Assembly: GCA_028554795.2 (NCBI GenBank)
Contig: CM068839.1
Location: forward strand, 11,063,220 to 11,127,219
Reading direction: 5' to 3'
DNA length: 64,000 nucleotides
DNA from: Sinohyriopsis cumingii
Taxonomy: Eukaryota > Mollusca > Bivalvia > Unionida > Unionidae
Of this stretch, positions 1-64,000 are shown piece after piece. Made by a program: the position numbers and the translations under genes. Positions within the stretch are counted from its first letter, which is position 1, and every line of letters begins with the position of its first letter. The notes under the pieces were generated by a model, which saw nothing but the letters and a program-made list of their open reading frames with translations, was not told the DNA's origin and ran no database searches.

Positions 1-305
1 CATACTTCAAGTGAAAATGTACAGTCTCTTGGTTCATATGACACATACTTCAAGTGAAAATGTACAGTCTATTGGTTCATATGACACATACTTCAAGTGA
101 TAATGTACAGTCTCTTGGTTCATACGACACATACTTCAAGTGAAAATGTACAGTCTCTTGGTTCATATGACACATACTTCAAGTGAAAATGTACAGTCTA
201 TTGGTTCATATGACACATACTTCATATGAAAATGTACAGTCTATTGGTTCATATGACACATACTTCAAGTGAAAATGTACAGTCTATTGGTTCATATGAC
301 ACATA
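1..305. repeat. Minisatellite, 43-bp unit, about 7 copies
   Basis: A 43-bp unit containing TGTACAGTCTATTGGTTCAT repeats head to tail with few substitutions. The window opens inside the array, so its true left end is not seen. Open frames across it are by-products of the repeat. Confidence 0.95.
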
Positions 306-1835
306 TTACAAAACTATTCCTGAATGTCAAGGGAATATTTATTTATTATCAGCTGAGTTACTAACTTGTCACATTTTGACCTTTCAAAGAAGTTGTCATG
401 AACAAAAAAAATCCTGGAGATTTTGTTACCAGAGAATGTGTGCAAAATGCATATTCAAATTGATATAGCAATTAGACCAACAGCAATGTGGAGTTAATGA
501 AATTATGTCCCATAATTACCCAAATGACATTGAATTGCTGGGAATCATAAATTCAGTTTAAAGTCACTTTAACGAACTATGGACACCAAAAGTAGAATTA
601 AAGCAGTATTAATCCAAGGCTGACTGTACACGTTACAGAAGAAAGAGTGGGGCCAGTTAGTATGTACCATACTCCCACTAGTCCAGCCTGATGGACCCCA
701 CCCCCACCATTTGTTTGCCATATTGTAGTAGAAGTTAATTTGTCCTTTACATGGATCCTCTTTTGACATTGAACTGAAATGCATACTATTATGCAGATGT
801 CCTTTCTGTAGTAGATATGATTGTTATTTCTTAAAATATATAGCTGTAGTTTTTGTACATTGGTTCTAATTTAACTTGTATCACTCATAAGCTAAGACAT
901 TGTACATGTATCTATCAATAATGCCTTGTACATCACCCACAATTGCTAGGTCACATGTTTGCCAAGGCTATAAAATCTATCTGTAATTGTATTTGTAGCA
1001 ACTGCTGCTCCTAATGCATGGCTTAATATGATTAATGGATTTAACATGTATGACACGGAAAACTTCTTTATCTAATCCGAACTGAAGGTCAAAAATGTTT
1101 GACTTCAGAGGCTGTAAAGCTAAATTATTTCCTGTTTTTTTGTGAATCTTCGATATTAATTTAAGATCTGTCACAGATATTGTCAGTGTTCATTTTGATT
1201 ATGTTGGAAGTATTGGGTCATTTGACTTTCATTCTATTGAAATCGTGAAGATTTCAGTTTGTTTATGTTAATTATAACCAAGTTGGATTATAAAATGAAA
1301 CTAGAAATAATAAGAAAATAAAAAAGCATTATATTAGTATGTTAATAATCCAGTAAATTACATACATTCTTTTTCAACTACATCAGCATTGCTAAGCAGC
1401 AATTTAGTAATTTATTATCCTAAAAAGATGAGTGATATAAAAAAATATATTTCTAAATTTTGTCAGTAGATGAAATCCAAAATGAACAGAATTGTAGCAC
1501 ATTTAAAAAATGTATGCTTCCTAACAATCACTGTTATTTTCCAAGTCTTTGGATAAAGCTGCAGGTTATGTTCATTGTGTTATGAAAGTCATGCATAATC
1601 TCTCCCCCCCCACCCCCGTCTCTCTGTCTGTCTCTCTTTTTATTTGCATTTAATTACCAAGATATGGAAGATATATTTTTAAATTTAAAAAAAAACTAGT
1701 GTAGTACAGCTTTTTTACATGTCATAGCCATGGGATTCTGTGATAGATGATAGATTAATGGGGAAAAATGTGTTGTTTGTGGTTTGCTTTATAGAAGTCT
1801 AATAGAAACCAATTTTACATGAGAACATCAAAACT
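306..1835. other. Unique AT-rich non-coding stretch
   Basis: I see no gene or recognisable element. There is a short pyrimidine-rich run (C-rich then TCTG/TC) near 1,600-1,640. Short open frames on either strand lack codon structure, splice signals or family motifs. Confidence 0.6.
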
Positions 1836-2414
1836 GATTCTCATGGCATTTGTCAGACTGTGTTACAAGTCCAGATTATTTTTCACCAAGTGATATGCTA
1901 TTAGTTTTATATAGTTGGATTTGTGACAATTGAATCTCATGGCATTTGTCAGACTGTGTTACAAGTCCAGATTATTTTTCACCAAGTGATATGCTATTAG
2001 CTTTATATAGTTGGATTTGTGACAATTGAATCTCATGGCATTTGTCAGACTGTGTTACAAGTCCAGATTATTTTTCACCAAGTGATATGCTATTAGCTTT
2101 ATATAGTTGGATTTGTGACAACTGAATCTCATGGCATTTGTCGTCAGACTGTGTTACAAATCCAGATTATTTTTCACCAAGTGATATGCTATTAGCTTTA
2201 TATAGTTGGATTTGTGACGATTGAATCTCATGGCATTTGTCGTCAGACTGTGTTACAAATCCAGATTATTTTTCACCAAGTGATATGCTATTAGCTTTAT
2301 ATTGTTGGATTTGTGACAATTGAATCTCATGGCATTTGTCAGACTGTGTTAAAAGTCCATATTATTTTTCACCAAGTGATATGCTATTAGTTTTATATAG
2401 TTGGATTTGTGACA
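1836..2414. repeat. Minisatellite, 96-bp unit, 6 copies
   Basis: The unit begins TCTCATGGCATTTGTCAGAC and recurs every 96 bp. Two middle units share a 3-bp insertion (TCG before TCAGAC), which points to local unit duplication. Confidence 0.95.
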
Positions 2415-2454
2415 AACAAGAAATATTTTCTTTCAGCAGTTAATGCTTCATTTG

Positions 2455-2537
2455 ATACATTGGTACTAAATATAACATTGGTACTAAAACTAAATATAAC
2501 ATTGGTACTAAATATAACATTGGTACTGAATATAACA
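2455..2537. repeat. Short tandem repeat, 18-bp unit
   Basis: Four to five copies of an 18-bp unit reading TTGGTACTAAATATAACA, one copy with a 6-bp expansion. Confidence 0.85.
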
Positions 2538-2825
2538 TTGAAGCTCAGCACCTTTTTTAATGGCTGTTAGGAACTGTAAATACATATACTTTTGAGTTGG
2601 CAATGTTGACTTAAAAGGTTGGAAGCTGACATGCAGAGTTGTTGACTTCAAAAAGTAAGAATGTCATACCTACGCATTTGCTTGATGATCAAACTGATGA
2701 AGAAAGTAACATTTTTTAAAATCAAAATCACTGTCAATGATGTGAATTGATAAAGTGCAGCTGTCACTATGATGTCGATGAATTCTGTGCTTTTAAATAT
2801 TCTCATACTGTCAAATAATCAGTCA

Positions 2826-3762
2826 TTTTCTAAGACACTGCAACAATAAAACTACAGAAATACATTTTCTAAGACACTAAAAAAGTAAAACTACAGAAAT
2901 ACATTTTGTAAGACTCTACAAAAATAAAACTACGGCAGTCCTTTTTCTAAGACTCTACAAAAATAAAACTACAGAAATACATTTTCTAAGACACTACAAA
3001 AATAAAACTACAGAAGTACATTTTCTAAGACACTACAAAAATAAAACTACAGAAATAAATTTGTAGACACTACAAAATTAAACTATAGAAGTACATTTTG
3101 TAAGACTACAAAAATAAAACTACAGTAATACATTTTGTAAGACACTATAAAAATAAAACTACAGAAATACATTTTGTAAGACGCTACAAAAATGAAACTA
3201 CAGAAGTACATTTTCTAAGACACTACAAAAATAAAACTACAGAAATAATTTTCTAAGACACTACAAAAATAAAACTACAGAAATACATTTTTTAAGACAC
3301 TACAAAAATAAATCTACAAAAGTACATTTTGTAAGACACTACAAAAATAAAACTACAGAAATAAATTTTGTAAGACACTACAAAAATAAAACTACAGAAG
3401 TACATTTGTAAGACACTACAAAAATAAAACTACAAAAGTACATTTTGTAAGACACTATAAAAATAAAACTACAGAAATAAATTTTGTAAGACACTATAAA
3501 AATAAAACTACAGAAATACATTTTGTAAGACACTACAAAAATAAAACTACAGAAATACATTTTCTAAGACACTACAAAAATAAATCTACAGAAATACATT
3601 TTCTAAGACATTACAAAAATAAAACTACAGAAGTACAATTTCTAAGACACTACAAAAATAAAACTACAGAAATAAATTTTGTAAGACACTACAAAAATAA
3701 AACTACAGAAATAAATTTTGTAAGACACTACAAAAATGAAACTACAGAAGTACATTTTCTAA
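2826..3762. repeat. Minisatellite, about 39-bp unit, about 24 copies
   Basis: The unit carries TAAGACACTACAAAAATAAA followed by ACTACAGAAATACATTTT, with 1-5 bp length changes among units. Unit variants (CTAAG/GTAAG, ATACA/ATAAA/GTACA) are intermixed. The minus-strand open frame near 3,378-3,560 is a repeat artefact. Confidence 0.95.
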
Positions 3763-5310
3763 CATACATGTAGCTGACATCAATTCTTACTATTTTATGT
3801 CACAGTATTCATATTTAAGAATCTTTACAAAGAATTATGATATGTCATTGTGTTCCATATACTTGTCATACATGTACAGTATAAATAGTATGGTGTTTAT
3901 AATCTGTTTTTGTTTTTTTGTATATTGTTTTTAATAATTTGTTCAATGGAGATCTAGGAAACAGTATGGAAATTAAAGGGAAACTTTTGACAAATGTATA
4001 AGCAGTACAGCAAGCATATTTATTCATCATCCTTGATGGAGAAAGAACTTAAAAGGTAGCACCTGATGTGAAAAAGAAAGTAAATTTCTGAATGTATATA
4101 TGCTAACAGGTACATATACATACAGTCGATCAACAAAGATGTAGAGAATATGTCTGCTGTATATTATGTTATGATTCAGAGGTTGGGGGATAGCCAAAAA
4201 GTACATTGTGCATGTTCATTTGTGCCAGTACCTAGCTAGGTTGCTGCTAAATTCCTCAAGAAATGCTACTACTGTATATTTTGTACAGGTAAAGATATGA
4301 AATTGACACTTGTCAGGGTTGGGATTATGGCAGAGGGGTTCTTCCATCTGTTTCTTTTAGTGTGTTGGCCTGCAGAATGATTGAAATAAAATCATCATGT
4401 GTTGCAATAAAATCTATGAGTTACACTAGAAGTGGACATCCAGTAGGCTTAGTTGACATCCATCAAATGTAGTGGACACCAACCATCCTTAGTGGATATT
4501 TAATCTCATGTCCCCAGTGTCCATGCTGATGGTTTTATGTGGGTAATGCAAAATCCTTGATGTGAGCACTGTACCTAACTTTAAACGTATTTGTTTGTTA
4601 TACTTGTGTACTTTACCTATGTTAATTAGCCAAATGGGCTCTTGCACGGCAAGGTTACAAGTACTAGCAAACACAAAATCACCCAAGGAATTGTCTGTCT
4701 GTAAAGTCATTTATAGTGTGCTGGTTGTTTATATAGTTAACAACTGCCATGGCAACATTTTCCATGAACATTAAGCATGATGCTATGTGGGTCATGACTG
4801 GTTGCTGTTACAGGCATATGTTTCAGCATGAAGAAATGTATATCTCTCTTTGTTATTTCTTTATAAAATTTACTAGAAATCATATTTATTTTTGTCACCA
4901 TGATCATGTCAGGGTTAGTGAGCAAATCAGTTGTTTCTTGTGTGACATATCCAGACTTAGCAAGTATACATTTCAAACAGGAGAACATGGTCCTTCATAC
5001 ATGGGAATGAAAGAACCATGGAGTCCTTTGGGTTCTCAGTTTATCCAGCAACCCTACCATTATTGCACATCATTAACATACTGAGGAGTGCAGGAGTAGT
5101 CCCAAGTTAAAACATTTGGTTCAAGTGCTTGGCCAGCTCTGTGGTGCAAAGCTGACATCTTGGTTTTAAATATCAGAAGTAAAATGGCAATATAATTTGT
5201 AAATATTTGACTTGGTCATTTCATCTGAGTACATTTTCTGTAAGTAATGACATTTATTTACTGCCAGTTTTTTATAAACTGGATTTAAGGCAAAACAATC
5301 AAAATACTGA
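3763..5310. other. Unique non-coding stretch upstream of a putative exon
   Basis: No recognisable element. Small loose direct repeats of AGTGGACATCCA type lie near 4,430-4,500. Overlapping open frames on both strands at 4,489-5,084 show no protein family features. If the exon at 5,324 is real, this stretch would hold its 5' UTR or promoter, but I see no clear TATA box or CpG-rich segment. Confidence 0.5.
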
Positions 5311-5323
5311 AGAATAAGCAGAT

Positions 5324-5514
5324 ATGGATGTCCCTGATATTTTCATCATTACAAGGGATGCCAAATATTGTTCACCCACAGATGTAGATAAAACAGATGA
5401 AAGTCAAGAGGAATCAGAGCCCAGACCACAGAATATCAAGAAGTCTAGAAAATCCAGAATCCCAGGATTCAGAAAGACAACTGCTGCCTCAAGAGCAAGG
5501 AAAGAAGCATCAAG
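5324..5514 (+). CDS. Putative first coding exon of an unrecognised gene
   Basis: A reading frame starts at ATG 5,324, with an in-frame TAA nine bases upstream, and runs 63 codons plus two bases to a consensus splice donor (AAG then GTAAGT at 5,515). The encoded N-terminus begins MDVPDIFIITRDAKYC. It then has an acidic, polar stretch rich in D, E, S and Q (residues about 20-34) and a basic tail rich in K, R and S (about 38-63, with SRIPGFRKTTAASRARKE). The composition is that of a disordered region, not a repeat product. I do not recognise the family. No partner exon could be identified downstream; the next 700 bp is a minisatellite that would lie in the intron. An alternative is that the exon starts at the CAG just before 5,322, which would make it internal. 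The base composition is richer in G and C than its surroundings, which supports coding. Confidence 0.5.
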
Positions 5515-5703
5515 GTAAGTGATTGAAATAAGTGTGACAGAGAGATTGTAAATTTGATAAACTGTACAGTAAGCACTGATTGCAACAACATTTAGTACAA
5601 GGGGCAATTTGGGTTCAGAAAAACGATGGAAACATGTTTTCAGTTGTAATGGTGATCTTTAGAATAAAGTATTTAGAAGTCAGCATCAATTTCATGCTAA
5701 CAA

Positions 5704-6112
5704 ACATGCTGTATATTTCCTGGTAACAAACAGACTGTATATTGTCCGGCACCACAGGCTGTATATTTCCTGGTAACAAACAGACTGTATATTGTCCGGC
5801 ACCACAGGCTGTATATTTCCTGGTAACAAACAGACTGTATATTGTCCGGCACCAAACAGGCATTATATTTTCTGGCAACAAACAGGCTGTATATTTCCTG
5901 GTTAAAAAAAACTATATATTTCCTCATAACAAACAGGCTGTATATTTCCTGGTAACAGATAAACTGTATATTGTCCAGCATCAAACAGGCTGTATATTTC
6001 TTGGTAACAAATAGACTGTATATTGTCTGGCACCAAACAGGCTGTATATTTCCTGATAACAAACAGACTGTATATTTCCTGGTAACAAACAGGCTGTATA
6101 TTGTTTCCTGTA
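5704..6112. repeat. Minisatellite, 25-bp unit in 50-bp pairs
   Basis: Two related 25-bp units alternate: one with CTGTATATTTCCTGGTAACA, one with CTGTATATTGTCCGGCACCA. The exact 50-bp period is clear at 5,711/5,761/5,811, then decays to single units. Open frames on both strands here are artefacts. Confidence 0.93.
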
Positions 6113-6214
6113 TATATTGCTTTTTACATTGCAAGTGTGAACTGACTGGTTATGAAATACTGCATGTATTTGATTATAGGTCTCATCCAACATAGTGTCC
6201 AATCTACTGTCACA

Positions 6215-6362
6215 TAAGGTACCAGCAGATCAGGTTTATATTGTTATGCTCTATTGATTGTTCCTAACAAACTGCATGGACCCAGATTGGCTGGTGCATG
6301 ATGTAATGGCAGATCTTGGTCTATACAGTTTGCACTTGGATCCAGCTTATAAGCAGGTACAT
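6215..6362 (+). mobile_element. Nested-palindrome MITE, partial copy
   Basis: The right half is well kept: GACCCAGATTGGCTGGTGCA pairs with the nearby GGCAGATCTTGGTC, then CAGTTTGCACTTGGATCCAG and CTTATAAGC follow. The left half is reduced to a remnant (CAGCAGATCAGG). It belongs with the full copies at 61-63 kb. Confidence 0.7.
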
Positions 6363-6423
6363 GCATTACTTATCACCAACAACAATCACATAGCTATCAC
6401 TTCCATCCTGCTGTTTTCATGTT

Positions 6424-7175
6424 TTACATGTATTTACTGGCATATGATGTCATACAATTATGAAGTACCAGAATATGGTTTTACATATATTTACTTGCAT
6501 ATGATGTCATACAATTATGAAGTACCAGAATATGGTTTTACATGTATTTACTGGCATATGATGTCATACAATTATGAAGTACCAGAATATGGTTTTACAT
6601 GTATTTACTTGCATATGATGTCATACAATTATGAAGTACCAGAATATGGTTTTACATGTATTTACTGGCATATGATGTCATACAATTATGAAGTACCAGA
6701 ATATGGTTTTACATGTATTTACTGGCATATGATGTCATACAATTAGGAAGTACCAGAATATGGTTTTACATGTATTTACTTGCATATGATGTCATACAAT
6801 TATGAAGTACCAGAATATGGTTTTACATGTATTTACTGGCATATGATGTCATACAATTATGAAGTACCAGAATATGGTTTTACATGTATTTACTTTCTTA
6901 TGATGTCATACAGTTATGAAGTACCAGAATATGGTTTTACATGTATTTACTTGCATATGATGTCATACAATTATGAAGTACCAGAATATGGTTTTACATG
7001 TATTTACTGGCATATGATGTCATACAATTATGAAGTACCAGAATATGGTTTTACATGTATTTACTTTCTTATGATGTCATACAGTTATGAAGTACCAGAA
7101 TATGGTTTTACATGTATTTACTGGCATATGATGTCATACAATTATGAAGTACCAGAATATGGTTTTACATGTATT
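6424..7175. repeat. Minisatellite, 57-bp unit, about 13 copies
   Basis: The unit holds GAAGTACCAGAATATGGTTT then ACATGTATTTACTGGCATAT. Two to three subtypes (ACTGGCAT, ACTTGCAT, ACTTTCTT) alternate in patches. Because 57 is a multiple of three, one frame stays open as a 19-residue repeat (HMMSYNYEVPEYGFTCIYW). One unit has a stop. I read this as non-coding. Confidence 0.95.
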
Positions 7176-7525
7176 ATTATTTTACTCATTCATCACATTT
7201 ACAGTCATTGTTTCACATAATAAAGATGAGGGATGTAACTATTCTAAAATTTAAGGCATTTTCATTGCAATGGCAGGATTGTTGCAATGACCAATGTAGC
7301 TGTAATTTAATGACTTGATTGTTGTAGCAAGGAGTTGTCTGTATCTCAGAAAGTTTCATACTCTGAAATGGTTTGTTCTTGAGCTTCACAGATATGACAG
7401 AATTAAATGTACACTTCAGCCGTCATTAAGCAGTCATAAAATAGTATCAAATGGGCTTCTAGGCATGAGTGACCTCTGAATGGAGGTTCAACTATTAAAC
7501 CTGGTTCATGAACAAGATATCTTTT
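7176..7525. other. Unique non-coding stretch
   Basis: About 350 bp between a minisatellite and an ATT microsatellite. Nothing recognisable. Confidence 0.5.
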
Positions 7526-7569
7526 ATTATTACTATTATTATTATTATTATTACTATTATTACTATTAC

Positions 7570-7608
<39 letters not shown>

Positions 7609-7620
7609 CATTATTATTGT
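7526..7620. repeat. (ATT)n microsatellite
   Basis: About 30 trinucleotides of ATT/ACT. The poly-tyrosine and poly-isoleucine open frames over it are artefacts. Confidence 0.95.
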
Positions 7621-7834
7621 CTTTATTTTTATTGTTACTATTACTTTAGTAAGTTTCAGTTTTATTCCAAAATCTTCAATCAGTATTCTGAAAATTTTCA
7701 CGCTTTTTAATTTTCTTTATTGGGGAATTTTTTTTCAGGCAGTTAAGATATATGTCGAAGAATTCACTGTACAATTTATCATTCATAAGTTCTGATGGTA
7801 AAGGGTCTCATTTGTAGATTGTTTCAAGCTTTCC

Positions 7835-8058
7835 CTCTATAGTACATTTCTGAGTTTTCACTGATATATGTGGTAAGGTGGCTTTCCCTCTATAGTACAT
7901 TTCACTGATATATGTGGTAAGGTGGCTTTCCCTCTATAATACATTTCACTGATATATGTGGTAAGGTGGCTTTCCCTCTATAATACATTTCACTGATATA
8001 TGTGGTAAGGTGGCTTTCCCTCTATAGTACATTTCACTGATCCATGTGGTAAGGTGGC
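7835..8058. repeat. Minisatellite, 44-bp unit, 5 copies
   Basis: The unit includes GCTTTCCCTCTATAGTACAT and CACTGATATATGTGGTAAGG at an exact 44-bp spacing (for example 7,881 and 7,925). The first unit has an extra TGAGTTTT. Confidence 0.93.
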
Positions 8059-8650
8059 AGTTAGCTCAGCTGCTTGTTATATTGCAGCTGGTATCATTTG
8101 TCTCAGAAATAACAGACCTAGGCTAAATATTGATAGTGTCCACCCAAGGATTAAAAGGTTTGCTTTGTTCAAAGACTTGTGATGCCTTTAACATACAAAC
8201 TCTGGAAACTCTGGATAAAGCATAGGGCAGAAAGTGATTTTTTTCCAGATCTGGATAAAGTATGGAAAATACAGATTTTGGCCATTCGGTCTGAAGAAAG
8301 TATGTTATTTCAGGTTTTGTTTTGTTATTGCAACAAAACAAAAAACTCATTTACTTGACTCTGGTGATAATACTATGGAACGAACTCCCAGATCAAATAG
8401 ATTATAAATAATCTAAATGTGTTCAAAACAAAAACAAATGACTACTATGTAGAAAGACAATTTTCCATGTAAACTTTGAAATACATTTATTGTGTTAATG
8501 CATTTCATGGACACTTTGTGATTTATCCTAAATTGTACAAAAAAAGAAATTTTAAAATGTTTTTTATCTCTTGTGTTTCCAATAATTTCTTCATCCTGAG
8601 AGTTTCAGGAGAGAATTGCATTATATACTGAGTTACTCTCATAAAATAAA

Positions 8651-8652
<2 letters not shown>
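8059..8652. other. Unique non-coding stretch
   Basis: No gene seen. A weak tRNA A-box-like string (TTAGCTCAGCTG) at about 8,061 has no matching B box, so I do not call an RNA gene. Confidence 0.5.

Positions 8653-8691
<39 letters not shown>
8653..8691. repeat. (TTA)n microsatellite
   Basis: About 13 uninterrupted ATT/TTA trinucleotides. Confidence 0.95.
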
Positions 8692-8692
<1 letters not shown>

Positions 8693-10255
8693 ACACATTC
8701 ATGTGTTGCACCAGTGTTTAACACCACAGGGTTGGATATGATATCAGCTGATGCATATTAGTTTAGTGTGATTGGAGATACACACAGGACCTGTGAACCA
8801 CTTGTTATTGGTAGATATTATTTTAGATAATGTGGGTACCACATACTCATTTATATGGACATAAACATTAAATACATGTGTGAGAAAGGGGTGGAATAAA
8901 GTGGAAACCAGTCTGAAAAAGGTCTAAAAAGAATTTTTAACGAACAGCTATATCAACCCTGCTTTAAATTTGAAACAGTCCCATCATTTATTTCCTATAC
9001 AATGTGCACAACTTTTCGTCTTCATTTTAATGTACTTTAAAAATTAAATCTGGCCAGTTTTGTTTATGTACAGTAACTTGAGTTGTCCACATTCTAAAGT
9101 TTACCAAACATTGTGGATTGCTTCACTTCAGGTAAGGAAGAATTAATTTTGGGGTCAGAAAGTCACAATTCAAGGTCACTGTAGCTGAAACAATAATAAT
9201 TTGTGTCCCCACAGTAAGATAAGTTATACGCTAGTTACTAGAACCAAAACTTTGTGGATGCCTTACACTTGGCGCTTGGCATCATGACAAGGGAGACAAT
9301 CTGTTATGCTCCTTGATCACCCATTGCTGCGAGTGATGAAGTGTTTTTATGTGTATACAAAACTGCATTATCAACAACACAATGTAACAGTCTCCTACAA
9401 TGAAAGTGCTTGTTCTATTGATCGATGAGTGACTGCTTTAAAGAGAAACTTTGATTGTCTCATTCAACTACATGATGGATCATTTTGGGTAACAGTGATG
9501 AGAAAAATTTACTCATGCTTGCAGCTTATTGTTTCTGAGATCAAAATTTCCAAGGTCAAGGTCATTGTGACTAAAAGAAGAAAAGTGGATACTTCACGTT
9601 TGTTTTTTCCTTGAATAATTACTATATACCTATACAACAGATATGAGCTCCGTTTGAAAGCTGAATTTGATTTGTCTCATTGTGAACAAATATAATGGAA
9701 TATCATCTTGATCCCCAAACTATTAATATCAAGCAAAACACTGATATAGCTTCTTGAATAGGTCAAATTTTAGAAACGAAAGCAAATTCAGGGTAAACTT
9801 ATTTCTCCATTAAACTCTTTCATGAATGCATTTAGTATAGCCATCAGTACCCCCCACCAAAAAAAATAAAGATTGTAGGGGGTATAAAGGAGACTTTACC
9901 TTGAGTGTTTATCCAATAAATTTTCTATCATAGCTTAGTTCAAATTTATAAAATAAAATTGGAGAAATCAGTCAGTTTTAAATTATACTGATAGATTAAG
10001 TTGAATATGGTGAATATAAAACAGACAATTTTACATATAACTCCTGATATGTCTTTACCTGAATAAAATCTTTTCTTGCAGAATAAATGTTTTTCATTTG
10101 CATACACATAGTCATAGTCAATATGCTTATTGTTAATGTAGTTTGATGTCACTGTTTGGTTTATGAATATATGGCCAGTGACATTGAAGGCTGTGACCAT
10201 TTAGTACCTTACTTTTTTAGTGAAAATTCAAAGGGGTGGGGGTCCTAGCCAAGTT
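8692..10255. other. Non-coding stretch with low-complexity dispersed repeats
   Basis: Segments around 9,130-9,200 and 9,530-9,600 share the motif CAAGGTCACTGTAGCTGAAA / CAAGGTCATTGTGACTAAAA, also found near 54,290. This resembles old dispersed repeats common in molluscan DNA (inference). No coding evidence. Confidence 0.5.
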
Positions 10256-10520
10256 GTACCAAAGACTTATAAAATGGTTCTAACAGCTGCCTTGCTAGGT
10301 GCTCAGCATTAAGAGGTTAGTGTTAGGACTGGTCGGCCTGGTGTCAGGATAATGTGACTGGGTGGGACATCATGCTACATGTCTGTGGCATGATGCTCCA
10401 GTGTTAGACATCACTATAAACTGCCACACTGCAGTCATGGTAGTGATATGACTGGAAAATTGTTAAAGCTATGTTAAAAATCCAAATCACACACATGCAT
10501 ACACATACACACACACTCAA
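10256..10520 (+). mobile_element. SINE family A, copy lacking the tRNA head
   Basis: The body matches the full copy at 63,468-63,790: CAGCTGCCTTGCTAGGTGCT, GGCCTGGTGTCAGGATAATG, CACTATAAACTGCCACACTG and a (CA)n tail. The tRNA-related head is missing, as expected for a 5'-truncated insertion. No target-site duplication was found. Confidence 0.88.
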
Positions 10521-10879
10521 AATGGGGTTGGGGATGAAACTAATTGCTGAGACCAGGTGGCGGGTGTATTTTTTTATTTACTACCTCAATGCAATTTGTA
10601 TGCTTTACCTTGGATAAGCATGGTTAATACAACCTTGAAAAATCCTTAAATTTGAGTGATTTCATAAATACCTGAATTTGAAAGAAGTTGGTTTTATCCT
10701 TGAAAAGTTCTTGAATATTTTTAAAATAAGTCCTCAGATTTTTCCCATAACTTCTTGAACATATCTGACAAAATACACATATTAAAACTGGATAAAACTG
10801 AGTGGTTCAGATGACACTTGATTCAAGTAGTTACCTGGTGGAGTAGTGTCCCTTTGCAGTTGCTGTTGTGGCACATTAC
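10521..10879. other. Unique non-coding stretch
   Basis: About 360 bp between a SINE tail and a transposon end. Nothing recognisable. Confidence 0.45.
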
Positions 10880-11313
10880 TTAGGTGGCACTCTTCAGTTT
10901 TGTATTTTGCATGGTTTAGAAATTAAAAAAAAAAGAATTTCCCTGGCTTTCCTCGCTCATTATACTGGCTGTTTAAAAAAGACCTTGTATATCTTAGGTA
11001 TAGTTCAAAGAACCTTTAATTTCCTTTATTTTGGTATATAATTGATGGGTGCAATATGGGTTATAGAGTATACAGCTTGGCCTTACTCCAGATGTGCACC
11101 TTTCAAAAAAGTGCTAGCCCTACTTGGTCATTTTCACTTCCTGAACTTCAGAGGTAAATTGTATAAAAAAGAGCCGATAACTTTTTTTACATTTTATATA
11201 TTTGGTAATTCATTCATAATGCACTTTCAGAAGCTGGTATTATCTAGTCTGGCAAAATTCATTTTCCCTATTTTAATAGCTGCTATGGATAGTGCACTTT
11301 AGACTAATTCAGG
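10880..11313 (-). mobile_element. TTAA-flanked non-autonomous DNA transposon, truncated copy
   Basis: From a TTAGGTGGCACTC end the sequence runs, in inverse orientation, along the copies at 58,451-59,107 and 59,826-60,471, including CTTTGAACCTTTAAT-type and TTCACTTCCTGAACTTCAGA segments. Similarity stops after CAGGCTGATTTT (about 11,313), so the opposite terminus is lost. Its open frame is not a gene: the same frame is broken in the other copies. Confidence 0.85.
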
Positions 11314-11389
11314 CTGATTTTAATTTTGACCAATGAATTCCCCTATCTGTTCAATTTCATGGCATGAAGTACTATGTGGAGGGGGTCAA

Positions 11390-11870
11390 AATGCCAAGTC
11401 TTTAGTACAACTAGTTCCAGATCATTTCAAAGTAATTTACATGAAACTTGGTAAAAGTTATTGTCATCACTGAAGGTGTGCATATCACAATTAATTGCTC
11501 CTTCAATTTTTGTTAGAGTTATCACCCTTTTTGTCTTGTAGTAGTACATGTATATGACACAATTATACAACTACAATTATTCCCTATAATTTTTTATGCC
11601 TTGCCTTGGTAGATAATATGGGTATGTGATCACTTGAAGATGTGCATATCAACAAAACAATTTTCGTCAGAATTTTGTTTTGAGGTATTGCCCTTTTTGT
11701 CTTGTAGCCTAATCCAGTTTATGACACAATCTCACTGGAGCTCTCCCCCAGTTTTTTTAATAGATTACTCTGAAACATGGTAAACATTGTGATTATTACT
11801 TGCACATGTTGACAAATCATTGTGTTCCTGCAATTTTGTTTTAGTAACTGTTGACCATTTTGTCTTGGTA
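11390..11870. repeat. Old degenerate tandem repeat, about 165-bp unit, about 3 units
   Basis: The pattern 'GTGCATATCA ... TTTTGTT.GAG.TAT.. CCCTTTTTGTCTTG' recurs near 11,479, 11,641 and 11,806 with heavy divergence. The spacing of about 163 bp is regular. It ends where LINE C-terminal sequence begins. Confidence 0.6.
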
Positions 11871-12712
11871 ATGTGTTGAAAAAGGCCTGAATGAATCCTG
11901 AAGATACTCTGGTGCAGTTCTATGTAGACATTTATTTAAAAGAACTGCCTTGTCAAAATCTATCCTTTCATATGTTGTGAACCATTTTAGTTCTGCGAAC
12001 TATGCTTTTGTTGGATGATCGATAACTGCATCTAAAATAATCCGCACTGCCTGTTTCTGAAGTTTATAAATCCATTTAAGCTGAGATTTGATACAATTTC
12101 CCCATACAGTTGAACAGTAATCCATTGTTGGAAGAATATATAAATGTAGTATAGATTGCGAGTTTGTATTGGAAAAAATTCCTCGATTCTGTTGAGTATG
12201 GCGATTTTAGATGACAGTGTTTTACAAAGCTTATTTCTATGGTCATCCTATCATAAATTATTATCTATAGACACACCTACAAGCTTTTTCATGTTTAACA
12301 TTTTCTAACTGATGATTATTTATTGTAAGAGATAGCTCTGTATTCCCTGATTTGTGTAGTTTTTGTGATGTCCCTAAAAACATACATTTTGTTTTACCTT
12401 CATTAATTACCATACTATACTGTTGTGCCCAGTTTTGGACTCTAATAAGGTCTGATTTTCATCTCATTTGGATAACTTCAGTATCCGAACTAGATTTATA
12501 CAAGGTTGCATCATCTGCAAACAAATCTGTATTTGTGGATTAATTATTTAATGGTAGATCATTGATATAGATAAAGAAGAGGATAGGGCCTAAAACTGAG
12601 CCTTGAGGGACCCCTGAATGAATAGTGCGAGTTTGAGAGCTAATATTGCCAATGCTTACTTGTTGAGACCTCTAGTTTAGATATGATCTAAACCAGTTTT
12701 GAACTCTAATAA
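11871..12712 (-). pseudogene. LINE reverse transcriptase (second copy of core) and C-terminal domain
   Basis: On the minus strand the frame shows [20 protein letters not shown] (RT motif with VPQGSVLGP), then FADDATLYKSSSD (catalytic FADD box), then VQNWAQQYSMVINEGKTKCM (the 'W...N.sKTk.m' block after the active site). Towards 11,900 it shows LKWFTTYERIDFDKAVLLNK and CLHRTAPEYLQDSF, the usual C-terminal 'W.p...R..fk...l..k...g.aP.YL' block of CR1/L2-type LINEs. The part from 12,712 to 12,430 duplicates the segment split between 16,230-16,093 and 12,824-12,693, at roughly 80% identity. Frame breaks occur near 12,200. It is non-functional. Confidence 0.85.
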
Positions 12713-12824
12713 ATTATGATTCTAATCTTTTTGGATAGCTTCAGTGTCAGAACTAGATGTATATGAGGTTGCATCATCTGCAATCAGATTTGTATTGTTT
12801 TATTTGTTATTTAAAGGTCTACTA
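12693..12824 (-). pseudogene. LINE RT active-site segment downstream of the inserted element
   Basis: On the minus strand this continues the RT of 17,085-16,094 across the inserted element. After the shared TTAA comes the ADDAT... box with SSSDTEAIQ, homologous to 12,550-12,429. It ends at TCAAAACTGG, the point where the second RT copy starts. The duplicate arrangement suggests a tandem duplication inside the LINE, or two LINE copies joined at this short shared word. Confidence 0.75.
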
Positions 12825-13041
12825 GAGTGTAATACACATTATATATCAGAATGTTCATTTTTTGCTAAATAACTCAGAAATGCATATTTTAACTCACAAA
12901 GAAGAAAATGAAGATAATGTGTGTATTTATTTATGTTTTACGGAAAATGCTTGGAAATATTTGTATACTTCTGGTGATAATACGATTTTTGGAAGTGACA
13001 TACTGTCAGGAAGTCCCTAAAGTTTAGCGTATTTGGTGATG

Positions 13042-13282
13042 ATGGCTGAATCTAGTGATGATTCAAGCGAATTTGCAGCAGATTTGACATGCTCATTTTT
13101 GTTGTGTGAGGAAGGTGAACTCGTAGAAGATGGCGAACATAATGAATCTTAAGAAGATTCTGCTTGCTGAGGTTAGACAGTACCAATTTAAGCCCGAACG
13201 AGATGAGAAACTGGATGAAGACCCTAAAGAGACCATAGGGCATAATGAGGCTGAGCAGTGCCTGGCCTATTCATTCTGGTAA
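13042..13282 (+). pseudogene. Broken coding segment in the TTAA element, 'RQYQF' protein
   Basis: An ATG at 13,042 opens 36 codons (MAESSDDSSEFAADLTCSFL, then an acidic run of E, D and G) ending at TAA 13,150. An overlapping frame (from ATG 13,142) continues with the sense-looking AEVRQYQFKPERDEKLDED and closes at TAA 13,280. One frameshift between the two would explain the pattern. The acidic N-terminus followed by a (V/I)R.YQFxPE motif recalls proteins of cnidarians and molluscs in which such a motif precedes a cysteine-rich domain related to the P2X7 intracellular tail; that likeness is from memory and tentative. GGTAATT at 13,278 could be a splice donor, so this may be the first exon of an element-borne gene. 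No cysteine-rich domain was found downstream. Confidence 0.4.
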
Positions 13283-13667
13283 TTATTATATTCATTCTGG
13301 TAATTATTATTATCATTATGGCAATTATTATTATTATTCTTTTGTTAATGTTATTTCAGTTTCATAATGAAAAGAAAAGGGCACAAATTTGGACAAAACT
13401 TGGATGTCTTCAGAGCAGATTTTCATGTGGGTAGGGTTCATCAGTAACTAGTGGTGTTAAAAGTTAAACACTTAAGACTCAGACTATGAGAGGTGTAGAA
13501 ATAAATACTTTATTAACTTGATGACTCGAGCTTGTTTTTTTCAACTGTGATGAAATGCAGACCCCAAATATACTTTGGGTTTGATTGTTTATTACCCTCC
13601 ACAAATAGCAAAATTGAAGAATTTTATTTAAAAGAAAAAGTAATCATAGATCTGGTGTATCCAGATG

Positions 13668-15268
13668 TTTAGCAAGCATATATTTTCTCTTTGGGTCTTG
13701 GTGTATAATTTAGCAAGCATATATTTTCTCTTTGGGTCTTGGTGTATAATTTAGCAAGCATGTATTTTCTCTTTGGGTCTTGGTGTATAATTTAGCAAGC
13801 ATATATTTTCTCTTTGGGTCTTGGTGTATAATTTAGCAAGCATATATTTTCTCTTTGGGTCTTGGTGTATAATTTAGCAAGCATATATTTTCTCTTTGGG
13901 TCTTGGTGTATAATTTAGCAAGCATATATTTTCTCTTTGGGTCTTGGTGTATAATTTAGCAAGCATATATTTTCTCTTTGGGTCTTGGTGTATAATTTAG
14001 CAAGCATATATTTTCTCTTTGGGTCTTGGTGTATAATTTAGCAAGCATATATTTTCTCTTTGGGCCTTGGTGTATAATTTAGCAAGCATATATTTTCTCT
14101 TTGGGCCTTGGTGTATAATTTAGCAAGCATATATTTTCTCTTTGGGTCTTGGTGTATAATTTAGCAAGCATATATTTTCTCTTTGGGTCTTGGTGTATAA
14201 TTTAGCAAGCATATATTTTCTCTTTGGGTCTTGGTGTATAATTTAGCAAGCATATATTTTCTCTTTGGGTCTTGGTGTATAATTTAGCAAGCATATATTT
14301 TCTCTTTGGGTCTTGGTGTATAATTTAGCAAGCATATATTTTCTCTTTGGGTCTTGGTGTATAATTTAGCAAGCATATATTTTCTCTTTGGGTCTTGGTG
14401 TATAATTTAGCAAGCATATATTTTCTCTTTGGGTCTTGGTGTATAATTTAGCAAGCATATATTTTCTCTTTGGGTCTTGGTGTATAATTTAGCAAGCATA
14501 TATTTTCTCTTTGGGTCTTGGTGTATAATTTAGCAAGCATATATTTTCTCTTTGGGTCTTGGTGTATAATTTAGCAAGCATATTTTTTTATCTTTGGGTC
14601 TTGGTGTATAATTTAGCAAGCATATATTTTCTCTTTGGGCCTGGGTGTATAATTTAGCAAGCATATATTTTCTCTTTGGGTCTTGGTGTATAATTTAGCA
14701 AGCATATATTTTCTCTTTGGGTCTTGGTGTATAATTTAGCAAGCATATATTTTCTCTTTGGGCCTGGGTGTATAATTTAGCAAGCATATATTTTCTCTTT
14801 GGGTCTTGGTGTATAATTTAGCAAGCATATATTTTCTCTTTGGATCTTGGTGTATAATTTAGCAAGCATATATTTTCTCTTTGGGTCTTGGTGTATAATT
14901 TAGCAAGCATATATTTTCTCTTTGGGCCTTGGTGTATAATTTAGCAAGCATATATTTTCTCTTTGGGTCTTGGTGTATAATTTAGCAAGCATATATTTTC
15001 TCTTTGGGTCTTGGTGTATAATTTAGCAAGCATATATTTTCTCTTTGGGTCTTGGTGTATAATTTAGCTAGCATATATTTTCTCTTTGGGTCTTGGTGTA
15101 TAATTTAGCAAGCATATATTTTCTCTTTGGGTCTTGGTGTATAATTTAGCAAGCATATATTTTCTTTTTGGGTCTTGGTGTATAATTTAGCAAGCATATA
15201 TTTTCTCTTTGGGTCTTGGTGTATAATTTAGCAAGCATATATTTTCTCTTTGGGTCTTGGTATATAAT
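13668..15268. repeat. Minisatellite, 41-bp unit, about 39 copies
   Basis: The unit reads TTTAGCAAGCATATATTTTC then TCTTTGGGTCTTGGTGTATA and one A. Units are nearly identical. Rare variants (GGGCCTTGG, GGGCCTGGG, one TTTTTTTAT, one GATCTTGG) are scattered or paired. It lies wholly inside the TTAA element. Confidence 0.97.
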
Positions 15269-15377
15269 AATAGTTGCAGAGGAATTTATGGGGAAACAAA
15301 TCTTGAGAATAATACATTGCTGATTAAATGTTCATTATTGTGGTACAGAAAATAGAGCAATGTCTAACCATGTATCA

Positions 15378-15411
<34 letters not shown>

Positions 15412-16080
15412 TCATGGTAAAGCAGAATTCATTTTGGGGGGTAAGGATGGAGCTATTATAGTTTGCAAACACCCTCCCACTAAAATCGCCCTCTTCCATT
15501 GATCATTCTTTTACTAGGTATATTTGTGGCAAGTGGTAGGGGTTGACAACCAATAATATAGCAAGATAAAGATGTATAAATATTTTACCCTTGCTAGCTC
15601 TCGCTTCTTTACAAGCTTCTCTTGGTCTACATGGTGTTAGCACTGCCATAACCCTTGGTTTTTGTTGATCTGGTGTTCACTGACTGAGTTATCTGACAAG
15701 AAAACATGCTCAGAGTTGTCTGATGGTTGTATTACCAAATGACTCTTTAATTTTATAGACAGTATAGAAATTGTTGTCTCTCAGATGGTCATTGCAGACT
15801 ATCTCGCCTGTCACTGGTTGGGTAACGTGCAGTAACAGCTACTGAATGCAACTAACAACGAAAGTAGAAATGCACAGTTCCCTACAGCACATCATTTCTG
15901 CTTTGTCTTATGGAAAATCCTGAGCGCGAAATTGGCAAGGAGCGTTCTTCCTTGTGCGATAAAAATCGATCTTTTGTGGTCATTATTTTCATTAATGATG
16001 AGGTATTTGACATAATACCTTTCAAAATCACATCTAAAAGATTAAATTTATTGCATAAACGAAAGCTGTGTGAGCACACT
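15269..16080. other. Right part of the TTAA element
   Basis: Holds a (CA)n microsatellite at about 15,378-15,411 and unique sequence. Overlapping open frames on both strands at 15,882-16,116 do not resemble a transposase. Nothing else is recognisable. Confidence 0.5.
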
Positions 16081-16093
16081 AGTAGACCTTTAA

Positions 16094-17085
16094 TGGTAGA
16101 TTGTTTACATAGATAAGAAAGAGGAGAGGACCTAAAACAGCCTTGAGGGACCTCTGAATGAATAGTGCAAATCTGTGAGCTAATAATTCTAAATCTTATT
16201 TTTTGAGACCTTTGGTTTACTATGATCTAAACCAGTTTAAAGAAAGATTGTCAAATCTTTAACAGTTCAGTTTTTGTAGCAGAATTTCATGATCAGTGAG
16301 TTCAAAAGCTTTGTTGAAGTCAAGGAAAACAATCTGATGGATAGAACCATTATCCATTTCTTGCTGCCAAAGTGCTGTTAATTTGGTAAGTTCTGTTTGG
16401 CATAAGTAGTTCTTTCTAAATCCTGATTGTACTTTATGAAATATAGTGTAAGTTTTAAAAAAATCATACACTTGCTTTTCAAAAAATTCTGATAATATCG
16501 GTAGAATGGATAAAGGCCTGTAATTCCCAGTATCCTCCTTTTCTCCTTTCTTAAAGATAGGTGTAACCTTTGCACATTTCAGTGCTTCTGGAAAATCTCC
16601 ACTCATACTTAAGTTTATGATATGTGTCAGTGACTTTCTTATTACTGGTGCGGCAATTTTAAGAATTCGTGGACCAATCCCATCTAGTCCAGAGGATTTA
16701 TTAATACTCAACTTATTGAGCAAATTAAAAACATCAGCTTCACTAACATTAGCTATTGACAAATATTTATCATCAGGAATTTTATAAATGATAGAAGAGC
16801 ATCACGTTCAATTGGGATGTTAGTCTGGTTCTGAATACTGTTACTGGAGATGCTTATGAAGAAATTATTGAACATTTCCACAATGTCTTGTACAGATGTT
16901 GCTATGTCATCATTTTGCTCAAGTCTAGGGGGAAGACAACTGTTCCTGGGTGGGTTCAGCTCTTTTAGATGCTTCCATAATGTCTTGGTACTCTTACTTT
17001 CATCAGTAGCCTGTTTATAGTAGTTCTCTTTTGCCTTACCTATCAGGTGCTTAGCTTTATTCCTCCACTTTCTATAGCTTTTCAT
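16094..17085 (-). pseudogene. LINE linker and reverse transcriptase N-terminal half
   Basis: The first piece (17,085-16,753) begins MKSYRKWRNKAKHLIGKAKE and is the basic linker between endonuclease and RT typical of CR1/Jockey-type LINEs. The second (16,762-16,259) carries the RT landmarks: LNKLSINKSSGLDGIGPRIL (motif 0), AKVTPIFKKGEKEDTGNYRP with LSILPILSEFFEK (motifs 1-2), VQSGFRKNYLCQTELTKL, and IVFLDFNKAFELTDHEILLQ (motif A; the second conserved acidic D of 'KAFDTvDH' reads E here). After a stop at 16,259, weaker similarity goes on to the insertion point at 16,093, with IHSEVPQG recognisable. At least three frame breaks or stops are present. Confidence 0.9.
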
Positions 17086-17365
17086 GTCTTTTCTCTTATG
17101 GAAATTATCTCTTAGGTGCCTAGCCTCACTGATCTTGAGTGTAATCCACTTGGGTGTAATTTGGTGTTAACCCTTTTTTGTTTTAATTGGGGATGCTTGG
17201 CTAAAGCTGCATTGAACATCTGATACTATTTGTCCAAGGCAGTGTTGACATCAGCTATATTGCTAACTGAGTGGAAGGGTTTGAAAATTAAATCATTTAA
17301 GAGGTTTTCCTCATCAAACTGTTTAAAGTCTCTGTATTGTATTTCAGTGTGGCAACCATTTTTAG

Positions 17366-17965
17366 ACAATTTGGGAACATGTCTAGTTATACAGACTAGA
17401 TAGTGGTCACATAATGCGTAAACTGGCATATTAATTTCGCTTATGTTTTCAGGTTTATTAGTATAAATATGAACAATGATAGTAGCACTTTTATCTGTTA
17501 CTCTAGCTGAGTGTTAATTATTTGCATAAAGTTGTACGTGTCAAAGTTTTGTATCCATGTTAATGGTGAAGTTTTCGTGTAATCAGTGTTAAAATCACCT
17601 AAACCTTGCTTTATTAAAGCTTTCTGAATTTGTTCCTCAGTCCAATCAGCTGTAGAACTAGCTGGCCTGTAAACTGAACATAATAGTATTGGCTTTGATT
17701 GGGCAAGGGTACTTTGATCTAGATACTCTCCACCCCAATAGTCTCTAGTTCAACACGTTTGTTATAACTAATGGAACTGTCTACATAGAGAAGAATACCC
17801 CCACCCCATGGATACCCTGTCTTTTCTTTCAAAGTTGAACCCCTGTATTTGGAGAGCCATTGATCATCAGTATCATCAGTTAGAAAGGTTTCACCTAGAC
17901 CCAGAATATGATGGATCTAATCTCAGTCGGGTGGATATGTAAATTGGCTACTTGACAGATCCCTT
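17366..17965 (-). pseudogene. LINE endonuclease domain remnant
   Basis: On the minus strand, short in-frame blocks match APE-type endonucleases in order: LGLGETFLTDD (the 'seTwL' block), GSTLKEKTGYPWGGGILLYV ('R.GGG...yv'), a central strand near 17,720-17,640, then GDFNTDYTKTSPLTWI (the GDFN motif), and SEINMPVYALCDHYLVCITR (the 'SDH' block, with C for S). The LINE endonuclease nicks target DNA for target-primed reverse transcription. Stops and frameshifts separate the blocks, so it is inactive. Confidence 0.8.
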
Positions 17966-18504
17966 TTGAGTATAGGCCAAACACAGGCCAGTTTTGATCA
18001 AAGAACTGATTTTAAGACATGGCACTATGGGATGTGTTGTTTTTAGACTTGACAGATTTCTTTTCATCACCTTGATTATTTACATAAACACACAAAGAAG
18101 ATAACATACAAGACCCATCTGTTGTACCATGACCACATGTAGTGGATACATGAGAATGTTCAATATGAGACTGATTTACAAGAAGACATTGATATATTAG
18201 ACACCTGAGGAGTTTCAGAGGGAGAAGTACCTTTGAAGTTATCACATAGTTGTTTACATGTGTGCAAATCAGATAGTGTTTCATCAGAATTATGCACAGC
18301 TGGATATTTGTTGAACAAATTTAGTTCCTGTCTTGTTACACTTTGTCTTTACTTTAGGGTGTGGATTTTGACAATTAAAATATTGGATTGGCTTTGTACA
18401 TTTACACTTAGTTTCATGCATTCTGTGCATATTTATAATAAAACATTGAACATGGTATTAATTATTTTGTTAGTAAGATTGTAAAAAGTAACATCCCAAC
18501 ATGT

Positions 18505-18674
18505 AGTACAATTGACATTCTCTTCATCGCCATACCCCATAAGATGATTATTAGTTGAACAGAGTTTTTGCTTGTGTCCGAGTCCATTGCAAATATAACA
18601 CCCGATGGCTTTGCCATGATGGCAGGTTTCTGTAACATGGCCTCTTTCACCATAAAAATGACATTTAGAGGATG
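18505..18674 (-). pseudogene. LINE zinc-knuckle segment (ORF1-type)
   Basis: The minus strand encodes two CCHC-like knuckles back to back: CHFYGERGHVTETC, where the second Cys is Tyr, and CYICNGLGHKQKLC, which is complete C-x2-C-x4-H-x4-C. A further C-x2-C (NCTTCWD) follows. Such knuckles bind nucleic acid in LINE ORF1 proteins. The element's upstream sequence is replaced at about 18,668 by a minisatellite whose unit contains the codons just before the first knuckle. Confidence 0.72.
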
Positions 18675-19478
18675 TTTTCCTGAATATAGGGGTATAGCAG
18701 TTTAACTAGTTGATGTTTTCCTGAATACATGGTTTTCAGTTTAACTGGTGGATGTTTTCCTGAATATAGGGTTATAGTGGTTTAATTAGTGGATGTTTTC
18801 CTGACTACAGGGTTATAGCAGTTTAATTAGAGGATGTTTTCCTGAATACATGGTTTTCACAGTTTAACTAGTGGATGTTTTCTTGAATATAGGGTTATAA
18901 CAGTTTGATTAGTGGATGTTTTCCTGAATACAGGGTTATAGCAGTTTAACTAGTGGATGTTTTCCTGAATACATGGTTTTCACAGTTTAACTAGTGGATG
19001 TTTTCCTGAATGTAGGGTTATAGCGGTTGAATTAGTGGATGTTTTCCTGACTACAGGGTTATAGCAGTTTAATTAGAGGATGTTTTCCTGAATACATGGT
19101 TTTCACAGTTTAACTAGTGGATGTTTTCCTGAATATAGGGTTATAGCAGTTTAATTAGTGGATGTTTTCCTGAATACATGGTTTTCACATTTTAACTAGT
19201 GAATGTTTTCCTGAATATAGGGTTATAACAGTTTGATAGTGGATGTTTTCCTGAATACAGGGTTTTTGCAGTTTAACTAGTGAATGTTTTCCTGAATATA
19301 GGGTTATAGCAGTTTAATTATTTTATGTTTTTCTGAATACAGGGGTATAGCAGTTTAATTATCAGATGTTTTCCTGACTACAGGGTTATAGCAGTTTAAC
19401 TAGTGAATGCTTTCCTGAATATAGGGTTATATCAGTTTAGTTAGTGGATGTTTTCCAGAATACAGGGGTATAGCAGTT
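18668..19478. repeat. Minisatellite, about 42-bp unit, about 19 copies
   Basis: Units read GTGGATGTTTTCCTGAATAC then AGGGTTATAGCAGTTTAACT with AG. Two main subtypes (AGGGTTATAG and ATGGTTTTCACA) alternate. The first unit overlaps the LINE ORF1 sequence on the minus strand (RKTSSKC codons). Confidence 0.93.
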
Positions 19479-19868
19479 TTGGTACAATGTAGTGAGTATA
19501 TTTGGTACAATGTAGTGAGTATATTTTTTACAATGTAGTGAGTCTATTTGGTACAATGTAGTGAGTATATTTGGTACAATGTAGTGAGTATATTTGGTAA
19601 AATGTAGTGAGTTTATTTGCTACAATGTTGTGAGTATATTTGGTACAATGTAGTGAGTATATTTGGTACAATGTAGCGAGTATATTTGGTACAATGTAAT
19701 GAGTCTATTTGCTACAATGTAGTGAATCTGTTTGGTACAATGTAGTGAGTATATTTGCTACAATGTAGTGAGTATATTTGGTACAATGTAGTGAGTATAT
19801 TTGCTACAATGTAGTGAGTTATTTGCTACAGTATAGTGAGTCTATTTGCTACAATGTAGTGAGTGTAG
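19478..19868. repeat. Minisatellite, 23-bp unit, about 17 copies
   Basis: The unit reads TTTGGTACAATGTAGTGAGT followed by ATA. It directly abuts the 42-bp array with no spacer. Confidence 0.95.
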
Positions 19869-20735
19869 GTAGGTAGTTTTTTTCCCCCAGTTCCACGTCT
19901 GTTTCAGTAGATTTTAAATAGAACATTTGGAACTATGAATTTTAAAAATATGCTTCCATATGCTGGGGGAAACATGAGGACAGCAACGATTGTAGTGTGG
20001 GCACATTGTTGCATTATTCTTGTTTGTCAGAAGGCAATTATTTTTATCATAATTTTTTATGGAGTATGTTTATTTTCCCTCTAAACAAGTCATCAATTGA
20101 AAGTCAGCAGTGTTAAAGTGCTTTGTGTAAGTTTTTGGAAGTCACCTCTCATCTTCTTCTTATTGGCTATGTTCAACTATATCTATTGTAAAAATAATAC
20201 CATGTCCAAATGTTTGTTCTTGTATAGCTTGAGTCAGAATGGTGCAAACAATTAATGCCTAATGAAGTCATAATGCTGAAGTGAAGGCAGGTAATTGAAT
20301 CCATTTGCCCATTGTTCAAACACTAGTTAATATAGGACATATATACAGTATAATAAAACAAAATCAGTTTCCTCCATACACTATGATTTGTTGACTGTGT
20401 TGGGTATTAATAAATTGTTCCACCATTTTGACTTTGGCTATATGCAAGGAATTTCTTTCTCCCTGGGTGAGATGAATCATGACACCATTTACAGATATTA
20501 GATACAGTGTTCCTTGGAAAACACTTGTGTTAATTCAATTCTTGAGAGATTACCTACTTTATTCTATCCTAATTTTTATTTAGTTAGATATTCACAATGA
20601 CAGCAATCAGAAGAGTGAAAGCTAACCATTAATAAAATGCAAAATGAAGCCCACCAAGCAGAAGATTGGTAACAGCAGTTTTGTGCTGTTAGAGTTGTCT
20701 TGGAATTATATTGTCATTACTGTGCTTATTCCTTC
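19869..20735. other. Unique non-coding stretch
   Basis: No gene, RNA or element recognised in about 870 bp. Confidence 0.5.
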
Positions 20736-20739
20736 ATAA

Positions 20740-20885
20740 ACCACACTACAGACCCAGATTTGCTGTCATGTATTGCTGTTTGTCTACTTTCAATTTTCAT
20801 GTAGACATTGTAAACCCAGATGTACAAGACAGTATGCAGTGACATATCCGGGTCTACAATGTTTGCAGGTAGGTGTGCATTATGA
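20740..20885 (+). mobile_element. Nested-palindrome MITE, diverged copy
   Basis: ACAGACCCAGATTTGCTGTC on the left and CATATCCGGGTCTACAATGT with TTGCAGGT on the right match the family layout. A possible second fragment (ACCATATGTACTTGCATA ... TGCATAGACCCA) lies at 20,967-21,030. Confidence 0.6.
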
Positions 20886-21400
20886 ACTGGTAAATATGGT
20901 AATTGGTGTCCATAACAATCTTTAATGCATAGGCATCAGTACAAATGTTAGATGAGTACCATATGTACTTGCATACTGGTGACAGATAAAATGCAAATTG
21001 CATAGACCCATTTTGCATTCACACTGATAAAGTAATGTTTTTTCAACTGTACACAGACATGCAGTCATCTGCAACTGACACCAATTGTAGATTGGAAAAA
21101 AAGTTAATAACTGTTTACAAAGGTTTAAAAAACACTGCATAAATCTGCTACAATTTGACCAAATCAAAAAGAACTAGCTTGAATATACCCTCAAATTAAC
21201 TACTGCTTGAATGGATAGTTATTAATTTAGTTGTTTGTTTTTCCCCCAAGAACCACACATAGATTTGTTTTAATATAGTTATTATTATAACAAATGCTGA
21301 ATCGTTGCAAAATCAAATTGATGTGTTGTCAATATACTTAAATTTTTTCTGTTCTGTAATTCTGTCAATGTTAAGTGGTTTATTAACATTACTATGACAT

Positions 21401-21659
21401 TGTTGTTGTTGTTGTTGTTGTGGGGTTTAACGCCATTTTTCAGCACATGATAGGCTATGTTCGGTGGTCAGTATTAATGGTGGAGGAAGAACCCGGGAAA
21501 ACCCCGGGAAGAACCAACGACCCACGAGAAGCTACTGGCAAACTTTCTCTCATACCCACATTGGCCGAATCCTAGACTCGAACCCACGCAGACAGAGGTG
21601 AGATGGCAGTGATCTGTAATGGAGAGCGCTTTAGACCACTCAGCCACTCGGGGCCCCTG
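21401..21659 (-). mobile_element. SINE family B, tRNA-derived, full copy with 12-bp target-site duplication
   Basis: Read on the minus strand it starts GGGGCCCCGAGTGGCTGAGT with a good A box (TGGCTGAGTGG) and a B box (GGGTTCGAGTC) about 60 bp on. The gap suggests a long-variable-arm tRNA (Ser or Leu type) as ancestor. A body with CCCGGGGTTTTCCCGGGTTC follows, then a conserved-looking segment (GGCGTTAAACCC, inverse strand) and a (CAA)n tail. TTACTATGACAT flanks both sides (21,389-21,400 and 21,660-21,671), an exact 12-bp duplication, so the limits are firm. Confidence 0.93.
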
Positions 21660-21689
21660 TTACTATGACATAGCACGGAACATATTAAG

Positions 21690-21890
21690 AGGACTGTACA
21701 TGCCCAAGTTTGTAATTTTATACCTGAGAGGTTCATAAACAAATTAAAACAATCGGCCTCACTGGACTGAACATACATGTTAGAGACAGCCATTTTGTTC
21801 CAAGTTTGTAATTTTATACCTGAGAGGTTCATGAGCAAATTAAAACAATCAGCCTCACCAGACTGAACAAACATGTTAGTGACAGCCATT
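21690..21890 (-). pseudogene. LINE RT motif-0 fragment, tandemly duplicated
   Basis: Two direct copies about 96 bp apart encode on the minus strand VQSGEADCFNLLMNLSGIK and VQSSEADCFNLFMNLSGIK. These match the VSEADVFNLLNKLSINKSSG region of the LINE at 16.7 kb. Both end at the same point (LQTW), so a short LINE scrap was duplicated after insertion. Nothing functional remains. Confidence 0.65.
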
Positions 21891-22529
21891 TTATTTTTCT
21901 GAGATAGGACAATGTGAGAAATAGAATGTCTGTAATTGGCCATCCAGTAAAAAGTAACAGCAGAGCAAGTCATCAGAGGAGACATAGTTACAGATTTTAC
22001 CTAAATGATGATAGTATTTTTAAAATATATATGTATTTGCACAAAAAATGGGTCGGGCGTACACAAGATATCCTGCTTAGCCTTAAAAATATAATAGGCA
22101 TTAGGCATGCCCTTGTCCACTATGTATTATCAGTACTACATGCATGACCACTAGTCAGTACTGGGCTACAGGCTAAACAGCTTGTCTGACATGGTCCAAC
22201 AACACCATCTGTGGCACACATATGTCTCTGGATACAGGAATCAGTGTCAAAGCAAGCCTTGGATTTTTTTGGTTTCACATTTTGAAATTATTTTACATTT
22301 CAGATTATACATGTACATATATTTACATACTTTAAAGAGTTTTACTTATGATTTTGATGTATATCACTTGAAAATTGGGCACTAGCAAAAAAAATGTCTG
22401 TCTGAAATTTGTCACCAGCAAATGATGCAAAAACTTGAAATAACAACTAACATTCTCTTCATTTAACTCTAATTTTATTAGTGTGTAAGCATAAAATTTT
22501 AATCCCAAAAGAGACAAATCTCTCTCATA
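21891..22529. other. Unique non-coding stretch
   Basis: No gene seen. Short open frames have no recognisable domain or splice context. Confidence 0.45.
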
Positions 22530-24900
22530 CTTGACAACCCAGAGCCTGGAGCCAAGTCCAAGTATCCTAAAAGAGGTCAGAGAAATAGGAAGGATATTCT
22601 GTGTTGTGCTAAATAAGGAAATCCTCCAGATTGAGAGTGGTGAACCCAGCTTCTGTCTGCATCAATCTTCCAAGAGAAAATTAGGCCAGGCATTTTGTAG
22701 CATCCCTGTGTGTGTGGTGGGGAGAGACTTCAACACTTTGGCACAGAATGGGAGAGATGCTGCCCCAATGATCAATGGGTCTTGCAAATTGCCTTAGAGA
22801 ACCTCCAGATCGTGTTCATCTACCCTTTCCCACTGTCAACGACTTCCATCACTACCTATATTCTTGGAGACCCATTCAAAGCTAACATTTTGTAGCCAAA
22901 AAAAACAAACAGTCTCATTATTTAAAGATTCGTAGAAATTATTCACATCACAGTGACATTGACATATGTTACACTTGTGAAACATGTAATTAAAAGATCA
23001 TAAATATAATTATATTTGCAATATTCACCATTAATTTGTAATAGATAAAACAGTTTTGGAAAAAAAAACTTTTTTATGAATATTTTGTCAAGAGTAATGA
23101 AAACTTGTTGTTAATATCATTAAAGGAAATATTTGTTAGGATTATTCATTGGAATTGCAGAGTGCTCGTTTGACTACAACATTATTCTTGGACTATTATG
23201 AATTATTCAAAGGCATTCTGGACAGTGCCCTTGTAATATATACATTCAAGGACCTGAAATTCATTTCGAACATTCAGTTCTTTTGGACTTGAATAGAACC
23301 TTTCAGGATTAGTCTGGATTCACTTCATAATATTGTAAAATCCTCTTAAATTTCCATTTTATAACTTTGAATGTTAAATTATTTTTTAAGTTTTACAAAA
23401 CTTGTTGGTTATGCTTCATTCTATTACTTCGTTTATGAACATAGAGTTGTAATACAAAGAAGGAGGGAGAAGGAGGCCAGCCCTAGGGACTCGAACCCTC
23501 TCCTGCCATGCATTCCTTTCCCCAATTTCCCCTTGGTCCTAATCCTGGCCTAAATTCAGAGGCTTAGTCAAACATCATAAGCAATCAGATTGGGGTTCCT
23601 TTCTATTGTTACCAAAGGTTAATGACTTCAGATTTGGGAACAACCCTATCTATCAAGTTCCCCAGTTCTATCACCAGTCCAATCTAGTGAAATTAACTAA
23701 AGCGATACACACCCTTTTGCAGAAAGGAGCAGTTGAGATGGTTCTTAATGATCAGTCTCCCACATTCTAAATCTTCCTTGTCACCAAGAAAAGTGATAAA
23801 TTTTGTAGCATCAGTCTCTCCATATTAAACAGATTTTTTTGTGGAGGAACATCTCAAGATGGAGACCACTTCCTTAGTTCAGAACTAAGTGCAGTGAGTT
23901 GAGTATCAGATGGGACAGTCTCCATCGACCTTCAGGATGTCTATTCACACATCCTGTTTATTTTTCCACATAGAAAATAACTCTACTTTTGTTGGACCAA
24001 GAAGTGTTTAAATTTTGGATTCTGTCATTCAGAATCAATTCCGCTCTCCCAGTCTTCACCTGAATCATGGGAACCATAGTGTCCGATCTGTAATTATTGG
24101 AAAAAACCTATTCACCTGATTTTGATGACTGGCTGATCCAGTCCTTTCATCAGAATCTTTTCCTTTGTTGTTCCGTAAAACCAGAACTTAGACCAACTTC
24201 TACTGGATAGGATAGATCAAATTCTGGCCATTTTGGAAGAACTATGGAGTAAAAACATCATTGTGTGCTTATCTTTACCTATCTCTATTGGGAACCTTTA
24301 CTGCTGCAGCTGATCTGTTTCCATGTGTGTCTCTTTCCATGTCTGTGTTCTCAACAGTTTCTCTATGGCTGGAAATGACACAGAGAGTCTGTATCAGCTC
24401 TAATTCCTCTCAGAACAGATTTTCATCACTATTAGGGTTGCTGGTTGAAGTTGGACAGATTCCTGACTGGGGACCCCATGCATGCCCCTGGCGTTGTTTA
24501 CCAATTCATCAGATTCTACTTGGGATGCACATTTAGAACCTGATGGCATAATATACTGCAGAGTTTTTGGACTCAAGATGAAATCGTCCCTCCATCTCAA
24601 CAACCTTGAAATGAATGCCATATTTTTCTAGCTTTGATCAACAAAGTAAGGGGCCAATGCATTATGGTCTTCTCAGACAATACTCCCTGTGTACTTCCTT
24701 TGTAGCACATATCCGACTTCAGAGGCATTCATACCCCTTCTGTTTGCATGGAGGTCTTGAAATTCTCAACTGGGCCACCTCAGAGAACATCGCACTTTGA
24801 GTTTGCCACATCATGGGAAAGTAGAATGTTTTAGCAGACAGTCTGTCCATGTCAGGCAAAACTATCCACATGGAACATTTGGCATATATTTTCATTGACA
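22530..24900 (+). mobile_element. DIRS-like (tyrosine recombinase) retroelement, fossil
   Basis: Scattered short blocks match the polyprotein of DIRS-type elements: a pre-RT block near 22,690-22,880, a reverse transcriptase region near 23,600-24,080, and an RNase H region near 24,450-24,890. The middle (about 22,900-23,590) is not recognisable. The element is broken in many places and looks old. No terminal repeats were found. Its right side runs straight into a 38-bp minisatellite. Confidence 0.7.
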
Positions 24901-25322
24901 TTCTACACTACATTAGTACATGTATTTGCTAAACGTAAATAAATATCTACACTATATTAGTATTTGCTAACCGTAAATAAATATCTACACTACATTAGTA
25001 TTTGCTAACCGTAAATAAATATCTACACTACATTAGTATTTGCTAACCGTAAATAAATATCTGCACTACATTAGTATTTGCTAACCGTAAATAAATATCT
25101 ACACTACATTAGTATTTGCTAACCTAAATAAATATCTACACTACATTAGTATTTGCTAACCATAAATAAATATCTACACTACATTAGTATTTGCTAACCA
25201 TAAATAAATATCTACACTACATTAGTATTTGCTAACCGTAAATAAATATCTACACTACATTAGTATTTGCTAACCATAAATAAATATCTACACTACATTA
25301 GTATTTGCTAACCATAAATAAA
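24899..25322. repeat. Minisatellite, 38-bp unit, about 11 copies
   Basis: Units read CTACACTACATTAGTATTTG then CTAACCGTAAATAAATAT. They are nearly identical (CCGTAA / CCATAA variants). The array begins at the edge of the DIRS-like fossil. Confidence 0.95.
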
Positions 25323-25950
25323 TAAGCTGGTGCAGTACTGTGTATTAGGAATCTAGCTAAAATACACTTCCAATGAGTTTCATTTTTATGGGTTTTTTTG
25401 TTTTTAAAGTGTAAAATTGAAATTTGGATTAAAAATTTGTTTTGGTTTTAAGAGGATTAGTGTTTTAGGGAAAATATTATGATATTAAAGAATTAAAAAT
25501 TCAGAACTCCCCAAAACTATATTTCTTATGGGGATTCTGGTATAACAAGGGTTCAGTTTTAAAGGGTTGCACAGTATATGCCTGTTTATATACATGTTGA
25601 GAAAGACACTCTAGATCTATGGCCTTCAAATAGAAGCAACATATATTTTAATCTTTAAAGGAAAAACTAATAATACAGCAAGGTTATTGTATCATATATA
25701 TGTGCTGTAAATCTTCTGTTTTAGCTTCATTACCTTTTCATGAATGCAGCTAATTTAGCGTGTGAGCAAAATAAAAAATTTCACAAGTTATGTGACGGTC
25801 AGTTTTGTATAGTACAGTGTTTAGCACTGTCCATGAACAATGTAAGGAATTTAGATTTGTCACAGTAATTTTAAAATTATTGAAATTATAATATGCCTTT
25901 CTTTAATCATTGATTAATTACACTGTTGTATGACTGGTTACAATCCGTTT
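25323..25950. other. Unique non-coding stretch
   Basis: AT-rich, with no recognisable element. Confidence 0.45.
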
Positions 25951-25954
25951 GGAT

Positions 25955-26060
25955 TTAAGAGGTCACATTGGTTGCTTGCTAAGCATTCTGGATTCAGAAC
26001 CACAAGGGTACAGGTTTGAACCCTTCCATTGGACCAACCCGTATTAGCTATATATAGTAC
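25955..26060 (+). other. tRNA-like segment, possible SINE head
   Basis: GGTTTGAACCC at about 26,012 is a fair B box. Upstream, CATTGGTTGCTTGCTAAGCA could be a decayed A-box region. No acceptor stem closes, so a functional tRNA is unlikely. It may be the head of a third SINE family. Confidence 0.35.
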
Positions 26061-26688
26061 AGTGGAGTGTCCTAAGACAAGGTTTTTTTTATACCCCATT
26101 TGCACTACATAATCTACTTGTGTTTGTCTGTTATACCATAATGAAAATCAACAAGAAGAAAACAACATTTCTTTTGATTTTTGTCTCTTTATAAATATTT
26201 CCAGATAGAATCAGCAACCAAACTTACTTGATAATACAGGGATGATTGACGTATTAATACTTGACATACAGTTTATCTTAATCAAGCAAAAGCTTGGTGT
26301 TGCCATTAATTGCATTTAATTATTTTATATTAGGGTCCAAACTGAACCCCCATTCTCCAGCCCATATGGAGCGAAGTTGACAAAAGTATGGAGAAGCAAG
26401 TGCAATAAGTTCAAATTAGTAACTTTAAACTACTGTTTTTACTTACTTTTTATATATAATTAATAAGATACAATTGAAAAATTATTAAAAGTTTATTAAA
26501 ATATTAAAACATTTCTTATGTTGCTTTACGACAAATGTTATATAATGTCAAACAACCTCAAAAATAGGTTACAGCAAAAAAATCTACAAATTTCCAAAGT
26601 ACAAGTGCACTTTTAAATGTCTGATATGATGAAATATTGAATAAAATGATTCATTTTGTCATTAATGGATCAGGATTTTTACTCTAAG
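26061..26688. other. Unique non-coding stretch
   Basis: Nothing recognisable in about 630 bp. Confidence 0.45.
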
Positions 26689-27020
26689 TCCTAATTGCCT
26701 TCACAATGGGCTACAAAAATTCAATTTTTCATTGTTTTCCCAAGCCCTAATTGCCTTCAAAATGGGCTACAAAAATTCAATTTTTCATTGTTTTCCCAAG
26801 CCCTAATTGCCTTCACAATGGGCTACAAAAATTCAATTTTTCATTGTTTTCCCAAGCTCTAATTGCCTTCACAATGGGCTACAAAAAATCAATTTTTCGT
26901 TGTTTTCCCAAGTCCTAATTGCCTTCACAATGGGCTACAAAAATTCAATTTTTCATTGTTTTCCCAAGCCCTAATTGCCTTCACAATGGGCTACAAAATT
27001 CAATTTTTCATTGTTTTCCC
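26689..27020. repeat. Minisatellite, 56-bp unit, 6 copies
   Basis: Units read CCCTAATTGCCTTCACAATG then GGCTACAAAAATTCAATTTT and TCATTGTTTTCCCAAG. They are nearly identical. Confidence 0.95.
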
Positions 27021-27940
27021 AAGGATCATGTATAAATTTCAGTGGGATTTTCATAGCTTATAAAATTTCATATTTATATAGGATTGTCAAATTAGCACCA
27101 AATTGGACTACAGATCATAAGACCTTTCTCTTTTTAGAAGCTAATATTGAAACAGAGATCAACGTTTTACTTAATTAGGGGGGTATAATTTGGTAACATT
27201 GTGAAGTCAATGATAAGTAAACTTTAGATTAAATGACAACTCTAAATTGATTATTTCACCTGAATCACCCTCTAGCATGGACCCAGTAGTAAGTATTTAG
27301 ATCCTCCAACAGCTGACAGATCCCCATTTTCATAGTGAGAGATATTTCTTCCATAATTCTAAGTGCTCTTTTCTTACATTTTGGATAGTGATTATGGTCA
27401 GTACACACATTTTATGCTTTGATTCAACACATGGCCTAACCTTTGTCTGCATTGTTATGCTTGGAGTCCCATGGACCTGTGTGAGAGACATTTAATGACT
27501 TTTTGACTATTTCTAATGACACAAATGTTTTCTTTTAATGACATTCTATTTCATGCTTATTTTTGTGATAAATGGAATATTGTTTAGTATTCTAGCTTGT
27601 TGATTTGTGTCTGCTTGGTAAATATGCTGTGAAGATTCCTATCCTTAAAACAGGACTACAATACAATGTGAGTTTGCTATTTAAAACAAAAATTTCTCTA
27701 AAATACATGAACAATAGTATGTAACTAATTTTGGATTATGATGTTAATTGTTTAATCTGCTATGAATTAATGTCTGAAAATATCTTGCCCAAACAATATG
27801 TGGTCAGGGTTGGGGGGTTAGAAACCATAAACCTGCCTATGTGTTAAACATTCCCCAAAATATTTGTTTGACGATGGAAAATTTTCTGTTTTAGGGATGG
27901 GTTCCCAGTATTTTATTAATAGAATGATTCCAACAAGTCT
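27021..27940. other. Unique non-coding stretch
   Basis: No gene or element recognised. Confidence 0.45.
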
Positions 27941-27944
27941 TGTA

Positions 27945-28145
27945 CTGTATGTATTTGCATATAAGTTGGTCAAGCTGCAAACAACATCGACTTTGATCTG
28001 CTATCTCATAATGCACTGATACATCAAATTTTATGTTACCTCAGTCCTAGCAAACTGTATCTACCAAGATATGCTTTTACATTATGTTATGGTTGATCTG
28101 GGTCCATACAGTTTGCAGTTTGATGTAACTTGTATTGGAGTACGT
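27945..28145 (+). mobile_element. Nested-palindrome MITE, near-complete copy
   Basis: The left arm is TACTGTATGTATTTGCATAT, then AAGTTGGTCAAGCTGCAAAC, then TGATCTGCTATCTCATAATG. The right arm is TACATTATGTTATGGTTGAT, CTGGGTCCATACAGTTTGCA, ending near GGAGTACGTATAGTA. The outer arms are inverted copies of each other. Confidence 0.78.
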
Positions 28146-28740
28146 ATAGTATCAGTAATAAGCTTGTAAATAATGGTATTCAGTCATTTGTGCCCGAGCA
28201 TATTTACACGTTTTTAGGGTTTGCTATTAGCTTCAGGTTGTTTCCATTTTATAATGTACAGACAACCCACATGGTCTATTATGCCTTATTATCGTGGTAT
28301 TTCTTGCCGACAATTACCAAAAGGAAAATGATCTAAGTTTATTATAGGGCCTTCTTTTACAATGAATAATAAGATAGACACTTGCAATATATTTTACGAG
28401 TGTACATCGTAATTAACTGAACATCAAATCAAGGATCTTCCTGTCACTAATTATACTTATGAAGAATGGGATAATTGATTGTGCAGGATGTGGTCTAACA
28501 GATTCATCATTAAAAGGGGCGACTCGTAGGTTGCATGGTAAATAAGTGACCAGTACAATCAATACATGTCCAGAATCTATAACTTTCTCATCCAATGAGG
28601 CTGTACATCAGTTACATTCTGTCCATTTTCACTATGGAAGTCCATCAGTTAAACATAGGGTCTGTCTTTTGTCATACCATGAAAGTCCATCAGTTAAACT
28701 TAGTGACCATCTTTTGTCATTGGTTTATGCCAAGGATGTT
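28146..28740. other. Unique stretch with a short direct repeat
   Basis: GAAAGTCCATCAGTTAAAC-type words occur twice (28,636 and 28,681 regions) just before the 67-bp array. Otherwise nothing recognisable. Confidence 0.45.
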
Positions 28741-30543
28741 TGTCCATGGAGGGTCTGTATTTGACAATGATCATGATAAAATGTACCAAGCACAGACAGG
28801 CTTAGTTTGTCCATGGAGGGTCTGTATTTGATAATGATCATGATAAAATGTACCAAGCACAGACAGGCTTAGTTTGTCCATGGAGAGTCTGTATTTGACA
28901 ATGATCATGATAAAATGTACCAAACACAGACAGGCTTAGTTTGTCCATGGAGGGTCTGTATTTGATAATGATCATGATAAAATGTACCAAGCACAGACAG
29001 GCCTAGTTTATCCATGGAGGGTCTGTATTTGATAATGATCATAATAAAATGTACCAAGCACAGACAGGCTTAGTTTGTCCATGGAGGGTCTGTATTTGAC
29101 AATGATCATGATAAAATGTACCAAGCACAGACAGGCTTAGTTTGTCCATGAAGGGTCTGTATTTGACAAATATCATGATAAAATGTACCAAACACAGACA
29201 GGCTTAGTTTGTCCATGGAGGGTCTGTATTTGACAGTGATCATGATAAAATGTACCAAGGACAGACAGGCTTAGTTTGTCCATGAAGGGTCTGTATTTGA
29301 CAAATATCATGATAAAATGTACCAAGCACAGACAGGCTTAGTTTGTCCATGGATGGTCTGTATTTGACAATGATCATGATAAAATGTACCAAACACAGAC
29401 AGGCTTAGTTTGTCCATGGATGGTCTGTATTTGACAATGATCATGATAAAATGTACCAAGCACAGACAGGCTTAGTTTGTCCATGGAGGGTCTGTATTTG
29501 ACAATGATCATGATAAAATGTACCAAGCACAGACAGGCTTAGTTTGTCCATGGAGGGTTTGTATTTGATAATGATCATGATAAAATGTACCAAGCACAGA
29601 CAGGCTTAGTTTGTCCATGGAAGGTCTGTATTTGACAGTGATCATGATAAAATGTACCGAGCACAGACAGGCTTAGTTTGTCCATGGAGGGTCTGTATTT
29701 GACAATGATCATGGTAAAATGTACCAAGCACAGACAGGCTTAGTTTGTCCATGGAGGGTCTGTATTTGACAATGATCATGATAAAATGTACCAAGCACAG
29801 ACAGGCTTAGTTTGTCCATGGAGGGTCTGTAATTGACAATGATCATGATAAAATGTACCAAGCACAGACAGGCTTAGTTTGTCCATGGAAGGTCTGTATT
29901 TGATATAGATCATGATAAAATGTACCAAACACAGACAGGCTTAGTTTGTCCATGGAGGATCTGTATTTGATAATGATCATGATAAAATGTACCAAGCACA
30001 GACAGGCTTAGTGTGTCCATGGAGGGTCTGTAATTGACAATGATCATGATAAAATGTACCAAGCACAGACAGGCTTAGTTTGTCCATGGAGGGTCTGTAT
30101 TTGATAATGATCATGATAAAATGTACCAAACACAGACAGGCTTAGTTTGTCCATGGAGGGTCTGTATTTGATAATGATCATGATAAAATGTACCAAACAC
30201 AGACAGGCTTAGTTTGTCCATGGAGGGTCTGTATTGGATAATGATCATGATAAAATGTACCAAACACAGACAGGCTTAGTTTGTCCATGGAGGGTCTGTA
30301 TTTGATAATGATCATGATAAAATGTACCAAACACAGACAGGCTTAGTTTGTCAAGTTTATATTTGATAATGATCATGATAAAATGTACCAAGCACAGACA
30401 GGCTTAGTTTGTCAAGTTTATATTTGATAATGATCATGATAAAATGTACCAAGCACAGACAGGCTTAGTTTGTCAAGTTTATATTTGATAATGATCATGA
30501 TAAAATGTACCAAGCACAGATAGGCTTAGTTTGTCAAGTTTAT
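28741..30543. repeat. Minisatellite, 67-bp unit, about 27 copies
   Basis: Units read TGTCCATGGAGGGTCTGTAT then TTGACAATGATCATGATAAA then ATGTACCAAGCACAGACAGG. The last four units share a shortened variant in which GTCAAGTTTATATTT replaces the CATGGAGGGTCTG part. This localised variant marks a recent end-of-array duplication. Confidence 0.96.
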
Positions 30544-30729
30544 TGGTGAAAAACCATGAGTTTCAAATAAGGAAAGTTGTAGACAAACATAAAATATGGT
30601 CATACATGTATTGATATATACCAGTCCTTCCATGAGATGTAACTAATCAATTTTTATTTTTAAAAATGGATTTCTGATCATGTCCATCAGAGTAATGTCT
30701 TATATGTGAAATATGCCATAAAAACTAGT

Positions 30730-31080
30730 TCTTTTCCACACTAGTGGAAATCTGCTAAAGTCATACCTATCTCAAAGACAGGTGCAAGGGATGATAAATT
30801 ATTGATCAAATTCTGTTCTTCCCATGCTACCAAAACTATTGAAATCACACTTTTACACCTGTAACCATTTTTTTCCTTTTTTTTTTGACTGATGATTTGT
30901 TATCCAAAATTTCCACTCCTGTCAAATGATAACAAACTATTGATTCGTGGTATCAGAAATTAAATACAAGAATCTTACCGGTGTATAACAGTAGGATTTT
31001 AGAAGAGGTTTGACCTCATCAGTCACAATATTCTTGGACAGAAATTAAGTTTTGATGGATGGTCAAATTTAACAGTATGG
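30730..31080 (+). pseudogene. LINE reverse transcriptase fragment between two large arrays
   Basis: Short frame blocks on the plus strand resemble LINE RT: SAKVIPISKTGARDD (motif 1), VLPMLPKLLKSHF (motif 2 tail), then LTDDLLSKFPLL and a SGFRRGLTS-like block. At least two frame changes separate them. The 5' and 3' parts are absent. It is an old LINE scrap sitting between the 67-bp and 47-bp arrays. Confidence 0.6.
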
Positions 31081-31261
31081 TTCTTTTACCTAACAGGACC
31101 CAGTATGCTGAGCTTTTAACTTGCAGAAAGGGGTCGCATACAAGCTTTATATTCTGCTGTGAGTTCAGTAATAATATGTACTGTCATTCTTTTAGTTACT
31201 AAGAATAGTATTTCTTTTATTATTTTATTTTTGCTGTTCTCCATCTCCAGTACTCAGGATT

Positions 31262-34200
31262 AAGTATTGTTGATGTCATTGTGATATTTGCCTTCAGAAC
31301 TCATAAATAAGTATTGTTGATGTCATTGTGATTTTTGCCTTCAGAACTCATAAATAAGTATTGTTGATGTCATTGTGATTTTTGCCTTCAGAACTCATAA
31401 ATAAGTATTGTTGATGTCATTGTGATTTTTGCCTTCAGAACTCATAAATAAGTATTGTTGATGTCATTGTGAGTTTTGCCTTCAGAACTCATAAATAAGT
31501 ATTGTTGATGTCATTGTGAGTTTTGCCTTCAGAACTCATAAATAAGTTTTGTTGTTGTTTTATGAGTTTTACCTTCAGAACTCATAAATAAGTTTTGTTG
31601 TTGTTTTATGAGTTTTACCTTCAGAACTCATAAATAAGTATTGTTGTTGTTATTGTGAGTTTTGCCTTCAGAACTCATAAATAAGTATTGTTGATGTCAT
31701 TGTGAGTTTTTCCTTCAGAACTCATAAATAAGTATTGTTGATGTCATTGTGATTTTTGCCTTCAGAACTCATAAATAAGTATTGTTGATGTCATTGTGAT
31801 TTTTGCCTTCAGAACTCATAAATAAGTTTTGTTGTTGTTTTATGAGTTTTGCCTTCAGAACTCATAAATAAGTATTGTTGTTGTTATTGTGAGTTTTGCC
31901 TTCAGAACTCATAAATAAGTATTGTTGATGTCATTGTGAGTTTTGCCTTCAGAACTCATAAATAAGTTTTGTTGTTGTTTTATGAGTTTTACTTTCAGAA
32001 CTCATAAATAAGTATTGTTGTTGTTATTGTGAGTTTTGCCTTCAGAACTCATAAATAAGTATTGTTGATGTCATTGTGAGTTTTTCCTTCAGAACTCATA
32101 AATAAGTATTGTTGATGTCATTGTGATTTTTGCCTTCAGAACTCATAAATAAGTATTGTTGATGTCATTGTGAGTTTTGCCTTCAGAACTCATAAATAAG
32201 TATTGTTGATGTCATTGTGAGTTTTGCCTTCAGAACTCATAAATAAGTATTGTTGATGTCATTGTGAGTTTTGCCTTCAGAACTCATAAATAAGTTTTGT
32301 TGTTGTTTTATGAGTTTTACCTTCAGAACTCATAAATAAGTTTTGTTGTTGTTTTATGAGTTTTACCTTCAGAACTCATAAATAAGTATTGTTGTTGTTA
32401 TTGTGAGTTTTGCCTTCAGAACTCATAAATAAGTATTGTTGATGTCATTGTGAGTTTTTCCTTCAGAACTCATAAATAAGTATTGTTGATGTCATTGTGA
32501 TTTTTGCCTTCAGAACTCATAAATAAGTATTGTTGATGTCATTGTGAGTTTTGCCTTCAGAACTCATAAATAAGTATTGTTGATGTCATTGTGAGTTTTG
32601 CCTTCAGAACTCATAAATAAGTTTTGTTGATGTCATTGTGAGTTTTGCCTTCAGAACTCATAAATAAGTTTTGTTGATGTCATTGTGAGTTTTGCCTTCA
32701 GAACTCATAAATAAGTTTTGTTGATGTCATTGTGAGTTTTGCCTTCAGAACTCATAAATAAGTTTTGTTGATGTCATTGTGAGTTTTGCCTTCAGAACTC
32801 ATAAATAAGTTTTGTTGATGTCATTGTGAGTTTTGCCTTCAGAACTCATAAATAAGTTTTGTTGATGTCATTGTGATTTTTGCCTTCAGAACTCATAAAT
32901 AAGTATTGTTGATGTCATTGTGAGTTTTGCCTTCAGAACTCATAAATAAGTATTGTTGATGTCATTGTGAGTTTTGCCTTCAGAACTCATAAATAAGTAT
33001 TGTTGATGTCATTGTGAGTTTTGCCTTCAGAACTCATAAATAAGTATTGTTGATGTCATTGTGATTTTTGCCTTCAGAACTCATAAATAAGTATTGTTGA
33101 TGTCATTGTGAGTTTTGCCTTCAGAACTCATAAATAAGTATTGTTGATGTCATTGTGAGTTTTGCCTTCAGAACTCATAAATAAGTATTGTTGATGTCAT
33201 TGTGAGTTTTGCCTTCAGAACTCATAAATAAGTTTTGTTGTTGTTTTATGAGTTTTACCTTCAGAACTCATAAATAAGTATTGTTGTTGTTATTGTGAGT
33301 TTTGCCTTGAGAACTCATAAATAAGTATTGTTGATGTCATTGTGAGTTTTTCCTTCAGAACTCATAAATAAGTATTGTTGATGTCATTGTGAGTTTTGCC
33401 TTCAGAACTCATAAATAAGTATTGTTGATGTCATTGTGATTTTTGCCTTCAGAACTCATAAATAAGTATTGTTGATGTCATTGTGAGTTTTTCCTTCAGA
33501 ACTCATAAATAAGTATTGTTGATGTCATTGTGAGTTTTGCCTTCAGAACTCATAAATAAGTATTGTTGATGTCATTGTGAGTTTTTCCATCAGAACTCAT
33601 AAATAAGTATTGTTGATGTCATTGTGAGTTTTGCCTTCAGAACTCATAAATAAGTATTGTTGATGTCATTGTGAGTTTTGCCTTCAGAACTCATAAATAA
33701 GTATTGTTGATGTCATTGTGAGTTTTGCCTTCAGAACTCATAAATAAGTATTGTTGATGTCATTGTGAGTTTTGCCTTCAGAACTCATAAATAAGTATTG
33801 TTGATGTCATTGTGAGTTTTGCCTTCAGAACTCATAAATAAGTATTGTTGATGTCATTGTGAGTTTTGCCTTCAGAACTCATAAATAAGTTTTGTTGTTG
33901 TTTTATGAGTTTTACCTTCAGAACTCATAAATAAGTATTGTTGTTGTTATTGTGAGTTTTGCCTTCAGAACTCATAAATAAGTATTGTTGATGTCATTGT
34001 GAGTTTTGCCTTCAGAACTCATAAATAAGTTTTGTTGTTGTTTTATGAGTTTTACCTTCAGAACTCATAAATAAGTTTTGTTGTTGTTTTATGAGTTTTA
34101 CCTTCAGAACTCATAAATAAGTATTGTTGTTGTTATTGTGAGTTTTGCCTTCAGAACTCATAAATAAGTATTGTTGATGTCATTGTGAGTTTTGCCTTCA

Positions 34201-36255
34201 GAACTCATAAATAAGTTTTGTTGATGTCATTGTGAGTTTTGCCTTCAGAACTCATAAATAAGTTTTGTTGATGTCATTGTGAGTTTTGCCTTCAGAACTC
34301 ATAAATAAGTTTTGTTGATGTCATTGTGAGTTTTGCCTTCAGAACTCATAAATAAGTTTTGTTGATGTCATTGTGAGTTTTGCCTTCAGAACTCATAAAT
34401 AAGGTTTGTTGATGTCATTGTGAGTTTTGCCTTCAGAACTCATAAATAAGTATTGTTGATGTCATTGTGAGTTTTGCCTTCAGAACTCATAAATAAGTAT
34501 TGTTGATGTCATTGTGAGTTTTGCCTTCAGAACTCATAAATAAGTATTGTTGATGTCATTGTGAGTTTTGCCTTCAGAACTCATAAATAAGTATTGTTGA
34601 TGTCATTGTGAGTTTTGCCTTCAGAACTCATAAATAAGTATTGTTGATGTCATTGTGAGTTTTGCCTTCAGAACTCATAAATAAGTATTGTTGATGTCAT
34701 TGTGAGTTTTGCCTTCAGAACTCATAAATAAGTATTGTTGATGTCATTGTGAGTTTTGCCTTCAGAACTCATAAATAAGTTTTGTTGTTGTTTTATGAGT
34801 TTTACCTTCAGAACTCATAAATAAGTATTGTTGTTGTTATTGTGAGTTTTGCCTTCAGAACTCATAAATAAGTATTGTTGATGTCATTGTGAGTTTTTCC
34901 TTCAGAACTCATAAATAAGTATTGTTGATGTCATTGTGAGTTTTGCCTTCAGAACTCATAAATAAGTTTTGTTGATGTCATTGTGATTTTTGCCTTCAGA
35001 ACTCATAAATAAGTATTGTTGATGTCATTGTGAGTTTTTCCTTCAGAACTCATAAATAAGTATTGTTGATGTCATTGTGAGTTTTGCCTTCAGAACTCAT
35101 AAATAAGTATTGTTGATGTCATTGTGAGTTTTTCCATCAGAACTCATAAATAAGTATTGTTGATGTCATTGTGAGTTTTGCCTTCAGAACTCATAAATAA
35201 GTATTGTTGATGTCATTGTGAGTTTTGCCTTCAGAACTCATAAATAAGTATTGTTGATGTCATTGTGAGTTTTGCCTTCAGAACTCATAAATAAGTATTG
35301 TTGATGTCATTGTGAGTTTTGCCTTCAGAACTCATAAATAAGTATTGTTGATGTCATTGTGAGTTTTGCCTTCAGAACTCATAAATAAGTATTGTTGATG
35401 TCATTGTGAGTTTTGCCTTCAGAACTCATAAATAAGTTTTGTTGTTGTTTTATGAGTTTTACCTTCAGAACTCATAAATAAGTATTGTTGTTGTTATTGT
35501 GAGTTTTGCCTTCAGAACTCATAAATAAGTATTGTTGATGTCATTGTGAGTTTTTCCTTCAGAACTCATAAATAAGTATTGTTGATGTCATTGTGAGTTT
35601 TGCCTTCAGAACTCATAAATAAGTTTTGTTGATGTCATTGTGAGTTTTGCCTTCAGAACTCATAAATAAGTTTTGTTGATGTCATTGTGAGTTTTGCCTT
35701 CAGAACTCATAAATAAGTTTTGTTGATGTCATTGTGAGTTTTGCCTTCAGAACTCATAAATAAGTATTGTTGATGTCGTTGTGAGTTTTGCCTTCAGAAC
35801 TCATAAATAAGTATTGTTGATGTCATTGTGAGTTTTGCCTTCAGAACTCATAAATAAGTATTGTTGATGTCATTGTGAGTTTTGCCTTCAGAACTCATAA
35901 ATAAGTATTGTTGATGTCATTGTGAGTTTTGCCTTCAGAACTCATAAATAAGTATTGTTGATGTCATTGTGAGTTTTGCCTTCAGAACTCATAAATAAGT
36001 ATTGTTGATGTCATTGTGAGTTTTGCCTTCAGAACTCATAAATAAGTATTGTTGATGTCATTGTGAGTTTTGCCTTCAGAACTCATAAATAAGTATTGTT
36101 GATGTCATTGTGAGTTTTGCCTTCAGAACTCATAAATAAGTATTGTTGATGTCATTGTGAGTTTTGCCTTCAGAACTCATAAATAAGTTTTGTTGATGTC
36201 ATTGTGAGTTTTGCCTTCAGAACTCATAAATAAGTATTGTTGATGTCATTGTGAT
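31262..36255. repeat. Giant minisatellite, 47-bp unit, about 106 copies, higher-order structure
   Basis: The main unit is AAGTATTGTTGATGTCATTG then TGAGTTTTGCCTTCAGAACT then CATAAAT. A 46-bp subtype has TTGTTGTTGTTTTATGAG. Others have TTGTTGTTGTTATTGTGAG, GAGTTTTTCC, GATTTTTGCC, or AAGTTTTGTTGATG. The subtypes recur in blocks in the same order. A private variant (TTTTTCCATCAG) occurs at 33,581 and 35,128, 1,547 bp apart (about 33 units), showing a large segmental duplication inside the array. Confidence 0.97.
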
Positions 36256-36419
36256 TATTGTTGTTATTTTTATTCATAAGACAGCTGGGGAGGTCAAGTG
36301 GTTTTATTCAACCCAAATTCTCACATTTAAATCATTTATACTTGTACTTGTTTTCTGAGAGTTTTTTTTTACAGCAAAGCCTAAGCAGAGTGTGGGGTGG
36401 TGTGGGCACAAGAAAACCC

Positions 36420-37690
36420 CTTGCCCAGTGTGTACCAAATGTCAAAGGACATATAGTCATTCTTGTTGCCTTTGGAAGGAGAGATCTGGGACCTTGCTGA
36501 AAACTGACATACATATAAGGGGAGGAGGAAGGGACAATTAATCACCAACTCATTGGTGGTAGAATACCATGAATCAAGAAGGATGAATACATGTATCTTC
36601 TGTCTATTTGGAACCTTCTTAGCCTGGCAACCTTGGAAGGGATTTCTCACGGGGTTCATCATATTCCAGGCAAGAAAACCATTTTGGCAGACAGTTTGTC
36701 AAGGAGAGGCAAGGTAGTTCTCAAAGAATGGTCTCTACATCAGTCCATAGCAGATTCCCTGTTAAAACAATGGGGAAGACCTTTGGTGGACTTGTTTGCA
36801 ATGAGGCTAATTTTACATTCCCCACTCAGACAGCCTAAACCTTCTGACCCATCAGGATTATTTCACAAGTGCTTCAAAAGTCAGGACATGGACTGCTCAG
36901 ATCATTTTGATAGTTCCTCTGTGGCCTCATTGATCGTGGTTCAACAATCTTCTCAACCAACTGGTAGACCAACCCATGACATTACTCTAGAGGAGGGACC
37001 TTTGTCATAGCAAAGGGGCTTTCTCAAGAAACAACAGCCTAGATTCTCAACCTTCTTGCTGGGCACATCTCAAGTGAATGACCCAAACAGGCAGTTCATT
37101 TTTTTAGCAAAGTTGCCAAGTACATTGCTTGGACCAGGAGATGCTCCTTGTCCAATGTCTATGATGCCAAGTGGAAAATCTTAATTGATGCAGTAGGAAA
37201 CTTGTTCATGTTAGGTGTAGTGCTTTGAGCGCAGTGGCTGGTTTTCTTCTCTTTCCTTTGAAGAGAGATGTCACTCTGTTTCTACTATACTAGTTATAAG
37301 GCAGCCATATACAACAGACTCAAACTTTTTCAGGATCAGCTATTGGTTCAGATTCTCACATTGTTGATATTATTGGGTATTTCAAGATGGAAAAACCAGT
37401 GTCTCACCAACTAATGCCTACATGGAATCTTTTGTGTTTCTTATGGTCTTTAACTAAAAACCCAAATGAATCTATCTGTGGAGCTTCTTTTGAGAAGCTT
37501 ACCTCAAAACTGTTTTCTTGCTGTGAGAGACAAAGGAGTGAGTTCCAGAATGAGACTGTCTCTGGTTCAATGACAGTTATAAGTCAGTGTCTCTCCTTTA
37601 CCAATCAGAATTCTTGGTAATAAACAAGCCTCCATTGGTAGCTATAGATTTCCAGTCTCAGCCATGTACTTGGGGTGATCAAGATTGACT
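36420..37690 (+). mobile_element. DIRS-like retroelement, second fossil (RNase H to recombinase side)
   Basis: Short blocks match DIRS-type elements: the RNase H end with the 'HIPGK...LADSLSR' signature (about 36,650-36,710), the region between RNase H and recombinase (to about 37,000), and weak recombinase-like similarity to about 37,690. Its coverage overlaps slightly with the right side of the fossil at 22,530-24,900, so they are two copies, not one split element. It is broken in many places, old, and without visible terminal repeats. Confidence 0.7.
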
Positions 37691-38773
37691 TTTATGCCAA
37701 TGATGCTAGGATCTTTGTGGAAATCATCATACAGGAGTATGAATTCTTATTTTACGAGTGAGGGTAATTTCCATCCCAGAAAGTATAAGCTATGAAGTAG
37801 CAACAGATAGCATATTAGATCAATAAACCTAGTTCCTCCTATCCACCTCCCACTCCCTCCACCAAAAAAAGACCTTTTCTCTGGCTATCCATCTTAACAT
37901 TCAAAATCTTTTGGACTGAAATTAATTTGATACAGGAGCTACTGGTATAGTTAAATAACCACCACAAATTTGTTGATTTTAGAATGCAGCAATTTTTTGT
38001 GGACAAGCTATGAGTGATATTTGTATAGGAATGAAATTTTTGTTATGATTTGGTGGTGGTAGGTTTTGTTGTTGACACTTTTGAATGCAGCTAGCAACTA
38101 AGCAGGCTGGAACAGCTGACCCTGGAAGTTTTTGTGTCTTCTCAGCTTGCTGCAATCAATACAGGGCATACTCTAAATTAAATGTGCTACTGTCATTAAT
38201 GGCACTAGATACATCTCACATGTATTAATACATCATTCAGACTGATAAATCCTTCTTTTAATGTAATCAGAAGAGTGTGGTACTAACTCAGTTAATATTA
38301 CAAATGATGAAGAATTAAGGAGCTTGAATTAACACAAAATGAAATTGTGTTTCCATTGAAGTGTAGCAACAATAAAGACATGAATTATGGATACAACAAA
38401 GTAGATCTGGTGGTCATGAGAAGTTGGGTATAAACTTGTTTGAGGTTTACTCTCAGTTCTACTCACTCTGCATTGTCAGCCTTAAAATATATTTTGGCTA
38501 GTTTATTGTGTTTTTGTAGTGGGTAGGTGGGGAATGGTCAAGTGACTAACCTTGTTCATACATGATACAGGTCTTTATTCATGGTCAAGACTTTATTGAT
38601 AATCTGGCACATAAGACTAACGATGTGGTATTTTTTCAGTGATTTTAACCAGATACAAAATAGTAGTCCATTTTGCAGACACTTTTTGACTTTTTGCAGT
38701 TTGGAAGTAGAGGATGTGTGTGTTTTGATTCAAGTTGTTTTAGTTGTTTATTCTTCCTTAGTTAAAGGGCAAT
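37691..38773. other. Unique non-coding stretch
   Basis: No gene recognised. The open frame starting at 38,581 gains most of its length from the adjacent tandem array. Confidence 0.45.
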
Positions 38774-39490
38774 TAGTCAGCATAACCTCCATAACCCATT
38801 GTCATCTCTATCATGGTGGACTAAGATTAGTAAGCATAACCTCCATAACCCACTGTCAACTCTGTCACAGTGAACTAAGATTAGTCAGCATAACCTCCAT
38901 AACCCATTGTCATCTCTATCATGGTGGACTAAGATTAGTAAGCATAACCTCCATAACCCACTGTCAACTCTGTCACAGTGAACTAAGATTAGTCAGCATA
39001 ACCTCCATAACCCATTGTCATCTCTGTCATGGTGGACTAAGATTAGTCAGCATAACCTCCATAACCCACTGTCAACTCTAATCACAATGAACTAAGATTA
39101 GTCAGCATAACCTCCATAACCCACTGTCAACTCTGTCACAGTGAACTAAGATTAGTCAGCATAACCTCCATAACCCACTGTCAACTCTGTCACAGTGAAC
39201 TAAGATTAGTCAGCATAACCTCCTTAACCCATTGTCAACTGTCACAGTGAACTAAGATTAGTCAGCATATCCTCCATAACCCATTGTTAACTCTGTCACA
39301 GTGAACTAAGATTAGTCAGCATAACCTCCATAACCCATTGTCAACTGTCACAGTGAACTAAGATTAGTCAGCATTTCCTCCATAACCCATTGTCAACTCT
39401 ATCACAGTGAACTAAGATTAGTTAGCATAACCTCCATAACCCATTGTCAACTCTATCACAGTGAACTAAGATTAGTCAGCATAACCGACT
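38774..39490. repeat. Minisatellite, 54-bp unit, about 13 copies, partly dimeric
   Basis: Units read AGTCAGCATAACCTCCATAA then CCCATTGTCAACTCTGTCAC then AGTGAACTAAGATT. The first six units alternate between a CATCTCTATCATGGTGGAC form and a CAACTCTGTCACAGTGAAC form, a 108-bp dimer. Later units are all of the second form, some with 4-bp deletions. Confidence 0.95.
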
Positions 39491-39589
39491 GTCAACTCCG
39501 ATCACAATGAATGTCTGTTCAGAAAAATTCCACTTCGCATAAATTATTTATCTTTCTTGGCATAAATTATTTATCTTTAAAATACCCAA

Positions 39590-41145
39590 AGAAAAAGTTC
39601 TGAAATTTTTGCAAATTATTACAACAATTAAATCAAGAAGTCTAGATAATATTGGACCACATCTTCTGAGAGCTGCTGTCTGACAGCATTGCTTACATAT
39701 ATAATCCTGGCATATGATTGTTTCCCAAGACCTGGAAATTGGCAAAATTATCCCCATTCACAAGTCTGGCAACAAAGATGTCAATATCTACAGACTGCTA
39801 CAGACCCATATCTATCTTACCAACTCTGTCCAATCTACTTGAAAAACATGTTTAAGACAATCTTTTGATATACCTATCAGACTATAACTTAATTCATAAT
39901 AACCATCAGACTTCCAAGAAAACCACTCCTGTGAGACAGCCTTGGTCTCCATGATAAATAGATGGATTACTGCTTTAAATTAAGGAAAATAACCTGGATA
40001 TATACAAGCTTATCTTAGAAAAGAGATTGACGTTTTGATCATGTTATTCTTATCAACAAATTGAGCATTTATCAATGTGACAATTCAGTGATTGGTTGGT
40101 TTGCATCATATCTAACAACGAGCAATCAGTATGTCAAAATAAATGTTATTTTGTCTGAGGAAGAAGCAATTGCATGGGGAGTATACCAGGGATCAATCCA
40201 AGGCCCACTTCTATTTCTCGTTTTCATAAATGATTTGCCACTGAAAATAGGTAACTGTATTTCATTTACCAATTGTATGCAGAATATACCACATTATCAG
40301 ATTTCAAAATAGCTAAATTCAGACCTAGAAGTCTCCCTTCAGATAGCTTTACTTAGAATAGATTCCTGGTGTATGGAAAACAGCATCAAAGTAAACACAA
40401 ACAAGACTAAAGTATTATTTATTACTACCAAACAAAGAGAGCAAAATGTTTATAAAATAGCAATTGGAATCTTAAGTTGAATGAAATTTACCTACAAATG
40501 GTTACCCAGGACAGAATCCTTGGGGTGATGGTTGACAACAATTTGCAATGGGATAAACATATTCAAATCATAGAGTCAATTCATGTCTGTGGTTATTTAT
40601 CAAGATAAAGCCATATCTATCAACTAAACATAGTTTACTGTAGTACAGGTGTTATAGAGAGCCATACCTATTATACTGTATTGTTTTCTGGGGAAATACT
40701 ACTGACAAGAATATTTGCAAATTATTCTGCTTGCAAAAAAAAATCCTTGCAGATACATCTTAGATAATGCTGAAAGCATCCCAAATGCATCTTAGATAAT
40801 ACTGAAAGCATCCCAAATGAAGTGAATAGTATCAAAATGTTAACAGTAAGTGAGCAAATATTTTTGAGACACTTAATGTACACTGTTTCAAACAATATGA
40901 CCCCATTATATCTTAATGAACTATTTCATGCTAGAAAACAAGGCAACAGTCCCAATTTAAGATCAGTTTCAGCTAATTGCCTTTCCATTCCAAAATGAAA
41001 TAAACAACTCTTTAAGAAAACTTTTCAATTTTCAGGATCACTAATTTGGTACAGAATCCCAAAGGATATTAAAGAAAATATGAATATAAATGCATTCAAT
41101 TATATTCTAATTCAGTGGATGAAAAGTGGAACCTGTTCATTTTGA
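39590..41145 (+). pseudogene. LINE reverse transcriptase and C-terminal region, plus strand
   Basis: Blocks in order: IGKIIPIHKSGNKDVNIYR and RPISILPTLSNLLEKHV (RT motifs 1-2, about 39,730-39,850), a diverged motif A region (to about 40,040), and SIQGPLLFLVFINDLPLKIG (motif B, 40,061-40,312 frame). The active-site box YADD has decayed to about 'YAEY'. SIKVNTNKTKVLFITTKQRE follows. The C-terminal end shows LMYTVSNNMTPLYLNELF and SGSLIWYRIPKDIKENMNIN. The element is 5'-truncated, lacks the endonuclease, and has many frame breaks. The clade looks CR1/L2-like and differs from the 11.9-18.7 kb LINE. Confidence 0.82.
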
Positions 41146-41300
41146 CAAATACATTACACTTAAAGTATAAATTCACTAACCTTCCACATATTGTCTCACT
41201 ACTTTTGTACTGTATATACACAATGTACACAGATTGAGCATGTTCATTTTAATTTTCTGTTTATTATGTCCATGTATATAGCTTATTATCAGTGCAGTGT

Positions 41301-41341
41301 GAGAGAGAGAGAGAGAGAGAGACACAGAGAGAAAGAGAGAA
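41301..41341. repeat. (GA)n microsatellite
   Basis: About ten clean GA pairs followed by a GACACAGAGAGAAAGAGAGA tail. Confidence 0.92.
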
Positions 41342-41365
41342 ACTATATAATATACTCTGCAATTG

Positions 41366-41640
41366 AATAGAGCATCCATCTCAGAAGTGGGAAGTCACTG
41401 GTTTGAACCCTGGCTGAGTCATATTAAAGACCTACAAATGGTACCAACAGCTGCCTAGCTACGTGCTAAGCATTAGGAGGTTAATGTTAGGACTGGTTGG
41501 CCTGGTGTCAGGATAATGCAACATGTCTGTGGCATGATGCTCCAGTGCTTGATATCACTATAAACTGCCACACTGCTGACATCACAGAGATATGACTGAA
41601 AAATTGTTAAAGCAGCATTAAAAATCCAAATCACACTCAC
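41366..41640 (+). mobile_element. SINE family A, nearly full copy
   Basis: Part of the tRNA head is present (AGAGCATCCATCTCAGAAGT, B box GGTTTGAACCC). The body has CAGCTGCCTAGCTACGTGCT, GGTTGGCCTGGTGTCAGGAT and CACTATAAACTGCCACACTG, with a short CACTCAC tail. A stretch present in other copies (GTGACTGGGTGGGACATCAT) is deleted. No target-site duplication was found. Confidence 0.88.
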
Positions 41641-41730
41641 TGTACTCAGAATGTAAATATGCATACACTAGAAGGTCACAAGATGGATTAGTTCCAAGCA
41701 ACTAATTGTGTCACCCTCTTTAAATAAAAA

Positions 41731-41732
<2 letters not shown>

Positions 41733-41784
<52 letters not shown>

Positions 41785-41791
41785 TCTTATG

Positions 41792-41840
<49 letters not shown>
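41733..41840. repeat. (ATT)n microsatellite
   Basis: A long ATT run interrupted by ACTCTTATGATTATC in the middle. Confidence 0.95.
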
Positions 41841-41841
<1 letters not shown>

Positions 41842-41949
41842 TTGTAGTAACTCAAATTACTTTTGTCAAATGTGTACTTAATTCTGATTCCAGAGCTTAA
41901 TTTTCCATCTTTATTCCATAGATGATGTAATTATCTTCAGCCAATGAAG

Positions 41950-42055
41950 GAAGTACCGTACGTACTCACTAATAAGGCGAGTCCAACAGCAAATTGCACA
42001 GACCCAGATCTGCCATTGCATAATGCACTAGCATGTCTGTGTTGATGCAGTTCAA
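41950..42055 (+). mobile_element. Nested-palindrome MITE, left half
   Basis: CCGTACGTACTCACTAATAA, GTCCAACAGCAAATTGCA, then CAGACCCAGATCTGCCATTG with CATAATGCACTAGCATGTCT. Only the left arm with its inner hairpin remains. Confidence 0.75.
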
Positions 42056-42735
42056 GATGATATAAAGTTTTGGAGATAATTTACATGGATCACGGCCTTA
42101 TAATAATCCCATGAAGTTAAATGATCAGCTGTTAAGTTACTGTATGTAGTAAGCCTCGTGAGTTATTTCAGGCCTTGGTGTCTTTTTAAATGAAAATAAA
42201 GTTTATCTTTCAAATGTTCAGAGCTTAAATAATTTGAATAGATGTATACCATTTAGGTGATACATGCTGTTATGATAGACAAGCTTTATGTTATTAAAAA
42301 TCTTCATTATTAGAACTTGTTGCCATTGCGTACATTATTATATGTGGAGTCACAGTCGGATCATCACATCCTCTTGTACCTTAATCAACGGACTTTTTAA
42401 AATATAGCTGTGCCCATTGAAACATTAAGTCAAATGATATCTGCCATGGTTCATGACTTTGCTTATAAATTTACAGAAATTCCAGGGCATTTTTAGCTGG
42501 TCACTAAAAAGTTTGGTATTGTACACCAGTGGTACTATATGTATATGAACAGATTGACATAATTTACAAACAAAAAAAACAAAACAAACATTGGAACAAC
42601 AATTAGAACCAAGATGTTTTGCTTTGTAAAATGCTAAAACGAAATTAAACACCAACACATTATGTTGTCATTGTTATTTATTGGTAGGCATGGTTATAAT
42701 GGAACTTATTTTATCTGGACTACTTTCATACAGCA
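42056..42735. other. Unique non-coding stretch
   Basis: No gene or element recognised. Confidence 0.45.
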
Positions 42736-42739
42736 AATG

Positions 42740-42945
42740 AACTTGCTAGGCACTTCAGTACAGAATGTTTACAATAGAGACATGAATTTTTCACCAGCAT
42801 TGAACTTGCTAGGCACTTCAGTACAGAATGCTTACAATAGAAATATGAAATTTTCAACCAGCATTGAACTTGCTTGGCACTTCAGTACAGAATGCTTACA
42901 ACAGAGATGAATTTTTCAACCAGCATTGAACTTGCTATGCACATC
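42740..42945. repeat. Tandem repeat, 63-bp unit, about 3.3 copies
   Basis: Units begin AACTTGCTAGGCACTTCAGT and recur at 42,740, 42,803 and 42,866, then a partial copy. Confidence 0.9.
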
Positions 42946-43017
42946 AATATAGAATTAGAGTTATAAATTTTTAAGAAATTCTGGGAAAACTATCATTTTC
43001 ATTAGTACATAAAATAC

Positions 43018-44505
43018 CTACACAGAGAGAAAAATAATTTTTAATGTTCAGGTACTTGATGATAAATTTGGAATACACACAGAGAGAAAAATAATTTTTA
43101 ATGTTCAGGTACTTGATGATAAATTTGGAATACACACAGAGAGAAAAATAATTTTTAATGTTCAGGTATTTGATGATAAATTTGGAATACACACAGAGAG
43201 AAAAATAATTTTTAATGTTCAGGTACTTGATGATAAATTTGGAATACACACAGAGAGAAAAATAATTTTTAATGTTCAGGTACTTGATGATAAATTTGGA
43301 ATACACACAGAGAGAAAAATAATTTTTAATGTTCAGGTACTTGATGATAAATTTGGAATACACACAGAGAGAAAAATAATTTTTAATGTTCAGGTACTTG
43401 ATGATAAATTTGGAATACACACAGAGAGAAAAATAATTTTTAATGTTCAGGTACTTGATGATAAATTTGGAATACACACAGAGAGAAAAATAATTTTTAA
43501 TGTTCAGGTACTTGATGATAAATTTGGAATACACACAGAGAGAAAAATAATTTTTAATGTTCAGGTACTTGATGATAAATTTGGAATACACACAGAGAGA
43601 AAAATAATTTTTAATGTTCAGGTACTTGATGATAAATTTGGAATACACACAGAGAGAAAAATAATTTTTAATGTTCAGGTACTTGATGATAAATTTGGAA
43701 TACACACAGAGAGAAAAATAATTTTTAATGTTCAGGTACTTGATGATAAATTTGGAATACACACAGAGAGAAAAATAATTTTTAATGTTCAGGTACTTGA
43801 TGATAAATTTGGAATACACACAGAGAGAAAAATAATTTTTAATGTTCAGGTACTTGATGATAAATTTGGAATACACACAGAGAAAAATAATTTTTAATGT
43901 TCAGGTACTTGATGATAAATTTGGAATACACACAGAGAGAAAAATAATTTTTAATGTTCAGGTACTTAATGATAAATTTGGAATACACACAGAGAGAAAA
44001 ATAATTTTTAATGTTCAGGTACTTGATGATAAATTTGGAATACACACAGAGAGAAAAATAATTTTTAATGTTCAGGTACTTGATGATAAATTTGGAATAC
44101 ACACAGAGAGAAAAATAATTTTTAATGTTCAGGTACTTGATGATAAATTTGGAATACACACAGAGAGAAAAATAATTTTTAATGTTCAGGTACTTGATGA
44201 TAAATTTGGAATACACACAGAGAGAAAAATAATTTTTAATGTTCAGGTACTTGATGATAAATTTGGAATACACACAGAGAGAAAAATAATTTTTAATGTT
44301 CAGGTACTTGATGATAAATTTGGAATACACACAGAGAGAAAAATAATTTTTAATGTTCAGGTACTTAATGATAAATTTGGAATACACACAGAGAGAAAAA
44401 TAATTTTTAATGTTCAGGTACTTGATGATAAATTTGGAATACACACAGAGAGAAAAATAATTTTTAATGTTCAGGTACTTGATGATAAATTTGGAATACT
44501 GGTAT
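43018..44505. repeat. Highly uniform minisatellite, 57-bp unit, about 26 copies
   Basis: Units read TTAATGTTCAGGTACTTGAT then GATAAATTTGGAATACACAC then AGAGAGAAAAATAATTT. Almost no variation: two units read TTAATGAT, one reads GGTATTTG, and one lacks two bases (near 43,880). As 57 is divisible by three, both strands stay open for hundreds of codons, and the 2-bp loss breaks the minus frame in two. I read this as recent array growth, not a gene. Confidence 0.96.
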
Positions 44506-44689
44506 AACACTAATGATCTTATATTTCCATACTCTCATTAGCATCCCAGCTCTTGATTATGTCCATTGTTGGGGCACATGGGGTCATGAGGTTATGCCCT
44601 TTGATATGCTAACAGCTCATCCCTGAGCATACCTGTGTTTCAAGGAACACATTTCTTTTTTGGTCACCTGGCAATAAGACCAAGTGAGG

Positions 44690-45900
44690 TTAATTGGTAA
44701 AGGTTTTCACCCATCAGCAAATGCTATATTTTCACAAAATCACTGGACCAGTTTTGCCTAGATTTGGCAGAGAGCATCCTGAATTGAAGAGCTTTCTAAT
44801 TTATGCAACTGATGGCAACCTGCTGTAATTAAAAAGAGAAAAAAAGTATATGGCTTCTCCTGATAAATCAGTAGCAGAATTGGATTAAATTTGAAAGAAA
44901 GCAACCTAGCTGGAAGACATTTGATATTTATATAAATTACGCCAACCTGCCTTCAGATCTTGCTGCCATTGCTAAAAATATAAGAAAAAAATCCATTGTC
45001 TCATCAAAGGTCACTATTTTCATCATCTTCTAGAAACCAACAAGAATGGTTTTGACCAAACCTGACAGAGAACATCCTGACCTAAATGCCCTTACAGTTT
45101 AAACAGGTTATGGCAATCCACCATCAAATATGGCCATCATCACACAAAAAAAAATAGATCAACCTTTCAGTCATGATATTTGGCAGAAAACATCCTGTCA
45201 TGAAGACCTTTCAGTGATGATATTTGACAGAAAACATCCTGTCATGAAGACCTTTCAGTGATGATATTTGGCAGAAAACATCCTGTCATGAAGACCTTTC
45301 AGAATTATATAAAATAATATGTATCTGCAATCAAATATGGTTATCATTACTAAAAATAGAAAAACCTTGGAATGAATTCTTCAAAGCCACCGATGGAATA
45401 TGATGAAACTCAATAGAAAGGGTCATGGTTTGAACACCTTTTATGTTTGTACAGATGATGCTGAGCCATCATCAAATGTAGCCATCATTACCAAAGAAAA
45501 GCCAAATCTTCTGAATGGCAAAATTGAATTGAACCAAAATTAATAGAAAGCATCCTGTCATGAAAGCCTTTTAAATTTATGCAAATGGTACCAATCTGCT
45601 GTCAGATATGGCCATAGATTAAAACAATGGAAAAACTTTAAATGATTTCCTCTCAAAAACCACTCTTTAGAATTTTACGAAATTGACAGAAAGCATTTTG
45701 CTATAAAGGGCTTCACATGTGTACATTTGATACCAATCTGCCATCAAATAAAGTTTCTTTTATTAAAAATATAAGAAACATTAATAGCCTTCTCAATAAT
45801 GATTTAACAGACTTTGATCAAATTTGACAGAAAGTGTCTTAGTTTGAATGCCTTTCAGATTTATACCACTGATCCTGTTCATCATGAAAATATCGCTGCA
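44690..45900. repeat. Old degenerate tandem repeat, about 150-180-bp unit, about 8 units
   Basis: The pattern 'ACAGAAAGCATCCTG.CATGAA..CCTTT.A..TTTAT.CA..TGATACCAATCTGC..TCAAATATGGCCATCATTAC' recurs about eight times with heavy divergence and indels. A young 44-bp array (45,166-45,300, three copies of AGACCTTTCAGTGATGATAT-type units) is nested inside, derived from the same sequence. Confidence 0.72.
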
Positions 45901-45949
45901 GTTACCAAAATGAAAATATTTACACAGCTTTAAAAAAAATAAAAATAAA

Positions 45950-46065
45950 CAGCATTCAACCTATGGCATTATGTACAACCTATAAACAGCATTCAACCTA
46001 TGGCATTGTGTACAACCTATAAACAGCATTCAACCTATGGGATACAACCTATAAACAGCATTCTG
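45950..46065. repeat. Short tandem repeat, 36-bp unit, about 3 copies
   Basis: AACAGCATTCAACCTATGGC with ATTGTGTACAACCTAT repeats three times, the last with a deletion. Confidence 0.88.
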
Positions 46066-46206
46066 CACTGTCTACAATTGCTCAAGCAATAGGTAAGTTC
46101 CATGCAATGTCCACTTTTACACAATTATACTGCTGCAACTAGGGCAGTAAAACTCAATTCATTCACTACAAGCCATGATATGGGCATCCATGTTGACTGC
46201 TGTATC

Positions 46207-46697
46207 CAGTCTATGATGGACAACAGCATGGATGGATTAATTTCCACTGGAAACCCAGTCTATGATGGACAACAGCATGAATGGATTAATTTCCACTGGA
46301 AACCCAGTCTATGATGGACAACAGCATGGATGGATTAATTTCCACTGGAAACCCAGTGTATGATGGACAACAGCATGAATGGATTAATTTCCACTGGAAA
46401 CCCAGTCTATGATGGACAACAGCATGGATGGATTAATTTCAACTGGAAAACCCAGTGTATGATGGACAACAGCATGAATGGATTAATTTCCACTGGAAAC
46501 CCAGTCTATGATGGACAACAGCATGGATGGATTAATTTCAACTGGAAAACCCAGTCTATGATGGACAACAGCATGAATGGATTAATTTCCACTGGAAACC
46601 CAGTCTATGATGGACAACAGCATGAATGGATTAATTTCCACTGGAAACCCAGTCTATGATGGACAGCAGCATGGATGGATTAATTTCCACTGGAAAC
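46207..46697. repeat. Minisatellite, about 49-bp unit, about 10 copies
   Basis: Units read CCAGTCTATGATGGACAACA then GCATGGATGGATTAATTTCC then ACTGGAAAC. GGATGG and GAATGG forms alternate, giving a partly 98-bp dimeric pattern. Confidence 0.94.
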
Positions 46698-47565
46698 ACA
46701 AGTTTTCCATGATACAATAATACACATTGCTTGTACTGTATCCATGAAAACAAGAATTTACATGTAATTAGAAGCCTTGTTACAGATTTTATTACCTGGT
46801 GGGAACTTAATTTCAATCAGTATTGAACTAGAGCTATTCAAAACATAATGATCATGTACATCAGCTTTCCTGGTAATGAAGATAATACACAGGTCATGTG
46901 CTCTAAATGGGCAAATGCTGATGAAATAATTCTCAAAGCTGCAGGAGCTGGTTAAGTTCATTCTGATATGCCGATGGAGTTAATAAGCATGCATCAACAT
47001 TTACATTTGTCTTAAGTGAAGACAAAGTTAGGTAACTTTTTGGTCGAAAAAGTTTATTTTTTCATTTTCTTAATACTAGAATTTCGCTATGAAAACACTG
47101 CAGTTGTGCAATTGACAGTTCATAACATTTATGGATTATACTTTTTTTAAACAATCTTTATATGTCAGAATTAATTATAAATATGTAAAAAGTGTCTTTA
47201 ATGTAGAGACATAAAGATTAGACATTTATGTTTCTTTGATACTAACAAATCCTTGCAACAGAAAAGTTACTGTGACCTATTTTTCATGTTTTCAGTGACT
47301 GTTGGTTAAGTTTTTGTGTTCATTGTTTAGTTCTTGATGGTATAAGTTTTGCACACTGTATACATTAGCCTACCATAAATCTTTTTCTGGTGACACTGCA
47401 TTGAAAGCTTGAATAAAAAGATTTATACAGTGATAAAATATGAATGTTAATGACTGAATATATATTGTTTTTTTTATGCTTGTCCATGATTTATTGGATT
47501 TTCCAGGAGAAATAATTTTGATTATTCACTTGAGTGAATTCTTAAAATATTGGTTCGTTGCAGTC
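46698..47565. other. Unique non-coding stretch
   Basis: No gene or element recognised. Confidence 0.45.
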
Positions 47566-47567
47566 AG

Positions 47568-47805
47568 TGTGTGTGTGATTTGGATTTTTAACATAGCTTT
47601 AACAATTTTTCAATCATATCACTACGATGTCTGCAGTTTTGCAGTTTATAATGATGTCTAGCACTGGGGCATCATGTCACAGACATGTAGCATGATGTTG
47701 CACCCAGTCACATTATCCAGACACCAGGCCATCCAGGCCTAACACTAACCTCTTAATGCTGAGCGCCAAGCAAGGCAGCTGTTAGTACCATTTTTGATAG
47801 TCTTT
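47568..47805 (-). mobile_element. SINE family A, headless copy
   Basis: On the plus strand it reads as the inverse of the SINE A body: GTGTGTGTGATTTGGATTTT (tail), TAACATAGCTTTAACAATTT, GGGGCATCATG, CTCTTAATGCTGAGCGCCAA and CAGCTGTTAGTACCATTTTT. The tRNA head is absent. An open frame through it is an artefact. Confidence 0.88.
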
Positions 47806-48184
47806 TCATTGCAGTCAGTAGACATTGATAACATTATGACCGAGAAATTTAATCTGCCCTTGTGTCACTTGCTCCATCTACTGTTTAACATTGCTACCAT
47901 TTATGCAGATGTGCCATTTTCAGATTCCACAATGTGCTTACGATTTTTTCTTCATTTGTTTGGATTTATGTGTTTTTTACACTCTGAATGTGGAAAGAGA
48001 ATTATGTGACTACTGATATTTTCTGTGCAAATAAAATAGAAGAATATAAACATCATCATACAGGATACCATCATCTACATCAGACTGTTATACATATTGC
48101 TAGCCAATAAGGATATCCTTGAGCTTAAAATAAACAGAAAATTTGCTTGGTCCAAGTGAGGAACAAATATATTTTATCCCATGG

Positions 48185-48185
<1 letters not shown>

Positions 48186-48218
<33 letters not shown>

Positions 48219-48275
48219 TTTGGATTTTTAACGTAGCTTTAACAATTTTTCAGATATTGCTATCATGTCTGCAAT
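48186..48275 (-). mobile_element. SINE family A, 3' tail fragment with microsatellite
   Basis: (TA)n(TG)n is followed by TTTTGGATTTTTAACGTAGC and TTTAACAATTTTTCAGATAT, the inverse of the SINE A 3' end. The dinucleotide run sits where the SINE's (CA)n tail belongs. Confidence 0.8.
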
Positions 48276-49439
48276 ATATTTAATGTTACAGGTTACTCAG
48301 CATGTTTATTGCTTGCTGTGCATGTAGATTGGTATGTATGCAAATAAGAACAATGGATTGAATAATTTTCTCATGATGTCTCAGTGGTAGTGGCTAATCA
48401 AGGGGATTATTCATGCATGTAACAGTGATCATTGTGGTTGTTACCCATGAGATGTGCAAAGCTTGTTTCCTATAGCACTTGTAATTTGGCCCCAGTGTCA
48501 CTAAACTTATCAAATTTTCTTTGAATTGGAGATAGTTTTCTTCCTTAAATTCAGAATTATTGAGTTTTGGGACAAACTCCAGGAGTTGGACTAGGACGTG
48601 AGTGGGCACATTGTCTGCAGTTCTTGTTTCCCATGAAACTCTACACGCCTATATCCCTTCATTGTGTGGTATGTTTGTGTACAAAAATGTGACATCTAAG
48701 GAAATAAGCAATGTATCTGGCAGTAATGGTTCACTTACTTTGCTTTGCCAGGCACAAATAAAATTATCTTTTTGCAGCCGATACATTTTCTTTTAAATAG
48801 TTCTCTAAATTTGCTTATTAGTCACCCAGTAGCCTATAATTAATACTATAGCAATGAAATATCCTGGATATAATTTGTGCTTACATAAATTTACATAAAA
48901 TAACAGATGTTATGGCTCATTGATTTCTAGGTCAATATACAATATTTTCCAACATTAACAACAAGTTGAAATAAACTGGTTGAACATAATAAATTTAAAG
49001 GTTTCATTCCTGTAGAAATAGTCATGTAAAGTTTTTCAAACACAACAGGTTTTTCTGTTTTATTTGTTGGTCTTGTCTGTGTTTTGTATTTCCCTTTGAT
49101 GAAAGACTCATTAAGAGTTGAAAGTGCTCAGGCTAATTAGATACTAGTTTTGCACTGTTCAATGTCAGTTTATTGCACACACACACATATATATATATAA
49201 CTTTTATGTCCTGTCACAGGAACCAACAATGTGCCAGACTTTAAAATCATTTTAGTCTTAATTGCATGTCTGCATCATAATTAATGTTATTATTGGCATA
49301 TGGAGACCACTGAAAGTTTTGCAGAAGCAAGATGTAATTGTCGACTGAATTCTGGGACTTTTTTGCTGATTGATTTTCAGCAACATTATACAATGGCACT
49401 GTTTAGTAGGTCAGGCTCTATCAAAATATTTTATATGAT
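48276..49439. other. Unique non-coding stretch
   Basis: No gene recognised. A small (CA)(TA) run lies at about 49,177-49,200. Confidence 0.45.
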
Positions 49440-49900
49440 AACTTCAGCAGTAGGGCTTCTGTAGCAAACATGGAAGCCCTATTTTTGACATCTCTGGAAT
49501 GTCTAAGCTAGTTTTGATATAAAATTTTGTTGGACTGTTTCTTAGGACATGCTGTATCAAAATTATTATTAGAGTTTATTTCCTAGCAGTGGTATGGCTT
49601 GCATAGCAACCAGGTAGATGACCTATTTTCAACTTCTTATTTAGAATGGTTGAACAAATTTGGATCAGACAAGGTAGAAGTGCTTATTTGGACATATTCT
49701 GTCAAAATTATGTCAGTAGAATCTCCCCCAGCATTGGTGTGGCTTTGACATCAAAGATGTGAAAAACCTATTTTGAATTTCTTCAGAAGGACTGATCCAG
49801 TTGGATCAAACTTTGTAATGTATGAATGTTTTTTGGACATGCTTCATCAAAGTTATGTCTTGGGTAGCTTCTCTAGCAAATGTGTAACTTCCAAAGCAGT
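49440..49900. repeat. Old degenerate tandem repeat, about 145-bp unit, about 3 units
   Basis: 'GGACATGCTGTATCAAAATTAT', seen again as GGACATATTCTGTCAAAATT (about 49,692) and GGACATGCTTCATCAAAGTT (about 49,838), each followed by a 'CTCC..AGCA..GGTGTGGCTT....AG' block and 'CCTATTTT.A.TTCT'. The spacing is about 145 bp. Confidence 0.6.
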
Positions 49901-50985
49901 TGAGTGAAAAAGATCTATAGTTAATACTTATCACCATCAAATGTGGATATTTTTTTATTTATGTATGAGGGAAAAAATGCCATCATATAAAACTTTTTTC
50001 TTCAAAACTGCCTTACTATATCAGACCAGATGTGATAGGTATATTTGTTACATGAATTCCATACACACTTATTTAAAAGATGCCATAGCACCATTTAGTC
50101 CAGCCAAAGTTACACAAAGTAACAATGCAGCTAAAATATATGTCATGTACCTACCAAGTAGTTGGCATTCATCTAGACAATGGTGTTTTTCAACCCTAGG
50201 TACTAGCGTTATGGCTACATTTGCCTTTTAAACCAATGTAAATCCAGGTGAGTGATATCAGACACTTGGGTCTCTAGCATTTAAAAGCCATCCTGTGTGT
50301 GTTCAACTATCTTTGTAGCCCTGGTGGTCTGCCAGCAGATTTTTTTAAATATTTGAAACCTGACTATTATGTCACAATTGATCAAGTTGTTTCCTCCACA
50401 TCAAAGTACATAGTGTATTAATAGGTATAGTAAGTAATTTGAGCCATTTTGATACACATGTACCCGAAATCCATGTAAGAAAGGACACCTGATCCACCAG
50501 AGTGACACTCTAGCATACCTATGCAGAGTTTATATATTGTCTGATGTTGGTGTAGGCAGAGTTTGTATGGTTTTCTTGATGGCAGTTTCAGGGTTAGGGT
50601 TGTAATGATTAGTTGTAAACAGGTTCAAAATCAGATTGTTACAGATGTAATTGTTTTGGACACACTCTTGAGGCTTGTATGCCAGTATGCATATTACAGA
50701 CCTATTTTGTCAGTCATTGTTGAATTTAGGAATTTCAAAAAGACTGATGTATTTTGATTCACAATGCCATTAAATCCACAGGATCTGCATTTGTGTGATT
50801 AACTGTAATGCAAGTGATTAGGCGTGTGACATTTGATAGACATATAATGGAGGCAGCATGTGATAGCACTAATCTGTCCAATTACAGTTCTCACCCAACT
50901 GTTTGAATTTACAGTCATATTACACTGAGCTATTTCAAATTTAGAAAATCAAAACATTTTTAAAAAATTCTTCTTGTACTTTTGC
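49901..50985. other. Unique non-coding stretch
   Basis: No gene recognised. A 96-codon plus-strand open frame at 49,941-50,231 shows no domain, signal or splice context. Confidence 0.4.
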
Positions 50986-50991
50986 TTACAG

Positions 50992-51160
50992 ATTTGTATT
51001 CCTAGAGACATAAAATGGCAAAGTGAAAAACATGCTATGCACTACTTTAATGAAGTTATGGTCATTGGTCACTATAAAAATGTTTGCAAGCATTGTAATA
51101 TAAGTGACTTATCAAAAACTTTTGAAAAAAATCCACACCTTGTACTTAATATTCTGTCAG
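50992..51160 (+). CDS. Doubtful internal exon
   Basis: A pyrimidine-rich tract and TTACAG (ending 50,991) make a good splice acceptor. The frame then reads IPRDIKWQSEKHAMHYFNEV and GHYKNVCKHCNISDLSKTF without stops to a weak donor (CAG then GTGAAG at 51,161). C-x2-C (CKHC) could be half of a zinc site, but no further Cys or His follow in order. The last 30 bp are the first unit of a 60-bp tandem repeat, which argues against real coding, though the array could have been seeded by an exon edge. No family recognised. Confidence 0.22.
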
Positions 51161-51545
51161 GTGAAGGTACTAAAGGAAGTAGAATAAAATCCACATGTTG
51201 TACTTAATATCCTGTCAAGTATGGTACCACAGGAAATCAGTATGAAATCTGCATTTTGTACTTAATAGCCTGTCAAGGATTATACCACAGGAAATCAGTA
51301 TAAAACCAGCATTTTGTACTTAATAGCCTGTCAAGGATGGTACCACAGTAAAGCAGTATAAAACCTGCATTTTGTACTTAATAGCCTGTCAGATGATGGT
51401 ACTACAGGAAATCAGTATAAAACCCACATGTTGTACTTAATAGCCTGTCAGATGATGGTACTACAGGAAATCAGTATAAAACCCACATGTTGTACTTAAT
51501 AGCCTGTCAGGTGATGGAACCACAGGAAAGCAGTATAAAATCCAC
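51128..51545. repeat. Minisatellite, about 60-bp unit, about 7 copies
   Basis: Units read AAATCCACATGTTGTACTTA then ATAGCCTGTCAGATGATGGT then ACCACAGGAAATCAGTATAA. The first unit is the most diverged. Confidence 0.9.
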
Positions 51546-52079
51546 TTCTTATAGCAGTGCCAGTGCCAGACAAAAAATGAAAGCTCTTAGATTCATTCTA
51601 GAAACTTGTAGCATGCTGTAACCTACTCAGCTCCACCTACTCCCACCATGCAAGAAAATTATATACATGTACTAGATATTTTCTGTCTGTTATGTTTTGA
51701 TGGTCATCCCATCAGGAACTGCACTGCATTAGTTCCACCTTACCAAAAACACATTTAGTGTGACTAGAGTTAGTGCTTAATAATGTATACTTTGCAGAAT
51801 TTCCTGGTTGAGAGTTGAACCAATATGTGCACTTATATTTCACAATATCAGGATTTCCACAGCATTATGACTTTAGTTTTACTCAACAATGGCAAAAACA
51901 AACAAATGAATTTTTAAAGAACATCTCACATTTGCTCATCATGAAAAAATATTCTTACTTGAGACAGATTATTTGACCTACTAATGTAATATGCCCCTAC
52001 ATGTTTTAAAACTCTACGAGTCACAGATCAGAAGAGCCTATAGCGTGATCTTTTGTCTGTTGTCTGTCATCCATCGGTC
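51546..52079. other. Unique non-coding stretch
   Basis: No gene or element recognised. Confidence 0.45.
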
Positions 52080-53040
52080 CATTAGCACAAGCATTGTTAT
52101 CGCTACTTCTCCTAAACTACTGGGAGGATTGCCATAAAACTTTACACACATATTTAACGCATAGTCTAATTGGTCATGACAGAAAATGGCACTGCTCAGA
52201 TGTCCACTATAATCAGCACATTGGCCATCTTGAAAATCTCATTATTGCTACTCTTGAATGGATGGTCATATCAAAATGGGATTTTCACTCAAAGACTTCT
52301 TATAATGTCAGTTGTGTCTTAAATGAAAATGGCAATCTGGCTTTATTTCCTGATTAGAAAGTCATCCTGACTTAGGGTTTTCACCAAAAGACTTCATATC
52401 ACATGACTTCTTATGATGTTTAGCTAGTCCTGTATGAAAATGGTGCCAGTCTGATGTGTAACATGGCACAGTCCTATATGAAAATGGTGAGTCTCATTTC
52501 TAATATGGCACAGTCCTATATGAAAATGGTGCCAGTCTGACGTAAATATGGCTGCCACAGTGGCCAGCTTGAAAATCTTGTCATCACTACTTCTAAATGA
52601 ATTCTTCTCTCAGCATGTGTTTTTCACTAAAACACATTATGTAATGTTTTGTTGATCCTAAATTAAAATGGGGTGCTGTTCTGACATTCATTATGTGGCC
52701 ATTTTCAAAATCTTGTTTTCACTATTCTTCTTAAATGAAAACTCAATTTGACATAGGATTTTCATTGGAAGAGTTCTTATGGTGTTTAGTTGGTCTTAAA
52801 TGAAAATGGTTGCCATCTTGAAAATATTGTTATCTCACTCCTCTCAAATGGTGCCACATGTATATCCAGTATTTCTGTCATGATGACCATCTTGAAAATG
52901 TTGCCACTACTCCCTTGAATAAATGTTCATTATGACATTGGGATGTCACCATAAGATTTCTAATAGTGTCTTTTTTATCTTACATAAAAATTGTCCAGTC
53001 TGACGCACAACAGCAGCTTTAAATTTGAAAATCTTGCAAT
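52080..53040. repeat. Old degenerate dispersed or tandem repeat, units about 110-185 bp
   Basis: 'TGGCCATCTTGAAAATCT.TT.TTGCTACT.CT..AATG' (52,226, 52,562, 52,697, 52,811, 52,883) alternates with 'GACTTCTTAT.ATGTTTAG.TGGTC.TAAATGAAAATGG' (52,295, 52,404, 52,630, 52,770, 52,955). Decayed and indel-rich, with a younger 50-bp duplication near 52,435-52,545. Confidence 0.6.
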
Positions 53041-53690
53041 TGCTGAAGAATATCAGAGATAGTTTCAACACTCAGCAGTTAAAATGAAGAAATGATATAA
53101 TATCTTGAATTACTGGAATGTCTTTCCAACCAGAACATCAGTCCCTTCCAGAGAATTTTGTTTAAGGAAGTTTCTTTCTTTCCAAACCAAACAATGAATT
53201 GAATATATAGCAGAGTGTTTGGTAGGTGTTAAAGTGGGTAGTAGGATAACAGTGATTGAGAGGTAGAGGATAACAATGCTATGGAAAACAAAAAAACAAA
53301 AAAACATAATTCTAAAAGCCTTGTGAGCAGCCCTGGTGATGGACAGCATGTACAATGCATGTGTGGTGTAATATAGGCAGTACTTGGTCATTGTGACAGG
53401 TCAGTTAAAAACATGATTAGAAAAACAAAGGCTAGAAGCTGTTTTGGATAAAAGCACATGCACCATGACTGATTGATCACAGTTATCAACAGTGACAGCT
53501 AATCATGCGTATCGAAAATACTACATAAAACCTTGATTTTCATCCTTTTAAACAGATCAAAACCTGAAATGAGTTGCAGGATAAATTAAGTCAGTCATCT
53601 CATCACAAGATTACCTAAGATTGAAGTGAATGAGTCAGATGTGCCCTCTTGATAAGTGCCCTATTACCTAATGATATTAATAAAGTACAG
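53041..53690. other. Unique non-coding stretch
   Basis: No gene recognised. Confidence 0.45.
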
Positions 53691-53691
53691 T

Positions 53692-53776
53692 AAATATGTG
53701 TAGGGTAATAACAATTAATAAATATGTGTAGGGTAATAACAATTAATAAATATGTGTAGGGTAATAACAATTAATA
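53692..53776. repeat. Tandem repeat, 28-bp unit, 3 copies
   Basis: AATATGTGTAGGGTAATAAC with AATTAATA, three nearly perfect copies. Confidence 0.92.
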
Positions 53777-54539
53777 TATACATGTTGCTGTTCATTAAGA
53801 AATTAGAATGAAAAGTTGTGTATATAAACCATAATTAATCAAAATTATTATTTTTATTGAGTTCAGCACATTTTATTTTATTGAGATGTAAATATTTTGG
53901 CTGATATGAAGCAGAGGCTAATATCTCTATTACACGGCTCTGCAAAACAACATTTTGAGTGAATCCTGTAATTATTATATGCCCACTATAAGATATGATG
54001 TTGTCTGTCCATCCATTTGTGAGTTTTTTTATATACTAATTTCTTCTCTGTACATTAGCTCATTTCTCCACCAGCTACACTAATCAGACTATGCACACAA
54101 GATAAAAAACAAAGTTTATTGATTTCAGAGCTAAACATTTAAAGCTCAAGGTCACATTGACTCAGAAGGAAATCATTTCTGTACAGTAATGTTAGTTCTA
54201 CAAGACATACCTGGAACAAACTTGGCTTGTGGATGGCTTGATCTTTGCATATGTTAAGAGTCTGTTAATTTTGGGTTCAAAATGACAGACGTCAAGGACA
54301 CTGTAACTGAAAGATGGAAAATGGTTTTTGCACAAATGTTTTAGTGCTTGACTATGTACCTTCATCAAAGATATTGGATGACTTATGCCCTGGGTAGAAT
54401 GAAACCTTTTAACTTAGGTTTTAGTCAATGTGACTGATAGAAATGGTTTTTTTCTTCATAATAACATATCTTGATCAAACTTAATGGAGGGCTGGCATTT
54501 AAGGTATGGAAGAATCCTGTTTGCTTTTGATGGTCAGAA
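53777..54539. other. Non-coding stretch with decayed dispersed repeat
   Basis: Around 54,120-54,320 it shares CAAGGACACTGTAACTGAAA-type sequence with 9.15-9.6 kb. No gene seen. Confidence 0.45.
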
Positions 54540-54768
54540 AGTAAAGAGCATTGTGCCTCAGGGAAAATTTGGTTTTAAAGTTATAAGGGCATTGTGCCTC
54601 AAAGAAAAATTGTTTTTATAGTTAAGGGCATTGCATCTCAAAGAAAAATTGGTTTCAGAGTTAATGGCATTGTGTCTCAAGGAAAAATTGTTTTAAGAGT
54701 TAATGGCATTGTGCCTCTAAGAAAAATTTGTTTCAGAGTTAAGGGCATTATGCCTCAAGGATTCTGAA
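54540..54768. repeat. Tandem repeat, 39-bp unit, about 5.7 copies, abutting an exon
   Basis: Units read AGTTAAGGGCATTGTGCCTC then AAAGAAAAATTGGTTTCAG. The 3' end of two units (TTGGTTTCAG, TTTGTTTCAG) looks like a splice acceptor. The array stops three bases before the ATG at 54,772. Confidence 0.88.
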
Positions 54769-54771
54769 AAA

Positions 54772-54902
54772 ATGGCAGCTCAAGGACACGCAAATGCTAG
54801 GCCTAGACTAAAAGTTGGCGCTGTTCCAGACATAATGTTGAATATTTTAAATCCTGGGAAAAGTGTTAAACGTGCAAATTATGAAAATATTCAGAAGGCT
54901 GA
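54772..54902 (+). CDS. Putative first coding exon of an unrecognised gene
   Basis: ATG 54,772 in a good context (AAAAAATGG) opens 43 codons plus two bases up to a consensus donor (GA then GTAAGT at 54,903). The peptide runs MAAQGHANARPRLKVGAVPD, IMLNILNPGKSVKRANYENI, QKA: a mixed, soluble-looking N-terminus, high in G, A, R, N and K and clearly unlike the AT-rich surroundings. I do not recognise the family. The frame stays open upstream to a TAA at 54,718, and a T-rich tract with CAG ends at 54,736, so the exon could be internal and begin at 54,737 inside the tandem repeat. No later exon was found in the remaining 9 kb, so the next exon may lie outside the window or be too short to see. Whether it belongs with the exon at 5,324 is unknown. 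Confidence 0.6.
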
Positions 54903-56215
54903 GTAAGTGACCACAAAATGCAACAATCAATTCACAGTTATTTTATCTACACCAGCAGTGCTAAAAATAAATCTGATAGCCCGACCCCCTGGGCCCCTCT
55001 GGTTATAGTTCCGGCCCATCCTGTATTCAAAGTGAGGTGCCCGTCAGGCTTGTCGAAACAAAAATTGTTTGCCTGAGGAAACTTTAATCGCGCTGGTGAA
55101 ATGAGTAAATGTATTTTCAAGATGTTGACATACATGCCTTAACACGGCACAATCTAAATCAAATCACTACTGTCCAAGGTGAAATTTAGATTTGATTTTA
55201 ATCAAATGGAGGCTTTGCCAAAAATAAGATTCTAAACCATTTCATGTTTCAAGAAAACACAATTTTCAGTAATCTTATAAAAATTACAAATTAAAAAAAA
55301 AATCATTGTATACATGTAGTATGTATAAACGGTAATCTGTAATGATTGGAACTGATATAAAACTATTCCTTGGGCAGTTTAAATAGCAGCAATTAAAAGA
55401 AAAGAGGTCAAAGTTTCAAATTAAATGGCTGACAATAGAAACTGGGGGGGTGACTATTAACCCAACCCCCAACCCCTTGCTCCAATGTGCAAGCGCCCAT
55501 GGGACGTACCTTTTCTCCATGTGATACGCCTTATTATTCCCCCAGGATAAGCCCATTTTGCATATTCTGGTCAGCTCTGACTAAATTGCAAAATAGCTGA
55601 AGTTTTGATTTAAGTACGCAAACAATGAAGCCTGTGTGACTAATGAACATACTCTTATCCTTGCATTGATCTTGTGAAAAGAACTGCTCTTCGGACATAC
55701 TTCAAAGAAGCCATGTTCGACAGTGTGTGTATGTGTAAGCACCAGCAATTGATTGCCAAATAAACGTTGCCTATTTTGTTGTTACTTACGATGGCATGGA
55801 CTTCAGGTTTAAGTCTTAATGCATGTAACACTGTTTGCTGAACAAAATATTTATTCAGAATTAGTTCTTTAGGGCCACATATACTGCATGGTATATTTTG
55901 TTTTATTTCTTGTAATTTAATCATGGTAATTAAACTTTACATATACGGTAGATGAATGTCAGGTGTTAACTGGCCGAGTTTCTTTGGCGGAAATGGAGAT
56001 GCGATTTTGTTTGCAGAGAAAATTTCACAGTGATCATTCATTTAAGCTAATTGGTGACAATTTTATTCTTTTAATTTTTGTATGCTATAGTACTGTTGTA
56101 GTTGTTTAAAACATCTGAAATTTACTTGAATAATGTTTAATTTTCACGTTCTATTACTGAAGAAGAAAAAAAAAAACTTGTGTGATATTAATTATTTCGT
56201 CCAGTGCTGGATTTA
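54903..56215. other. Putative intron start, non-coding
   Basis: No further exon recognised. C-rich patches near 54,980-55,020 and 55,440-55,480 stand out from the AT-rich background but match nothing I know. Confidence 0.45.
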
Positions 56216-56217
56216 GA

Positions 56218-56302
56218 TGTGTGTGCGTGTGATTTGAATTTTTAACGTAGCTTTAACAATTTTTCAGTCATATCACTATGAAGTCTGCATTGTGGCAGTT
56301 TA
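56218..56302 (-). mobile_element. SINE family A, 3' tail fragment
   Basis: TGTGTGCGTGTGATTTGAAT, TTTTAACGTAGCTTTAACAA and TTTTTCAGTCATATCACTAT are the inverse of the SINE A 3' end, cut after GTGGCAGTTTA. Confidence 0.85.
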
Positions 56303-56989
56303 GACTGTGCTTGCATACATTATATCTATTTATAAATGGTTTGGGGTTGTTTTTTTTTTCTTCTGACAAATGAAAATTGACAGACATAATGTAATAATCG
56401 GGACTTTGCTTTGAAAAATTTGGAGATATTACGAGATCAGGATGTAGATGAGGAAATACCCCCAAAATCGGGATGTTTTTCTCCCGGCTTGAGAGTTGAC
56501 AGGTATGAACTGTCCGGGCTTGTGGAATTTCAGTCAGGGCTTGAGTTTATTTAAGTCACCAGCCTGGGGCCTGTCCCTAAAACATTTCTTTTAGCACTGA
56601 CTAGTACAATACATAAACTATTATATCAGACTGCAGATTCAAGTTTTGAATGTGCAACCCAAATGTGGTCTCCTTCTGTCTGCCTCACTCGCCATTGTTT
56701 ATGTTTGTATTCGAGGACTGGCTAGTATTGCGTCATGGTACCATGTGATTTGTCGTCTCATCAAAACTCGGAAAAACTTAGGAATTTACGGAATCGTGGT
56801 ATTTTCCATGCAATAAAATCACTACCCGCTTGCGATATTTAATTTATAAACGTGACATTCAAATTAAAATCTGTAGAGAATTACATACGTAAAAGGAAAA
56901 TTTTGATTTCTAGTCTCCTTTAAACAGATTTCTACGTTTTAGACCTCTCCAATCCTGATCTGTAATTTTACTGTAGATTTGCAAACCAG
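56303..56989. other. Unique non-coding stretch
   Basis: No gene or element recognised. Confidence 0.45.
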
Positions 56990-57165
56990 TACTATATATA
57001 CCAGTGTATAATGTGCACCAGGTGGCACAGACCCATTCTCGTACAGTACATTATGCATATCAGGGAACCAGTACTATGTGTGTACCTGTGTATATTGTTG
57101 ACCCAAATGACACAGACCTAGTCTAATATAATGCATTATGCACTGGCAGATCAGGGATCCACTTG
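56990..57165 (+). mobile_element. Nested-palindrome MITE, rearranged copy
   Basis: CCAGTGTATAATGTGCACCA, GGCACAGACCCATTCTCGTA and CATTATGCATATCAGG are followed by a second set (GACACAGACCTAGTCTAATA, TGCATTATGCACTGGCAGAT, CAGGGATCC). A related scrap is at 57,580-57,665. Confidence 0.68.
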
Positions 57166-57579
57166 TTATGACTCCTTTGTCTGAAACTATGCAACAGAAA
57201 GAAGCAAAACCAACAAGTTTAGTTTAATCAACAAATAGTTTATTTCCTTATGTTACACAGTGAAAATTTAAGAGGAACTTGCAATATTTTCAATTAAATA
57301 TATACAAAAACTAAATGTTGTATCACAAGTCTAAAAATATAGAATTTTCTATTGAATTCAGTGTCTTGAATGTACTGATGTACCACTAGTGTTGACTGTC
57401 TTGATTCATACATGATGTCAGGTCTTGAACTTAAATTCAATCAATTATCATGACAGAAATCAGGTAGACAAAACCCTCAGCCATGACAATAGTCAAGGAG
57501 GCCAAAAGTCTACCCTCAACCATGGACAAAGGGCAATCACACAGTATAAATTAATAGGTGCTATAAGATCAGGGAATCA
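57166..57579. other. Unique non-coding stretch
   Basis: Nothing recognisable. The open frame at 57,425-57,670 runs into MITE sequence. Confidence 0.45.
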
Positions 57580-57665
57580 GTACTATTATATCCCTGTGTA
57601 TATTATTGACCCAAATGGCATAGACCCAGTCTCATATAGTGCATTAAACACTGATAAATTTATAA
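57580..57665 (+). mobile_element. Nested-palindrome MITE, fragment
   Basis: GTACTATTATATCCCTGTGT, ATTGACCCAAATGGCATAGA, CCCAGTCTCATATAGTGCAT and AACACTGATAAATTTA parallel the copy just upstream at 57,070-57,160. Confidence 0.6.
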
Positions 57666-58446
57666 TTTGATAAATTTAAACCTCCACTGAAGCAGATCTT
57701 TGTGAGCAGTATAGCTGAGGAACCATTAAACATATTTTAATGCAATTTGGTTTGTAGATTCTATCATAAACCTGGATTACCTTTTATTGGTTTTGTCATT
57801 CAACATATTCTGATGCAAATGCAGTTTGTTATGAACAGTGTCTCATATACCCACCCTCATATGTCTTTTATGAATTTAGTCTCATTTAGTAAAAATCCGG
57901 CTACGTGATTATTCATCTTTCTGACTTGGGTTTCTGCAGGATATTTTCATAAAAATGTTGCAGAAAATTTTAGCCAGCTTTGACTTGTGCTTTTTAGATT
58001 GATGAAACTTTAAATTAATTCAGTTTTGATCATTCCACATTATCATTGAATGGAGTTATATACCCATATTGCCCAGCATCTTCATTTGGTTTCCATAGCA
58101 CAAATTTACTGATATGTGTTGGATTTCAGCCAAATTTGGCATTTAGTTTACATTGTTGCATCCTTAACTGAGATCAGTTTGCAGCATTCCTCATCATCAT
58201 TCACAGTAGTGATGATTTCATATTTCCATTCTTCCTTAATTTAATACTTAAGCTTTGATTGATTGATATTGATGAGATCTAGTGTTGATTGATATTGATG
58301 AGATCTTGATTGATACATGACACTGTTCTATATGATTTCCTGCCAGTTTTCCCGACTTTGTTTTATTTCCAGCATTACATAATGTACAAGAGTTATTACC
58401 CCTGATTGCCCATCCTTCTCCATTTTCTTTCCACAGCAATACTTCA
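57666..58446. other. Unique non-coding stretch
   Basis: A short direct repeat (TTGATTGATATTGATGAGAT, two copies near 58,256-58,306) is the only structure seen. Confidence 0.45.
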
Positions 58447-58450
58447 TTAA

Positions 58451-59107
58451 GGGGGCGCTCACCAGTTATTATGTACTTTTGAGAGAGTGATATATGTAAG
58501 GTGAAGTTGCTTGTGTTTAAAACAAGCACAGTGTAGAAAATATGGCATACCTCTATACTACTTTAATGTAATGTGGCTGACATTTCTTGGATATTGTACT
58601 TTTGAAAATTGTACATGATCTAAGCACACTGCTAACTAAAATGACTGCTCCCTTGTACTAAAAAAATCAGCCTGAATTAGTCTAAAGTACACTATCCGTA
58701 GCAGCTATTAAAATTGGGAAAATGAATTTTGCCAGACTAGACAATACCACCTTCTGAAAGCGCAATGAATGAATTATCAAATATGTAAAATGTAAAAAAG
58801 TTATAGGCTCTTTTTTTTAATACAATTTACCTCTAAGTTCAGGAAGTGAAAATGACCAAGTGGAGCTAGCACTTTTTTTGAAAGGTGCATATCTGGAGTA
58901 AGTCCAGGCTTTATACTCTATAACCCAAAGTACACCCATCAATCATACACCAAAATAAACGTAATTAAAGGTTCTTTGAACTGTACCTAAGATATACAAG
59001 GTCTTTTTTAAATAGCCAGTATAATGAGTGAGGAAAGCCAGGGAAATTCTTTTTCTTTAAAATTCTAATCTAACCCTATGCAAAATACGAAACTGTAGAG
59101 CGTCACC
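58451..59107 (+). mobile_element. TTAA-flanked non-autonomous DNA transposon, full copy
   Basis: TTAA (58,447-58,450) then GGGGGCGCTC opens the element. It closes with GAGCGTCACC and TTAA (59,108-59,111), so GG.GGCGCTC is an imperfect terminal inverted repeat. The 657 bp hold no credible frame. The target choice fits piggyBac-type elements (inference). It is a direct repeat of the copy 1.4 kb downstream and inverted relative to the truncated copy at 10,880. Confidence 0.85.
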
Positions 59108-59111
59108 TTAA

Positions 59112-59821
59112 AACAAATATAAAAATGTATGCAATTTTTTTTTCTTATTTTCATATCATTATGTATGATGTTCTGCATAAAATGGTACATTAATATTGAT
59201 GTTAAGCATGAAAATAAGCTAATTATGCTCTCTTTGCTCTTGCTTACATAATTTGCTATCAGGCATGTATGTGTGAGCAGTGACCTTAATTATGGGGACA
59301 TTAGAAGTCTTAGAATATAGGAATAGAGTCAACATAAATTTAAAACTTTTGCATTAAGTAAAGGAAATATATACTGAAAATGTTTCTTTTCATTTATTTG
59401 CAATGAAATTAAAAAATAGATGATGACAAAGCAAATTTGCTTCTTCCTTATTAAACAATAGGCAATTTTTTACCCTTTGACCTTTGACCTTTATGAACCT
59501 TATCTGTTCCAACCCTTTTCAAAATGTAAAATGTATTGTTGACATCTCAGGAATAATTCTGGCTAGTTTCCTGTTCCTGTCTTTCAGCATAACATTGGTT
59601 TCTATGTTGAAAAAATGTAATTTGAATTTTTAAAATAGCTCCCTTTTTATCATGGGTGGGGTGCGGGCTGGACTTGTTAGAGGCTCTGACACTAATAAAT
59701 ATTGTTCTGTGGGGGTAAATACAGGAGAATTATTCAAAAGGAATGTTTTCATGCTTGCGACTTAAATGTTTCAGCCATACAATCAAAATTAAATCATCCA
59801 ATAATACCACCTATGTTCTCT
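59112..59821. other. Spacer between two transposon copies
   Basis: Unique AT-rich sequence. Includes ACCCTTTGACCTTTGACCTT near 59,470. No gene. Confidence 0.5.
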
Positions 59822-59825
59822 TTAA

Positions 59826-60471
59826 GGGGGCACTCACCAGTTATTATGTATTTTTGAGAGAGTGACGTATGTAAGGTGAAGTTGTTTGCATTTAAAACAT
59901 GTATGTTGGAGAGAATGTTGGCATACCTCTGTGCTACTTTAATGTAATAAGGCTGACATTTTCTTTGGATATTGTACTTTTGGAAATTGTACATGATCTA
60001 AGCACACTGCTAACTAAAATGACTGCTCCCTTGTACTAAAAAAAAATCAGCCTGAATTAGTGTAAAGTACACTATTCATAGTCGCTATTAAAATAGGAAA
60101 AATGAATTTTGCCAGACTAGATAATACCAGCTTCTGAAAGTGCAATGAATGAATTACCAAATATGTAAAAGGTAAGAAAAGTTATCAGCTCTTTTTTATA
60201 CAATTTACCTCTGAAGTTCAGGAAGTGAAAATGACCGAATGGAGCTAGCACTTTTTTGAAAGGTGCACATTTGGAGTAAGGCCAAGCTGTATACTCTATA
60301 ATCCATATTGCACCCATCAATCATACACCAAAATAAAGGGAATTAAAGGTTCTTTGAACTATTTCTAGGATATACAAGGTCTTTTTTAAATAGCCAGTAT
60401 AAACAGGAAAGCCGGGGAAATTTCTTAAGAATTCTTACCCTATGCAAAATATGAAACTGCAGAGCGCCACC
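59826..60471 (+). mobile_element. TTAA-flanked non-autonomous DNA transposon, second full copy
   Basis: TTAA (59,822-59,825), GGGGGCACTC at the left and GAGCGCCACC with TTAG (60,472-60,475) at the right. The 646 bp align with 58,451-59,107 end to end with scattered substitutions and small indels. The right TTAA has changed to TTAG. Confidence 0.85.
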
Positions 60472-60483
60472 TTAGAAATGTTG

Positions 60484-60728
60484 TTGTTGTGGGTTTAATG
60501 CCATTTTTCAGCACACGATAGGCTATGCATAGCGGCCAGTATTAATGATGGAGTAAGAACCTGGGAAAACCCCGGGAAGAACCACCAACCCACGAGAAGT
60601 TACTGGCAAGCTTTCTCACATACCCACTTTGGCCGAATCCTAGATTCAAACCCACGCAGACACAGGTGAGATGGTAGTGATCTGTAACGGATAGCGCTTT
60701 AGACCATTCGGCCACTTGGGGCCCCCCC
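60484..60728 (-). mobile_element. SINE family B, full copy beside a transposon end
   Basis: It matches the SINE at 21,401-21,659 along its length: (TTG)n, GTGGGTTTAATGCCATTTTT, CCCCGGGAAGAACCA, and the tRNA-related head on the minus strand GTGGCCGAATGGTCTAAAGC. Near-identical CTTAGAAATGTTG / CTTAGAAATATTG flank it, so it landed at the right edge of the TTAA transposon. Confidence 0.9.
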
Positions 60729-61184
60729 ACTTAGAAATATTGAACTTTGAACCAAATGTAGCATGTTGTACCACATTATCATTAAGAAGTTACGGCCCCT
60801 GATGGCTAAATTTACTATCTGAAGCGTTACTTTACAAAGAAATGTTGGATTTAAACAAGCTTAGCATGCACCATTTTGTGAAAAGACCTTGAATGAGCTG
60901 AGTTTCTAGCAATCAACATCATCATTTAGAAGAGTTATGGCCCCTGAATGTCCTTGTTCTTCAAAGTTAGGTTTTCCATCAGATAGTCCATTGTTAAAGG
61001 CCTCTCAAAGCAAATTGTGGGCACTGGGGCCCTTTATGATTCATCCAGTGCAAGTTTCATTTGGAACAAAGAATGAAAAATTAATGTTGCCAGTTCTCCA
61101 CAACTTTTGGTATTCTGCAAGAATTATTGAGGTGTTGTCAGTTCTGTACAATGTTTGGTATACTGCAAGGCCATTATCATTACC
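60729..61184. other. Unique non-coding stretch
   Basis: Contains repeated 'AAGAGTTATGGCCCCTGA'-like words (60,787 and 60,930), typical of decayed dispersed repeats. The open frame at 60,937-61,317 has no family features. Confidence 0.45.
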
Positions 61185-61400
61185 TTATATACATATATAT
61201 TCACTTATAAGTTGGGTCCAGCTGCAAACTGCAGACTCAGATCTGCCATCACATAATGTGCCAGCAGGTCTAGGTCTATACAATTTGTTAAGAGTAATCA
61301 TTAGAACCAATAAATAGACCCTGGTCTGCCTGCACATTATCCAATGGCAGATCAGGGTCTATGTTGTTTGCAGTTGGAGCTGACTTATAACACAAACATC
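61185..61400 (+). mobile_element. Nested-palindrome MITE, full copy
   Basis: Left arm: CACTTATAAGTTGGGTCCAG, CTGCAAACTGCAGACTCAGA, TCTGCCATCACATAATGTGC with CAGCAGGTCTAGGTCTATAC. Right arm: ATAGACCCTGGTCTGCCTGC, ACATTATCCAATGGCAGATC, AGGGTCTATGTTGTTTGCAG, TTGGAGCTGACTTATAA. Each arm folds on itself and the two arms also pair with each other. Confidence 0.85.
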
Positions 61401-61871
61401 AATATACAGTGCTTTAAAAATATATAAACATCAAGATTTTAATGCAAATAAAAGAATGAGCCTGATAGGAGTTATCTTAGGCAATGATTGTAGCAAATAT
61501 ATTGAGCATTGTATAAGCTGCAAGCACACGCATGTCTCTAAACTGCTACTCTCTTTGCTCCTGACCCCCCCCACCAGTATAAATTAATTTACTGCTTTGC
61601 TAAAAAATGATGACATTGATTGTCTCTTTAAATGTGAAATACACTGGCTGAGGGAAATACACTGGCAAAGGGGAGAGATAACACTGGCTGAGAAGAGAGA
61701 TAACACTTAACAGAAATATCTCTGGATATATTTTGTACCTAATAAAAAGCCAAGTTTGATAAGTAAAATTAATTATGATATTGGTTTACTACAAAATATA
61801 TTATAAAAACTTTTTCATACACTTTAGATCAAATAAAAAATTTCTTCCAAAACATAAACACCAACATGCAC
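61401..61871. other. Unique non-coding stretch
   Basis: A short imperfect repeat (ACACTGGCTGAGGGAAATAC and like, 61,640-61,700) is the only structure. Confidence 0.45.
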
Positions 61872-62092
61872 AACATATATACTTGCTAATGAGTTGAATC
61901 GAACTGCAGACAGCAAAGATCCAAATCTGCCATTGTGTAGTGTGTCAGCAGATCAGGGTCTGTGTTCTTTGTTCTACTGATTACTATGAACAAAAAGCAT
62001 AGACCCAGATAAGCCAGCACATTATGTCACGGCAGATCTGGGTCTGTGCATTTTGTCTTTGGGCTCAACTTATAATCTGGTATATATGGTAC
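61872..62092 (+). mobile_element. Nested-palindrome MITE, full copy
   Basis: Outer arms ACATATATACTTGCTAATGA and CAACTTATAATCTGGTATAT. Inner hairpins are AAATCTGCCATTGTGTAGTG / CAGCAGATCAGGGTCTGTGT and AGACCCAGATAAGCCAGCAC / CACGGCAGATCTGGGTCTGT. Confidence 0.85.
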
Positions 62093-62293
62093 CAGATGTA
62101 TATAGCCGCCCTTTTATGTGACATTTATTCATCTCACAATTACTTTTATCTGACAGAAATATTGGAAACCATTGTGTTGTATAAAATTGAGTCTAATCAA
62201 TGCAATTTCCGAGTGTGACACTAAGTTAAGCACAACATTTACTAATCTAGTGCAAAATGTATTCTTTTAACCTGTAGTCAGGCAAGCAGAATA

Positions 62294-62950
62294 TCATGCC
62301 ATTTAACCATAGTGTGGGTCTAGCTGCCTTTAGTAAGGGATGCTTTGCCTATTCATGCCATTTAACCATAGTGTGGGTCTAACTAGTAAGGGATGCCTTG
62401 CCTATTCATGCCATTTAACCATAGTGTGGGTCTAGCTAGTGTGGGATGCCTTGCCTATTTATGCAATTTAACCATAATGTGGGTCTAGCTAGTGTGGGAT
62501 GCCTTGCCTATTCATGCCATTTAACCATAGTGGAGGTCTAGCTAGTGTGGGATGCCTTGCCTATTCATGCCATTTAATCATAGTGCAGGTCTAGCTAGTA
62601 AGGGATGCCTTGCCTATTCATGCCATTTAACCAGTGTGGGTCTAGCTAGTGTGGGATACCTTGCCTATTCATGCCATTTAACCATAGTGCAGGTCTAGCT
62701 AGTAAGGGATGCCTTGCCTATTCATGCCATTTAACCATAGTGCAGGTCTAGCTAGCAAGGGATGCTTTGCCTATTCATGCCATTTAACCATAATGTTGGT
62801 CTAACTAGCAAGGGATGCCTTGCCTATTCATGCCATTTAACCATAGTGCAGGTCTAGCTAGCAAGGGATGCCTTGCCTATTCATGCCATTTAACCATAAT
62901 GTTGGTCTAACTTCCTTTAGTAAGGGATGCTTGGCCTATTCATGCCATAC
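62294..62950. repeat. Minisatellite, about 53-bp unit, about 12 copies
   Basis: Units read CTATTCATGCCATTTAACCA then TAGTGTGGGTCTAGCTAGTG then TGGGATGCCTTGC. GTGGG/GCAGG/GTTGG and GTGTG/GTAAG/GCAAG variants are mixed. The first and last units keep a longer form with CTGCCTTTAG or CTTCCTTTAG. Confidence 0.95.
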
Positions 62951-63237
62951 AACACTCTTTGCTATCACTGGATCCCATGACCAAAATCATAAAAGTATAT
63001 AACCAAATGGGTTGAAAGAAAACAATTTGAAGCTTAGTTTTTTAAAAATCTTATTTTACCTTTTCAAAACACCATTATTAAACAACTTTTGATAATTTAT
63101 ATATGCACAAATCTTGTTATCACGCAAGAAATAAGAGCATGTATATTAGGATAATTTAGCGTATTTTACATTTTGACACATTAAATACTTCCCCCCAAAA
63201 TTTACTGACACATTGAAAAAAAACAATTACACAGATA

Positions 63238-63436
63238 ATGCCGTATATACTTGCTTACATGTCTAGTCTAGATCTGCCATTCCATAATGCACCAACAGAT
63301 ATGGATCTATACATTTGTTTGGAGTTTATGAGTAGACTAAACAACATGACCCTGGTCTGCTAGCACATTATGCTTTGGTTGATCAGGTATTTGTTGTTTG
63401 CAGTTGGATTTGACTTTTAAGTGAGTATATACGGCA
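63238..63436 (+). mobile_element. Nested-palindrome MITE, full copy with clear ends
   Basis: It opens GCCGTATATACTTGC and closes, inverted, with the same GCCGTATATAC (11 of 11). Inner hairpins: TAGATCTGCCATTCCATAAT / CACCAACAGATATGGATCTA and TGACCCTGGTCTGCTAGCAC / TGCTTTGGTTGATCAGGT. No obvious target-site duplication. Confidence 0.85.
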
Positions 63437-63467
63437 CCTACAAGGCCATTACTACCGAAGTGAAAAA

Positions 63468-63790
63468 CCACTCCGGTGGCCTAGTGGTTAGAGCATCCGC
63501 CTCAGATGCAGGAGGCTGTGGATTTGATCCATGGCTGAGTCATACCTAAAACTTACAAAAATGGTACTAACAGCTGTCTCGCTTAGTGCTCAGCATTAAG
63601 AGTTTAGTGTTAGGACTGGTTGGCCTGGTCTCAGGATAATGTGACTGGGTGGGACATCATGCTACATGTCTGCGGCATGATGCCCCAGTGTTAGACATCA
63701 CTATAAACTGCCACACTGCAGACATCATAGCGATATGACTAAAAAATTGTCACAGCTGCGTCAAAAATTCAAGTCACACACACACACACT
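63468..63790 (+). mobile_element. SINE family A, full copy with 11-bp target-site duplication
   Basis: A tRNA-related head has an A box in TGGCCTAGTGGTTAGAGC and a B-box-like GGATTTGATCC. The body includes CAGCTGTCTCGCTTAGTGCT and GGTTGGCCTGGTCTCAGGAT, ending in (CA)n. GAAGTGAAAAA flanks both sides exactly (63,457-63,467 and 63,791-63,801), fixing its limits at 323 bp. RNA polymerase III would drive it through the internal boxes, as for other tRNA SINEs (known biology). Confidence 0.94.
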
Positions 63791-64000
63791 GAAGTGAAAA
63801 ATATAGATGATGCAACTAAGTTAAATAAAAATGGTGTAAAATGAATTGCACAATCCTGATGCAGCACGTTGCTTACAGGCATCATTGTGTATTATCTGAT
63901 ACCATTAAAAGTCAAAATTTAAGCCTATCTACCTATGTAAAGCACTAAGAGGAATAACTTGTTACAGAACAGCATAGTTATTTTGCTCATCAATGAGATT

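Follow-up and report, generated by a model that had tools for sequence, protein, structure and literature searches.

A decayed and very abundant TA-flanked element with a double palindrome in the genome of Sinohyriopsis cumingii

Introduction

How does a genomic element of little more than 200 bp come to be palindromic twice over, and does the resulting shape do anything for it? The question is raised by a stretch of 64,000 nucleotides from the bivalve Sinohyriopsis cumingii (contig CM068839.1, positions 11,063,220 to 11,127,219 of assembly GCA_028554795.2), here called the window, in which a preliminary description reported about nine copies of an element whose outer arms are inverted repeats, each arm being itself a hairpin. 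The element is decayed and very abundant, of an ordinary kind but with an unusual double palindrome. The explanation that we consider likely, taken as a whole, is that it is a non-autonomous DNA transposon (MITE), about 221 bp long, which was mobilised by a transposase of the IS630-Tc1-mariner group and enters DNA at TA; its palindromes would be ancestral and its folds a by-product.

Copies within the window

A profile HMM was built from 40 genome copies, including the 61.9-kb copy of the window, which matches by construction. Six strong copies are found in the window with this profile, at 6.2, 27.9, 41.95 (a half copy), 61.2, 61.9 and 63.2 kb, together with a partial match at 20.7 kb and weak ones at 20.96 and 57.0 kb (Table 1); the best match in the reversed window is no better than E = 3. 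Seven of the nine places originally listed are thereby recovered, whilst the place at 57.0 kb is weak and that at 57.6 kb is rejected as a family member (profile E = 0.45). The sequences at 57.0 and 57.6 kb share a common unit of their own, 85% identical over 87 positions, which is different from the element. The copy at 6.2 kb, previously taken to start at position 6215, in fact starts at about 6158. In the 63.2-kb copy the outer arms (63239-63268 and 63407-63436; inverted repeat I1) are 80% complementary.

The window has 20 occurrences of the core motif GACCCAGATCTGCC when up to three mismatches are allowed. The number expected by shuffling is 1.87, and none of 100 shuffles reaches 20. Two other motifs have not kept the role first given to them: ACTTATAAG, regarded as an element end, sits inside the terminal repeat, and GCCGTATATACTTGC, regarded as common to the copies, has an exact match in the 63.2-kb copy alone.

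Table 1. Element copies in the window and the two inner hairpins of the best copy
Feature	Position	Strand	Support
Full-length copy, best in the window; right end TA	61871..62091	+	profile 214.1 bits, E 3.4e-65 (copy itself in profile)
H1, first inner hairpin of the 61.9-kb copy	61907..61971	+	arms 61907-61930 / 61948-61971; inverted repeat I2, 71% complementary
H2, second inner hairpin of the 61.9-kb copy	61990..62056	+	arms 61990-62022 / 62024-62056; inverted repeat I1, 79% complementary
Near full-length copy, reverse orientation	61189..61410	-	profile 179.3 bits
Full-length copy, left part decayed	6158..6368	+	profile 122.6 bits
Internally deleted copy that retains both ends	63239..63436	-	profile 114.7 bits
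Full-length copy, more diverged (TAGAC) subfamily	27943..28151	+	profile 92.4 bits; subfamily grouping
Half of a copy, with the H2 side and a single terminal repeat	41954..42072	-	profile 78.5 bits, profile positions 123-221
Partial copy	20727..20901	-	profile 28.8 bits, E 1.4e-8, profile positions 2-177
End piece of a further copy	20957..21043	-	profile 14.2 bits, E 4e-4, profile positions 155-220
Weak, doubtful relative	56990..57175	-	profile 21.1 bits, E 3.2e-6

Ends, abundance and coding capacity

An end-to-end alignment of the 61.9-kb copy with 39 other genome copies gives a consensus of 221 bp, TACCATATATAC...GTATATATGGTA. As a query against the 2.9-Gb genome, the 61.9-kb copy finds 39 other places at 77-81% identity (among 40 scored of 3125 first-look candidates) and the 61.2-kb copy finds 39 at 79-85% identity (among 40 scored of 5177); from 20 of the latter 39 places the consensus is obtained nearly unchanged. 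A failure of the copies to align from end to end had been named as one result that would count against a family, and they do align: 64 of 82 elements in loci L009-L091 and the window are full length by our own rule, which requires a match from profile position 8 or lower to 213 or higher. These counts omit L001-L008, which are repeats of other loci, and alignment A2 omits L017, whose extracted segment is 254 bp. Outside the known copies, local sequence holds two terminal-repeat matches, both weak (L013 and the window at 20957), and the match at L013/L006 is an element copy split by a SINE-like insert. Decay is evident from a mean K2P distance to the consensus of 0.144 (39 copies).

In a 192.5-kb genome sample there are eight copies, confined to three of the 20 segments, with five of them inside one 10-kb segment; a rough extrapolation from this sample suggests a genome total in the order of perhaps 10^5 copies. 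This clustering, together with the three copies inside 2.3 kb at 61-63 kb of the window, would suit a satellite or a hairpin-mediated local duplication rather than a transposon. Such an origin is nevertheless highly improbable, as the copies lie on many chromosomes, their ends are sharp and their flanks do not align with each other.

Several of the properties by which a MITE is recognised are found: a length below 600 bp, since the consensus has 221 bp and room for no more than 73 codons, too few for a transposase; terminal inverted repeats with defined ends across dispersed copies; and a high copy number. In the consensuses of both subfamilies one minus-strand frame runs across all 73 codons with no stop, so that the element is only putatively non-coding; that frame is open in six of the 25 copies of exactly 221 bp.

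Two folds of nearly equal stability

The arms of the element are about 103 bp each, which is longer than first described, and form mutual inverted repeats separated by about 15 bp of central sequence. In each arm, about 36 bp of outer sequence is followed inwards by a palindrome of about 65 bp, as the description of arms that are themselves hairpins had it. The possibility that the inner palindromes are due to chance fails, since the typed consensus, folded as DNA, has z = -19.8 and none of 200 shuffles folds as well. In the more diverged subfamily the two arms are identical at 91 of 110 compared positions. The commoner subfamily has 89 identical positions of 110; it accounts for 47 of 65 copies, most of which were selected for their similarity to two copies of the window.

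Because the arms are inverted repeats and each arm is palindromic, two near-equal folds are available, a long arm-to-arm hairpin and a three-way junction. With DNA energies, the long hairpin is favoured for the more diverged consensus (-94.1 against -91.3 kcal/mol for the junction), whilst the values for the commoner subfamily are -83.1 and -83.4 kcal/mol, respectively. The consensus is predicted to stand almost exactly midway between the linear hairpin and the three-way junction. The two hairpins on a stem originally proposed are supported as one predicted fold of the element, the long hairpin being close to it in energy. When 65 copies are folded singly and classified with thresholds of our own, local hairpins are the preferred state of 38 and the long hairpin that of 22, five copies being mixed.

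Is the pairing maintained?

Selection on the hairpins, with the three-way junction or RNA hairpins derived from it functioning in transposition or regulation, has two observations in its favour. In the core of the more diverged consensus, H1 has arms that match at 23 of 23 positions and H2 arms that match at 22 of 23, while three or four of the 23 positions distinguish H1 from H2, so most of what separates the two hairpins is mirrored in the opposite arm of the same hairpin. Moreover, divergence among copies is lower in the hairpin stems (0.087-0.099) than in the outer repeats (0.163-0.179) and loops (0.164-0.178), and slightly lower than in the unpaired spacer (0.106). CpG decay and misalignment at the ends may, however, explain part of the excess in the outer repeats. 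The commoner subfamily, for all its abundance in the similarity-chosen set, matches at only 21 of 23 core positions in H1, and the share of copies preferring the long hairpin also speaks against a selected junction.

Compensatory change was tested in the copies and not found. Across 40 copies, paired double changes number 23 in the outer stem, nine in H1 and 23 in H2, against shuffle means of 26.4, 9.0 and 21.3, and the observed values are reached by 840, 579 and 349 of 1000 shuffles, respectively. Neither double changes, paired double changes nor standard pairs exceed the shuffles in any of the three stems, and hence there is no sign that pairing is kept after insertion. A match to a curated RNA family, which would mark a structured RNA gene, is absent from the window: no Rfam family reaches its gathering score. 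Selection on the hairpins appears improbable. More improbable still is the idea that the three-way junction, with its four iterated GACCCAGATCTGCC-like half-sites, is a shape recognised by the transposase or a host hairpin processor, which would drive amplification together with the end sequence.

Quasi-palindrome correction by template switching is a general mechanism, and the palindromes could have been formed and re-perfected in this way during replication, in the absence of selection, before a transposase amplified the MITE. The (nearly) perfect arms within hairpins that differ from one another are what such correction would give; intermediates in which change runs along one side only were not seen, short of a detailed search, and the process can be entertained as a possibility of less than even weight. 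It is compatible with the ancestral-palindrome explanation that we prefer.

Probable mobilisation and the search for a partner

The reading of the element as a MITE is supported by the end-to-end copies, the TA flanks of most of them and the fold of the consensus. On the explanation given at the outset, a transposase encoded elsewhere in the genome would have recognised the outer ends, excised the element and pasted it at TA dinucleotides. The enzyme would belong to the IS630-Tc1-mariner group and is likelier to be of pogo type (DDE_1) than of Tc1/mariner type (DDE_3). The inner palindromes would represent subterminal sequence of a longer ancestral element, brought close together when its coding middle was lost, and the two folds would simply follow from the symmetry.

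TA is the commonest flank on both sides (left, T 70% and A 78%; right, T 88% and A 90%). The search for a target-site duplication that had been recommended thus yields TA at both ends of most copies and, by eye, no longer duplication in the flanks of the aligned copies, but no local empty site. For the latter, joined flanks were compared with local sequence for the 46 elements, among the 64 of full length, whose flanks were long enough, same-locus matches above 97% identity being hidden. The single spanning match, at L042, was rejected owing to overlap with its own left flank. The classical target duplication of the IS630-Tc1-mariner group is TA (PMC7386202).

The genome contains 150 scored pogo DDE_1 matches, all above the cut-off (of 2232 candidates), and nine DDE_3 matches among 110 scored. 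A longer autonomous partner with the same ends, which had been suggested, was not found: four of the 150 scored pogo loci (L068-L071) gave nothing significant when scanned with the element and terminal-repeat profiles. Inverted-repeat ends unlike those of the element are seen in three of these four (weak in one case, E 0.016), and none were detected in the fourth. No autonomous element with the ends of the MITE was found, and the TA may belong to the terminal repeat as its outermost bases rather than being a duplication; the superfamily is therefore inferred. A partner from outside the pogo and Tc1-mariner elements would account for the unlike ends of the pogo elements read; it seems unlikely, given that TA flanks with no longer duplication fit the IS630-Tc1-mariner group.

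Relation to known elements and significance

The MITEs of the IS630-Tc1-mariner/pogo group are short, present in high copy number and bounded by terminal inverted repeats with TA at both ends, and pogo-derived MITEs of Arabidopsis were reportedly described by Feschotte and Mouches in 2000. The present element resembles them in all of these respects. It differs in that its arms of about 103 bp make up nearly the whole element, in that each arm is palindromic, and in that no partner was found. Foldback-type elements, with which the Galileo and ModuleOrganizer papers are said to be associated, have long inverted-repeat arms, and here too nearly the whole element is a self-folding inverted repeat. 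Unlike them, however, it is far shorter, is flanked by TA and has arms that are each largely one palindrome. The terminal hairpins of the parvovirus type are T-shaped, with two small hairpins on a common stem; this likeness is in geometry only, and no kinship is claimed for a dispersed, TA-flanked genomic element. The family is not described among the open-access literature matches listed, which does not show that it is unpublished. Exact matches to the hairpin motif in a prokaryote collection and to the end motif in a viral collection numbered zero, results with no bearing on animal genomes.

Symmetry at two levels extends over most of the element, and the family provides a large natural sample for how nested palindromes arise, are kept and decay. 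That the present data show no sign of the palindromes being kept after insertion is a useful caution against reading such shapes as functional.

Copies in the window and across the genome

The proposal that this DNA carries a repeated, symmetric element was borne out by direct searches, in which the core GACCCAGATCTGCC, sought with up to three mismatches, occurred 20 times against 1.87 expected, and the quoted end GCCGTATATACTTGC was matched exactly by only one copy. The window corresponds to G000:C16:11063220-11127219, a contig interval within an assembly of 2.90 Gb and 1138 contigs. With the 61.9-kb copy as query, 73 genome matches were obtained (best 40 of 3125 candidates scored), and the 61.2-kb copy gave 71 (best 40 of 5177). 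The 61.9-kb copy and 39 other places from its search all align end to end (40/40), with a consensus of 221 bp and flanks that do not align. With the 61.2-kb query, 20 of 39 other places were aligned and gave nearly the same consensus. Both sets hold the best-scoring copies and are thus biased towards low divergence and towards their queries.

A profile built from the 40 copies was used to locate those in the window (see table). Of the pieces at 57.0 and 57.6 kb listed in the preliminary description, the former is only a weak match and the latter is not significant. They have a separate unit of about 90 bp in common (85% identical over 87 positions), which had been assigned to the element family and one end of which has about 25 bp in common with the element's hairpin.

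Features of the window and the basis of each assignment
Feature	Coordinates	Basis
Strong copy	61871-62091	Profile (copy itself part of profile)
Strong copy	61189-61410	Profile
Strong copy	6158-6368	Profile
Strong copy	63239-63436	Profile
Strong copy	27943-28151	Profile
Half copy, strong	41954-42072	Profile
Partial copy	20727-20901	Profile
Weak match	56990-57175	Profile
Weak match	20957-21043	Profile
Separate ~90-bp unit	57059-57160; 57568-57653	
Short interspersed repeat	63466-63790	SINE-like by eye
Further matches to that repeat	10257-10495; 41368-41640; 47567-47804; 56218-56302	
Tandem arrays (examples)	31261-36254; 13668-15268; 28738-30535; 43020-44499	
Reverse-transcriptase fragment	16259-16801	Pfam RVT_1, E 1e-6, 29 bits (cut-off 29.6)

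To gauge abundance, 192.5 kb of sequence (Ns excluded) was drawn from 14 contigs as 20 segments of 10 kb each, their round coordinates chosen arbitrarily. Eight copies, two of them weak (22-24 bits), lay in three of the segments, five in one segment; the same sample reversed gave none. Naive extrapolation yields about one copy per 24 kb and a copy number of the order of 10^5, with a wide error because the copies cluster. At L055:1267-6222 five copies lie within about 5 kb, like the cluster at 61-63 kb.

Other repeats were also seen. At L006:1781-2160 (the same as L013:688-1002) an element copy is split by a tRNA-like SINE, read from its boxes, with GCAAACAACATAG on each side, so the SINE was inserted later than the element. 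The SINE-like repeat of the window also has matches in L009, L017, L020, L051, L053, L055 and L067, and ARAGORN called no tRNA gene. Tandem arrays with differing units are very many across the window (50 rows, some overlapping), reaching 106 copies of a 47-bp unit.

Anatomy, subfamilies and folding

The element runs from an outer repeat of about 36 bp through a first hairpin (H1), a spacer of about 18 bp and a second hairpin (H2) to the other outer repeat. Since H1 and H2 are in inverted orientation, whole arms of about 103 bp are inverted repeats of each other. Sorted by an H1 motif, 65 full-length copies comprise 47 with AAGAT, eight with TAGAC and ten with neither. Mean K2P distance to the subfamily's own consensus is 0.139 for AAGAT and 0.193 for TAGAC, a divergence that suggests TAGAC to be the older. 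Arm-to-arm agreement is 91/110 compared positions in the more diverged subfamily and 89/110 in the commoner one. In the TAGAC core the H1 arms match at 23/23 positions and the H2 arms at 22/23, H1 and H2 differing at 3-4/23; the AAGAT values are 21/23 and 23/23.

The typed consensus reaches -88.8 kcal/mol when folded as DNA, against a mean of -23.6 for 200 shuffles, none of which did as well (z -19.8), and -146 when folded as RNA (z -20.4). The two hairpins on a stem described earlier are indeed its shape in both cases, but a long arm-to-arm hairpin is almost equal. For the diverged subfamily as DNA, the long hairpin reaches -94.1 against -91.3 kcal/mol for the three-way form; for the common one the values are -83.1 and -83.4, with a free minimum, also three-way, of -84.8 kcal/mol. 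Of the 65 copies folded singly, 38 favour local hairpins, 22 favour the long one and five are mixed; the four window copies among the 65 beat mononucleotide shuffles (z -3.9 to -6.4).

One minus-strand frame is stop-free through 73 codons in both subfamily consensuses and open in 6/25 copies of exactly 221 bp, each other frame being open in 0/25. Its peptide is partly self-repeating because the element is symmetric, and the frame is probably incidental.

Ends, target site and possible partners

Most copies have TA at both ends: on the left T is present in 70% and A in 78%, on the right T in 88% and A in 90%. Inspection by eye showed no duplication extending further. No empty site was found for 46 joined flanks in 261 kb of fetched sequence and the window.

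Among transposases sought as an autonomous partner, pogo-type DDE_1 gave 150 scored matches (of 2232 candidates), all above cut-off; open frames of 400-600 codons are present in many of them. Tc1/mariner-type DDE_3 gave nine among 110. Three of four pogo loci examined (L068-L071) have inverted ends, starting CAGTGGAACC, CAGTAAAACC and CACCGCTCCC and preceded by TA, bar one side of the CACCGCTCCC locus, whose pair is weak (E 0.016); none was detected at the fourth. The element's ends match at 0/4 of these loci. The genome carries a large pogo-type amplification, apparently partly young, with several distinct ends. According to PMC7386202, pogo elements mostly have TA duplications and terminal repeats no longer than 40 bp, repeats of about 100 bp being found mainly in FotC elements; PMC10294476 gives MITEs a considerable share of bivalve genomes. 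Neither the element's ends nor its layout was found in the open-access literature among the matches listed.

Is pairing kept after insertion?

In the 40 copies, changes at both partners number 51, 12 and 30 in the outer stem, H1 and H2, against 52.0, 13.1 and 29.3 expected from column frequencies. Those still paired number 23, 9 and 23, against means of 26.4, 9.0 and 21.3 when the 3' letters were redealt 1000 times, the observed number being reached in 840, 579 and 349 shuffles. Standard pairs total 1078/1355, 889/1031 and 1039/1187, reached in 733, 445 and 472 shuffles. Both measures fall within the shuffle range, and hence there is no sign of pairing kept after insertion. The hairpin stems are the least diverged part (0.087-0.099, against 0.106 in the spacer, 0.164-0.178 in loops and 0.163-0.179 in outer repeats), which leans in favour of constraint; the higher outer-repeat value may stem from decay of CpG sites and from misalignment of the ends.

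Taken as a whole, including the less certain step of its superfamily, the reading of the element as a MITE is probable, the open frame counting slightly against it. Nothing here shows a need for the nested palindrome, which is real and was already in the masters that were amplified.
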